Shown here in pieces: positions 1-64,000 of a DNA stretch of 64,000 bases. The stretch lies in NCBI GenBank assembly GCA_001972305.1, contig BDDD01000982.1, positions 156,671-220,670 on the forward strand. The letters run 5' to 3'. A program made the position numbers and the translations under genes. This DNA comes from Cephalotus follicularis. Its lineage: Eukaryota; Streptophyta; Magnoliopsida; Oxalidales; Cephalotaceae. The number at the start of each line of letters is the position of its first letter. Positions within the stretch are counted from its first letter, which is position 1. The notes below the pieces were generated by a model, which made no database searches, was not told the origin of the DNA, and saw only the letters and a program-made list of their open reading frames with translations.

Positions 1-12
1 CTGCTGTAGTGT

Positions 13-419
13 TGTAACAACCCGATTCTTAACCACATGAGAAATTGTCCGCTTTTGTCCCACGCAGAACATACAGAGCCCATACATCTGTGTTTCCACG
101 TGGCCCATCACGGTTTTGTCCTAATTCATGGATTGGTCAGACTTCCCAGGAGGTCACCCATCCTGGTTTTGCCCTGAGCGCAGCACACTTAACTTTGGAG
201 TTTCCACTAACTCCTCAGCCAATCCATCAAAAGGCGTCTCATGTAATTAGGTTCAAGGATCATTTCTTATATAACACAACCATACTTTCCCCCATTTCGA
301 TGGATCCGGTTCATTCCTATCACAAGGGCGGCTCCATCTCATGGATAGGCCTTTCCTCTTGGTGGCTTCATCTCATGGATAGCTCTTTCCTCTTGCCCAC
401 TCTTAAGTGGGGTGTCACA
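13..419 (-). repeat. Cassandra-like 3' LTR
   Basis: 407 bp, TG...CA ends on the - strand, followed by the AGTGT duplication at 8-12. It contains the 5S-derived block at about 139-208. A weak purine-rich stretch, with GGCGGAAG in it, lies in the centre just before this LTR on the - strand and may act as the polypurine tract. Confidence 0.9.
139..208 (-). promoter_or_regulatory. 5S rRNA-derived Pol III promoter block in Cassandra 3' LTR
   Basis: Read on the - strand, this segment follows the 3' two-thirds of plant 5S rRNA. An A-box-like segment AAGTTAAGTGTGCT lies at 182-195 and a full C-box, GGATGGGTGACC then TCCTGGGAAGTC, at 140-163. The stretch between them has diverged. In known Cassandra elements this block keeps RNA polymerase III promoter elements; activity here is inference. 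Confidence 0.88.
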
Positions 420-475
420 GGCCTACCAGCTTCCGCCTGGTTCGTCCCCGAACCATATCTACTGGAGGGGGTCCG

Positions 476-487
476 TCTCTGATACCA
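476..487 (-). other. Cassandra primer-binding site (iMet tRNA)
   Basis: On the - strand this reads TGGTATCAGAGA, 11 of 12 matching the usual plant TGGTATCAGAGC. It lies two bases inside the 5' LTR, as expected for first-strand priming. Confidence 0.85.
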
Positions 488-489
488 AT

Positions 490-896
490 TGTAACGACCC
501 GATCCTTAACCACATGAGAAATTGTCCGCTTTTGTCCCACGCAGAACATACAGAGCCCATACATCTGTGTTTCCACGTGGCCTATCACGGTTTTGTCCTA
601 ATTCATGAATTGGTCAAACTTCCCAGGAGGTCACCCATCCTGGTTTTGCCCTGAGCGCAGCACGCTTAACTTTGGAGTTTTCACTAACTCCTCAGCCAAT
701 CCATCAAAAGGCGCCTCATGTAATTAGGTTCAAGGATCATTTCTTATATAGCACAGCCATACTTTCCCCCATTTCGATGGATCCGGTTCATTCCTATCAC
801 AAGGACGGCTCCATCTCATGGATAGCCCTTTCCTCTTGGTGGCTTCATCTCATGGATAGCCCTTTCGTCTTGCCCACTCTTAAGTGGGGTGTCACA
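490..896 (-). repeat. Cassandra-like 5' LTR
   Basis: 407 bp, about 96-97% identical by eye to the other LTR. It is bounded by AGTGT at 897-901 and by the primer site at 476-487. Contains the second 5S-derived block at about 616-685. Confidence 0.9.
616..685 (-). promoter_or_regulatory. 5S rRNA-derived Pol III promoter block in Cassandra 5' LTR
   Basis: Same block 477 bp further on. The A-box is at 659-672 (AAGTTAAGCGTGCT, which matches genuine plant 5S better than the other copy) and the C-box at 617-640 with one change at its last base. In the 5' LTR this is the copy that could drive Pol III transcription. Confidence 0.88.
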
Positions 897-1320
897 AGTG
901 TGTAGATCGGAAAATTTGGAGCCCATTTTTGGCGCAATCGGAGCCCCGGTGTGTTGGCTGGAATATGGCCAGAGTTCTAGTGGTGACTGTATTTGATTCC
1001 TATGCGTAGAATGTAACGGAAATGTATTGGGTATGCAGTGTGAAGAAGTGGCCAAGGAGAGGAGGTTTCTGAACTCAATTGCTAATTGGTAGGTTATACT
1101 ATATTGCTTCCATTCATGCATTTGAATGAATTGTATGGATTGATCTGGTTGTTAATTGATTGTTATGGTTATGCACGATTGATTATATGATAAAGGGATA
1201 GATACGGGTACTGGGTGTTGTTTATAAATTGTTTTATTGCAATTGAAATGAATTTCATGGATTTTGGACATAGTTTCACTGATTTGAGAACTATTTTGCA
1301 AATTATATTTTTGTCAAACT

Positions 1321-1505
1321 GTCGATGCTTTATGCTTTCAAAACTAAACCGGTCGACACTTTACATTTTCAAAATTGAACCCATTGTCACTTTTGATTCT
1401 TTCCTTTTAAACCAGCGACGCTTAATATTAAGCATCGGCACCCAACACAGAGAATCGATGCTTAGGTGCTAAGCGTCGATGCCTAGTGCTAAGCATTGAC
1501 GCCTA
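1321..1505 (+). repeat. GTCGAC-core palindrome cluster, L1 copy A
   Basis: About seven degenerate copies of an AAGCGTCGACGCTT-like word (for example GGTCGACACTT, AAGCGTCGATGCC, AAGCATCGGC), 20-70 bp apart. Many differ from the palindrome by C-to-T or G-to-A at CpG. Confidence 0.8.
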
Positions 1506-1598
1506 ATGCCCTGCCTTAGGCAAATTTCACTGTTTTGCATAGTTTTTGATTTCAATCAGTTTTCTCCCCAAAAGGAATCCATAGGAAGCCTCCCTAAG

Positions 1599-2339
1599 TG
1601 TGATGACCCGAATTTCCAGTAAATATAATAATTATGGAAAGACGATTGCTATTGTGTAAATTGGCAGATATTTCGAGGGACCCGTAGTATGACCCTACGC
1701 TCAGGGATTCGGGGGGGCAGCGCCCCCGGAAGAAAATTTTAATTGGCTAAGTGATGAGAAGGAAAACTGTCTAAAGCGCCGACAGTTCCACTTGAAGCGC
1801 CGACGCTTTGGTAGTGGCGGTCGACTCTTTGACCCCTTCTATCTGCACTTTAAACCAGTGCAAGGGTAAATTGGACAAAGCCCTCAAACCGTCGACGCTT
1901 AGGGATAAAGAGTCGACGCTTTGGGTAAAGGTCGATGTCATAATTTTAAACGTCGACGCATTGAAGATTAATGTGTCAGTTGACTTGGACGAAGACTTAA
2001 AGCGTCGACGCTTTGTAAGAAAGCGTCAGCGCTTTAGTCAGGATAGAGGTGAAAAAAACTCAGGTAAAGGCTGTGACAGTCGACGCTTAAAGGTAAAGAG
2101 TTTAGGAACGATCATGATAATGAGAATATGATATTTTTGTTTCAAAGATGTAAGTATATGCGATCCTGTGAAGTTATTGAGTAATAATATTAGGTTTTAA
2201 ATCTAAGCCAAGATTTTATGATATGAAATGGATCGTTAAATGGTTAAACGATTTGACGGTCAAAGGTTACACCCACGTAACGCACCGATCTTCGGAGCTC
2301 GCTTTGAGCATAAAGTGGACTCGGGTCGGGGGCGCTACA
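1599..2339 (+). mobile_element. L2 copy A: solo LTR with internal deletion
   Basis: Starts TGTGATGACCCG, ends GGGGGCGCTACA, and is flanked by a perfect 5-bp duplication CTAAG (1594-1598 and 2340-2344). The L1 sequence reads straight across it. It matches both ends of L2 copy B (29876-32164) but is 741 bp against 2289 bp, so about 1.5 kb has been lost from the middle. It holds a GC-rich inverted repeat at 1713-1727 and a cluster of GTCGAC-core palindromes at about 1776-2095. No coding sequence. Confidence 0.9.
1776..2095 (+). repeat. GTCGAC-core palindrome cluster, L2 copy A
   Basis: About ten copies, including intact AAGCGTCGACGCTTT, spaced about 20-45 bp. Confidence 0.88.
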
Positions 2340-2496
2340 CTAAGGCCTTGTAACCTATGGGAATCCTTTTTAACATCTTTGATTTCTAAATTGATCTTCC
2401 AAAGCAAACTTTTAAGAGAGAAGTTTTATAAAAGTGGTTTTATAAGAGAGAAGTGATTTGCAAAAATGGTTAGGATTGTTTCATCGTGACATCTAG

Positions 2497-4827
2497 TGTA
2501 ATAACCGCAATTTCAATTAATGTATATTGTATACAATGATGAATAAAATATACATTATATTAAGATTTAATGTCCAATTACTATATAAATTGGGGTTATT
2601 GAATTGTTGGGTTTGATCTGAAATGCAAATGTGGTAAAATACACTTAACAAACCAAAACCAGCCTCAAATACCCGACTGTCACAGGGTAACAACTGACTG
2701 TTTTGATTCAGGGAGTGACAGTCAACTATCACAGGGCAACAGTCGACTGGTCTATCTCAGACAGGTGTCTGTGCATGGTGTGAAACAAGGCAGGGCAGAT
2801 GATGACAGGTTTTCTAACCGTATCATGCAAGAAGGATGCGTGTCACTAGCTGCCTTAACATGCAAGGGTGGTGCCTTGCATGTGCTCTATTCCAACTGCA
2901 GACCTGTAACCTGCAAGATAGAAATTGGAAGAAGAAAAGTGAGAATCATGCATGTGAGAGAGAGAAAGTAAATGTTGGGATTGTAGTTATGGAATCTGCC
3001 GATTTCATAAGCTTATAAACCTTCTATATATCAGCTTTGAAGAGCTTGATATGAGTGTTAGAAAAACACTGAGGATAGAAAAATGAATGAGAGAATAGTT
3101 GGTGCTTGCATGTTGAAGTTGGGAGGTTCTAAGAGTGACTAAAACTTTGGTTTTCCAGGTAAGCTTTCAATTCTGGTTATTGTTGAAGTTATAGTCACTG
3201 ATTTCGGCCTACATGGCTACTGTCCATGCATTTATAGCTTTAAGGATAGCATTTGAGGTAGGGCTACTGACATGTTTTTGCAGATATTATATGTATAACA
3301 TGTCTAGATAATTTCTCTGTGATTGCATGTTATCATTTTGGTTGAATTGGAAGTTGAACATGCATACTATGTTTTGGTTAAACTGCTGCCTGACGTTTTC
3401 TGGACAAAAACAATCGACTGTCGAACCTAACAGTCGATTGCTCAATGTAAACAGCCGACTGTTAAGGACAAATAGTCGACTGCTTAATGACAACAGCTGG
3501 CTATTCTTATGAACAACCGACTGTTAAGAGACAAATTACTGATATTAACTGTTGTTTAGGCTTAAGTGATATATAATTACCCTGGCCTCCGCATTGGATG
3601 ATTGTAACATTCAATCCTTGCCATAGGTAGTTATATTTAAAATATTAAACAACTTATGGATCCCTTGTATGAATTGTGTAAGAACGACTATGGTTGTGCT
3701 TAGATACTTTATTGAATCCTTGAATTGCTATTGTTCTTGTTCTTAAGCTGCTATATTATGCTGCTGTTATAAGATAATGTATGTGTTCAAAACACTATTG
3801 TCTCACTTAATTTCAAGGATTAAACCAACTAGTTCTATAAGCACAAATATGGATTTTCTTACTATTGTTTTCCAAATGAAAACTTACTATCACTAAGTTA
3901 CTGATTTTCCTCCAATGAGAGGTACCACTACTGTTTTGAATACTCTTTCCTCCAAAAGAGAGGTATGGTCACTGAACTGTTAAATGTTTCTAAAAGAAAA
4001 TAATTACTATATTGCATATTATAGATATATGTAATATTGCTACTGAATTGATTGACTTGTTTGTCTATGTTGTTTCCATTAGTCGAGTGATAGGAGACAT
4101 CACTGGCTCCGGGGTGGTCCTATGTGCCAGGAGTTGGCTAGAGCCTCCACCAAACTTATCTGTGATACAGATCCTGATTGTTACCTGGCCGCTAAATCCT
4201 GGCAGAATTGTTACCTGATCTATCATCCTCGGAGTGTAGGGTGATAGTTCGGTGGTGCGCAGTTGGTGCTAGGAGTTAGCGACATGTGACACCCAAACCA
4301 CTGTATTGATTGATTTTACCCGTGTGCGGTATTCTTGAATTGTATTGTCTATGGCCACTTGGCGTGATTGATCATATATTGGAATACTTACATATATATG
4401 TTATTTCAAATAACTGACAAGCATGTTACATTTATATATTCCTTCTCATGCATTATTCCTACTTAGCCAAGTGAGGACAACGGCTAACCCCCTACAATTT
4501 CAGATTAAGTGAAGGTGTTCGGGGAAGTGCTGCTGAAGCTTTATTGAAGAGCTTCTATCTTGCTTAAGGTTGTTATTTACTATGTCTGGTATTGTAATAA
4601 CGATCATACTCTGTTGTTGTTATTTTACATTTCAAATATGCAAAGGATAACTTGTTCTGTATCGTGTAAGCATGTAGTATGGGCTGCGTGCGGATAACTA
4701 TTTAATTATAATCTAGCAATGAAATGCTTCCGCTTATGTTAATGAATGTTGATTACTGTTGAATGCTGGATTATTATTATAGCTGATATCTCCATATATG
4801 TTGTCTTGTGGAAAGTGGGGTGTGAGA
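2497..4827 (+). mobile_element. L3: solo LTR, 2.3 kb
   Basis: Starts TGTAATAACCGC and ends GTGGGGTGTGAGA, which looks like a mutated GTGACA end. The flanks TCTAG (2492-2496) and TCTCG (4828-4832) are a target duplication with one change, and L1 sequence continues on both sides. Layout resembles the G2 and G3 LTRs: palindrome clusters near 2670-2756 and 3412-3530, a conserved block CTTAGCCAAGTGAGGAC at 4462-4478, and a GTAGTATGGG block near 4675. No primer site or coding region, so a solo LTR. Confidence 0.83.
2668..3530 (+). repeat. CAGTCGACTG-type palindromes, L3 (two clusters)
   Basis: Clusters at about 2668-2756 and 3412-3530 with ACAGTCGACTG-like words. Same GTCGAC core as in other families but with different arms. 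Confidence 0.83.
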
Positions 4828-5288
4828 TCTCGACGCGGATATCCTAGTTGGACTTCCTCCCTATGACTTTACAAACTTCGATAGGGACCAACAAATGATT
4901 ATCGAAATATTTATCGAAATGTTTATCAAAAGAAATGATTATCGAAATAGTTATCGAAATGTTTTTAAAATAGTTTGAAGGGTGTGGATTGTATGTGATC
5001 CTTTTTATTGGGCCCCTATAATTTCTTCATTAAAATGGCATGATTTTGGGTTACGGGTATTACGGGTTACGACTATGATAGTTATTGTTTGAGACCTAAC
5101 GAGATAACCCATTCAGACCCTCATCTCCGTCCTGAAGGTCAAGAATGTTAGACCACATCATATAGTATGAATATTAGTAGTGTTCACCCCACTTCGTGGG
5201 AGGACCAATATTAGTAGTGTTTACCGCGCTTCGTGGGAGGACCAATATGAAAGGTGTGGTCAATGTTATCTCAACCCTACTCTTCTAT

Positions 5289-7247
5289 TGTAACACCCAC
5301 GATCTGTGGGAGTCACCACAGGTGCATATAACGGAAACTAAACATGACATATCATATTAAAACGTTCATTTTATTAAAAACGTGATGGTTTAAAGCATAA
5401 CCAAAAACATATCGAAACTGAACATCAACAGAAACTTATTCAAAATGAAAAAGTCATAAACTGAAATAACACATTGTTTAATAAATGGTTCCACTATGAC
5501 CACATAAACATAAAGGGATCTGCTATAAGACGATCCACAGACATATGGGAGTAACTCTCATCACATATTTCCCCTTGCTCCTGATAACCGGCCGCATGGA
5601 AACAAAAACGCGGCTGAGCAAACCTCAATACGGATATAGAATATAAAAATAGTAAACGATATTTTAAAGCAGGAAGATTTCCAAAAGTACATTAAAATTG
5701 AAATCTTAAGCAATAAAATAGTTTAAACATACTTAGTAAATGCCCACGGCAAAACATATAAAACAAGTTCATAACTTGATACCATAAAGTGTACCTTTTC
5801 AAAACATCGGATCAATAACTGAGCACCAAAACCCATAACATATCAGAAACCCATAGTAGCAAGGGGTTCGCGACACCGACATTGCCAAAAGAACTGCAGT
5901 ATATGGCACTACACATACAATTCTCATATCCCAAAACATATCCCAATAACATATAACTAGGATCGATCCATACGCCTCTATCCCAAATCCTATCTAAGGA
6001 TATCCCTGAGAGACGCCGTAAACGAATCACACCGTTACGGAAAGTGTCATGCCCCCGTGCCAGGCTCACAACATGCCTATGGTACCCCCATAGGTGGTTA
6101 TAAAAGCTCAGTATTTCACCATTTCCAAAAATATGATTTCATCAAATCATTTTAAAATAAAAATGTTTCCCAAACCATTACCATAAATCGTACTCAAACG
6201 ATATAGTTTTACATACTTTCATAATCAGAAAAATCAACTCATTTAATTTCACAATAAAGAGATGATTGCATATCATTTCGTAAATACATCATAACTGATT
6301 TCATAAAGTCAGAATATTTACTTCATAAAATATCAAATGACTTTATTTCCAAAAACCCAAATATACGGAATTCATAAACCAAAAGGAAGCATATTCATAA
6401 ACCGAGTGATAACAAAACCAGAATCTGTATTTAATCTCAAACAGAACTGAAACAGTAAGAATGTGTCAAGAAACGAAAATCCGTACCTTGTGCGATCATA
6501 GACTAACTTACGAATATCAGGAAATTTAATTTGTTGCACGTAGCACACTAATCTATTCAACATAACAATGTTCAAATAAGGGTCTAAAATTCATTTTGAG
6601 CATAAAACAGAATCATAATGATGTTTACGATAGACCCGGATCATCAGAAGAATAAACGGATGAAAACAGAAGTTTGCAGGACAAACCAGCCAACTGTTTC
6701 AAACATGCAGTCGACTAACAAGGAGTGGCAGTCGACTACACAACAGGGCCAGTCGACTACTCAACCTGGATTTGCAGACAGTCGATTGGATCAGGGGTCC
6801 AGTCGACTACTCAACACAAGACAGTCGACTGTTTGTACAATGCAGTCGACTACTCAAACTAGACAATCGACTTGTTCATACGGGCAGTCGATTGTTCTGG
6901 GTATCAGAACAGCAGTTCAGTGCGATTTGTGCAATTTTAGCAACCAAGACTTGGATTTTTCAACATTAGAAGGTTACCAACATGCAAAACAACTTCGTAT
7001 GACATGTAAAACATTGTTACAACACAGAATTCGACAAAGGCATGTTGACAGAAAATTTCTTCAATGTGACAGGGACTTTAAACCATGGAATACCAATACT
7101 CAATTCAATTCTGTCCACTTATCATGTTTACATGCATCAAAGCCAGTTTATATAACTCTTCCTAGATGCCTACAGATGACTGCTAACACATAATTACTTG
7201 ACAGAAGAACAAGGATACCGAAACCATAACTAAAACAATCTCTAGCC
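5289..7247 (-). repeat. G1 3' LTR, 5'-truncated
   Basis: Matches 11803-13761 of the 5' LTR with scattered changes, then breaks abruptly at 7246-7247 into pol sequence. The 793 bp corresponding to 13762-14554 are missing. Contains a cluster of CAGTCGACTA-type motifs at about 6685-6900. Long reading frames here are open only because of that repeat. Confidence 0.9.
6685..6900 (+). repeat. CAGTCGACTA-type cluster, G1 3' LTR
   Basis: About ten copies of CAGTCGACT spaced about 15-35 bp. The mirrored cluster in the 5' LTR is at 13203-13420. Confidence 0.88.
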
Positions 7248-8280
7248 TCCTCATCATAAGATAAATCCTCCCGAATGCTGTCCAAAGAATAGTGGACCAC
7301 GTGTAGTGGATGAAACTGATAACCCCTCAACAAGGACACATGGAACACATCATGAACATGAGATAGCTGTGGAGGCAAAGCTAACCGATACGCAACTGCG
7401 CCAACCATCTCCAGAACTTCAAATGGTAAACTGAGGACTCAACTTTCCCTTCAGTCCAAACCGTCGAACGCCTTTCCAAGGTGAAACTTTTAAGAACACA
7501 TGTTCACCCACTTTGAACTCCAAATCTTTTCGATGTTTGTCTGCATAACTCTACTGTCTAGATTGAGCCGTCTTCAACCTCTCCCTTGCGATTGCCACTT
7601 TCTCAGTAGTAATTCGTACTAGCTCTGGCCCCTTGATAACTCTTTCTCCGACTTCATCCCAGCATGTCGGAGCTCGACATTTCCTCCCATAAAGAGCTTC
7701 AAACGGAGCCATACGAATACTAGCATGCAAACTATTATTGTAGGCAAACTCTACTAGACTCAAATACTCATCCCAGCTTCCAGTCCAGTCCAAAGCACAA
7801 GACCTCAACATGTCTTCTAAGGTCTGAATGGTCCTCTCGGTCTGCCCATCTGTCTGTGGATGGAAAGCTGTACTGAAATTTAGCCTAGTATCCCAAGCTT
7901 TCTGAAACCCCTTCCAGAACCGTGAAGTGAAACGGGGATCCCTATCCGAAACAATAGATACAGAGTCCCATGAAGTCTCACAATCTCACGCTGGACATCT
8001 TCCGCCAAACGGTCCACAGAAAAATCCTCTCGAATTGCCAAGAAATGAGTTGATTTGATCAATCGATCCACAACAACCCAAATAGCATCGTTTCTCCTGT
8101 GAGTTCTCGGCAAGCCTGTAACAAAATCCATTGCAATACTCTCCCATTTCCATACCGGAACTTCTAAGGGCTGTAACAAACCACTAGCTCGCTGGTGTTC
8201 GATCTTAACCTGCTGACAAACCAAACACTTCCCGACAAATTCTGCTACATCCCTCTTCATTCTACTCCACCAGAAATTCT
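7248..8280 (-). pseudogene. G1 integrase remnant
   Basis: Fragments in different frames carry a degraded zinc-binding region with CLVCQQ, the catalytic-core start with WESIAMDFVTGLP (first catalytic Asp), then at 7551-7811 the later core with [19 protein letters not shown] and CWDEVGE, and at 7250-7405 the LALPP and VHDVFHVS region that precedes the chromodomain in chromoviruses. The frame ends in YDEE, exactly where the deletion joins the 3' LTR, so a chromodomain, if once present, is gone. Frameshifts near 8270, 7960 and 7540. Not functional. Confidence 0.9.
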
Positions 8281-8283
8281 CCT

Positions 8284-9273
8284 TTAAGTACCCGGATGTA
8301 TAGAGAATGGAGAGCTATGCACTTCAGACAAGACAACATCTCTGATAGAAGTATCTATCGGAACACACAACCGACTACACAACCAGATCACTCCATGCTC
8401 ATCCACACGGAACTCTGACTGTTTACCCTTTTCAACATTCTGAACTAAGGCCCAAAGCTCGCCATCATCACTCTGAGCTGCCTTAATTCGAGATATAAGA
8501 GTAGGCTCCATACACATGCCAGCCATATATCCATCTGAACCCCGAACAAACAGATTCAAATCCAATCGCTCCATATCTGCTATCAAATGCGACTGTGTAA
8601 CCAAAGCCGCCACACTCCCAGATCTCTTCCTACTCAGAGCATCATCCACCACGTTTGCTTTACCAGGGTGGTACTGAATATTCAGATCGTAATCCTTCAG
8701 AAGCTCTAACCAACGTCTCTGACGCATAGTCAACTCTTTTTGCGTGAAGATGTACTTGAGACTCTTATGATCAGTAAAGACTTCACAAGTTTCTCCATAC
8801 AAGTAGTGCCTCCAAATCTTCAGTGCAAACACAACTGCCGCCAACTCGAGATCATGTGTAGGGTAATTCAACTCATAAGGCTTCAACTGTCTCGAAGCAT
8901 ATGCTATCACATGACCATGCTGCATCAGAACACAACCCAAACCCTTTTTAGAAGCATCACTAAAAATCTGGTATCCTCCCGACCCAGACGGTAAACGGAG
9001 AATCGGTGCAGACACAAGATCGTTCTTTAAATTCTCGAAGCTTGCTTCCCGTTCATCATTCCACACAAACTTCGCTCCTTTCCTCATAAGCTGAGTTAGT
9101 GGCAAGGCTATAGAGGAGAAGCCTTCCACGAACCGCCTATAGTAACCAGCTAAACCCAGAAAGCTCCTAACTTCTGATACTGTAGGAGGTCTCGGCCATT
9201 TATTAATAGCTTCAACCTTAGCAGGATCCACAGAAATCCCTTCCGCTGTAACCACATGGCCTAAAAACGCCAC
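8284..9273 (-). pseudogene. G1 reverse transcriptase C-terminus and RNase H
   Basis: A 329-codon frame. It opens with [10 protein letters not shown] and the RT connection ([12 protein letters not shown]), then RNase H with the [15 protein letters not shown] segment and [10 protein letters not shown], then the linker [16 protein letters not shown]; the usual VADALSR motif has become VDDALSR. It ends at the start of the integrase zinc-binding domain ([10 protein letters not shown]), where a small deletion shifts the frame. A stop separates it from the preceding RT segment. The RNase H portion is the best-preserved part of G1. Confidence 0.9.
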
Positions 9274-10480
9274 CTATTCCAACCAGAACTCACATTTCAA
9301 AAACTTTGCGTATAGCTGATTCTTCCTCAGATTGCCAAGCACTATACGAAGTTGATCTTCATGTTCTTCCTTCGATTTCGAATACACAAGGATATCATCG
9401 ATGAACACAATCACAAAGCGATCCAGAAACTCATGAAAAACCCGATTCATTAAGTCCATGAAGCCCAAACGGCATCACCAGAAATTCATAATGCCCATAC
9501 CGTGTGCGAAAAGCGGTCTTAGGTACATCTTCATCTTTTATCCGTAACTGATGATATCCAGACCTCAAATCAATCTTAGAAAAATACCGTGCACCTTGGA
9601 GTTGATCAAACAGGTCATCAATCCTAGGCAAAGGGTATTTATTACGAACAATGATTCGATTCAGTTCTCTGTAGTCAATATGCAGTCTCATAGATCCGTC
9701 TTTCTTCTTCACAAACAAAACCGGAGCTCCCCACGGCGAAACACTCGGCTGTATAAAACCTCGATCTAACAACTCTTGCAACTGCTCTTTCAGCTCTTGC
9801 AATTCAAGTGGTGCCATCCTATACGGTGCTTTAGATATAGGTCCCGCCCCAGGAATGAGCTCAATGGTAAACTCCACTTCCTGTTGCGGTGGTAAACCCG
9901 GTAACTCCTCCAGAAACACATCAGAAAATTCTCTAACCACAGGATAATCTTCAAGGCGAGGCTCAACCTTTGAGATATCCTTCACAACAGCTAGAAACCC
10001 TTCGGCGCCCTTAGCTACTAACTTCTGAGCTTTCATAACAGATATGATCTTAACATATTTCATAGGCCGTGAACCCTGATAAACAAAATCAGGTCGATCC
10101 ACATCTCCGAGCAGAACCCTCCGAGCATGACAATCAATCGTAGCCCGATGGCGCTCTAACCAATCCATCCCCAGAATAACATCGAAATCATACATATCCA
10201 TAGGGAAAAGATTTGCATCACGAATCCGATCGTCAAAAACAATAGGACAAGCATAAAAACACTCAGATATCACAGCAGATGTCCCAATAGGGGTAGAAAG
10301 AACCAAAGCTGGATCAAACAACTGCGAAGGCATCCCAAGATGCCGAACAAAAGATCTCGCTACAACTGAGTGTGTCGATCCAGTATCATATAACACATAA
10401 GCTCTACGATTACCAACAGAAATAAAACCCGAAACCATACCTGGAGCATTAGCTGCCTGATGCGTCATAATTGCAAAGAC
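9274..10480 (-). pseudogene. G1 protease and reverse transcriptase
   Basis: In the 556-codon frame that begins at 11101, the aspartic protease motif YDTGSTHS is at about residues 238-245 and the flap-end motif VILGMDWL at about 308-315. RT follows: APYRMAP near 425, the first catalytic Asp in [12 protein letters not shown] near 511, and LVMPFG near 541-546. A frameshift near 9440-9470 breaks RT, and the FIDD catalytic segment continues in another frame at 9274-9468. Protease and RT residues themselves look intact. Confidence 0.92.
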
Positions 10481-11626
10481 TCGGCCTCCCACGTTGCGCT
10501 GCCCAACATTCGCTCCATTACCCTTCCTTTCCTTAGCACGAGGATCCTGACAATCCTTCACAAAGTGTCCCATCTGTCCACACACAAAACAGGATCCACT
10601 GAATTTATAACAGGTACCCACCGGGTGATACCTACCACAAGCATCACATATAGCAATCTGAACATCGGGGTTACCCCCATCAGCTCCCTGTGCATTCTTC
10701 GGATCATTTACCTGCTGACGCTGCTGATTACCATCTTTGTTCTGCTTATGATTCTTCTTATGCTGTTTACCTCCTCTGCCTTTGTTCCATGAACTGCCTT
10801 GACCCTTGCCCTGTTGTCCAGAATCTTGTTCACTCCTATACCGCTTCTTATCCCCTTCCTGACGTGCTGCCTGGAAGTCCAATCTCTCCAGCTCAATGTT
10901 TTTCGCAGCATTAGCAACTTCAGCGACATCCGCAAACCTAGAGTTTATCAGCTTTCCTCTAAACTGGTAATGTAGCTTCCACTTGAATTTTTCAGCTTGC
11001 TCTGATGCTGACCCAGCCGCGGATCCAGCAAACCAAGCTAATCTAGTGAAACGGGCCAAGAACTTCGAAACTGTTTCTCCATCCCTTTGCCTGGTGTTCA
11101 CAAATTCTCTAGCATAGGTCTCCTTATCAGCAGTGGGAAAATACTGCTGATAGAAGACTTCCTGGAAATCAGACCACGACAGAGAATCAGCATAACCATC
11201 ACCCTTAGCCGAATTCAGAGTATTCCACCGTTTCTGAGCATCCCCTTCTAGTATTTAAGCCGCCAACCTTACCTTCTGCTGATCATAACACCTCAGAACA
11301 TTAAAGATCTTCTCCATATGTGCTATCCAGTGTTCAGCTTCCACTGGTGTCACAGCCAAACTGAAAGACTGCGGCCTCTGTTTCTGAAACCGCTCAAGCC
11401 AAATATGAGTAGGTGTGCCATGCCTATCCCCAGTTTCCATATCCCTCTGAACCTCTGCCGGAGCATTCTCCTCAACAACTTGTTCTCGATTCTGTCATTG
11501 CATCACACAATTCACTTCCTGAGCAACTGCTTGACGAACCAACTCTTCCACAGAAGGCTCATTTCCAACTTCATTTCGAGCCCCAGCTGGTGCAGTTCTC
11601 TGAGGAGTGTTTCTTGTGCGTACCAT
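10481..11626 (-). pseudogene. G1 gag (capsid and zinc knuckle)
   Basis: The likely start is the ATG at 11626, about 160 bp after the primer site, opening MVRTRN. Two in-frame stops and a frame change break the N-terminal part (including one near 11497 and one near 11255). The capsid region has W...F...Y...Y spacing typical of the retrotransposon gag family around 11255-11101 and onward. A basic, Gln-rich linker leads to a CCHC zinc knuckle, [14 protein letters not shown], at about 10591-10550. Gag packages element RNA into particles. Confidence 0.85.
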
Positions 11627-11785
11627 CTACGAAAGAAACCGAAGCACATGATATCAAACCGAAACACAAAAATCAAAACAGAAAACATATCAGAATGCCC
11701 GAAAACATAACAGAACAGCCCTAACCCAAGTCTACCCAAGCTCACAGGTCAAACCTAGTTAGGTCTCCTAAGGAACAAAGCCTAT

Positions 11786-11797
11786 TCTCTTATACCA
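11786..11797 (-). other. G1 primer-binding site
   Basis: Reads TGGTATAAGAGA on the - strand, 10 of 12 matching the iMet complement TGGTATCAGAGC, five bases inside the 5' LTR. Confidence 0.75.
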
Positions 11798-11802
11798 TAA
11801 AC

Positions 11803-14554
11803 TGTAACACCCCCGATCTGTGGGAGTCGCCACAGGTGCATATAACGGAAACTAAACATGACATATCATATTAAAACGTTCATTTTATTAAAAACGTGAT
11901 GGTTTAAAGCATAACAAAAAACATATCGAAACTTATCATCAACAAAAACTTATTCAAAATGAAAAAGTCATAAACTGAAATAACACATTGTTTAATAAAT
12001 GGTTCCACTATGACCACATAAACATAAAGGGATCTGCTATAAGACGATCCTCAGACATATGGGAGTCACTCTCATCACACATTGCCCCTTTGCTCCTGAT
12101 AACCTACCGCATGGAAACAAAAATACGGCTGAGCAAACCTCAGTACGGATATAGAATATAAAAATAGTAAACGATATTTTAAAGCAGGTAGATTTCCAAA
12201 AGTACATTAAAACTGAAATCTTAAGCAATAAAATAGTTTAAACATACTTAGTAAATGCCCACGGCAAAACATATAAAACAAGTTCATAACTTGATACCAT
12301 AAAGTGTACCTTTTAAAAACATCGGATCAATAACTGAGCACCAAAACCCATAACATATTAGAAACCCATAGTAGCAAGGGGTTCGCGACACCCACATAGC
12401 CAAAAGAATTGCAGTAAATGGCACTACACATACAATTTTCATATCCCAAAACATATCCCAATAACATATAACTAGGATCGATCCATACGCCTCTATCCCA
12501 AATCCTATCTAAGGATATCCCCGAGAGATGTCGTAAACGAATCACACCGTTACGAAAAGTGTCATGCCCCCGTGCCAGGCTCACAACATGCCTATGGTGC
12601 CCCCATAGGTGGTTATAAAAGCTCAGTATTTCACCATTTCCAAAAATATGATTTCATCAAATCATTTTAAAATAAAAACGTTTCCCAAACCATTACCATA
12701 AATCGTACTCAAACGATATAGTTTTACATACTTTCATAATCAGAAAAATCAACTCATTTAATTTCACAATAAAGAGATGATTGCATATCATTTCGTAAAT
12801 ACATCATAACTGATTTCATAACGTCAGAATATTTACTTCATAAAATATCAAATGACTTTATTTCCAAAAACCCAAATATACGGAATTCATACACCAAAAG
12901 GAAGCATATTCATAAACCGAGTGATAACAAAACCAGAATCTGTATTTAATCTCAAATAGAACTGAAACAGTAAGAATGTGTCAAGAAATGAAAATTCGTA
13001 CCTTGTATGATCACAGACCAACTTACGAATATCCGGAAATTTAATTTGCTTCACGTAGCACAATAATCTATTCAACATAACAATGTTCAAATAAGGGTCT
13101 AAAATTCATTTTGAGTATAAAACAGAATCATAATGATGTTTACGATAGACCCGGATCATCAGAAGAATAAACGGATGAAAACAGAAGTTTACAGGACAAA
13201 CCAGCCGACTGTTTCAAAAATGCAGTCGACTAACAAGGAGTGGCAGTCGACTACACAACAGGGCCAGTCGACTACTAAACCTGGATTTGTAGACAGTCGA
13301 CTGGATCAGGGGTCCAGTCGACTACTCAACACAAGACAGTCGACTGTTTGCACAATGCAGTCGACTACTTAAACTAGACAGTCGACTTGTTCATACGGGC
13401 AGTCGACTGTTCTGGGTATCAGAACAGCAGTTCAGTGCGATTTGTGCAATTTTAGCAACCAACACTCGGATTTTTTGACATTAGAAGGTTACCAACATGC
13501 AAAACAACTTCGTATGACATGTAAAACATTGTTACAACACAGAATTCAACAAAGGCATGTTGACAGAAAATTTCTTCAATGTGACAGGGACTTTAAACCT
13601 TGGAATTCCAATACTCAATTCAATTTTGTCCACTTATCATGTTTACATGCATCAAAGCCAGTTTATATAACTCTTCATAGATGTCTACAGATGACTGCTA
13701 ACACATAATTGCTTGACAGAAGAACAAGGATGCCGAAACCATAACTAAAACCATCTCTAGCAACCAATGTACAAAAGTTTTGATGGCAACAATCCAAAAA
13801 CGAATCGCCAAGACATAACAATATAGGAAACCAACCTGTTAGATGTCACAACAGTTGCAGGAATACCAATTGAATGACACAGTGGCTGATCACAAAGGAA
13901 AAACGAGAGGAAGACATCAAAATTCAAGCCTTCCAACAATACCAATATTGCAAAAATTTCCCCTACATTGAAGCCATGAAGAACTAACCTGATTAATGAA
14001 GCAAAAACACCAAGAACACAATGACTCTTCTAATGGCAGGTTCGGTAGCAAGGAGATATGGCAGAAATGAAGACTTTGACATACATATATAGCAAAATAA
14101 TCCAAAACGGAAAACAAGAGGAGATTGGGGAAAGAATAAGGAAACAATGAGACAAAATCATATTGATAAGGAAGGAGAGGATTATTGTCGTGTAAAAGTT
14201 ATGAAGGAAGGAGAGAATTCAGGAGAGAGAGTTTGAGAAGAAGAGAGATGTCGTGAGAGAGAGGGAGAGTTTGAGAGAAAATAAAAAAAAGGAAATAAAG
14301 AAAAAGGAAAAATAAAGAAAAGGAAAGAAATAAATTAAAATGTGGTATTTTAAAAAGGTTATTAGATTATTTGATTAGTGGAATAATAATAATATAACTA
14401 ATTTACCCAAGCCAAAAGTCCATACTAACAAGCCCAAAACAAAGGCTGGTATCAGTCAGCCCAAAACATAAACCCAACGAAAAACATACAATTACTTAAA
14501 CGAAAACAAATAAAACGGGTAAGAAAAATACGTACAGGTAAGCAAGGTATTACA
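11803..14554 (-). repeat. G1 5' LTR, 2.75 kb
   Basis: On the - strand it starts TGTAATACCTTGC and ends GATCGGGGGTGTTACA. Contains a cluster of CAGTCGACTA-type motifs at about 13203-13420, about 1.1-1.35 kb from the LTR start. A purine-rich tract at about 14160-14330 lies between the LTR start and that cluster. No gene. Confidence 0.9.
13203..13420 (+). repeat. CAGTCGACTA-type cluster, G1 5' LTR
   Basis: About ten copies, more of them with an intact GTCGAC core than in the 3' LTR (for example ACAGTCGACTGT). Confidence 0.88.
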
Positions 14555-15555
14555 TCTATGACTCAAAGAGTGCGTAGATAGTGGGACGGACCTATGGGTT
14601 GTTTGAGCCATGTATGATCTTGAATTTTTTATCGAGTGTCTGTAGGCCTATGGCCTGTGATGTTTTTAGGACTAGCTAAGTATACTACCGCTTATGGACG
14701 GTTGGTATATTGAAGCTGTCCACAATTGTCAGTCATACATATGACATGCCATACATATTCTTATATATGCTACATCGCATGGCACACCATTATACTGTTG
14801 CATTACACGACACATTGTTTTACTGTTGCACATTCACACAATTGTACCGATGCATACATGGCATACATTATTATACTGTTGCACACACAGCATATAGTAT
14901 ACCCTACACAACCATATGTCGCAGACCCATTTCATTGTTATAGAATGGGTGAGGCCCAAGTGATGGATTACAGATAGAGATAGATAGGGTTGGGTGGACA
15001 TCTAAGATAGACCATTATTGCTTCTTTGTATATGGAGGTGCTTGTATATAGTCTTGTATTTGGATACTTATGTGAGTGGTATAAAAAGGCCTTCTATCTA
15101 TAAACTGGTTTGTATGGATTCAAAATACTTGATGTATAAGATATGTATATAAGAGACATGTTTTATTTCAGCTATCGACCTGCCGACATGTGGCAGTGCT
15201 TATGTTATGTGTGTTGATGTATCAGGCAGGGACAGGTCCATCACTTGAGGTATTAGAATGATATGATTTTTTTTTAGATGTGGTTTACTGAGGGCTGAGC
15301 CCAAAATATAAACTGTGTTTTTCTTTACAGGGGCTATAGTCCGATAAACGAATACTTCATGCTCGATTTTCAGGAGATTTTAGGAGTTAGAATATATATA
15401 TGACTGATTGTTCCGCTTGCATGACTTTAATTTAAAGTTTTAAATTTATGGCAGTTTTTGGAGTATGATATATTTATATGACATGAATATATTGAAGGGA
15501 AGGTATCTCGCACGTAGGATCATGGGGGTTTACTCTCGTTGTTCGGGGCATAACA

Positions 15556-16250
15556 ACTTCTTAGGGTTTTTACTAAACCCTAATTATCCCTAACCCTAAT
15601 CCTAACTCCTAACCATAATTGAATGGTAGGATCATGAATTATAAGGAATGCCCAATTCTTTATGGGCCCTAGTGCCTCTCAGACTCATGATGAATAGTAA
15701 CCTGAACTGAAATTTTTTCAAAGAGTTGATTATAGTCTTGTGTGGACATAGACTTACTTTTTGCTCATTAATACTCATACATTTAACATTTATACAAGAG
15801 TTGTTTTTATTCAATGAGATTGAATTATTTATGCATGATGGTAGTTCATGAACTTTTTGCCAGATGGATGGTTTTATTTATTCAAGTGTTGAATGCATGG
15901 TAGATTTATTGCTTTAATGTTGGGTATTGTAATATTCTTTTAATCAAGGCTTTCATGGCTCTTCTCTCTTAATATGAAACATGTTTAAACATTCTTTCTT
16001 CCCTTTGTAAATCCCTTGATTTGAAATTGAGTTTATTTTTAATTTATAAATAGAAGTAATTTGTTTACTTGGTGAGAGTCGCAACGGAAGACTGAAGGAG
16101 AAGATATAGAAGACTTTAAATCTTATTATTTATAACACCTATGGCTTGTATGGGATACTAGCACTATTGTAATAAACTACATAGGATGAGACCATTAGTT
16201 TACAAGTCCATGATTACCATTAGGATAAGATTGATGAGATGCATGCTTAG
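15556..16250 (+). other. C1 5' non-coding region (probable LTR/leader)
   Basis: About 700 bp of AT-rich, non-coding sequence between the end of L1 copy A and the S insertion. It continues after S at 26008-26753 with three short related segments containing GGTAAACCCAAGG-like words (near 26230, 26320 and 26510). It leads directly to the C1 gag. A telomere-like inverted repeat sits at 15561-15583. No gene seen. Confidence 0.5.
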
Positions 16251-16719
16251 TGTAACACCCCGTTTCCAATGTCAACCCGGAGGTCATGGAAATTAACATA
16301 TATTCAGCTTATACAAAACTGAGAAAATTAAAACTTTCCAAAACATATAATATCTTATGGAAGAATTAATTATAAGCTAAATTTCAATAACGTAACATGC
16401 ATCCCATACTACACATTACTCAAAGTTCAACAACAATACAATATAAACATTGTTAATCGCCCTCGAACGGAGCATGAACTATTATCCATTCAATACATTA
16501 ATCCATTTAAACATTTCTCAAAGAAAAATACAACTCCAAAGAAATAGAACTTTATTCTCACCTTCGGTCTTCCAAGCATGTGCAATATCAATCCCAATGC
16601 ATCAATCTGAAATTGATAGGGTTAGCCGAATCCACTGGCTAAGTAGGAAAGATATAAAGGTATTTCGGGATCAACGATAATAAATATCATGTAATGAATA
16701 GATCGTGATACAATATATA

Positions 16720-19561
16720 TGTAACACCCGGTATTTTCCTAATTGCAATATTTCGTTTTGAGGTGTAATCTTCATCTTGAATAAATGAGAATGTTGAAAT
16801 TTCAAACTCAAAAGATGTCTCCAAACCCTAAATATTGATTAGGGAAAGAAATGTGTAAGTTAAACATGAAAACGGCGCAGTTTTGGAAGAAACGCGTCGA
16901 TGTCTTTGGAAAGACGTCGACGCCTATGGGAACCAAGGTACACGTGAATGCATGGGCATGCACGTCGACATTGAGAGAAGGCATCGACACCTTCTTACGA
17001 AAAGGGAAAAGACATCGACATCTAAAGAAAGACGTCGATGCCTTTTAAAAGAATATCATTTACGATATGAACTGATAGAGTAATGTGCAGAGGGAAGGAT
17101 TTAAGATCCATGCAGGCGCCTTGAGGCACGGGAAGGAGACGTGTTGATCATGCACGATGGTCTCCTGACCTGCATGACTGAAGGAGGATGACGAAGGTAA
17201 CAAGTGTTACCATGCATGCAACCTGCAAATAAAAGAGGAGAAGAAAACAAAATGGAAAGGGAGAGTTCTGGGAAAGAGGGAGAGAGCACGAGAGTGCCCA
17301 TTGAATGCAAGGAGAAAGAGGTTAGGGGAGCCATATGCATAAGAACAACGCCTCCCCACCTCTCTCTCTCGTTTAAAACACCAAAGGAAAGAAAAGGAGA
17401 AAACCAGTGAGTGTGAGAGCCACCATTGTTGAGCTTGGTTGGAGCTAGAACTTGGAGCTCGTGGGTAGCAGTTGCTGAGAGGATCTTGGAGCTGCTGTGG
17501 CCAGAACCTGGGAACTTAAAGGGGTGGACTTTCCAGTTCCTAACGTGGAACAATAAGGTAGGGGAAAGTGATAAATTTATACATGCATATTGGGTTTTAA
17601 GTTAGTGAATACCATGATGAATTACATGTTAATGGGTGAATTGTGATTCTGGATTTGTTGTAGTGATTACTGTGATATACGGAGTTGACTTGCATGTGTA
17701 AATTACATGAATATTGAACTGGGTTGTTTTTGGATGGTTTTGATAAATGGCTTGCTGTGTTAAAACTATGGAGAAAGCGTTCTAGGTTGGATAAACGTCG
17801 ACGTCTACCCGAAGACATCGATGTCTTCGTGTACGTATGAAAAAGACATCGATGTTTGAGTGAAAGCATCGACGCCTTTTCTGGGAAATCGTAGAACTGT
17901 AATGTTCATTACAGATGGCCATTTAGCCATTTGGGATTTCAAGTTTGATTTCGAATGGACATTCTGGTTACATACTCTGGTAACCAGTGGCTTTTCTTAA
18001 ACCTTTAAGAGGTTAAGTTTCATTTATATGAGGATTAGGGGATGGATTCTTCCCTCAAAAATCCAGACTCACGCACTGATACCTCCAGGTATCATAAAGA
18101 CATCGATGTCTTTGGAAAGATATCGACGTCTTTTACCCAATAACGCCTGGGAATAATTGTACATAGGATCGACGACATAGGGCAAAGACGTCGAAGCCTT
18201 AGGGATAGACATCGACGCCTATCTCCCTATTTAATGGAATTACACCCGAATGGGACCCGCTAGACCCGAAACGACTCTAGGAACGATCATAGATGCATTC
18301 TGAGAATATGTTTACATTATTACTGTGATTTGCATTATGGTTGATTTCTAAATAGTGTTAACCATTTTGAAAAGCTTGCATGAATTTTATAATAATTATT
18401 GTGCGAAAATGTATATTTGTCAACATATGAATATATATATTTTCGAAATGACTAGGGAAAGTATTTTCCAATGACGGAGAAATGTTTTAAAGGATTGATT
18501 ATGAAATCAAATGTATTGTGCGAGAATATATATTTGTCAACATATGAATTTATATATTTTCGAAATGGCGGGGGAAGTATCCCCAAAGACGGAGAAATGT
18601 TTTAAGAGATTGTTTATACAATCAAATGTATGGTTTTAAGTTTTATAACTTATCACAACTTGTGAACGGAGTAATATATTTTAAACAAATATATGTGATC
18701 AAGTAATTATATTTATTGCTTGACTTGTACTATGCAATGCTTGTGCTTGTTGATTATTAGCCGCTGTGCTAATAACTTGTTGATTACTCAGCCGCTGTGC
18801 TAGTAACTTGCTGTTGGTTTAGCTGCCGTGCTAGGAAACATACGGAGGACTTGCTCCAAAACCGTTCGCAACCGGGGATGGGGTAAGAGTGCATGACGTT
18901 GGGGCCAGGAAGTGGCGACGGTTATGACGACTTGTTTGTCTGGTTCCTTTTGGGACATACTTATTGCTTGTGTTGATATAACTTATGAGTTATACTTGTA
19001 TTGTGAACATGCATATATTTTTATATATGTATATACGGAGATATAATTATTGTTAAAATTACATGTCATATTGCATCATCAAAATCATTCATTCATGATA
19101 CCCATTATCATATGACTCGAACTGTATTTATAAGTTTATTCACTTAGCCGAGTGAGGACAAAGGCTAGCCCCTACTGTAACAGATTGACAGAGTGGATAT
19201 GAGATGGAGCATGCGTGGAGAATTAAAGAGAAGACTTAGTTATCTCTCTTTTTTTCTTGTATTGAGTTAATGAACATTGGTCATGCTAAATTGGATTATT
19301 GTAACATGATTTATTTTTATCTCGTATTGTATTTTCACGCTCCGTTTTTGGGCGATTGACAATGTGGTTGGGTTTATTATAAAGTTGTTGGGCATCACAT
19401 AGTATGGGATGCGTGATGTATGTTTAAATTCAGCTCTTACATGAATGCTTCCGCTATCGAGAAATTTAATTATTGGTAAAATTGCATGAGCTGGATTATA
19501 TTTTATGTTGATTGCCTTACCGCTTTATATGTTGTCTTGCTTGGAAAAATGGGGTGTGACA
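16720..19561 (+). repeat. G2 5' LTR, 2.84 kb
   Basis: Starts TGTAACACCCGG, ends GGGGTGTGACA. Palindrome clusters lie at about 16892-17045, 17795-17880 and 18094-18225, here with GACGTCGACGCC-type arms. A tandem-like pair near 18410-18620 repeats the ATGTATATTTGTCAAC segment. Conserved block CTTAGCCGAGTGAGGAC near 19143 and a GTATGGGATGCGTG block near 19401. No gene. Confidence 0.92.
16892..18225 (+). repeat. GACGTCGACGCC-type clusters, G2 5' LTR
   Basis: Clusters at about 16892-17045, 17795-17880 and 18094-18225. Arms read AAAGACGTCGACGCC and variants with CATCGA. Confidence 0.87.
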
Positions 19562-19564
19562 ACA

Positions 19565-19576
19565 TGGTATCAGAGC
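19565..19576 (+). other. G2 primer-binding site
   Basis: Exact TGGTATCAGAGC, complementary to plant initiator Met tRNA, three bases after the LTR end. Confidence 0.95.
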
Positions 19577-19674
19577 ATATTCCATATATGCTTAGCTAGG
19601 ATACTTTCCTTGGCAATCAATAAGTTGTTTTCCTAAAGTTGTGACTAATCGTCACTCTTCTTATAGGAAACAAT

Positions 19675-20307
19675 ATGGACGGAAGAGGAAGTGCTAAGGC
19701 TGTTGAGGGGAGTGCTTCCAAGGGAACAAATGATGGGAGAGATCCACTGGATCGAATGGCCGACTACTTTCAACAGCAAATGGCTGTGGATGCGGCCAAC
19801 ATAGAAGACCTGCGGCGATGGTACATAGATTGTGTAAATGACCATTTCCATCAACATGTGGTTGCTAATACAGCGCGCCTGGAAGAGATGCGGCAGCTAT
19901 GTATTGAAACCCAGCAAGTCAAGCGAACTACACCAGCTCCGCCAGAATGGCATGATGGTGACTCTTCAACCAAGTCATCAAAGAATAGTTCTCAGCAAAC
20001 GGCCGCTAAGGGAACTTCGAATCAAGAAGGTGATAGAAGGTCTAGAGCTTGCTATCACTGTGGTCGTAAGGGCCACTTACAGAAAGATTGCTGGAGGATG
20101 CATGGACTATGTTTCAGGTGCGGGGCACCTGGTCATTCAGTGAAGGACTGTCCAAAGAGTTCTGCTACGGCGCCTACGGGGCCTATGAGCAATAGCGATG
20201 CCACAACTGGGCCTTCGCAGCGGGGAGGCAAGGGCAAGGGCATCATGAGAGGTACGATTTCACTCTTACTTGCATCATACTTGATCATAATGCCTTTGAT
20301 TTGTTGA
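19675..20307 (+). pseudogene. G2 gag, capsid largely deleted
   Basis: 210 codons from an ATG about 100 bp after the primer site. The N-terminus shares DYFQQQMA with G3 gag, but the central capsid domain present in G3 is absent. Two CCHC zinc knuckles remain: CYHCGRKGHLQKDC (about 126-139) and [14 protein letters not shown] (about 146-159). The end of the frame runs into unrelated sequence after a GKGI motif, where G3 continues into protease. Unlikely to form a particle by itself. Confidence 0.88.
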
Positions 20308-20511
20308 CCGTATTATAAGTGGATGTTAAGTTGGATGTTTGGGGCCAACTAATGAGTAAGAGAATGATGATTCTCTGTACCATATTAAGGAATGGTTATA
20401 CACATGCGTAGGCTAGTATGAGACCACACACATACTTAGTGAACTTCTAGAACCCGAATAACATAACCAAAGAATATGAAATGTAGCGCTCGGATGGTGA
20501 TTCACTGTAAT
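20262..20511 (+). other. G2 replacement segment where protease and N-terminal RT should be
   Basis: About 250 bp between the gag GKGI motif and the RT segment beginning [11 protein letters not shown]. In G3 the same interval is about 0.9 kb and encodes protease and N-terminal RT. The sequence here does not read as either and I do not recognise it. It is either filler from a deletion repair or an older rearranged piece. Confidence 0.7.
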
Positions 20512-20937
20512 GATTCGAGGGTATTTTCCAAGCTTGATTTGAGATCAGGATATCACCAGTTGAGGGTGAGGGATGGAGATATTGAGAAGACTGCTTTCCA
20601 GACGAGATACGGTCACTACGAATTCCTAGTGATGCCTTTTGGTGTCACCAATGCACCAGCTGCGTTCATGTCATTTATGAACGATGTGTTTCGACCGTAC
20701 CTGGACCAGTTCATCGTTGTGTTTATTGATGACGTACTAGTATACTCAAGGAGTGAGAAAGAGCATGCTTACCGCCTGAGGTTGGCTCTGCAGATTCTCC
20801 GAGAACACCAGCTGTATGCTAAATTCAGTAAGTGTGAATTTTGGCTTGACCGTGTGATCGTTCTTGGCCACATTGTATCTGGAGGGGGTTTGGCGGTGGA
20901 TCCGTCGAAGACAGAGGTAGTACGAGATTGGCCATAA
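20512..20937 (+). pseudogene. G2 reverse transcriptase, N-terminally truncated
   Basis: Contains the first catalytic Asp region [12 protein letters not shown], the [14 protein letters not shown] motif and the FIDD catalytic segment followed by VLVYSRS, then FLGHIV-like [14 protein letters not shown] after VVRDWP at 20935-20937 ends the frame. The RT N-terminal fingers region is missing, so the product could not be active. Confidence 0.93.
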
Positions 20938-20973
20938 CCAAAGAACGTAACAGAGGTACGCAGCTTTCTCGGC

Positions 20974-21915
20974 TTGGCGAGATATTACAGGACGTTCATC
21001 CAGAACTTTTCAAGAATAGCCGAGCCCTTAACTAGACTGACCCAAAAGAAGACCTTGTTTGTCTGGGATGATGATTGCGAAGCCAGTTTCCGTGAACAGA
21101 AGGATCGGTTGGTTTCCACTCCTATCTTGGCATTACCTGAGGGTAATGAGGGCTTTGCAGTCTGTAGTGATGCATCGGGTAAAGGCTTGGGTTGCGTGTT
21201 GATGCAACGAGGTAGAGTGATTGCTTATGCTTCGCAAAAGCTAAAGCCATACGAAGAGAATTACCCGACTCACGATCTTGAACTTGCAGCTATTATCTTC
21301 GCCCTTCAGAAGTGGAGACACTATCTCTATGGGGCACAGTTTGAGATCTTTAGCGATCATAAATGTTTGAGGTACCTGTTCTGTCAGGACACACTGAATA
21401 TGAGACAGCGTAGGTGGGTAGAGTTCTTTAATGATTATGACTGCAGTATCCAGTACCACCCGGGGAAAGCGAACGTAGTCGCTGATGCCTTGACCCGCAA
21501 GGCTATGGTTGCCAGTACGATGGTGTCGCAATGGAAGATGTTAGAAGACTTCCAAGAATGGTCACCATTCAATCACTCACCGGGGATCTTTCTAGCCGAC
21601 ATGCGAGTACAGCCTGTGTTACTTGATCACATCAGGGATGCACAACCACATGATCCGGAGTTGCAACGAATTCGGGAGAACCTGGATTCGGAATCCGATT
21701 TTCGGGTACATGCTGATGGTATTCTGAGATATCGGGGTCGTGTATGTCTTCCGAATGAACCAAGACTGAAGGATGAGTTACTCCGCGGGGCTCATAAATC
21801 TCTGTACAATATTCATCCTGGTAGCACCAAGATGTACAAAGATATGAAGAAAACTTACTGGTGGCCCGGCATGAAACGCGAGATTGTTGAATATGTCGCG
21901 AAGTGTTTGACTTGA
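20974..21915 (+). pseudogene. G2 RNase H and integrase zinc-binding region
   Basis: Continues in frame after the stop: RT connection with [10 protein letters not shown], RNase H with [15 protein letters not shown] and [10 protein letters not shown], linker [16 protein letters not shown], then the integrase zinc-binding region with [11 protein letters not shown] and [11 protein letters not shown]. It ends at a TGA at the last zinc-ligand Cys (CLT then stop, where G3 has CLTCQ). The usual TDHKSL is SDHKCL here. Confidence 0.92.
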
Positions 21916-23039
21916 CAGAGGGTCAAGGCCGAGCACCAAAGACCTGCGGGACTGTTACAGTCATTACCAGTGGCGGAGTGGAAATGGGAACACATTACGA
22001 TGGACTTTGTTTCTGGATTTCCACTGACTAGGCATCGTCATAATTCCGTGTGGGTTATTGTTGATAGACTCACCAAATCAGCACACTTCTTGCCCACACA
22101 TGTCACTGATTCTGCGAGCAAGTTGGCTGATTGTATGTGAAGGAGATTGTGAGGCTGCACGGTGTTCCGGTGAGCATTGTTTGCGATAGGGATTCGATCT
22201 TCACTTCCAACTTCTGGAAAAGATTCCAGACAGCCTTTGGAACGAGATTGAATCTCAGTATTGCTTTCCACCCTCAGACAGATTGACAGTCGGAACGTAC
22301 CATCCAAACCCTGGAGGATATGCTTCGGGCTTGTGTGATCGATTTTGGTGGAACCTGGGAATACCATATCCCTTTCATAGAGTTTTCATACAATAACAGC
22401 TATCACTCAAGTATTGGTATGGCTCCATACGAAGCACTGTATGGGAGAAAGTGTAGGTCACCCGTCTGCTGGGACGAGGTTGGTGAACGACCACTGCTTG
22501 GGTCAGATTTGGTGGAGGAGACTTCGGAGAAAGTCAAGTTCATCAGAGAGAAGTTGCTTTCAGCGCAGAGTCGGCAGAAGAGCTATGCCGACAATGTGAA
22601 GAGAAGGCCTTTAACCTTCAATGTTGGGGATTACGTGTTTTTGAAGGTATCTCCGTGGAAAGGAACGCAAAGAATCGGGAAGAAGGGCAAGTTAGCGCCA
22701 CGCTACATTGGTCCTTTTGAGATTCTGGAGAGGGTTGGGGAGGTAGCATATCAGCTAGCCTTGCCTCCTACGTTGTTGAGTGTACATGACGTCTTCCATG
22801 TATCGATGCTACGAGGATATATCCGGGATCCATCGCATGTCCTGGATTATGACTCAATTACGGTGAGGGATGATCTTTCCTGCGAGGAGTCACCCGTGAG
22901 AATCTTGGATTGGAAGACACAAGTATTGAGGAACCGAACCATTCCGATGGTAAAGGTTCAGTGGCAATTTCATCGACCGGAAGAAGCGACTTGGGAATGT
23001 GAGGATGACATCCGAGAGCGTTACCCACATTTGTTTTAG
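21916..23039 (+). pseudogene. G2 integrase core and chromodomain
   Basis: After the TGA the core continues (WKWEHITMDFVSGFP, first catalytic Asp; CDRDSIF, second), with a frameshift near 22135 and a TGA near 22284. The frame 22320-23039 is then open for 239 codons: [27 protein letters not shown], the FLKVSPWKG region, [13 protein letters not shown], and a C-terminal chromodomain-like end with VRILDWKTQVLRN...VKVQW...EEATWE. Chromodomains bias chromovirus insertion toward heterochromatin. Confidence 0.92.
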
Positions 23040-23070
23040 TGTTGTGTTAATTTTGAGGACGAAATTTCTT

Positions 23071-23084
23071 GAAGGAGGGGTGAA
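23071..23084 (+). other. G2 polypurine tract
   Basis: GAAGGAGGGGTGAA directly before the 3' LTR. It follows the conserved GAGGACGAAATT segment that usually sits between pol and the tract in this group. Confidence 0.85.
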
Positions 23085-23812
23085 TGTAACACCCGGTATT
23101 TTCCTAATTGTAATATTTCATTTTGAGGTGTAATCTTAAACTTGAATTAATGAGAATGTTGAAATTTCAAACTCAAAAGATGTCTCCAAACCCTAAACAT
23201 TGATTAGGGAAAGAAATGTGTAAGTTAAACTTGAAAACGGTGTAGTTTTGGAAGAAACGCGTCGATTCTTTGGAAAGACGTCGATGCCTATGGGAACCAA
23301 GGTACACGTGAATGCATGGGCATGCATGTCGACATTGAGAGAAGGCATCGACACCTTCTTACGAAATGGGAAAAGACATCGACGTCTAAAGAAAGACGTC
23401 GATGCCTTTTAAAAGAATATCATTTACGATATGAACTGATAGAGTAACGTGCAGAGGGAAGGATTTAGGATCCATACAGGCGCCTTGAGGCATGGGAAGG
23501 AGACGTGTTGATCATGCACGATGGTCTCCTGACCTGCATGACTGAAGGAGGATGAAGAAGGTAACAAGTTTTACCATGCATACAACCTGCAAATAAAAGA
23601 GGAGAAGAAAACAAAATGGAAAGGGAGAGTTCTGGGAAAGAGGGAGAGAGCACGAGAGTGCCCATTGAATGCAAGGAGATTCAGCTCTTACATGAATGCT
23701 TCCGCTATCGAGAAATTTAATTATTGGTAAAATTGCATGAGCTGGATTATATTTTATGTTGATTGCCTTACCGGTTTATATGTTGTCTTGTTTGGAAAAA
23801 TGGGGTGTGAAA
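23085..23812 (+). repeat. G2 3' LTR with 2.1-kb internal deletion
   Basis: Matches 16720-17315 of the 5' LTR, then jumps to the part matching 19429-19561. The missing interval is about 2.11 kb and the joint at about 23679 has a one-base overlap. The last bases read GTGAAA where the 5' LTR has GTGACA. A palindrome cluster remains at about 23260-23405. Confidence 0.92.
23260..23405 (+). repeat. GACGTCGACGCC-type cluster, G2 3' LTR
   Basis: The promoter-proximal cluster kept after the internal deletion; the distal ones are lost. Confidence 0.87.
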
Positions 23813-24623
23813 ATATAATATATAAACAATACATATATGTCTATGTATATCTACCAATATATAGTAACCATGCTAAGTGGCTCCATCAATCATGCCTCAA
23901 AGGATCAATCAATTCATACGTACGAAGCGCGTCTCCATCTCCTGCTCCCGACATCGTACACTCTATTTTAGCCTTTACTCCGACCGACTCCAAACAGAGT
24001 TCGATATCTACCACCTGCAGGTTGGCAGTATCTCATATCGATGCTAACCGTCCAAGGCTAGGAAAGGGCATAGGCTAACCGGTACGTAGGCTGAGAAAGC
24101 TTGATGAAACAAATGATGCTAACTGTCCAAGGCTAGGAAAGCCTGTAGGCTAACTGGCACATTGGCTGGGAAAGCTCAAGGTGTGGTGTCCCTAGCTATC
24201 TCCTAGCCCCTATGGCACAACCCGCCATTAGCGTAAGTGACAACCTTCATTCCTGAACTAACAACGCAACAATCACAAACAATCAAACAATCCAAAATCA
24301 ATCCATTTCCAAGTGGTTTATAAGTTATAAAATACTTGAACAGTACATTTATTCAAAATGTACAAATAGACTTTCGAAACAATATTACGTCTTTGAAACC
24401 CCATTCAATCCTTCAAAAATATACATTTTCGTGTAAAATATTGATTTAATATAAAATAATGTATGCACTTTTCTAAAATGATAAAACACTTTAGAAATTA
24501 ATGACATCTCAATCCACAACTAAATCCATAGTAATTCTGCAAGCAACATATGCCCAAAATGCAAACAAACCCTTTTTGCATTAATGTGTACTCTCTAGGA
24601 GACAATGTTCATATCAGTCACTT

Positions 24624-25850
24624 AAGTGTCGACGCCAAGTCGCCATTTTATTCTTGGCGTCGACACTTATGTCCCTTAAGCATTGGCGCTTTAACTCTTA
24701 GCATCAGTGCTTTGAACCAGAAGCTTTATGCGTCAATATCTTGTCTCTTTGGCGTCGACACTTGAAGGTAAGGACCCTTGAGCATCGACGCTTTAACTCT
24801 TGGCGTCGACGCTTTAAGGTGGGAACCTTAAGTGTCAACGTTTCAAGCGTCGTTTCCTCACATATAACAATCAAAAGCATCGACGCTTTTCTCATTAGCA
24901 TCGACGGTCTAGTAAAACTAGGACCATGTCGCGTCCTTCTTCTTGTGTAACAATCCAAGGCGTTGACACTTATCCTTTAAGCGTCGATGGTTAAAGAAGA
25001 CCAGATCATCGTCTTCTTCAACGCGTCTTAAAATCAGTGGAACCAAATCATGCATGCAATTCAATCCACATTCATTCTAGAACACAACATGCATGGTAGG
25101 TTAACTATCTATAGTAACCATAACATCAATCATACAATCCACAGTCCACAATATCCATGCATTTGACCAATGATCATTCACTATATTTGAACTCAAAATA
25201 CATTCATATAATCCCTACCTCAGATTCCAAGTTAGGAATCGTAGTCCACTTCCTCTATGTTCAACGACCAGTAGCATTGAGCTTCCCAAGTCTAGTACAG
25301 TAGCTCTACTCCGGTTCTACTCCAATACAGTTTCCAAGCTTCCAAGCTTTGGTTCAAAAATGGAGAATGATTTCTCTTTGTGATTTCTCTCTGTTTCCCT
25401 TCTATGTTCCTTTCTTTCCAGGCATCGGTTTGAAGAGAAGAAGAAGAGAGTTTATGTGCATGTCTCTCTCCATTCCTTTCACCCGCATGGCACACAAATT
25501 CCCTTCTTTCCCTTCCAACTAGGCCGCATGCACACAAGTGGCTCATTCTCTCTTTCATTCGGCTTTCATGGTGTACAAGTGTCCATTTCTTCTTTCCCTT
25601 TGGCCGCATGGGCACAAGTGGCTAATTCTCTCTTCCCCTCAGTTGTTGCATGCTTGGAGAATGGTCATCACTTAACATGTTGCGCTGTCAGATAGTCTAA
25701 GCGTCACCGGTTACCACTTGGGTGTTGACTCTTAACTCTACTTACCATCTGGTGTCAACGCTATCTCTTGGTGTCGACACTTTGAGGGCATGTGCTTAAG
25801 CACGGGTTTAGTTTCCTTGGCGTCGATGCTTTGCTTCATGGCGTCCTCGC
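24624..25850 (-). repeat. GTCGAC-core clusters, S solo LTR
   Basis: Clusters at about 24624-25015 (distal) and 25685-25850 (proximal, counting from the LTR start at 26002). Words such as GGCGTCGACGCTTT and many CATCGACGCT variants. Confidence 0.86.
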
Positions 25851-26007
25851 ATTAGGCCAATTTTAGTATTTTCAATCCGTCACAACACGTTGAGCACTCT
25901 TCACTCGAAATTCAACATCACAAGTTGAAAAGATCCATCAATTCATCATTTAATTACAACGGAATTACAATAATACGTTGGATGGTAATTCGGGACATTA
26001 CAGTTAG

Positions 26008-26753
26008 TGTAAAGGTGCCATGCTAGAGATTCCAATGATCTCTCCATATTATGTCATATATCTGTCAACCGGACTAATAATGGGATAGCTAATCTTAAAG
26101 ACTTTCAAACCCCTCTAGTCAAATTAATATCAACTGATAACGAACACGGACACAAGAACGTATCCAGCCATTGCCTTCCATCATTGGTATTGATATGAGG
26201 AACCTTGTCAAGAGCTCATATCTTGTTAGGTAAACCCAAGGTTTGCTTAAGATAAGTTTTCTTATATCAATTGACTATGAGATATGCATTCGTGATGGGC
26301 TATTGATCGAGCCTTGTTGGGTAAACCCAAGGGTTATATCTTTAGTCCACAATAGTGGTTAATGATGGCTTCAACTTGAAATAACATACTTATGTCTTGA
26401 TGAATAAACTCATAGCCATATAATACCTATAGGCTAAAACAAAGATTGGGAATTTTATGAGATAAAATTGGCAAAAAATTTTGTCGAACCATAAGGAACA
26501 TCACACCTGTTGGGTGAACCCAAGGTTTTGATGTACATCTTATGAGATTCTGATCACCCTAAGAAACAACTTATGATGAGATCATTCAACTTAAATGTCT
26601 ATCGTCTTCCATACTTAAGGGTTGTGGAGTTCGCGCAAGATAGTAGAAGTTTATACTTAAATATTTAAAGTCCAAATCTTTAATGTCTTGAGAACATAAT
26701 TTGAACAATATACTAATTGTCTTTCCCTTTCTTTCATATATCTAAATATTGCA
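26008..26753 (+). other. C1 leader upstream of gag
   Basis: AT-rich non-coding continuation of 15556-16250 after the S insertion. No primer site recognised and no open frame of note. It ends at the C1 gag ATG at 26754. Confidence 0.5.
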
Positions 26754-27482
26754 ATGGAACCAAATGCGATCTCTAGTATACTGGCTATCAACAAATTGAC
26801 TAGTCCAAAATTTGAGGACTGGATTAACAACCTGCGATGATACTCTCTTTCGATCGTAGAGGCTATGTACTTGAGGTTAGCGTCCCCAGAAGTGTTGCTA
26901 AGGATGCTAGTGATGAGGAGAAAGCAACCTTTCTTAAATGGAATGATGACAATGAGATTGTCAAATGCTGCATGATAGCAGCAGTGAGCTATGGCTTGCA
27001 GCGTCAGCATGAACACATGACTGACCCAAGAGTTATCTTACTTCACTTACGAGAGTTGTACAGTGAGAAAAGTAGGACTGCTAGGTATCAGCTCTCCAAA
27101 GAGCTGTTTTGCATCAAGATGGCAGGAAGAGCATCTGTCAATGATCATTGTTTGAAAATGATCAGCTGCATTGAGCAGCTTGCATCTTTGGGTTTCATCC
27201 AAGTTACAGAGTTGAGAAAGGATGTAATCCTTCTATCGCTTTCTCCTTCCTACTCTTAGTTTATCATCAACTTTAACATGAACAAAGTTAAGATCTCTCT
27301 CTCTGAGCTCCTCAACATGTTGAGGGACACTGAGAATCACCTCCCCAAGTTCAAAGTTGTGTTGCACTTGACCCACACTTCCCAGAACAAAACAAAGGGG
27401 AAGAATGCCTTTGCGAAAGGCAAGGCCAAGAGCAAGGGCAAGCAGGCAAGGCATAAGGCAGTGCAGGCTTATGCACGGCCAC
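26754..27482 (+). pseudogene. C1 gag (Ty1/copia, UBN2-type)
   Basis: Starts MEPNAISSILAINKL, a typical copia gag opening, and reaches a stop at 26838 because of a frameshift around there. The next frame (26837-27259) carries the body of the gag domain with LHLRELYSEKSRTARYQLSK and the MISCIEQLASLGF segment. A stop at 27257 is followed by FNMNKVKISLSELLNMLR and a Lys/Gly-rich linker. The coding sequence is cut at 27482 by the L4-like solo LTR and resumes in frame at 32431. Confidence 0.9.
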
Positions 27483-29875
27483 TGACACGGCCCATTCGTT
27501 CCCCCAAAACCAGAGCCACGCCAGGAGGAAGGACACACCACCACGATCCTATTCCTCAACCACACTAGAAACACCTCAAGATTAACAGTTATGGGATCCA
27601 ATGTAAGGTAACACCATCCGGAGATAGACTTGCCGAGGTCCCCCAAACGTCCACGAATACTGAGGAGCCAACTAAGCAACACCCGAGCTCACAAACATAA
27701 ACACCTCACAAAACGTACATGCTCACGAGTCGCGCAAGGAGGTTGGGAAAACTATGCTGAGGAGGCAACTACTAACAAAGCTAAAATCTACGTCCGAGGA
27801 CACACACTATGTCCGATGATGCACCTTATGTCCGAGGGCACCCTAAGTCTGAGGACAAGGTTCCCATGCTAGTTGCATTACTCTCACCTAGGGGTCAAGT
27901 CTGACAAAAGCCTAGGAGATTTAACCTATGCCAAGGAAGGCCTACAAGGTCCACGGGTATCATATCCATCTCGGCACCACGGAACTACACCTCAAGCATG
28001 AGGAACAATCTAAAACATCGCAAGGATCTCATATACATTGCAAGGAACAAACATCAAATTGCCGAGCATCTCCAAGAAATCGAAAACATATGTAAACCAT
28101 AGATTTAATACATCAGAAGTTGTCATCAAATACAGGGCTTAAAGATTCCCAAGAATAATAAAAGAATCTATACAAAAACCCCCATAATATGCCCCAAATG
28201 CATGAAGGTCCAAATTAGCTGAGGAGCCAGCTACAGTGCTCATGCCAAGGTCTACCAATCCAACGTAAGCCTTGGTCTGGTGGATCAAAAGAACTTCAAA
28301 ACATGCCTTCCACGGCCCAAAAACTGAGAGGGGATTAATCAAACTGACTAGTGAGCAATAACATGAAATCTCCCAAGGATCCACAACCCTTGGATACCCA
28401 CAAACGGCATCTCGAGCTATGCCCAACTGGGCAACAACAAGACATATATCATCGTTCAATAAAACAAAAAAGAATGCAAATATGTATATCTCGAGAAAAC
28501 AAGAGAGTTAAGAAAAGACGTCAGAGTTACCAACTCAAAGACAATAACTTCAAGGAAAAGTAATAATGTCAAATAATAGTAATGTGCCGAGGAGCCAACC
28601 ACTCCGAGGATCACCACAAGGATCAAAGACTCCAAGGATCACCTTGATCAGAGGAACACAGGTACTGCGCAGATTCACATACCACTGCCAAAACCACCTC
28701 GACCATAGCATCCTCTGCACGACCAGAACTACCTCGACACTCACACGTAACCACTCTACCGGAACCACATCGGCGCTCAGAAGTAACAGCTCCGTCAGAA
28801 CCACATCGGCGAGGTCATGGGCTACAACATTGTGCACATCCCTCATATATGCATATAGATACCCATGTCAGAAGCACAACACCACATGAACATCGATCAA
28901 AGGGCTACACAAGATCTCCTCATTCAGCAATCACGTAGGTCGATCATTGACTAAGGGGCCCGCAAATCACCGCTCAGCTCCACCCTTGTCGAAGATGGAA
29001 CAAGAGAACTTCAACCCCGAGGTAAGCGAATCACCGCTCAACCAACTCTAGTTGGCAATATCATATCCGAGAATTCAGCACGACTTGACCAAGGAAGTAG
29101 CGGATCCATCGGCTGCTCCCACACATCATGCCGTCATAGACCAATGGAATAAGCAGATCCACGTAATGGAGCCTAGGCACAGTCACACCCAACAACCTAC
29201 CATAGACAATGTAACTGCTGAATGGAATTGGGATCCAACGCCATAGTCCTCCTCAGCCATAAGAGTCTCAATACCTGAGCTTACCGGTACCCAGCATCCG
29301 AGAATAACACACGATATCAAAAGCATGATATACGTCAAAATAACAGGGGACAGCATAATCAACCTGGACATCGAGCACACATACTCGGAAACAGTATCTC
29401 ATCATGCAATATTCAAAAAGGACAATAGGAAAAGAACTCCTGGTCAATGATAATATCATGAAACAAGAACAAGGCACATTATAACAGAAAAACTCTCAGA
29501 ATCAAGAGATGGAGTAAAGAAAGTATCCCACTCACTAAATAACTACAAGCTTGTCCTCAAACAAGCTCCCTTGTCGTGTGGACTCCAAACCTGGATCTTC
29601 TTCTACAAGATCACACATACACAACCCACTTAGAAACCATGGCCCTAACTCAGGACCGAACAACATGCATGAACACCCACATGCACAAAGCCACAACAAA
29701 GCTTAACTGGCCTTCGCATACCCACATTCTGCTTCAAGACGTAACGTACGAAACAATACGTCGGGTAACACTTTCACATCGAGAAGAATTCACTCACCTT
29801 TCTAGCCTCATAAATGGGAAGAACGGTTCGATCCTCAGATACAACGAAAGAAAGCTTCAAGGAAGAAGGAAAATT

Positions 29876-32164
29876 TGCAATGACCCAAGTTTCCATGTAA
29901 GATATTAATTACGAAAAAAGATTTCTATTGTGTATATTGGTAAATAGTTTAAGGGACCCGTAGTGTGACCCTACGCTCAGGGAGTACGGGGGTCCCACTG
30001 CCCGGTCAGCGGGCAGGGGTTCGGGGGGCAGCGCCCCCGGAAGAAATTTTTTTTTGGCTAAGTGATGAGAAGGAAAACTGTCTAAATCACCGACAGTTCG
30101 ACTTAAAGCGTCGACGCTTTGGTAGTAACGGTCGACGCTTAGACCCCTTCTATCTGCGCTTTAAACCAGTGCAAGGGTAAATTTGACAAAGCACTCAAAC
30201 CGTCGACGCTTTGGGATAAAGAGTCGACGCTTTGGATAACGGTCGATGTCCTAATTTTAAACGTCGACGCGTTGAAGTTATGTGAGTCAGTTGACTTAAA
30301 GCGGCAACGCTTTGTGAGAAAGCGTCAGCACTTTAGTCAGGATAAAGGTGAAAAACTGAGGAAAAGGCTCTGACCGCCGACGCTTAGAAGGAAAACGTCG
30401 ACGCTTTGAGCTACAGACAAAATGTAAAATATGACTTTTTGGCATTTTGTGGGTAAAAATATTTAATTTTAGACACGTGGCAGGCCAGGGAAGGATGCTA
30501 GGAGGTGTTATCTGGTGATCTAACAGGTGTAAACACCTGGATTGGTTGAAATTAACCACATGGGCTGCTATGAGAGGAGATTGAGTCATGTGAGGGGGGA
30601 AAAACTTACCTCCCAAGTAATCCCTCTATTTACTGGCAAACGGTGTTGAACTCAGTCATTTTGGGCTGAGAAAGAAAGTGTTCCTACAGATAGTGAAGTG
30701 GAGAATTCGTGGAGAGCAAAAGAGAAAGAAATTCTAAAGCAAAAGTAAGGAAATTCTTTACCCATTCTCTACAAAGCATCCCCTGTTTTGCTGTCAATCA
30801 TGCAGCAGATTGTTCTATTGATAACTTGTTCAATTCTCAATGGATTTTTGAATGGTTGGATGTTCTGGAAACGATAAGATGTCTTATTCAAATGTTATGC
30901 TTTGCATGTTTCAATATTCTACCGTTTTCTTGATGGAAATCCATGTTTTAAATTTTTGTTCAGGTACTATTTTATTCCTGGATTATGCAGCAGGTTCTTT
31001 AAATCATATCTTACATGTTTATTGATGAAAAATGTAATGGCTGGATGTTTTGAAAACCTTAAGATGTACTCTTTAACTGTTATGTTTTATGTATCCCGAA
31101 ATTATGTCAAATTCTTGATGAAAATCAGTGATTCATTTTACTGCTCATGCCTTGTTTTCTCATGGGACCAGCCACTTTTAAAAATTCATAGAGGATTAAA
31201 TTCTCAACCAATTGTTATGATCTTGAGCTTTATGAAATCTTAAGGATGTCTAATTTAATGTTTATGTTTTACGTTTTTACTGAAAAGGCTTATTTCTTTA
31301 TGAATTATCAGTTTTAGTGAAGTGATGCAAAACTGTTTTATAAAGGTTTTGAGTTAAATTACTCAAACGAAGAGAAAAGTTTATGGATTGTGAAAGAGAT
31401 GTTATGAAATAATTTTTATGATTGCTTTGAGCTGATCACTCAAAGTAAATGATGAATGAACCGCCCTTGGATTGTGATCCAAGGGGAATGGAGTGAGATG
31501 CTCAAAGATAATGGAGCCGAGCGTGCTCACGGACATGCATGTGATGTAAGGATAGTAGTCGGGGAGTGCACAATGCCCCGGTGAAGCGGTGTAACGGGTT
31601 CATTAAGGTTTTTATGACTTTCATGTTTACGAAATGATCTACTTATGATATTAACTAGAAAAGTAATATGTTTTATGAAATGTTCTAGTTATATGTATTG
31701 ACTAGAAAAATGTTATGATGAAATGTGTTTAAACACCTTACTGAGCTATTTTGATCTCATTCCTTTCAATGTTGTTTTCAAATAAAATGTTTTCAGGAAA
31801 TGAATGAATGGAGATTCCGAGCTTAGAGGAAGCTCTTAAGAAAGAGTTTTTGAGAATGAAAGACTATGCAATGATGTTGCATTAATATTTTATTATGTAA
31901 TAGGAATAAAGTTTTCCGCTATAATGTAAAAGAATGATCCTGTGTAATGTAGATTAACGATATGATTATGATATCTTTATATAAGATGATTATGTGTAAA
32001 GTTTGGATTTAAGGTTATGTATGATGTGGCGAGATATGAGTTTATGATGTATTGTACTTTTAGAGAATAGTACCAAAGGATGTAACGTTTCACACCCAAC
32101 GTAACGCAACCGATCTTCGGAGTTTGCTTTGAGCTATTAGCGAGCTCGGGTCGGGGTCGTTACA
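29876..32164 (+). mobile_element. L2 copy B: solo LTR, 2.29 kb
   Basis: Starts TGCAATGACCC, ends GGGTCGTTACA. The flanks AAATT (29871-29875) and AAATC (32165-32169) are a target duplication with one change. Matches L2 copy A at both ends and is the longer copy. A GC-rich inverted repeat is at 30023-30038 and a palindrome cluster at about 30090-30410. The middle (about 30700-32000) is AT-rich and non-coding. Confidence 0.87.
30090..30410 (+). repeat. GTCGAC-core cluster, L2 copy B
   Basis: About ten copies including AAGCGTCGACGCTTT and CGTCGACGCTT, lining up with the copy A cluster. Confidence 0.88.
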
Positions 32165-32430
32165 AAATCACTCAACCAATCTCACCTTTCCAAGGCAATA
32201 CTGACATAAAACACATCAGTTACCTGCTTCAGCTAAAATTTGCACACAAAATGCAAAACTTCCTCAATACACTTCGTAACTCCCAAGGTAGCCAAATAAC
32301 AAAATATCTTCTCTTTATCAATTGGGCCTTACCACAACAAGCCCAAACACTTGGTCCAACAAACGGGAAACTTTTCCTTAGGACCAAGGCATTAATTTAT
32401 CCAAAATTAACACCGGGGTGTTACAGCCAC

Positions 32431-32946
32431 GGCCAGTTGTACCCATGCCAAGAGTGGCACCTGTGGTGGCAGATGTAGCCACTACTTCAACCGAGCCACC
32501 TCCTAAGGGTCCGCATTTTAACTGCGTTGTAACAGGGCATTTGAAGAGGAACTGCAAGAAGTTCCTGTATTCTATTGGAAAACCTCAAGGCAAAGGTGAG
32601 CCTTCTATCTTTATCATTCAGATAAATATGTCTATTAATAATAGTTATCCTACTTCTTGGGTATTAGATATTGGATGCTCCTCACACATATGTATTAATG
32701 TATAGGATCTACAAGCAAGTAGAACCCTTTTGAAGGGGGAAGTGGACATTAAAGTAATTGATGGAACAAGCAATGAAGCCTTAGCTATAGGATCTACGTG
32801 TATTTTTTTACCCATTGGCAAGAGCCTTGGGCTCAAAAACACTTTTTGTGTACCTTCCGTATGGAAGAACAACATTTCTATTTCTGCACTTATAGTCGAT
32901 GGCTTTACTTGTATTATTAAAGGCAAGAGTTACTCTTTATATATGA
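32431..32946 (+). pseudogene. C1 gag zinc knuckle and protease start
   Basis: Resumes the C1 frame after the solo LTR. A copia zinc knuckle remains as HFNCVVTGHLKRNC, with the first Cys replaced by His. Protease follows as SWVLDIGCSSHICIN, where the catalytic D-T-G has become D-I-G. A TAG at 32703 interrupts it (Gln expected from the family). The rest of the protease region reads to 32946, where L1 copy B enters. Confidence 0.9.
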
Positions 32947-35900
32947 TGGCATGCCCCAAACCGTGAGAGTAAACCCCCATGACCCGACGCGCGATATACC
33001 TTCCGTTCAATCGATTGATAACATGTAAATCATACTCGAAAAGTGCTATAAATTTAAAAATTTAATCAATCATTTTACATATGCAGAAGAAACAATTTAT
33101 ATATATTCTAACTCTTATAATTTTATGAAAATTGGGCATGTAGTATCTGCTTATCGGACTATACCCCCTGTAAAAGAAAGCACAATTCATACATTGGGCT
33201 CAGCCCTCAGCAACCACACTCCAGTACGAGGAAATCCATAAATATACATTCTAATACCTCAAATGATAAACCTATCCATATCATATACATCAACACACAT
33301 ATATCTTAAGCACTGTCACAAATCGGTAGGTCAATAGCGGAAATAAAACATGTATCTTATACATATTTAGATTCTCTCCTAAACATAACAAGACTTATAA
33401 ATCCGTACAGTTCAATTGTAAACATAATGCCCCTTTTTATATAATTCATATAAGCACAATTAATATACATGACCATAAGCAAGAACATATACAATATGGC
33501 TAACAGAATATGCTATAGAAAACCCGTCTGTCTCAGTCTACCTCACTGTAATCCATCACATGTGCCTGACCCATTCCATTTCAATGAAATGCGTCAGCAA
33601 CATATAGTCGGGTAGGTATACTATATGCTGTGAATGCAACAGTGTAACAGTATGCCATGTAATGCAAAAGTATAACAATATATATAGGCTGTGTAGGCTA
33701 TACTATATGCTATGAAATGCAGTAGTTATATATATGCATGCCATGTTATATGCATGAATACCAATTACGGACAGCTTCAATATACCAACCGTTCCTAAGC
33801 GGGGTATACTTGGCTAGTCCTAATAACATCAAGGGCCATATGCCTGCAGACACTCTGTAAACAATCAGTAATCACATAGGGAAAAACAATCCTTAGGGTC
33901 AAGTACTTCTTTACCTCTCCCGCCCAAGATAGTGCTCCCACCGACTACCTACCTTTTCAGGGTCGTAGCCGAGTGGGGGAGAGTTAACGCTGACCACATC
34001 AATACTAGGTAGTAAAAACAATCCTAGCCCGTAATCATAATGTTAATCCTTAAAAATGGTCCTAACCCGTAACATAATGTTAGGACGTAAAAACAGTCCT
34101 AACCCGTAGGCGTCATTGGACCATCCCTAAAAAGATGTCCATACCTTCTAGGGATGTGATCTAACACCCTTAATTCTTGTGACATAAATGAAGATTATGA
34201 ATGGGTTATTTCACTAGGTCTCAAATAATAACAACCATCAATCATATCCGCATAATTCCCGAAGCCCGTAACCTATTACCGTAGAAATGATAGGGACCTA
34301 ATAGAAAGGATCAAGTAGGATCCACATCCGTCAAAACATTTTATAAAACCATTTTCATAATCGTTTCTGTAACCGTTTGCCTTAACCATTTTTCCTAACC
34401 ATTTCCACAATCATTTAGTTGGTCCCTATCGAAGTTTATAAAACAATGGAAAGGAAGTCCAAGTAGAATATCTGCGTCCAGATGTCCAGATGGAACTATC
34501 CTAACCATTTTGAAAACCATTTCTGTAAAAACCTTTGAACGTTTATACCCTTTTATTGAACTTTCTTTAAAATTTTATTTAAAGTAAATTTTGGAGACTA
34601 AAAGTGTTAAACAAGGATTTCCATGGGCTACAAGGCCTAAGGGAGGCTTCCTATGGAATCCATTTGTAGATAAACCATTTGGGATTGAAAATCATGTAAA
34701 ACAGTCAAGTTTGGCTGAAACAGGGCGTTAGGCATCGACGCTATTGTGCTAGGCATCGTCCTTTAGTGCCTAAGTGTTAATGCTTTATGCTAGGCGTCAA
34801 CGCCTGATGTTTAAGAAAAATAAGGCGTCGACTTCTTTGCACTAGGCATCGACGGTTAAGGCGTTATGCCTTAAGCATCGACGTATAGCCATTTGTAATG
34901 CACAAGCGTCGATCAATTGTGCATAAATTTCGACTAATCAACACAAAGAGTTGACTGATAAACCCCAAAGCGTCGCATATTAATAGTAAAGCGTCGACGG
35001 TCTGGCACAAGGCGTCGATAGTTTTGACATCTATCACAGTTCGTCAACAGTTGGAAAAATCATTATAAAATCCAGTTCAAATCAGTTTACAATTCGGTTC
35101 AAAGGAAGATATAATCTCCAAACATAAATTGAAACTCAAAACTAGTTTTAAACCATTGAAAACCATTTTATATCCCACGAATTGAGAGAAGGCAGAATTG
35201 GGTAAGGAGTCCCAACTCTCCAACTTCTTGCAAGTCTCCATTCAGTCCATTATACCTGTACACAATTCCTTAAGCCATGAAATCATCAATGATGCTTAAC
35301 CATAACAATCCATTTAGCACACAATCATCAATTAACAGCCATATCAGTCCATACAATCCATTCAAAATGCATGAATGCAAGCAAATAGTATAACATACAT
35401 GTTAGAAGCAGTAACTATCGAGCTTGTGAATAAGGAGAACTTGTAGCCGTATCGTTGAACTGCCCCAAAATACTATGGATGGATCTAACACACTGTCGCA
35501 CAGGTTCCTCCAAGAATCCCAGTGCACAGTCAACAAAATGGCCCTACTAGTAGTCCCAGGCAATGGCTGCTAAAGGTTGCCAACAGTTAGGACTAAGCAC
35601 AATTCACAGCATCAAAACAAACCAACTCATTTGAACAGGAAAAAGAATGTGAATTGCGACTTACCAAAAAACTGCCAATCGCCGAAAAACTGTGGGTTGC
35701 CGGAGCTTCGGCCACTCTCCGACGATTCCCTCATTTGCCTCTAAATCGTCCGATCTACATGTCTCTACCAAAGACTTGCCGTGACTCAATGCGTAAGGCA
35801 TAGCCTCTGCTGAAGCCAAGTCACACTCTCTGAGTTGACTCGCGCCGGAGTGAGAACTCCTGTCAAGCCACCACAGGCTACCATAGGCTTCGATCTTCTC

Positions 35901-36292
35901 ATCTTCGCCTCAAACTCATAGTGACTCGTCCCCAATCGCATCGTCACAGCTTCCACCGCATTGAAATTTCTGACCTGACTCAATCGTCGAACCACACCGA
36001 AACTACCAGAAAATGCCTGAGGTCATCCAAGAAAGGATTGACCTCTAAGGCAGAGACCAACTCCACTGTGAACGGCCGCCAGTGGTAGGAAGAGGTGAAA
36101 AATGCAACAAAACTTTCGCTTGGGAGAAGAAAGAGAAAGGAAAGAAAAGAACCCGTGTTTCTCTCTCTATGTCGACCAGAAGCACAGGGAACGCCCGATG
36201 AACGGTGAGGCCCCATGGGATCACTGCTCTCCCTCTCGTTCTATTCTCTTCCATGCCAAACGCCCGTGTCTCTCCCTTTTCTAACAATTACA
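32947..36292 (-). mobile_element. L1 copy B: solo LTR, 3.35 kb
   Basis: On the - strand it starts TGTAATTGTTAG and ends GGTTTGGGGCATGCCA. Flanks TATGA (32942-32946) and TATAA (36293-36297) are a target duplication with one change, and C1 protease/integrase sequence lies on both sides. It matches L1 copy A in reverse complement. A palindrome cluster lies at about 34728-35055. The reading frames near 35790-36290 on the - strand belong to the LTR start and are not recognised as protein. Confidence 0.9.
34728..35055 (-). repeat. GTCGAC-core cluster, L1 copy B
   Basis: About a dozen degenerate copies with GGCGTCGAC, GCATCGACGC and AAGCGTCGACGG words. Confidence 0.84.
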
Positions 36293-36297
36293 TATAA

Positions 36298-36775
36298 TTT
36301 GGGGGCTTACATATGAATAATGTCATGTATATTGAGTATTTTATTGACAATGGGTTCATATGATAAATAGGCATATTAATTTAAATATTGAAAAATGAAC
36401 CAAAAAAAGATAGATGACATTATCCAGCCATACCTCTAGCACTGTAGACATGGTCATGCCGGTGAGAAAAGAGTCCATATGATGGTTGGTGGGGGATATC
36501 TTCATATTTCTCACAGTGAATCATTTCCAACCTGTGAACCATCCGTCAAAGGAAAAGTGACCAAATCACTCTTTATGAGACAAGGGGAGATGTCTATAGA
36601 TTTATTGGACCTAGTGCACACAAATGTGTGTGGCCAAATGCCTATTCAAGCAAGAGGGGGTTATTCCTACTTCATAATCTTTACTGATGATCTTTCATGG
36701 TACGGGTACATATAATTGATGAAACACAAGTCTGAGGCCTTTGAAAGATTCAAAGAATTCAGAATTGAAAATCCT
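36298..36775 (+). pseudogene. C1 integrase N-terminal part
   Basis: After degraded sequence with stops, a frame from 36479 carries the end of the zinc-binding domain (SFPTCEPSVKGKVTK) and the start of the catalytic core: LLDLVHTNVCG with the first catalytic Asp and GGYSYFIIFTDDLSWYGYI with the second. A TAA at 36714 and then KHKSEAFERFKEF follow. C2 enters at 36776 next to AGAAT (36771-36775). Typical copia integrase, not active. Confidence 0.92.
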
Positions 36776-37867
36776 ATATGGCAACCTTCTAAATATTTAT
36801 GGTTTGCGAAAAATCAAGTTAAACTAACGAAAATTAAACAAGCATTCAAGAATCAAATTTAAACAAAATAAGTAAAGAGGGATAGAGTTAGAGAGATTGC
36901 AAATGGAGTTTATAGTGGTTCGGCGAACTCTTTCATACGTCCACTTTTCCAAAGGACCTCCTTGAGATTCCACTAGAAACCTACTAGTACCCTTTGATTT
37001 TGGGTTGCGGGTGCAAATCAAAGAAACACCTTACAAGGGTTCACTCCTCTTTTTACAATGAAAGATTATAAGGATGGTTTTGTATTTACAAATAACCTCT
37101 CAAAGGTTTGATATGAAAATGCTAAAGTGCTTGACACAAGCTTTGATATATTTGAAAGTGGAAGCTTTGCTCTCTTGATGTTCTTCTCTCTTAATTTGTT
37201 CAAGTTCTTGAAGAAGTTGTTCTTTGTGTGTATCTTTTTTTATCTTGATTCCTGGGTTCTATGTATAGCTTTCTTTTGAATCTAGCCATTGGTGAAGTTA
37301 TTTGGCCATTGGAGTTGTCTTGGAACTTGTTATGATTGAAACGGGGTTTAAAAAGTGGTCCAACAAATTTCTCCGTGTGTGCAAAGGGTCGACGCTTTTG
37401 CTCTAAGCGTCACCGCTTATGTTACCATTGAGTGTTTGATTTTGAATTTCTCGCTCAATCCGCTGACACTTTGTTATAAGCATTGACTGTATTGCTGAAA
37501 CCGCTAACACTTTCCTGATAAGCGTCTCCACTTTGAGTCTCTCAATTTGTTTTACAAGTCTATGGAATAAAGCTATGATATGTTCCCCTTAAGTGTTGAC
37601 GACTTGGTCAAAACCGCTGACGCTTTCATATAACCGTCGGCGCTTTAAGCAGATTTGTTCTAGCTTCGAAACGATCAACCGCTGAAGCTTTGTCCATGGC
37701 CTTCGTCGGTTTGCCCTTAAGCGTTGCCGCTTGTATACAAACCGTTGGCGCTTAGCTCTGTTTCTGCACTGTCTTGTTTTGCTTATCTTTAATCATTTCT
37801 TCATATTAGCAAACACGTTAGTTGCTTTTTTATCATCAAAATCAGGATTGTTAGATAAAACCCAACA
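36776..37867 (-). repeat. C2 3' LTR, 1.09 kb
   Basis: On the - strand it starts TGTTGGGTTTTATC and ends GGATTTTCA. The terminal 200 bp match 40127-40332. A palindrome cluster of GCGTCGACGCTT type lies at about 37388-37760, in the first 110-480 bp of the LTR. Confidence 0.92.
37388..37760 (-). repeat. GTCGAC-core cluster, C2 (copia) LTR
   Basis: GGTCGACGCTTTT plus many degraded copies such as AAGCGTCACCGCTT and CCGTCGGCGCTT. The only copia LTR in the window whose LTR is fully visible, and it carries the motif. Confidence 0.8.
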
Positions 37868-38474
37868 ATCTCCCCCTTTTTTATGACTACAAAACATTTA
37901 CAAAAAAAAACATCTACAATAAAGATAATAGAAATTTAACAGATATCAAAAAAAAACTAAATGACAAACTCTCCCTTTGTTAAGCTTCCCCTTAATATAT
38001 TCATTAAGATATTTTCAAAATGCTCATCATACCAATACTACTCCCCCTTTGTTAAGCTTCCCCTTTATATATTCATTAAGATATTTTCAACATGCTCATC
38101 ATACAAATACTACTTTTATCAACTCCCCCTTAACATATGCTTTCTCCCCCCCTTTTTTTTAGCATCAAAAAGAACATTTTTAAATTAACAACTTTGGTAC
38201 CAATTTGACAATAAAAAATACCTATAAAAAATTCATGATACTAATGATACCAATTGAAAGTGATACCATTTGAAAGTTAAAGTGATACAAATTGAAAGTT
38301 AAAATAATGTCAGAGAAAGGTTTAATGTATCAAGTGTAAACAATTTCTAAATAAGAACATTATTACGTTATCAACTTAATAACATTACCTCCCCCTCAAC
38401 AAAAGCTTTTCTCTCTGACAACTGTACTTGAATTTTATTATTTTAACTTCAAGTACATCTACAAGAAACAAAGT
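37868..38474 (-). other. C2 3' non-coding region with repeated polypurine tracts
   Basis: At least six G-rich purine runs on the - strand (near 37870, 37972, 38041, 38121, 38143 and 38389). Two of them lie in a 72-bp tandem pair starting near 37972 and 38044. Multiple polypurine tracts upstream of the 3' LTR are a known trait of Sireviruses. The run touching the LTR at 37869-37880 is the likely functional one. No gene. Confidence 0.82.
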
Positions 38475-40071
38475 TTACGCTTTCGGTACCCAAGTGAACT
38501 TGGGTCCTTGCAAGTTAGCTACAAAAGTTCCTTTGGGAACCCAAATTTTTCTAGTTTGAACAAGTCCTATTTTCTTTTTAAGAGGGCATGAAGTAGAAAT
38601 ATGTCCTAGTCTACCACAATAATTGCAAATAATTTTGGGCTCCTTTTTCTCGACAAAGAAATTTTTAATGTGTTTGACATTTTTCATTTCTTCATAGCCT
38701 AGACCGGCTTTGTCAAACATGCATCTTGGTAATCCTAGAAGATTATCCAACTTATCACTACTATTTGAAAACTTAGAAATAGTTTTCTTCAAAGCATCAA
38801 TTTCTAGTTTTAAATTTTCATCCTTAGAATCATTTGTCAATTTCAAAGAGACATTTAAAATTTCAATCTCATTTATATTGTTGCTATTCTCATTCTTTAG
38901 ATTTTCAATTTCTTTTGACATTGAAATAGCATATTTCTTGAGAGATTTATCCTTCAAACAAACAATTTTATATTCATCAAATAAATTCTCATATGAATCT
39001 TGTAATTCATCAAAAGAAAATTTTACCTTATCTTCTTCCTCCTCCTCAATTGCCATGAAAGCAATGTTGGCTACTTCGCCATCACTCTCTTCATCGGAGC
39101 TTAAGCGATCGCTATCATCCCATGTAGCTATCATAGCTTTCTTCTTCTTCTTGAAATGCTCATTTTTTTAAGACTCGGGCAATCACTTTTAAAGTGTCCC
39201 GACTTTTTGCATTCGAAGCAAGTTAACTCTTCCTTTTTGCTTGATTCTTCACATTGAGGGAACTTCTTTTTGAAAGCCTTTTTACCTTTTTGACTTTTGA
39301 GGAACTTCTTGAATTGACTTGTAATAAGGGCCATATCACCATCTTCATCACTCTCACTTTCTTATTTCGAGGCTCTTAAAGCGATAGACTTCTTCTTTTG
39401 GCCTCCACATGCTCATGATTTTTCATCGTTGTCTCATGTGTCATCAAGGAGCCAAGGAGCTGTTCAAGTGGAAGAGTCAAGAGGTCCTTAGCTCCCTCAA
39501 TCATTGTTACGTTTGGAGTCCAACTTTTTGGCAAGCACCTTAAAATTTTTCTAACAAGTTCATGGTTAGGATAACTTTTGCCAAGATTTTTAAGAGAATT
39601 TATAATCGTAGTAAAGCGAGTAAATATATCACTAATATTTTCATTATCACGCATCATCAATTCGTATTAATGTACAAGCATGCTAATCTTTGATTCCTTT
39701 ACTTGGTTTGTACCTTCACATGTAATTTCTAATAAGTCCCACATTTGTTTAGCCGAATCACATGAGGAAATACGATTAAACTCATTTGGACCCACGGTAC
39801 AAAACAAAACATGTTTAGCCTTTGAATTTAATTGAAGCATTCTAAAGTCATTATCGTTAAATTCATTTTCGGGATTTAAAGAAACTACTCGTTCTATCGT
39901 TCTCGTGAGAATCCTACAATTAATAATAATGTGCCATAATTGATAGTCTAAGGATTGTAAAAATATGGTCATTCTAGTTTTCCAAAAACTATAATTATTT
40001 CCGTCAAAGAAGGGGTGTCTAGATATGGAAGAACCTTCCAATCCTACGTCTAGATTCATAAAAGTTTCCAT
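38475..40071 (-). pseudogene. C2 gag (Sirevirus-like)
   Basis: Begins METFMNLDVG at 40071, soon after the primer site. Four fragments in order: 39667-40071 and 39376-39660 hold the gag body (KAKHVLFCTVGPNEFNRI, LLEITCEGTNQVKESK, LGSLMTHE); 39131-39334 holds a first CCHC knuckle CFECKKSGHFKSDC; 38475-39134 holds an acidic segment, a long coiled-coil-like stretch and a second knuckle CNYCGRLGHISTSC, ending in FTWVPKA. Stops and frameshifts separate them. The two knuckles and the coiled coil fit Sirevirus gag. Confidence 0.9.
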
Positions 40072-40112
40072 GGATCTTTATATCTCTAACAATTAAGAAT
40101 TATAAGATAACC

Positions 40113-40124
40113 TCTCCGATACCA
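40113..40124 (-). other. C2 primer-binding site
   Basis: Reads TGGTATCGGAGA on the - strand, 10 of 12 matching TGGTATCAGAGC, two bases inside the 5' LTR. Confidence 0.78.
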
Positions 40125-40126
40125 AC

Positions 40127-40332
40127 TGAAAATCCTTTATGGCAATCTTCTAAATATTTATGGTTTGTGAAAAATCAAGTTAAACTAACGGAAATTAAAC
40201 AAAATAAGTAAAGAGAGATAAAGTTTGAGAGATTGTAAACGGAGTTTATAGTGGTTCGGTGAACTCTTGCCTACTCCCACTTTTCCCAAGGACCTCCTTG
40301 AGATTCCACTAGAAACGTACTAGTACTCTTTG
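40127..40332 (-). repeat. C2 5' LTR, inner fragment
   Basis: Matches the terminal part of the C2 3' LTR from 36776, apart from a short deletion, up to ACTCTTTG. There it is cut by G4 (CTTTG at 40328-40332 should be the left target duplication). The remaining ~0.9 kb is not in the window. Confidence 0.85.
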
Positions 40333-40896
40333 TGTCATGCCCTGAATCGTGGGTTGGACCCCACGACCCAATACGTGACAATCCGTACATTCATCATCCA
40401 TCCTTAAACCATAAAAATTTTAAAACATTATAATCATCAACAACCATTTATATAATGTGTGGATATAGAGACCCAGTTCAAAACAAGGAAAATACTCTGC
40501 TATAAACCAACAGGTTATATAATTAAATACATAATTATCCTTTACAAATCCGTCCACTGAAGCGTACTTTCGAGGAGAGGGAACTTACATTACTCTTTAT
40601 CCTTGCTGCTACTAAGATGCTCCACTAAAGCCTGGACCTGTACCTGAACCTGGCCCATTCAGAGAATGGGTCAAGAACCCAAGGGGTTGTGTAGGAAACC
40701 ACATGTACGGCACATGCCAGAGGAGCAAACAATGAAAACAAAGGAAATGCATGTATGCCATAACATTAGTGCAGACCACAATATAACATAACACATAAGC
40801 CATTCCTTGTCCTCGGACTACTCTACTCAAGCCATACATACAATCACATCCATAACATTACTTAAAGGAGTCAAGTCCGATATCCTATGGTCTGAT

Positions 40897-43483
40897 TGTT
40901 ACACCCAGAAAATTCATGTGTTGTAATTTCACAATGTAAATGTACTTTATTTCTGAAATTAATAAAATGATGGATTTTCTAAATTTGATGATGTTTTCCC
41001 AAACTCTGATGATGTAGAATTTGGAATCCAATTGTTAGAGGGATGTTAAAAGTGTAGTTTGGTTAAATGGCACAGTTTTGAGGTTAAAGTGTTGACGCCT
41101 GGACTTATAGCGTTGACGCATAAGCCATTGAAACGCACGTTTAAACTCAACACATAAGCGTCGATGCCTGCATGTAAACGTTGACGCTTTGAGGCGTGCT
41201 CTGCATACACATAAACAGCAAAAACACATGGCGCACAAAGGTATGTTCAAGCCACTGTTCAGGCGCCTCAGCTGCATTTCAAGACGTGTTAACCATGCAG
41301 CAAGGCTTCAGGCATGCATCAAAATGTGTCCATAGCCTTGGAAATGCAAATGGTTAGTGTCACCTCCACCTGCAATGACAGAAAGTTATGAAGAAAAGAA
41401 CAAGACCTGGAAAAGGAAAAAAATGGGAAAAGGAGCCTAGGAGGTGCATGCAACGAACCAGAGAGGGGGAGAGGTGTGTTACAAGCATAAAACACCTCCC
41501 ACTCTGTCCTACTTCTTGGTGGAACATCTAGGAAAGGAGAAAGGACGGACACAGTGAGAATTCATAGTGAGAAAGCTCAAACTCCATTGTTGAGCAAAGG
41601 AAGCTTGGAGCTTGCACACCAACTGCTAGGACGAACTAGGGAGCCTTCAAGCCATACCTGGGACTCAAAGCGACTGGTAGGATACTAAAAGAGGTGGAAT
41701 TTTAGATTCTAACTTGAGGCCAGAGGTAGAGGAAGCCATAACTGTATTTTGTGTTCAATACTTAGTGTTTGTTTAGCGATGTTCATGCATGAATTTCATG
41801 GTTTGATGATCCGTATTTAGTCACTGAAATGATTCTACCTTGTACTGGGTGTGTCACATGATATTGCATGACCATTTTCTATGCTTTATACCTATTGGAA
41901 TGCATGTTATATGCATTGAAATGTCACTGTTTGGCCATGTCGTGAGGTAGAAGACGACCCCTGCTTGAAACCGTCAACGCCTAAGTAATGACCGTCGACG
42001 CTTAATACTGTGAACTGCGTTTTAGATGTCGAATTCCGCTAAACATCGACGTCTCAGGGAGGAGGTATCGACGCCCAGACACTGAAAGAGTTGACGCTAA
42101 GGGACTAAACGGCGACGCTTAAGGCACATAAGCGTCGACGCCTGAGGAATAAACGTCGACGCTTTAGAGTCCTATTTGGACAGTTTTACAGTTTTGATGC
42201 CCGACAATCCCGTTTTCGCTTAGGATGCAGTAGAGCATTTGTATGCATTGCATATGCATTACTTACTGCCTGTTCTTGACTGTCTATAGATTGACTATGA
42301 TTTCTAAGTATCGTTACTTTAGAAATGCTTATATGAGTTGGAACTATTATGTTGAAAACGAAAATATAAGACGAGTGTTATTATATTTTTGAACATATTG
42401 GGGAAGCAATTTCCTCTTACTGAAACTGTTTAAAAGTATTTCTGCTACTGAATATGCATATTTTAAATGTTTATATCCTTCGAAAACATTTTGAAATGAA
42501 CTGACCGTTGTCGATCTAAACGATCACTACTGTACTGTTACTGCACTGTCTACTGTTTGACGCACTGTTTGCTCTGTGAAATTCTATGTGATAGTGCTTG
42601 AGCCACTGGTTGCATGGCGGAGGCTGCCAGCGCCGGCTAGTGGTAGGGTTGACCTAGGGACCAAGAGTATGCTTGGGTGACTCACTATACTGTACTGTTG
42701 CCTCGCTCGGTTTCCTGGAGTAGGGACTGGAGTGGGAGTGTAGCGTGAGGCCAGGAGTTGGCGGCGTTGCATATACTACCTGACTGTTGTGGTCTTTATG
42801 GACATACTGTACTGCCTGTTGGTCCTTTTCGGACATTACTGTGACTGTGGATGTTATCCTGGCTGGATCACTACTGTACTGTTCTTGCATACATATATTT
42901 TCTTATATATGTAGCCACTAATATTTTACTGTACTGCTAAAATATATATATTTCTCATATATATATATATATATAAACTGGTATTTCCTGCTCTGCATCT
43001 TTCTTGCATACATTACATGACATGCATCTAATGTTGATCCCGAGCTACTTTTATGACTTAGCCGAGTGAGGACAAAGGCTAACCCCCTACTTTATAGATT
43101 GATGCAGTGGACTGGTGCTGGACTGACAGGGACAAAGAACAAGTTGTTATGATGTTTTGTTCTGGGTTTTACTTCCTCATGTTTTGTAATAAACGGAGCT
43201 TGTTTATGGACCAATGTGTTGTACTTATGGTTTTGTTAATTATGGGATTTAACCTTGTATTGTGATCACGCTCCATTTTGTGTGCTATTAACAATGACGG
43301 ACTTGTTTTGTGTAGCGTGTAGTATGGGATGCACGCTACGCGTTTACAGCTTATGAATTTTCATGCTTCCACAACTGACATCTTGCTTCAAAGTTTAAAT
43401 TTTATGGTTTTTACATGAGTTGTATTTATGTGTTGATTGCCTTACCGCTTTAATTTTGCCTTCTCGATAAACGGGGTGTGACA
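40897..43483 (+). repeat. G3 5' LTR, 2.59 kb
   Basis: Starts TGTTACACCCAG (the 3' copy has TGTAACACCCGG), ends ACGGGGTGTGACA. Palindrome clusters at about 41086-41200 and 41967-42170. An AT dinucleotide run lies near 42957-42974, the conserved block CTTAGCCGAGTGAGGAC near 43057, and GTATGGGATGCACG near 43321. Confidence 0.93.
41086..42170 (+). repeat. GTCGAC-core clusters, G3 5' LTR
   Basis: Clusters at about 41086-41200 and 41967-42170, with AAGCGTCGACGCCTG, ACCGTCGACGCTTA and AACGTCGACGCTTT. Confidence 0.88.
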
Positions 43484-43487
43484 GTAG

Positions 43488-43499
43488 TGGTATCAGAGC
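43488..43499 (+). other. G3 primer-binding site
   Basis: Exact TGGTATCAGAGC four bases after the LTR end. Confidence 0.95.
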
Positions 43500-43595
43500 A
43501 TATTCCATATATGCTTAGCTAGGACATTTTCCTTGGCAATTAATGAATTGTTTTCCTAAAGTCGTGACTAACTGTCAACCTTCTTATAGGGACCA

Positions 43596-44605
43596 ATGGA
43601 CCGAAGAAGAACACGTGCTTAGGCTAGAGCTGTTGGAGCTAATACCCCTAAGGAGGCAAACATTCCGCAAGGGATGAATATTCCCCAAGATGACAGAGAT
43701 TCAATGGCCCGGATTGTGGACTATTTTCAGCAACAGATGGCCTTTAATAGGGCTAATGCGGAGGAGATGCGCCAGTACTACGCGCAAGCTCGACCGCAAC
43801 ATAGGGCTCCCGATCACTGGCCGGGGGAGGATGGTAACCGGTTTGGGAGAGACATTGAAAAGTTCATGAGGCTGAATCCGCCCAGTTTCCGGGGGGAACT
43901 TGATGCTACTGTTGCTGAAAGATGGCTACAGGACCTGGAGAAAATCTTTGAAGTGATGGACTGTAATGACACTCAAAAGCTGAAGTTTGCTGTGGGCCGC
44001 CTATGGGGTGAGGCCACTCATTGGTGGAAAATGGTCAAGGAAAAATGGGAATCACAGAGACTGGACAGCACTTGGGACAGATTCCAGACGGAGTTCTTGG
44101 AGACTTATGTTCCGCGTATTGAGCGAGAGCGACGAGAGACGGAGCTCTTGGAGTTGCGATAGGGGGAGATGACTGTGGCTGAATATAAAGCAAGGTTCAT
44201 GGAGTTGGCCAGACACTCACCTTATCTGGTAGCTGATGAAGAGAAGAAGATTTGGAGATTCCTGAGAGGTCTGCACCGGATCTTCGTTCGAGAATTAGGG
44301 CCATGGAACTGGGGACTTTTGCGGAGGTTGCTCAGAAAGCAAGACTATTGGAGACGATATCCAGCGAAGACCGGGCTGAGAGAGCTCGCGCACAGCAGAG
44401 TAAACAGAGTCCTACACAGTCCCGACCGGCATCATCGAAATGGCAAGATGGTGGATCTCTGACGAAGTCGTCAAAGAACAAGTCTCAACAGACAGCTTCA
44501 CAGGGTACTCCTAGCCAAGGGAGTAATGCTAGATCCATAGGTTGCTATTATTGTGGTCGTACAGGCCACTAACAAAAAGATTGCTGGAGGTTCAATGGTT
44601 GGTGC
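43596..44605 (+). pseudogene. G3 gag
   Basis: The ATG at 43596 opens MDRRRTRA and meets a TAG at 43620. The main frame 43674-44162 has DYFQQQMAF and the capsid domain with FRGELDATVAERWLQDLEKIF and the WWKMVKEKW segment. A TAG at 44160 is followed by more capsid sequence, a frameshift near 44260-44290, then the first knuckle CYYCGRTGH with a TAA at 44571. The second knuckle, [11 protein letters not shown], lies in the next frame with its last Cys changed to Phe. Confidence 0.9.
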
Positions 44606-46459
44606 TTGAGGTGCGGGGCACCTGGTCATTCAGTGAAGGACTTTTCGAAGAGTTCTGCTACAGTGCCTGCTAGGCCGGGAAGTAGTAGTGGTGCGGCGGC
44701 AGGACCGTCACAGAGGAAGGACACAGACAAGGGCATCGCAAAAGGTAGAGTTTTTGTACTTGTTGGAGGTACTCTGTATATATATGGTTTTTTTGCTAGA
44801 GTTTTGATGGATTCTGGAGCATCGTATTCTTTTATATCTGCACGTTTTGCATCTTTCTTAGATGCTACCTCTGACTGCATGTCATACATACTGGATGTGA
44901 GTACACCGACCGGGGCTTCTATGTATATTGATTCGATATATAGGAGTTGTGAGATGTCTATGGCAGGCATTCCCTTGTATGTAGATTTGATAGTGGTGCC
45001 TATCCGTGACTTCGATGTTATATTGGGGATGGATTGGCTATCAGCACACTATGCTCATATCGATTGCTATAATAAAACTATGGATTTTTGTCTGTCCGAT
45101 GGAACGAAGTTTCATTTCAAGGGAGACAAAGGGTTCTCGACACCGATCATATCCTTTATTCGAGCATCGAGATACCTAGAGAAGGGATGCGAGGGATATT
45201 TGGCCTATGTGATTGATCGGAGGAAAGAGAAAAGCTTGAGCTTGGAGGAAATTCCAGTTGTGTGCGAATTTCCAGATGTATTTCCTGATGACTTGGGATC
45301 TTTGCCACCGGAAAGAAATATGGAGTTTGTTATCGATCTTATACCAGGTACAACTCCTATTTCTAAAGCACCATATAGAATGGCCCCTGGAGAATTGAGG
45401 GAACTGAAATTGCAGTTGGAAGATCTGATCGATAAGGGTTTTATTCGACCTAGTGTTTCTCCGTGGGGTGCACCTGTACTGTTTGTCAAGAAGAAGGATG
45501 GATCGATGAGGCTCTACATCGACTACAGAATGTTGAACAAGGCAACTATCAAGAACAAATATCCTTTACCCCACATTGAGGAGTTGTTTGACCAGTTGCA
45601 AGGGTCAAGGGTGTTTTCCAAGCTCGACTTGAGGTCAGGCTACCACCAACTGAGAGTAAGGGAAGGAGATATTGAGAAGACTGCCTTCCAGACACGGTAT
45701 GGTCATTACGAGTACTTGGTAATGCCGTTTGGTGTTACCAATGCACCGGCAGCTTTTATGTCATTGATGAATGATGTATTCCAACCATACCTGGACCAGT
45801 TTGTTGTGGTATTTATCGATGACATACTGGTATATTCGAGGAGTGAGGAGGAGCACACTCATCATCTAAGGCTAGTATTGCAAGTTCTCAGAGAACATCG
45901 GTTGTACACCAAGTTTGGCAAGTGTGAGTTCTGGCTTGATCATGTGCTCTTTCTCGGTCACATTGTATCTGGGGAAGGCTTGATGGTGGATCCGTCAAAG
46001 ACTAAAGTAGTACGAGACTGGCCACAACCGAAGAATGTGACGGAGGTGCGCAGTTTCCTTATATTGGAGGGATATTACAGGAGGTTTATCCAGAACTTTT
46101 CAAGGATAGCCGAGCCCTTGACTAGACTGACCCAGAAGAAGACCCCTTTTGCCTGGGACGAAGACTGTGAAGCTAGTTTCCGTGAACTGAAGGATCGGTT
46201 AGTTTCCGCTCCTGTCTTGGAATTACCTGAAGGTAATGAGGGCTTTGCGGTCTACAGTGATGCATCAGGAAAGGGTTTGGGTTGTGTATTGATGCAGCGA
46301 GGCAGAGTGATTGCATATGATTCGAGGAAGCTAAAGCCATATGAAGAAAACTACCCGACTCATGACCTCGAACTTGCAGCTATTATCTTTGCCTTCAGAA
46401 GTGGAGACATTATCTTTATGGAGCGCAGTTTGAGATCTTTACCGATCATAAGAGTTTGA
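44606..46459 (+). pseudogene. G3 protease, reverse transcriptase and RNase H start
   Basis: 617 open codons. Protease motif [10 protein letters not shown] at about residues 68-77 with the catalytic DSG intact and VILGMDWL at 138-145. RT: APYRMAP near 255, [12 protein letters not shown] with the first Asp at 341, [11 protein letters not shown] at 371-381, and FIDD at 403-406. RNase H begins [15 protein letters not shown] near 549. A frameshift near 46390 sends the end out of frame after [10 protein letters not shown]. This is the longest intact coding block in the window. Confidence 0.95.
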
Positions 46460-47157
46460 GGTACCTGTTTTGTCAGGACACACTGAACATGAGACAGCGC
46501 AGGTGGGTAGAATTATTTAATGATTATGATTGCAGTGTTCAGTACCACCCGGGGAAAGCGAATATAGTCGCTGATACCTTGAGCTGCAAGGCTATGGTCG
46601 CCAGTGTGATGGTATCGCAATGGAAGATGTTAGAAGACTTCCAAGAGTGGTCTCCGTTCAATCAATCACCGGGGATCTTTGTGGCCGACATGCGAGTACA
46701 GCCTGTGTTACTGGATCACATCAGGGATGCACAACCGAATGATCCAGAGCTGCAACGGATTCGGGAGAACCTGGACTCACAATCCGATTTTTGGGTACAT
46801 GCTGACGGTATTCTGAGATATCGGGGACGTGTGTGTCTTCCAAATGAACCAGGGTTGAAGAATGAGTTACTTTGCGGGGCTCATAAATCTCTGTACAGTA
46901 TCCATCCTGGTAGCACTAAAATGTATCAGGATATGATGAAGACTTACTGGTGGACTGGCATGAAACGAGAGATCACCGAGTATGTGGCAAGGTGTTTGAC
47001 TTGCCAGACAGTTAAGGCCGAACACCAGAGACCGGTAGGTTTGCTACAGCCTTTACCAATTCCAGAGTGGAAATGGGAACATGTCACGATGGATTTTGTT
47101 TCAGGTTTTCCTCTTACTAGGAACCGTCACAACGCCGTGTGGGTTATCGTGGATTGA
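46456..47157 (+). pseudogene. G3 RNase H end and integrase N-terminus
   Basis: Resumes with [21 protein letters not shown], the linker YHPGKANIVADTLS, then integrase zinc-binding residues in AHKSLYSIHPGS, TYWWTGMKREI and CLTCQTVKAEHQ, and the core start WKWEHVTMDFVSGFP with the first catalytic Asp. Ends at a TGA after VWVIVD (47155), where G2 continues. Confidence 0.93.
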
Positions 47158-48130
47158 CTCACCAAATCAGTACACTTTCTGCCTACACACGTTACTGATT
47201 CTGCGAGCAAGCTAGCTCGTTTGTATGTGAAGGAGATAGTGATGCTACACGGTGTTCCAGTCAGCATTGTATGTGATATAGATGCCATCTTCACTTCCAA
47301 CTTCTGGAAGAAGTTTTAGACCGCTTTCGGGACGAAGCTAAACCAGAGTACTGCCTTCCACCCTCAGACCAATGGGCAGTCTGAGCATGCCATCCGGACC
47401 TTGGAGGATATCCTACGGGCTTGCATTGTTGATTTTGCTGGTACCTGGGAGCATCACATTCCTTTGATAGAGTTCTCTTATAATAACAGCTATCATTCCA
47501 GTATCGGCATGGCACCGTTTGAAGCACTGTATGGGAGGAAGTGCAGATCTCCTGTATGTTGGGATGAGGTCGGGGAGCAACCTTTACTCGGGACTGAGTT
47601 TGTGGAGGAAACTTCAGAGAAGATCAGGATGATCAAAAAGAAGCTGCTTGCTGCTCAGAGCTGACAGGAGAGCTATGCGGATAGTGTCAAGAAGAGGCCT
47701 TTGACCTTCAGTGTGGGCGATCATGTGCTCTTAAAGGTCTCACCATGGAAGGGCGTGCAAAGGTTTGGGAGAAAGGGCAAATTAGCTCCTCGCTACATTG
47801 TTTCTTTCGAGATTTTGGAGAGAGCTGGGGATGTAGGCTATCAGCTTGCCTTACCTCCTGCACTGTCAAATGTGCATGACGTCTTTCATGTATCTATGCT
47901 GAGGAGATATATCCCGGACCCGTCACATGTCCTGGATCATGATACTGTTCCGGTGGAAGATGATCTATCTTGTGAGGAGTTGCCTGTACGGATCCTAGAT
48001 TGGAAGATGCATATTTTGAGGAACCGAGCCATCTCCATGGTCAAGGTTCAATGGCCGTTCCACCGACCGGATGAAGCAACTTGGGAGCATTAGGAGGATA
48101 TTCAAGAACGCTGCCTGCACTTGTTCTAGT
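47158..48130 (+). pseudogene. G3 integrase core and chromodomain
   Basis: Continues through a TAG near 47319 (FWKKF then stop) to 47401-47664 with [27 protein letters not shown], a TGA near 47662, then 47701-48093 with the VLLKVSPWKG region, [13 protein letters not shown] and a chromodomain-like end, VRILDWKMHILRN...VKVQW...DEATWE. A TAG at 48091 clips the last residues. The conserved TCGAGGACGAAATTC segment follows. Confidence 0.92.
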
Positions 48131-48162
48131 CTCGTTTTGAATTTCGAGGACGAAATTCCTTT

Positions 48163-48176
48163 GAAGGAGGGGTGGA
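48163..48176 (+). other. G3 polypurine tract
   Basis: GAAGGAGGGGTGGA directly before the 3' LTR, nearly the same as in G2. Confidence 0.85.
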
Positions 48177-50412
48177 TGTAACACCCGGAAATTTCATGTG
48201 TTGTAATTTCACAACGTAAATGTACTTTATTTGTGGAATTAATAAAATGATGGATTTTCCGAATTTGATGATGTTTTCCCAAACTCTGATGATGTAGAAT
48301 TTGGAATCCAATTGTTAGAGGGATGTTAAAAGTGTAGTTTGGTTAAACGACACAGTTTTTAGGTTAAAGAGCTGACGCCTGGACTTATAGTGTCGACGCT
48401 TAAGCCATTGAAACGCACGTTTAAACTCAACACACAAGCGCCGATGCCTGCATCTAGACGTAGACGCTTTGAGGCGTGCTCTGCATACACATAAACAGCA
48501 AAAAGACTTGGCGCATGAAGGTATGTTCAAGCCACTGTTCAGGCGCCTCAGCTGCATTTCCAGACGTGTTAACCATGCAGCAAGGCTTCAGGCATGCACC
48601 AAAATGTGTCCATAGCCTTGGACATGCAAATGGTTAGTGTCACCTCTACCTGCAATGAATGAAATTTATGAAGAAAAGAACAAGACCTGGAAAAGGAAAA
48701 AAAAAGGGAAAAGGAGCCTAGGAGGTGCATGCAACGAACCAGAGAGTGGGAGAGGTGTGTTACCAGCATAAAACACCTCCCACTCTGTCCTACTTCTTGC
48801 TGGAACATCTGGGAAAGGAGAAAGGAGGGACACATTGAGAATTCATAGTGAGAAAGCTCAAACTCCATTGTTGAGCAAAGGAAGCTTGGAGCTTGCACAC
48901 CAACTGCTAGGACGAACCAGGGAGCCTTCAAGCCATACCTGGGACTCAAAGTGACTGGTAGGATACTAAAAGATGTGGACTTTTGGCTTTTAACTTGAGG
49001 CCAGAGGTAGGGGAAGCCATAATTGTATTTTGTGTTCAATACTTAGTGTTTGTTCAATGATGTTCATGCATGAATTTCATGGTTTGATGATCCATATTTA
49101 GTCACTAAAATGATTCTACCTTGTACTGGGTGTGTCACATGATATTGCATGAAAGTTTTCTGTGCTTTATACCTGTTGGAATGCATGTTACATGCATGGA
49201 AATGTCACTGTTTAGCCATGTCGTGAGGTAGAAGACGACCCCTACTTGAAACCGTCAACGCCTAAGTAATGACCGTCGACGCTTAATACTGTGAACTGCG
49301 TTTTAGATGTCGAATTGCGCTAAACTTCGACGTCTAAGGGAGGAGGTATCGACGCCCAGACACTGAAAGAGCTGACGCTAAGGGACTAAACGGCAACGCT
49401 TAAGGCACATAAGCGTCGACGCCTGAGGAATAAACGCCGGCGCTTTAGAGTCCTGTTTGGACAGTTTTACGGTTTTGATGCCCGACGATCCCGTTTTCGC
49501 TTACGATGCATTAGAGCATTTGTATGCATTGCATATGCATTACTTACTGACTGTTCTTGACTGTCTATAGATTGACTATGATTTCTAAGCATCGTTACTT
49601 TAGAAATGCTTATATGAGTTGGAACTATTATGTTGAAAACGAAAATATAAGATGAGTGTTATTATATTTTCGAACATAATGGGGAAGCAATTTTCGCTTA
49701 CTGAAACTGTTTAAAAGTATTTCTGCTACTGAATATGCATATTTCAAATGTTTATAACCTTCAAAAACATTTTGAAATGAACTGGCTGTTGTCGATCTAA
49801 ACGATCACTACTGTACTATTACTGCACTGTCTACTGTTTGACGCACTGTTTGCTCTGTGAAATTCTATGTGATTGTGCTTGAGCCACTGGTTGCATGGCG
49901 GAGGCTGCCAGCGTCGGCTAGTGGTAGGGTTTACCTAGGGGCCAGGAGTATGGCTGGGTGACTCACTGTACTGTACTATTTCCTCGCTCGGTTGCCTGGA
50001 GTAGGGACCGGAGTGGGAGTGTAGCATGGGGCCAGGAGTTGGCGGCGTTACATATACTGCCTGACTCTTATGGTCCTTATGGACATACTGTACTACCTGT
50101 TGGTCCTTTTCAGACATTACAGTGACTGTGGATGTGATCCTGGCCGGATCACTACTGTACTGTTCTTGCATACATATATTTTCTTATATATGTACCCACT
50201 GATATTTTACTGTACTGCTAAAATATATATATTTCTCATATATATATATATAAACTGGTATTTCCTACGAGTTTACAGCTTATGAATTTTTATGCTTCCG
50301 CAACTGACATCTTGCTTCAAAGTTTAAATTTTATGGTTTTTACATGAGCTGTATTTATGTGTTAATTGCCTTACCGCTTTAATTTTGCCTTCTCGATAAA
50401 CGGTGTGTGACA
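48177..50412 (+). repeat. G3 3' LTR with 0.35-kb deletion
   Basis: Matches the 5' LTR but lacks the interval equivalent to about 42990-43337 (348 bp); the joint near 50266 has a two-base CT overlap. The lost part includes the CTTAGCCGAGTGAGG block. Palindrome clusters remain at about 48365-48475 and 49250-49445. Ends GTGTGTGACA. Confidence 0.92.
48365..49445 (+). repeat. GTCGAC-core clusters, G3 3' LTR
   Basis: Clusters at about 48365-48475 and 49250-49445, in register with the 5' LTR. Confidence 0.88.
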
Positions 50413-51109
50413 CTGATCATCTATAAGGTTCATCTCTGGGCTCACCTGCTCGCGAAATTCTCCTCCAGGTTGACCTGCTAAGCCGAATTCACCCTTTGCT
50501 CACCATCTTTGGCGGTCCACCATTTGAATCACCTGCTCTAGCGGAATTCACCCTTAGGTTCACCCTTCTAGCCAGTTCACCTGAGGATCACCTACCTAGC
50601 CGAGTTCACCCCTTTGGTTCACCTGCTCGGTGGAAATCTCCTCATTTGGGCTCACTGCTTGGGACAATCTCTATGTGGATTCACTCCTTAAGTTCACCTA
50701 TCATAGGACGTCTTATTTCCATCATATATCCTTTGGCAAAGGAGGAACTCTGCTAGGCAATGCACTAACCCATCGTCTACTCGGCGCCCTTAACGCTATG
50801 CATTTATCCACATACTTATGCTTGGCCTGCCTTTGTACAAATCCTTTAGGCAGAGGAGAAACTCTGCTCTGCTCTGCTCGGACTCTTAGTCCGGCTTGGC
50901 GCTCCTCAGGCTCTCTACCTTACTCTTTATTATTTCTTACGCTTGAGGGAATAATCCTCTCCAAAGCATTAGTCAACCCTGGCCTTTATGACATAGGAGG
51001 TCCTCGGACTAGTTATGCTTGGCATAGGAGGGCTAGTTGTGCTCGGTGACCTTATGGGCAGGCTTGCTCAACACATATGGACTAGCCTCCTTCGGCAAGC
51101 CATACTTGG

Positions 51110-51460
51110 GCACCTCGGCTCCTCGGGCAATATGCTCCCCGGGAAATATGCTCCTCGGGCATTATGCTCCTCAGGCAATATGCTCCGCAAGCATTATGCT
51201 CCTCGGGCCTTATGCTCCTCTGGCATTATGCTCAACCCCCGGATGTACTAGCATTGGTTTGGTACATGATCCTCCTCTGGCGTACTAGCACTGGTAGGAT
51301 ACTTAGTCCTCCTCGGATGTACTAGCACTGGTCGGACACACATCCCTCCTCGGAAGTACTAGCACTGGTTGGGTACGTGATCCACCTTTGGCGTACTAAC
51401 ACTGGAAGGATACTTAGTCCTCCTCGGATGTACTAGCACTGGTCAGGCGCACAGTACTCC
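51110..51460 (-). repeat. Minisatellites in G4 3' LTR
   Basis: First a ~20-bp unit (ATGCTCCTCGGGCATT-like, about six copies, 51115-51235), then a ~50-60-bp unit with GTACTAGCACTGGT (about five copies, 51245-51445). Confidence 0.8.
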
Positions 51461-52196
51461 CCAGCCGTTTGCTTCATCTATAAGTGCTTTCCAAGCACTG
51501 AGGGGTTCCACATAACTGTTCCAAGGTAAAAAGACTGGATCCTAATCTAACAAACACAAACAATCACAAGAACAACACATACATTCAAGAAATCACCCAA
51601 AGCACACAACACCACACACAAACACACATGCTGGTAGGCGTTCAGACATGAAGCAACCTACCTGGAGAACAGTTCAAAACAGAGATGGCTTGGTTCCTTC
51701 CTAAATTCTGGACTTACTTCTGGCTGAGGACTGCTACACGCTTAGCTTGCCTTCTTCCTTCACTCTTACACGATTTCCTTTGCTTCCAGGAGATGGGTAT
51801 TTATATATGGGAGTGCATGAGGCGTGGGGCTCCCTCTAACAACACCCATCTTGTCCTCTTCTTCCATTTCCACCAACATCTAGCCCCATCTCCCACTTCT
51901 CTCATTTCTCACAATTTCACTAGAACAATGGCGTGCAAGAATATAACAAAAGCGTGTCCCCCTATTGCTTTTCATCTTTTATACACGTGAAAGAATGTTC
52001 CAGAATTCTTTAGACAATTCCCCAACGGGTGCAGGCCATTTCCAGGACTTGGGTTGACCTCCTCCCTTGGGCCAACTTCACTCTTTCTTCTTTAAAGTCC
52101 AACGAACACTTCATAATATCCTGGCCCGGTCCAATAGGAAAGAAAGGAATTCCCAAAGCCCAATAATAATGCTTTATAATATTTATGGCCATTACA

Positions 52197-52213
52197 TACT
52201 CCTGTCCTTATAG
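52197..52213 (-). other. G4 polypurine tract
   Basis: On the - strand, purine-rich AAGGACAGGAGTA lies directly before the 3' LTR start at 52196. Confidence 0.7.
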
Positions 52214-52218
52214 AAATC

Positions 52219-53422
52219 TCATTCTGAGATTTCGTAAGATGATAATAAATGGGGGTACTTAGCCTGCATATCATCTTCTCTTTCCCAGGTAGCTTCCTCT
52301 ACTCCGTGGTATTGCCACAACACTTTCACCAGCGATATGGTTTTACTCCTTAACTGTTTGATTCGTCGGTCGAGAATCTGGACTGGTATCTCTTCGAAAC
52401 TCATATCCGTTCTCAACTACAATGGCTCCCATTAAAGAATATGAGAAGGCTCGGGGTGATACTTCCTCAGCATCGACACATGAAACACATCATGTACACC
52501 CGCCAGGCTGGGTGGTAAGGCAAGTCGATAAGCAACAGTACCCACTCTCTCAAGGATCTCAAAAGGTCATATAAATCGAGGGGCTAACTTTCCTTTCTAG
52601 CCAAACCTCATAATTCCTTTAGTCCGAGAGACATTAAAGAATACATGATCACCCACTACGAACTCTAACTATTTCCTGTGGTGGTCTGCATAGCTTTTCT
52701 GTCTGCTTTGTGCTGTAAGAAGTCTATCCCGTATAGCCTTCGCCTTCTTAGTTGTTTATTGTACAAGCTTGGGTCCCACTAGACTCTATTAACCTACTTC
52801 AAGCCAACATATTGGGGTTCTACATTTCCGTCTATCGAGAGCCTCGAACGGTGACATTCCAATATTGATAACTGTTGTTATACGAGAACTCTACTAACGG
52901 TAGATGGTCTTCCCAGCTACCTCCCCAATCCAAAACACATGCTTGTAGCATCTCTTCTAGAGTCTGAACGGTCTTTTCAGACTGTCGATCAGTCTAAGGG
53001 TGAAAAGTTATGCTGAACTTAATCTGCGTACCAAAAGCTTCTTGCAGTTTTCTCCAAAACCGCGATGTGAAACGGGGGTCTTTGTCAGACACCACACTGA
53101 TTGGTACTCCATGAAGCTTTATAATTTCAGCAACATACAAATTTGCCAGCCGTGTGAGATAATAATTTGTCTTGATTGCAAGAAAATAAGTTGATTTGGT
53201 GAAGCGATCAATAATTACCCATATTGCATCACGGCTATTCCTCGTTCTGGGCAGTCCTGTTACAAAATCCATTGTAATGCGTTCCCATTTCCACTGTGCC
53301 ACAGGCAATGGTTGCAATAATCTAGCTGGTATTTGATGCTCTGCTTTAACCTGTTGTGATAGTAGTTCACCTTTCAGCTCTTTATCATTAGGAACACATA
53401 TTCTGCCATGATATCGGATCAA
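52219..53422 (-). pseudogene. G4 integrase and chromodomain remnant
   Basis: 53422-52994 carries the linker end (RYHGRICVPNDKELKGELL), jumps directly to QVKAEHQ, then core WKWERITMDFVTGLP and VVSDKDPRF with the first two catalytic Asp residues. The HHCC zinc-binding domain that lies between these parts in G2 and G3 is deleted. 52990-52420 has the later core with stops. 52416-52219 is an open frame with VQILDRRIKQLRSK, VKVLWQYHGVEEATWE, the chromodomain-like end. Confidence 0.9.
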
Positions 53423-53424
53423 TC

Positions 53425-55015
53425 CATCACCTTAAATAGAGAAATCTGGTTTTAACCCTCCTTGCTCATTCAAAGCTATATTGAGCAGATCTTCACCATT
53501 TCTCTGAGCTTCACGGATCTGGTCCGTTAACCATGGACGCGTTTGTATATGAGCAATGGTTAGGCAAGCCAATCGATGACTGAGGGCGTCTGCAACAACA
53601 TTAGCTTTTCATGAATGGTACTGTATTTCACAGTTATAATCATTAAGAAATTCCATCCATCTTCGTTGTCTCATATTCAGGTCGTTCTGTGAGAACAAGT
53701 ACTTTAGGCTTTTGTGATCGGTGTACACTTCAAACTTCGTACCATATAAATAATGCCTCCATTTACGCAACGAGAACAGTATCGCCGCTAATTCCAGATC
53801 ATGTGTGGGATAGTTCTCCTTATGGAGCTTAAGCTTCCTTGAGGCGTATGCGATCACTCTTCCATTCTGCATAAGGACACATCCCAAGCCACTGCCTGAT
53901 GCATCACTGTCTTTTAAAAAGCCTCCATTGCCCTCTGGTAAGGCTAGGACTGGTGCAGAAGTTAGATGATGCTTCAATTCCTGAAAACTCTATTCACAAG
54001 CATCATCCCACACAAATGCCACATTTTTCTGCGTCAATTGGGTCAAAGGTGTAGCTATCTTTGAAAATCCTTCCACAAATTGATGGTAATATCTTGCCAA
54101 ACCAAGAAAGCTCCGGACTTCCGTCACATTCGTTGGTCGTTTCCAACCCTTTACCACTTTGATCTTTGTAGGATCTACTGACAATCCTACACTGGATATA
54201 ACATGACCAAGGAATCTTACCTCTTATAACCAGAATTCACACTTGCTAAAATTGGCATACAGCTGGTGGTCTCTGAGAGTTCGCAGTGCCAAGTGAAAAT
54301 GTTCTCCATGCTCTTCCATAGACTTAGAATATATCAGGATATCATCAATAAACACCACTATAAACTGATCAAGATATGAACTAAATATTCTATTCATCAG
54401 ACTCATAAATACAGTAGGGGCATTGGTCACCCCAAAAGGCATCATAACAAATTCATAATGTCCATATCGTGATCTGAATGCAGTCTTAGGAATGTCCTAT
54501 ACTCTTACTCTGAGTTGATGGTATCCCGATCCTAAATCCAATTTAGAAAACACTGAAGATCCCTTCAACTCATCAAACAGATCATCAATGTGCGGCAGTG
54601 GATACTTGTTCTTCACCGTCACTTTATTCAGCTGCCGGTAATCGATACACATCCGTAATGATCCGTCTTTCTTCTTCACAAACAAGACCGGTGCTCCCCA
54701 CGGGCATACACTTGGTCTTATGAAACCTTTATCCAACAATTCCTGTAATTGTACTTTCAATTCCTTTAACTCATGAGTGGCCATCCGGTAAGGAGCTGTC
54801 AATATGGGGGCTGTTCCTGCCAAAAGATCTTTAGCAAACTCCACATCTCTCTCCGGAGGTAAGGATGTTAGCTCTTCCGGAAACACATCCGGGTATTCAC
54901 AAATGATAGGAACATCCTCCAACTCCAGTATCCATCTGTTGTCATTTGTAACATGTGCCAGGTAAGCAACACAACCTTGTCTCAAGAATCTATTAGCCTG
55001 AATATCAGATATCAT
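53425..55015 (-). pseudogene. G4 reverse transcriptase and RNase H
   Basis: 55015-54497 has ISTAPYRMA-like [36 protein letters not shown] and [12 protein letters not shown] (Arg to Gly after the catalytic Asp-Leu). 54445-54224 has [13 protein letters not shown] and [11 protein letters not shown]. 54184-53990 is the connection with [17 protein letters not shown]. 53977-53609 is RNase H with [15 protein letters not shown] and [13 protein letters not shown]. Stops and small frameshifts separate the segments. Confidence 0.92.
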
Positions 55016-55480
55016 AGAAACTGGCTGATGCTCTTACTTCCCTATAAACTGGAACGGAGATTGTCCTGGAAAATAGAAGGTTACAAAATTCCCATTACAA
55101 TCCAAATGTTCGTAATGTGCGGACAATCAATCCATATCGAGAATCTTATCAATATTGCCCATTGGCAACACTATGAGGTCTGCCAGAAGAAAATGTCCGA
55201 AAATCTCGATGGCACAAGATCTGCACACCCGCCAGAAGGTAACCAACTCTCCTACTGGTATGCTAACCTCTATCACAAAAGGTAAAGGCTCAGGCTTCAA
55301 ATTCATACAACTTATAAAATGAGAGGCAATATTTGAATGGGATGAGCATGGATCAATCAAAGTTCGTGCCAAAAGCTGAGATATATATACCATACCTCCA
55401 ATCAATAAGGCTGATCCAGACGCGGCTCGCTGATCCATAGAATATAGTATGCCTTGTACCATAGGTGCCGATCCCATCAA
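55016..55480 (-). pseudogene. G4 protease
   Basis: The frame 55480-55127 has the segment RTLIDPCSSHSNIASHF, in which the usual catalytic D-S-G is D-P-C, and KILDMDWL-like end where ILGMDWL is expected. Both changes would abolish activity. Confidence 0.85.
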
Positions 55481-56407
55481 CTATTTGCCACGGTCTCCTC
55501 ATGAACTAGTGCTAGGGCGACCTTTCTGGAAACTTCCTTGTGATCGGTTTGAACCTTGTCCTGTTTGATATCCCATGTTGGAACTGTTCTAGGGACATTT
55601 TGCAACTATGTGGTTTGGAGCTCCAAAACTCCAACACAGAGCATTCTTACACCAACAGTCATCTGAAAAATGGTTGGTACGTCCATAATGCACACAGGGT
55701 TCAACAGACTCCTGTTCATCATCAATAGGTTTAGAAGAGCCTCCTTGCGAAGTCATCCTTCGCTGTCATCTTCGTCGTGAATCACGACCCGATCTTCTTT
55801 GCTGAGAACCACGAGATTGCCTTCCCAACCTCAAAGGCCCTACTGGGCTACCAATACTTCAGGGGGATTCACCCTGCCTTGGACTGCTGTGATATCCAGA
55901 CCTGCGAGATTTATTGCTACTCCCAGAACTTCTTCCAGACTGCTCAACAGAAGGGGCAGGTCTCCGATTGCCTGTCCGAGTTGCAAAATTTTAAAGCCGC
56001 TGAGCCAAGGCTTCAACTTCTCGTGCCCAGTTAGACAGATCAAAGAAGGATCGTAAATGCAGGGGCACTAACTTCTCTTGGATGTCAGGTCAAAGTCCTC
56101 CAAGAAACTTCTTAGCTTTCCTTGACACAGTGTTTACCATGTATGGAGCTATCCTTGATAAATTGATGAACTTAGCCTCATATTGGTCTACTATCATATC
56201 TCCCTATGTCAGGCCTAGGAATTCGACCTCTCTCTTATCAATCTCTACCTCGGCATAGAATCTGTCATCAAACTCTACCTTAAAAGCATCCCAACAGTAC
56301 GTCTCTCTAGAAGACTCAATCATCTTCCACAAATGCTCCTCTTCGCCCTGTAACATGTACGTTGCAAACACAACCATCTACAAGTCAGAGCAATCCATGA
56401 CTCAAAA
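55481..56407 (-). pseudogene. G4 gag, cut by L4
   Basis: Read on the - strand: from 56400 the capsid domain (TYMLQGEEEHLWKM-like, then FDDRFYAEVEIDKREVEFL with stops), then LSNWAREVEALAQRL, a Ser/Arg-rich linker at about 55990-55740, and a degraded CCHC knuckle near 55610. Several stops. The N-terminus lies beyond the L4 insertion. Confidence 0.78.
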
Positions 56408-57581
56408 TGTAATACCCATGTACGGTTTTACAAAAGATTCTCTTTGTCATCTGTTTGTTAAGGCCTGGTTTGGGTTCTATTATTTCTTGAGCCATTTGGG
56501 AGTTCTCTCTTGTGCAATGTTAAGGCCCAAAAGTGGCGTTGTTGGGAAAAGTGATTTATTTTGACTAAGCCCATATGTGAAGCTTGCAAGAGAAGCTAGC
56601 AGTTTCTGATGTGAAAGGACGTGTGTCAAAAAGATTGTGTGAAATGATATAATATGGCGCCTTGGGAAGTAGAAAAAAAGAAGAAGAAGTTAGCGAGAAG
56701 TAGGAAGAGGAAGAAGTTAGTGAGAAATAGAAAAGAAGAAATCTGTGAGAAGTAGGTAGGAAGAAGAAGGGGGAAGAAAGGAAAGGCGCGGTGTGAACTC
56801 TGTCTGGGTGAGTGTCAGCACTCCCTGTGAGCTTCAAGCTTCCTCTTTGTTGGATCCTTACTTCTGGCATGACCGAGCATCTTCTCTACAAGTCTTTTCT
56901 CTCTTCTTCTCCATTTCTTCTGTCTGGTCAAACATGGTTGAAGGTGATTCTCACTGGTCCTTGATGTCCTTACTCGATGTGGTATGGTGGATTCGGCGTT
57001 CCTCAATACACTGAGTAGTGAGTTGGTATCCCTGGTGTGTTTGACATCTGAGATGGCGAAACGTGGATCCATTGGTAGATCCGAAGCTCTAGATGGGTTG
57101 TTTGAGATCTTGGAATGTGAAGAATCTAGTGGGGAGATTCCGAGTTCCAAGGAACTGGTAAGCGTTGCAGGAACTGGTCTTGAGAGACCCAGGTATGTGA
57201 TGTTTCACTGTGGTTTTGTTTATGGTTATACTAACTTAACCATTTTGTGTTAATATGTTTGTGAGTTTGTGTTTTAGCATTTAGATTCTGGGTAGACATG
57301 GTTCCTTAGATCTTATGTGACGAATATAGCTGTTATGGCCATGTGAGATGCGTGTTCTTGCCAGGGAGTTAATGCGATGTGCGTCCTGGCAGAGGAGTCA
57401 GTTGATGTATGTCCCCTGCTGAGTGGTGCATGTTAAGCTTTCCTTGCAGAGTAGTCCACGCCGGGCGTCCCTTGGTGAGCAGTGCATGTCCAGCATATTC
57501 TTGAGCATTTACCAATTAAAGTGTCTCCTTGATAGTGGCTGAGCGGTGATTTGCGGGCCCCTAGGATGAAACTAATGCTAC

Positions 57582-57757
57582 GTGATTGTCGATGAGGTAC
57601 CTCCTCGATCGATGTTCATATGGTGTAGTGTTGAGCTCGTGATTGCCGACGGGTGTGGGCTTACATAGCCCCTCGATCGATGTTCATGTAGTGAGGTGCG
57701 CCAAACATGTGATTGCCAGGGAAGGAATGCTTGCGTAGCCCTTCTACCGATGTTCAT
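57582..57757 (+). repeat. Hairpin-unit repeats in L4 5' LTR
   Basis: Three units (57582-57619, 57639-57687, 57709-57757) opening GTGATTG and closing CGATGTTCAT. Each has a G-rich arm and a matching C-rich arm between. Confidence 0.82.
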
Positions 57758-58139
57758 GCGGTGCTCTGGAAGTGGGTATCTATATGCCTATATGAGGGAT
57801 GTGTATAATCCTGCAGCCCATGACCATGTTGATGGATCTTCAACGGAGTTGTTATTTGTGCTTGCTGAGGTGGTTCCAGCTATGGAAGTGTGAGAGTAAG
57901 GAGTTTTCCTTAGTTTTGCCCGTCCTCCCGACCTCGGACCAGCTCGGTCCCTGAAGATGTTCTGTGGAGTGAGCCCTGGTGTATCCCTTGCGTACTGGGC
58001 AGGGGTGAGATTTCATCTCCTTAGTGTAAGTTGAGTGTTGGTGGGAGCTCGGGTAGTTGTCCGATGCTTGGCATTTGTCCCCAGGCCTAGTGTTGATCCC
58101 AGGCATTTCTTATGTTAAACGTTGTCGTTTCCTTGTGCA

Positions 58140-58480
58140 CGGGCCTTGTGTGGTCTCCCCGGGCTTTGCTGTTGTGGTAGTCTCCCTGGGCATTTACTGT
58201 TGGGGCGGTCACCCCGGCCATTTGCTGTTGCTGTGGCCTCCCCAGGTATTTGCTATTATGGTGGTCTCCCCGGGTATTTGCTGTTGTGGTGGTCTCCTCG
58301 GGCATTTACTTTTGTGGTGGTATCCCCGGGCATTGCTTTGTGTGGTAGTCTCCTTGGGCTTTACCTTGTGTGCTGGTCTCCTTGGGCATTGATGTATGTG
58401 GCGTCTTCTTGGGTGTTGAGTAAAGCCCCCCGGATGTCTTGTGGAATAAACCTTCTCGGGCGTTAAGTAAAGTTTCTCCA
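58140..58480 (+). repeat. Minisatellite A in L4 5' LTR
   Basis: About ten copies of a 31-33-bp unit around GGTCTCCCCGGGCATTTGC. Frames are open on both strands through it only because of the repeat. Confidence 0.85.
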
Positions 58481-58689
58481 ACGTCATAGTAAGTTAAGCC
58501 TCCTCGGTCGTTGACTGAGCGAAGCGGCTTCTCTGGTGTTTTGTTGAAGTTGCCTTCTCGGGCGTGAATCTCCCCGTGCTACCTAGTCTGGTGCTGGGAG
58601 TTGGTTGGCATCTGTGGATGGTTGATATCCATGGATGGGTTATTCTTCTGTGGGTGGTCTGGTACTTGCGGTGCTTGTTGCCTGGAACT

Positions 58690-59230
58690 TTGTAGTACTT
58701 ATGGCCTGGTACTTGCGGAGCTTGTTGTCAGGGCCGGCAGTGCTTCCGTTGCTTGTTGTCCGGGCAGGCAGTGCTTGTGGTCTGACTTGTTAAATGGGCA
58801 GGCACTGATTGTGGTCTGGCTTTTGGACTGGGCAGGAAGTGCTTGTGGTCTAGCTTGTTGACTAGGCAGGCAGTCCTTGTGGTTTGGCTTGTTTACTGGG
58901 AAAATAGTGCTTGTGGTCTGGCTTGTTGACTGTGCAGGCAGTGCTTATGGTCTGGCTTGTTGACTGGGCAGGCAGTGATTGTGGTCTGGCTTGTTGTCTG
59001 GGCAGGCAGTGCTTGTGGTCTGGCTTGTTGACTGGGTAGGCAGTGCTTGTGGTCTGGCTTGTTGTCTGGGGAGGCAGTGCATGTGGTCTCGCTTGTTGTC
59101 TGGGTAGGCAGTGCTTGTGGTCTGGCTAATGGTCCGGTCCCTTGCAATACTAGTGGTCTGGCATTGTGGTCTGACATGTTGCAGAGGTCATCGTCTGACA
59201 TGTTGCAGAGGTCCTCGTCTGTCATATTGT
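58690..59230 (+). repeat. Minisatellite B in L4 5' LTR
   Basis: About fourteen copies of a ~36-bp unit around GGCAGGCAGTGCTTGTGG followed by TCTGGCTTGTTG. Confidence 0.85.
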
Positions 59231-60172
59231 AGAGGTGGTGATCATGGGTGTAGAGAGAAAAGGGTCTGTGGACGCCTAAGGGGTTTCATACGTTGATTAT
59301 GGTAAGAAGCGCTCTTTGTAGCAGGGCAGAGGAGAAGGTTTGTGGAGGATGTGTTTCCCCTGGCCTTACACCAAGGTGTTAAGTGATCACGTGCAGAACA
59401 CGAGGGTGCTCTCCTCATGTCTAAGTGACACGGTACGTGTTGGTGTCTTGGAAGACAACGTTAAGTGATCACATGTAGAACACGTGGGTGCGCTCCTCAG
59501 GTTTAAGTGATACGGTGCGCGGTTGTGTTTTGGAAGACAGTGTTGGGGATTTAATGAAACGGTGAGTTGAGGCTCTCCTCTAGTTGAAGTCCCCTTCTCC
59601 CTTGCGTAATTCATCCTTTGGACTCTCCTCGAGTTTTTTTGAGTAGTGGCTTCTCGTTTGGCATAGCTCTCTTGAATGAATGAAGTATGCTGCAACTTCT
59701 CTGCCATGTATTGCCGGTGTGGTTACCCTTTCATTCTCTGTATTGCTAAGCTATGTAACCATGTATGTAATGAACTTCATACTACTGGAACCTCATGGAT
59801 GATTGAGGAAATGGACGTATGCATATTATGTGCCAAACCACTATACAAATGACTATCTCATTCTTCTCTTTCCCTTATCATGTATGTGTGAATGTATGAA
59901 TGCTATGTCCAAGTTATTGAAGGCCTGGTCCTCTGCCTTGGAGGAAGAGGATAGGCAAAACCTTGGCGCGTGGCGCCAGTCCGCTGCAGTGGGTAGCCGA
60001 GGCGTAGGTGGACATCCAGTCCTCTGCTCTCGTGCTGTGCTTGGAAAAAAAATATGAAGGAGAAGATGAGAGAAGGAAAGTCCATATGACCAGTTTGTGC
60101 CATGGGTTATGGTTAATGTCATCCTAGATCCTTGTAACGGCTCGGGTTTTGGGAGCGGGTCGTTACAATTTT

Positions 60173-60184
60173 TGGTATCAGAGA
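60173..60184 (+). other. L4 primer-binding site
   Basis: TGGTATCAGAGA, 11 of 12 matching the iMet complement, five bases after the LTR end. Confidence 0.88.
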
Positions 60185-62364
60185 GACCGGTTTAGTGATC
60201 CGTGTGGTTATGAAATTCTTTGAGGTTGGAAGGAACTTTAAAGATGGGAAGTTGGTGATTCGTCTGAGTACGAGGAGTATGTAACAACACTCAGGTTGGG
60301 ATTCTCCGATTTCTGGTATGGCATATGGTATATTTAGAGGACATCAGTTGGTTTTGTCACTGGACTTGGGCCTGATAAGTAATCCAGAGCATCAAGAACC
60401 TGGTAAGCTGAGAATATGGTAAGTGGTAGTGGTTGTAGAGAATCAGTAAGTGAGAAAACTCCTTTTCCTTATGTGATTTTCTTATTTCTATCACTTGTTC
60501 TCTAAAAACTAACGCATGTGCTGAGAATGTGTGGTGGCAGGTTCTATGCTATGTGGAAGTTTGCGCCCCCTGGGTGAGGATGAGTTTGCGTTCGATCCCA
60601 TGGCCATCTAACAGTCCATTGGTCTATGATGTCATTGTTAAGTGGTACTGCCCCTGGGTTCCATACCCAGATCTGCACCTTTCGTCGGTCTATAACGAAT
60701 TGTTGCGTTGAGTGTAGACACGCAGGATCCGCTACCCTTGCCAACAGACCTTGTGGCCTGCCCTTGCATGTGATTGCCGGTAAAGGTGTGCTGGAATAGC
60801 CCTTCTCTCGATGTTCATGATGTTGCATGTGATTGCCGGTGAAGGTGTGCTGGAATAGCCCTTCTCTCGATGTTCACGATGCTATGTGCATGATTGCCGA
60901 CGAGGGAATGCTTGCGTAGCCCCTTGATCGTTGTTCGTGCTATGGTTACGGATGTTGGATGCTGATTTGTGAGGCTCTCATGGCCGAGGAGGAGTGTGCG
61001 TTCGATCCCTTCTCCATTCAGCAGTGCCATTGTCTATGATGAGCTGTTGGGTGCAAAATGTGCCTGGGTTCCATACCCGGATCTGCTCATTTCATTGGTT
61101 TATGATGAAATGATGTGAGCGAGCAGCAAGGAAATCTGCTAACTTTTTTGGTCAGACCATACAGAGTTATCGGACATGGGTTTTCCGACCAGGGAGGGGT
61201 TGAGCGGTGATGCGCCGACCTCCCAGTTGATGTCCTTATCATGATTACCGATAAGGGTGTTGCCTGCAGGCCCCTTAGTCGATGTTTATCGTTTGTGCAT
61301 TGCCCCTCGGGGATGAGTCGTGCTTGCGAGCCGAGGACCTCCGATGGAAGTTGCCAGTTGAGCTAGGTGATTGCCGACGAGGGCGGAGCTCTGGTGGTGA
61401 TACGCAGGGCCCTCGATCGATGTTCTCCTACACTATGCTGATGTGGGCACTGCGGCTGCCGGCCTTTCATTAATGCTGGTGATCTGCTTTAACTCTCGCC
61501 TGATTAACCGAGAACCCCTGTGGAGTGGTCATGAATCCTCAGGGGGAAGGGTCGTGCTTGTGAGCTGAAGAACCTCTGTTGGAGACTGAGTCATGGTATC
61601 CATGTGTTGACATGAGTAGGGACTAGTGCACACCCTATAGCCATGATTTTTCCTCCGGCCCGCTGTCCACGTTGTTTGAGATGAGCTGATAGATTTTCAG
61701 CGGCAGTTGCTCGTATGGGCCTGAGGGCTGAGGTTTTTGTTTCATGTGTTGTTTTGCAAGTATTACGGATGTGGCTCCGCCAGGCTCGAGGATCTCAAGA
61801 CACGATCGACGTGTTTCCGACTTATCTTGTTATCTTGCTGACGTGATGTTGGCACAATATATATTATGATCGATTGCCTTTCCTATCGGGCAGTGGTATC
61901 TGTTCATATGTGTTGCTGATGAATTTTCTAGCTGATCTCCTATGGTCTATGGACTTCTGGCGCAGCTCTTTTATCACTGCTGATGGTTGTTCCAATAGGT
62001 TGTATCTTATCATTGTTATCAGTGTGTTGCGGAGGATTGCTGTGGTTATGACTGCAGAGAAGCTCATCTATTGTCGAAGTGGTTCCCGTGGTCTTAAGCA
62101 TCCTTTGATCCCCTTATACTGTGATTTTCATGAGCAGCCTTATTTTCTCTGAAGATGAATATCTTGCTGAGGTATTTATTCGGATGGGTTGTTCTTGGAC
62201 TAATGTTGGTTAGCATCTCTGGACTTTGAGGAATCCTCAGGCTACGAACTCCGGAGTCCTTGCTTGGATGGGTTCGTCAGGCATTGTGAAGGTCTTACCT
62301 GGTAGCATGATCTCTCCACAGTTTCTGTCATGGCAGGCGAGCGAATTTTGGGGACAAAATTCTT

Positions 62365-62377
62365 AAAGGGGGGAGGA
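62365..62377 (+). other. L4 polypurine tract
   Basis: AAAGGGGGGAGGA, one base before the 3' LTR start at 62379. Confidence 0.88.
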
Positions 62378-62378
62378 T

Positions 62379-64000
62379 TGTAATACCCAGGTACGGTTTT
62401 GCAGAAGATTCTCTTTGTCATCTGTTTGTTAAGGCCTGGTTTGGGTTCTATTATTTCTTGAGCCATTTGGGAGTTCTCTCTTGTCGAATGTTAAGGCCCA
62501 AAAGGGGCGTTATTGGGAAGAGTCATTTATTTTGACTAAGCCCATATGTGAAGCTTACAAGAGAAGCTAACGATTTCCAATGTGAAAGGACGTGTGTCAG
62601 AAAGAGTGTGTAAAATGATATAATCTGGCGCCTTGGGCAGTAGAAAAAAAAAACCGAAGAAGTTAGCGAGAAGTAGGAAGAGGAAGAAGTTAGTGAGAAA
62701 TAGACAAGAAGAAATCTTTGAGAAGTAGGTAGGAAGAAGAAGAAAGAAGAAAGGGAAGGAACGGTGTGAACTCTGTCTGGGTGAGTCTGAGCACTCCCTG
62801 TGAGGTTCAAGCTTCCTCTTTGTTGGATCCTTAATTCTGGCGTGATCGAGCATCTTCTATACAAGTCTTGTTTCTCTTCTTCTCCATTTCTTCTGTCTGG
62901 TCAAATGTGGTTGAAGGTGATTCTCACTGGTCCTTGATGTCCTTACCCGATGTGGTATGGTGGATTCGGAGTTCCTCAGTACACTGAGCAGTGAGTTGGT
63001 ATCCTTGGTGTGTTTGACATTTGAGATGGTGAAAGGTGGATCCGCTGGTATATTCGAAGCTCTAGATGGGCTATTCGAGTTCTTGGAATGTGAAGAATCC
63101 AGTGGGGAGATTCGGAGTTCCAAGGAACTGGAAACCGTTGTAGGAGCTGGTCTTGAGAGACCCAGGTATGTGACGTTTCACTGTGGTTTCGTCTATGGTT
63201 ATACTAACTTAACCGTTTTGTGTTGAGGTGTTTGTGAGTTTGTGTTTTAGCATTAAGATTATGGGTAGACGAGGTTCCTCAGATCTTATGTGACGAATAT
63301 AGTTGTAATGGCCATGTGAGATGCGTGCTCCTGCCAGGGAGTTAGTGCGATGTGCATCCTGGCAGTGGAGTCAGTTGATGTATATCCCCTGCTGAGCAGT
63401 GCATGTTAAGATTTCCTTGCAGAGTAGTCCACGTCGGGCGTCCCTTGGTGAGCAGTGCATGTCAAGCATCTTCTTGAGCATTTACCAGTTAAAGTGTCTC
63501 CTTGGTAGTGGCTGAAGGGTGATTCGCGGGCCCCTGGGATGAAACTAATGCTACATGATTACCGACGAGGTAGCTCCTCGACCGATCTTCATATGGTGTA
63601 GTGCTGAGCTCGTGATTGCCGACGGGGGTGGGATTGCCTAGCCCCTCGATCGATGCACATGTAGTGAGGTTCGCAAAACGTGTGATTGTCGGGGACAGAG
63701 TGCTTGTGTAGCCCTTCTACCGATGTTCATGCGGTGCACTGGAAGTGGGTATCTATATGCCTATATGAGGGATGTGTACAGTCCTGCAGCCCATGACCAT
63801 GTTGATGGATCTTCAACGGAGCTGTTATTTGTGCTTGCTGAGGTGGTTCCAGCTATGGAAGTGTGACAGTATGGAGTTTTCCATAGTTTTGCTCGTCCTC
63901 CCGACCTCGGACCAGCTTGGTCCCTGAAGATTTGTTGTTGAATGAGCCCTGGTGGATCGCTTGGGTACTGGGCCGGGGTGAGATTTCATCTCCTTAGTGT
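62379..64000 (+). repeat. L4 3' LTR, cut by window end
   Basis: Starts TGTAATACCCAGG and follows the 5' LTR closely, including three hairpin units (63555-63592, 63612-63660, 63682-63730). Only the first 1622 bp are in the window. Confidence 0.9.

Follow-up and report, generated by a model that had tools for sequence, protein, structure and literature searches.

Clustered palindromes in long terminal repeats (LTRs) have previously been described as a Sirevirus feature, and in Tnt1 (BII boxes) and ONSEN (heat-shock elements) repeated sites for a known host factor serve as an LTR enhancer. In the account of Bousios et al. (2010, PMC2829016) the Sirevirus repeated motif (RM) is palindromic, is found at least eight times in an element, starts at 200-400 bp and usually occupies the upper LTR half, and lies upstream of the TATA box, where it forms CpG islands. 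Among the Ty1/copia elements compared there the RM was called Sirevirus-specific, with a CGG-CCG core in all but Tnd-1 (PMC2829016 Table 3). The same source gives as a Sirevirus mark a polypurine tract exactly 10 bp 5' of the 3' LTR, followed by AT/TG.

The window, that is the whole stretch of 64,000 nt analyzed here, contained 49 copies of GTCGAC against 6.2 expected, which ranked this core first among the 64 palindromic hexamers. It again came first in a sample of 20 stretches of 10 kb from other parts of the assembly, of which one was entirely N and two partly so, with 102 copies against 14.7 expected. Across the 1.58-Gb assembly, core pairs 16-22 bp apart numbered 175,484 against 2,150 for the reversed pattern, and AAGCGNNNNCGCTT was present in 76,756 copies against 193 for its reversed form. 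Enrichment of GTCGAC is genome-wide, but the shared unit is longer, with the hexamer at its centre. A first-pass annotation of this DNA had reported clusters of the core in LTRs and had proposed a genome-wide count against base composition, and both the clustering and the enrichment were borne out; 48 of the 49 window copies fell within LTR or array regions, although these regions were partly drawn round the arrays. The eight families in which it had placed clusters (labels L1-L3, S, G1-G3 and C2) were matched here to elements by position. Judged by the exact core alone, the copia LTR and the right LTR of element E-B, with a single copy each, were not significant (matched by 22/300 and 17/300 shuffles). 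For elements in which LTR and interior could be defined independently of the arrays, no exact GTCGAC was present in the interiors (E-A, E-B, E-C, F and E-D), and profile sites there numbered 0-2 per class, not above shuffles. The LTRs of E-A, E-B, E-C and F carried 10-15 sites of at least 8 bits in their best class, and the deleted right LTR of E-B carried 5. Rfam and tRNA scans of the window gave no match.

De novo searches of each LTR defined the shared unit as a 14-bp palindrome with three spellings, AAGCGTCGACGCTT (A), AACAGTCGACTGTT (C) and AGACRTCGAYGTCT (G), with arms AAGCG....CGCTT, AACAG....CTGTT or AGAC......GTCT. The first-pass annotation had thus found the centre of the motif in GTCGAC but not its full length or its several spellings. 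The step to the next palindrome was mostly 19-23 bp (62/103 adjacent pairs in the window, 134/238 in the 20-stretch sample), most commonly 20-22 bp, or about two helical turns. In the sample, 32 site clusters were detected against 0, 0 and 0 in three shuffles, and neighbouring sites shared a spelling at a frequency of 0.82 against 0.37. The 11 array regions had palindrome scores of 68-176, whereas 60 shuffles of five of them never exceeded 40; E-D, a Ty3-like LTR family of the window that has no array, scored 31. The A motif was found de novo in the copia LTR, E-C, K5, K7 and K1; it was recovered in a shifted register in the K6 and L008 regions and was weak (53) in the F-like L023. The A and G profiles overlap, the left LTR of E-B giving 15 sites by A and 14 by G, so only the C class is cleanly separate. 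Helical phasing beyond the 21-bp step was rejected, since at other distances a 13.65-bp period fitted better than the 10.5-bp phase, which was weak (p about 0.002 and 0.003). Coding repeats of seven codons were likewise rejected, as steps of 19, 20, 22 and 28-32 bp break frame. Motif pairs were observed in 2, 5 and 0 stretches of viral and bacterial collections.

Three of the elements bearing arrays carry Ty3 coding sequence. Element E-A, on the minus strand, has a 3' LTR at 5289..7246 with a C-class array at about 6706-6896, an interior at 7247..11802 with gag, protease, RT, RNase H and integrase pieces and sites at chance level, and a 5' LTR at 11803..13761 with a C-class array of 10 sites at 13200-13411. 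E-B, on the plus strand, has a 5' LTR at 16719..19570, taken as full length, with G-class arrays at 16892-17043, 17793-17877 and 18098-18220, and a 3' LTR at 23084..23821 that has an array at 23257-23407 and is missing 2.1 kb of the left LTR. E-C, also on the plus strand, has a 5' LTR at 40897..43483 with arrays at about 41087-41190 and 41949-42165, an interior at 43484..48176 with gag, protease, RT, RNase H and integrase and no site of 8 bits, and a 3' LTR at 48177..50412 with A-class arrays at 48367-48469 and 49200-49445. RT, RNase H and integrase are in Ty3 order in E-A and E-C; E-B carries RNase H then integrase, and its RT aligns with E-C. A Chromo match in E-B was below threshold (19.0 bits, cut-off 25.1), and no chromodomain was found in the E-C pieces scanned. 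It is more likely that the left LTR of E-B is full length and the right LTR deleted, judging from the homology of the left LTR to that of E-C, which makes an insertion at 17316-19427 the less likely reading.

Arrays were also present outside these elements. An array of 8 A-like sites (AAGcaTCGAtgCTT) at 1317..1504, without strand assignment, lies in a fragment related to K7, to which 1424-1598 matches. On the plus strand there follow K1 (1774..2088; A class, 9 sites), whose LTR apparently starts near 1603 (TGATGACCCG) and is Ty3-type by its terminus only, the C-class arrays K2a (AACAGTCGACTGTT; 2668..2773, 5 sites) and K2b (3381..3525, 7 sites), and K6 (30106..30406; A class, 9 sites), which belongs to the K1 family and is 80% identical to K1. 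On the minus strand are the antisense K5 LTR (24268..26003), with a Ty3-type terminus and A-class arrays at 24624-24992 and 25699-25852, and K7 (34730..35052; A class, 14 sites), in a putative LTR. The K5 LTR at 24.3-26.0 kb is a distant homologue of the E-B and E-C LTRs.

The copia element, F, lies on the minus strand and comprises a 3' LTR at 36766..37867 with an A-class array of 12 sites at 37384-37753, a truncated interior at 37868..40126 with copia gag and sites at chance level, and a 5' LTR remnant at 40127..40332 from which the array end is missing. On its junction marks F is a Sirevirus, an identity missed in the first-pass annotation. The LTR start at 37867 (minus strand) reads AGGGGGAG-AT-TGTTGGG, with the 10-bp spacing, and the interior has several identical polypurine tracts, namely four exact copies of AGGGGGAG from 38396 to 37870; a simple search at 11 bp in F returned only A/T-rich matches of 9/11. 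At the 5' LTR junction, which in Sireviruses is CA/ATTGG with a Met-tRNA primer site, F reads CA/GTTGGTATCGGAG and its relative L030 CA/ATTGGTATCAGAGC. Retrotran_gag_2 scored above its cut-off in F and CCHC just below (20.1 vs 20.8), and the interior ends before pol, none of which is left. The relative L029 shows the copia gene order, with gag, CCHC and gag_pre-integrase, and with integrase just below cut-off (30.9 vs 32.6). Further F-type assignments rest on LTR similarity for L030 (together with the primer site), L032 and L023, that of L032 being the weakest (122 bp at 74%); for L029, L009 and L008 the LTR similarity is joined by evidence from coding or interior sequence.

With the motif derived from F itself, the F LTR has 13 sites, of which 12 form the array and one lies apart at position 820, more than the eight-copy minimum of the RM. 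The array spans LTR positions 115-484 of 1102 and stops about 115 bp 5' of a TATA-like box (CTATACATAG, position 600) near mid-LTR; it therefore resembles the RM in being palindromic, in many copies, in the upper LTR half and upstream of TATA (PMC2829016), although it starts earlier. The F arms lack the CGG-CCG core, as do the A, C and G spellings at large; the F sites retain the outer arms AAGCG....CGCTT, with the TCGA centre in 1 of 13. Within Table 3 of PMC2829016, the Vitis RM (CGGTCGACCG) contains the GTCGAC core, and the Tnd-1 RM (ACAATCGATTGT) and the C-class centre (ACAGTCGACTGT) are the same but for 2 of their 12 bases. The motif is not confined to Sireviruses in Cephalotus, as the same kind is present in the Ty3 elements E-A, E-B and E-C; the comparison in PMC2829016 was among copia elements. 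In maize, too, a Sirevirus palindrome (CACCGGACNNNGTCCGGTG) recurs in a second superfamily of the same genome, but there it is the Helitrons, and Ty3 elements are described as generally without a structure peak (PMC10760457). In Cephalotus the second superfamily is Ty3, and more than one spelling occurs in both. The novelty lies in the presence of these palindromes in Ty3 LTRs as well as in the Sirevirus LTRs of one genome.

The presence of the same sites in copia and Ty3 LTRs is real and withstood the controls. A profile trained on E-C alone, whose Ty3 coding sequence is evident, detected 12 sites in F, against 0.70 in shuffles (maximum 5) and 0.43 for permuted profiles (0/300 reaching 12). 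A profile from K1, K5, K7 and E-C detected 14, against 0.65 in shuffles (maximum 4) and 0.50 for permuted profiles (0/300 reaching 14). In the reverse direction, the F-trained profile gave an excess in E-C, K5, K1 and K7, little in E-B, and none in E-A or E-D. Spellings A and C occur in both superfamilies, as does G if L032 is rightly placed, and each superfamily includes homologous LTRs in which arrays of different spelling occupy roughly the same position. One spelling comparison took 15 LTRs, among which K1, K2, K5, K6 and K7 and their relatives, the left LTRs of E-A and E-C, the F-like L023 and L020 were absent. When palindromes were masked, the 69 raw alignments between superfamilies fell to 0 at E<0.01 in a set of 5 Sirevirus-like and 9 Ty3 or Ty3-type LTRs (without L008, L023, L034a, K2 and K6), which argues against recent exchange. 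The earlier view that the LTRs share little other sequence holds between copia and Ty3 but not for some of the Ty3-type families among themselves, where K1 and K6 are closely related and K5, E-B and E-C are distantly homologous; inheritance by related LTRs, which it had named as the explanation that would undo its case, applies to some of the latter only.

Of the three ideas offered in the first-pass annotation, spread by exchange between elements is not supported. If template switching or recombination had carried arrays from Ty3 LTRs to Sirevirus LTRs or back, and all but the constrained palindromes had since diverged, this would account for the common spellings and for the roughly matching position of arrays in homologous LTRs that are spelled differently. 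With no masked alignment left, only an old event would fit, and the F spacers matched those of E-C at 0.25, K1 at 0.20, K5 at 0.35 and K7 at 0.31 (reverse complements 0.19-0.34; values without a formal null), so we regard transfer as unlikely. A role of the palindromes at the RNA level, with transcripts forming hairpins that either benefit the element or give rise to silencing small RNAs, is somewhat less probable still. Such a silencing role has been proposed for maize Sireviruses, whose palindromes are small-RNA hotspots (PMC5311732, PMC10760457), and folding surpassed that of shuffles in 8 of 10 arrays (z -2.9 to -8.4; the eight include both E-A LTRs) but not in two control sequences. Well-kept palindromes give hairpins anyway, however, with no need of a particular spelling or a 21-bp step, and F (z -1.5) and the E-C array (z -0.2) folded about like shuffles with the motif kept; as a common function the hairpin therefore fails for these two. 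We give little credence to the arrays as functionless by-products of slippage or unequal exchange. The largely blockwise shifts of spelling are as concerted turnover would give, spacers are mildly alike in K7 (p 0.011), F (p 0.012) and K4b (p 0.035), and between K1 and K6 sites were kept no better than spacers (core 49/54, arms 65/72, spacers 155/175, outside the array 159/199). This account leaves without reason the same spellings in unrelated LTRs, the likeness of sites where spacers mostly differ, and the chance level of sites in interiors of the same elements. In E-A, spacers were 0.30 identical (null 0.34) and sites 0.73 alike, the latter inflated since sites were picked by motif, which argues against plain recent duplication; plain tandem duplication was rejected, the spacers being mostly unlike. 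As would be expected after insertion, the two LTRs of one element differed equally at sites (24/518) and elsewhere (177/4125).

Binding of a host chromatin or silencing protein, or of an anti-silencing protein of the element, in place of an activator appears comparably improbable. The sites bear CpG, and 90 of the 195 one-mismatch GTCGAC hexamers in the window are the four CpG-transition forms of CGTCGACG, a raw count that would be consistent with methylation followed by decay. A silencing target is unlikely to be retained by an element without some benefit to it, and the open pieces scanned showed no DNA-binding regulator encoded by the elements. CRT/DRE elements for AP2/DREB (CBF) stress activators are the most doubtful candidate. 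The PLACE entry CRTDREHVCBF2 is GTCGAC, given as the preferred core of HvCBF2 (PMC4222965), and GTCGAC or RCCGAC occurs in 10/11 sites of E-A, 8/12 of K1 and 7/9 of K6, but in only 2/13 of F, 3/17 of E-C, 5/21 of K5 and 0/10 of E-B. In several elements most units lack such a core, and the conserved arms and dyad are foreign to a DRE; DREB sites were rejected.

The 14-bp unit, its spacing and spellings, its restriction to LTRs and its presence in both superfamilies with no other shared sequence are direct observations. We consider it somewhat better than an even chance (about 0.55) that host proteins acting as homodimers bind the clustered sites of the arrays, which would form the enhancer part of the LTR promoter, and on sequence evidence a host binding site appears the best supported of the three earlier ideas. 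Each palindrome would be bound by a homodimer of a host DNA-binding protein, and the arrays may act as interchangeable LTR enhancers. Against this binding-site reading count the overlap of the A and G profiles, the weak 10.5-bp phase beyond the 21-bp step, the equal conservation of sites and spacers between K1 and K6, the equal divergence of sites and other positions between the two LTRs of one element, and a search for a TATA pattern 3' of the array that found none in E-A, in the right LTR of E-B, or in K1 and K6 (these two being partial LTRs). Different host proteins, which are probably paralogues, would each recognize one of the arm spellings A, C and G that flank the TCGA-like centre. The E-C-like Ty3 LTRs have undergone at least two changes of spelling and the F-like Sirevirus LTRs at least one, with most units of one array changing together, and the likeness between copia and Ty3 would have arisen by convergence, not old transfer. 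More tentatively, it is possible that the genome encodes a small set of paralogous homodimeric proteins that read one spelling each and that LTRs of the two superfamilies re-tuned whole arrays repeatedly and independently. Relative to Tnt1 and ONSEN, the site here is a 14-bp palindrome in several spellings, and we infer the host factor.

The occurrence of the same 14-bp spellings in Ty3 elements and Sireviruses, changing in both, points to a common host factor. A candidate should be findable with the palindrome as bait, the spelling classes providing built-in controls. If repeated re-tuning is true, the spelling of an array would be a switchable address, and its turnover would record an arms race or niche partition between element families. 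The occurrence of shared spellings in both superfamilies would also mean that the two main kinds of LTR retrotransposon in plants have convergently captured a single host regulator or family of regulators.

The window was found to consist of nested plant LTR retrotransposons. Three Ty3 elements with paired LTRs, E-A (5289-13761, minus strand), E-B (16719-23821, plus strand) and E-C (40897-50412, plus strand), were identified together with a copia element, F (36766-40332, minus strand), which has one complete LTR, its 5' LTR having lost the portion with the array. A 5-bp target duplication, ctgat, lies on both sides of E-C, and the right LTR of E-B (23084-23821) is without 2.1 kb present in the left (16719-19570). 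Five further array-bearing LTR pieces, K1, K2, K5, K6 and K7, are without Ty3 coding sequence. The termini of K1, K2, K5 and K6 are TGTAATR-, TGATGACCC- or TGCAATGACCC-like, similar to Ty3 LTR ends, which weakly suggests that K1, K2 and K6 are Ty3-type; the assignment of K5 is firmer, as its LTR also aligns with that of E-C, and LTR ends were looked for in K7 and not found. A Ty3-like LTR pair, E-D (56408-64000), has an interior with tandem repeats of 24-34 bp and no recognised coding domains in the six pieces scanned; between elements, at 51118-51444, there are further tandem repeats with units of 16 bp and 37 bp. Among 120 listed pol relatives the highest identity was that of P0007 (85% over 74%), and another listed relative, P0056, is a plant-like Ty3 pol under a Corynebacterium isolate name, probably contamination.

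GTCGAC occurred 49 times in the window against 6.2 expected under a dinucleotide model, ranking first of the 64 palindromic hexamers. The first-pass annotation had described clusters of this core in eight LTR families, copia and Ty3 alike. In per-region tests the exact hexamer exceeded all 300 shuffles in K1, K6, K2, E-A, K5 and E-C, and its count in K7 was reached in 2 of 300; it was not significant in the right LTR of E-B, the middle of the left LTR of E-B or the copia LTR (count reached in 17, 46 and 22 of 300 shuffles, respectively). On these tests the literal claim fails for the copia LTR and has little support in one of the Ty3 elements, but it holds and becomes stronger when the real unit, a 14-bp palindrome, is used. 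In the interiors of five elements GTCGAC was absent and none of the three profiles found sites beyond chance. Window-wide, CpG transitions made up a raw count of 90 among 195 single-mismatch cores.

Palindromic motif searches, run separately on each of 12 regions, gave scores of 68-176 in 11 array regions, while 60 shuffles of five regions reached 40 at most. AAGCGTCGACGCTT was recovered in K1, K5, K7, E-C and the copia LTR, with a close form adjoining K1; K2 and E-A gave AACAGTCGACTGTT or its core, the right LTR of E-B AggCaTcgAtGccT and the middle of its left LTR AGACaTCGAtGTCT, and the K6 result was in a shifted register. No motif scored above shuffles in E-D, where neither the de novo search nor the profiles found a palindrome array. 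In the copia LTR, a profile built from K1, K5, K7 and E-C found 14 sites of at least 7 bits; shuffles of the same LTR gave 0.65 (at most 4), and permuted profiles gave 0.50 (at most 6). Since Ty3 membership is not proven for K1 and K7, the profile was rebuilt from E-C alone. It found 12 sites, against 0.70 in shuffles (at most 5) and 0.43 with permuted profiles (at most 4). The reciprocal copia-LTR profile found 11 sites in E-C, 19 in K5, 8 in K1 and 12 in K7 against 0.7-1.8, and 1, 2 and 0 in E-A, E-B and E-D. The unit common to copia and Ty3 is the 14-bp palindrome; in the copia LTR its arms are conserved and its centre is variable, with TCGA in only 1 of 13 sites.

The palindrome has three arm spellings, A, C and G. 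As the A and G profiles overlap in their matches, A and G are told apart by the de novo motifs and by profile-free counts, made in 15 LTRs including relatives (L numbers) from elsewhere in the assembly. A/C/G counts in Sirevirus-like LTRs were 7/0/0 in F, 7/1/0 in L030, 3/1/3 in L029, 0/3/0 in L009, 0/0/9 in L032 and 2/0/0 in L008. Among Ty3 LTRs or their relatives they were 6/0/1 in E-C, 0/5/0 in L019, 1/0/9 in L034a, 0/0/6 in L034b, 0/0/11 in L035, 0/0/13 in E-B, 0/5/0 in E-A and 0/4/0 in L023; E-D had 0/0/0, and a reversed control matched once over all 15. A single spelling dominated in 13 of the 14 LTRs with any sites, the exception being L029, whose mixed Sirevirus-like array (6350-6730) is possibly mid-way between classes.

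Spelling differed between close relatives. L019 uses C and E-C uses A, despite 92% identity at the interior start and 80-85% downstream of the array; upstream, where alignable, identity was 62-67%, and close alignment starts only where the array ends. L009 (C) and F (A) are 81% identical over the first 727 interior bases. A and C are thus used in both superfamilies, as is G if the placement of L032 is right. L034 and L035, with spelling G, are 71-72% identical to E-C downstream; alignments of E-C with L034 extend into the array, so these units may have changed in place.

Genome-wide enrichment, which the first-pass annotation had left to be checked, was borne out. In the assembly (1,577,397,061 bases, 9,746 contigs) GTCGACN{10,16}GTCGAC occurred at 175,484 places against 2,150 for the pattern read backwards, and AAGCGNNNNCGCTT at 76,756 against 193 in its control. 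A sample of twenty 10-kb stretches, one consisting entirely of N and two in part, was picked by contig number and fixed position and so was not strictly random. It held 102 GTCGAC against 14.7, again first of 64; its top 10-bp palindromes, AT repeats aside, were CAGTCGACTG (12) and GCGTCGACGC (10). The three profiles found 356 sites of at least 8 bits against 86, 103 and 91 in shuffles, and 32 clusters of at least four sites against none in each of three shuffles. Neighbouring sites agreed in spelling at 0.82 against 0.37 under permutation, and 18 of the 32 clusters had a single spelling (10 A, 7 C, 1 G). Adjacent sites lay 19-23 bp apart in 62 of 103 cases in the window, where distances up to 80 bp were counted, and in 134 of 238 in the sample, where the limit was 90 bp. 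The remaining distances cluster at 28-33, 41-43 and 50-54; their 10.5-bp phase is weak and not unique, and the claim is therefore limited to a step of about two turns.

With respect to precedent, palindromic repeated motifs are reported in Sirevirus LTRs, where a TATA box follows them at about the middle of the LTR, and Sirevirus marks include a tract before AT-TG and repeated copies of it (PMC2829016). The interior of F ends AGGGGGAG-AT-TG, with four exact copies of the tract, and its 1102-bp LTR likewise has the array (115-484) upstream of a TATA-like box at 600; the inverted repeat typical of most Sireviruses was not seen at its interior/LTR junction. In L029, L030 and L009 a Met-tRNA primer site directly follows the array-bearing LTR, and in L029 and L009 copia coding sequence adjoins it. 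Because F has these marks and this layout, what was found on the copia side is a case of a known Sirevirus feature, the Vitis Sirevirus motif CGGTCGACCG and the Tnd-1 motif ACAATCGATTGT being precedents (PMC2829016). According to PMC10760457, one maize Sirevirus palindrome also occurs in Helitrons, and Ty3 elements there generally lack a structure peak; in the present genome the second superfamily is Ty3. No report of a single palindrome common to Ty3 and copia LTRs was found in coverage that excluded most subscription literature, and term searches of PMC11656987, PMC6911290 and PMC11963269 gave nothing relevant.

Spread by exchange between elements had been one proposed origin. A comparison of five Sirevirus-like LTRs with nine that are Ty3 or Ty3-type gave 69 local alignments at E<0.01 unmasked and none with palindromes masked, which speaks against recent transfer between these 14 LTRs and leaves old transfer unaffected. 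RNA hairpins were considered as the common denominator, since folding was strong in 8 of 10 arrays and maize Sirevirus palindromes are small-RNA hotspots (PMC5311732, PMC10760457); this was rejected because folding was absent or weak in the F and E-C arrays. Counting against an enhancer, sites were conserved no better than spacers between K1 and K6, and in some LTRs no TATA box was found downstream of the array. The arrays are dyads with kept arms, present in many copies at steps of roughly two helical turns and placed in the LTR regulatory region, which suggests that they are most likely a putative enhancer for a homodimeric activator. As unrelated elements have the array in common, this activator would be a protein encoded by the host.
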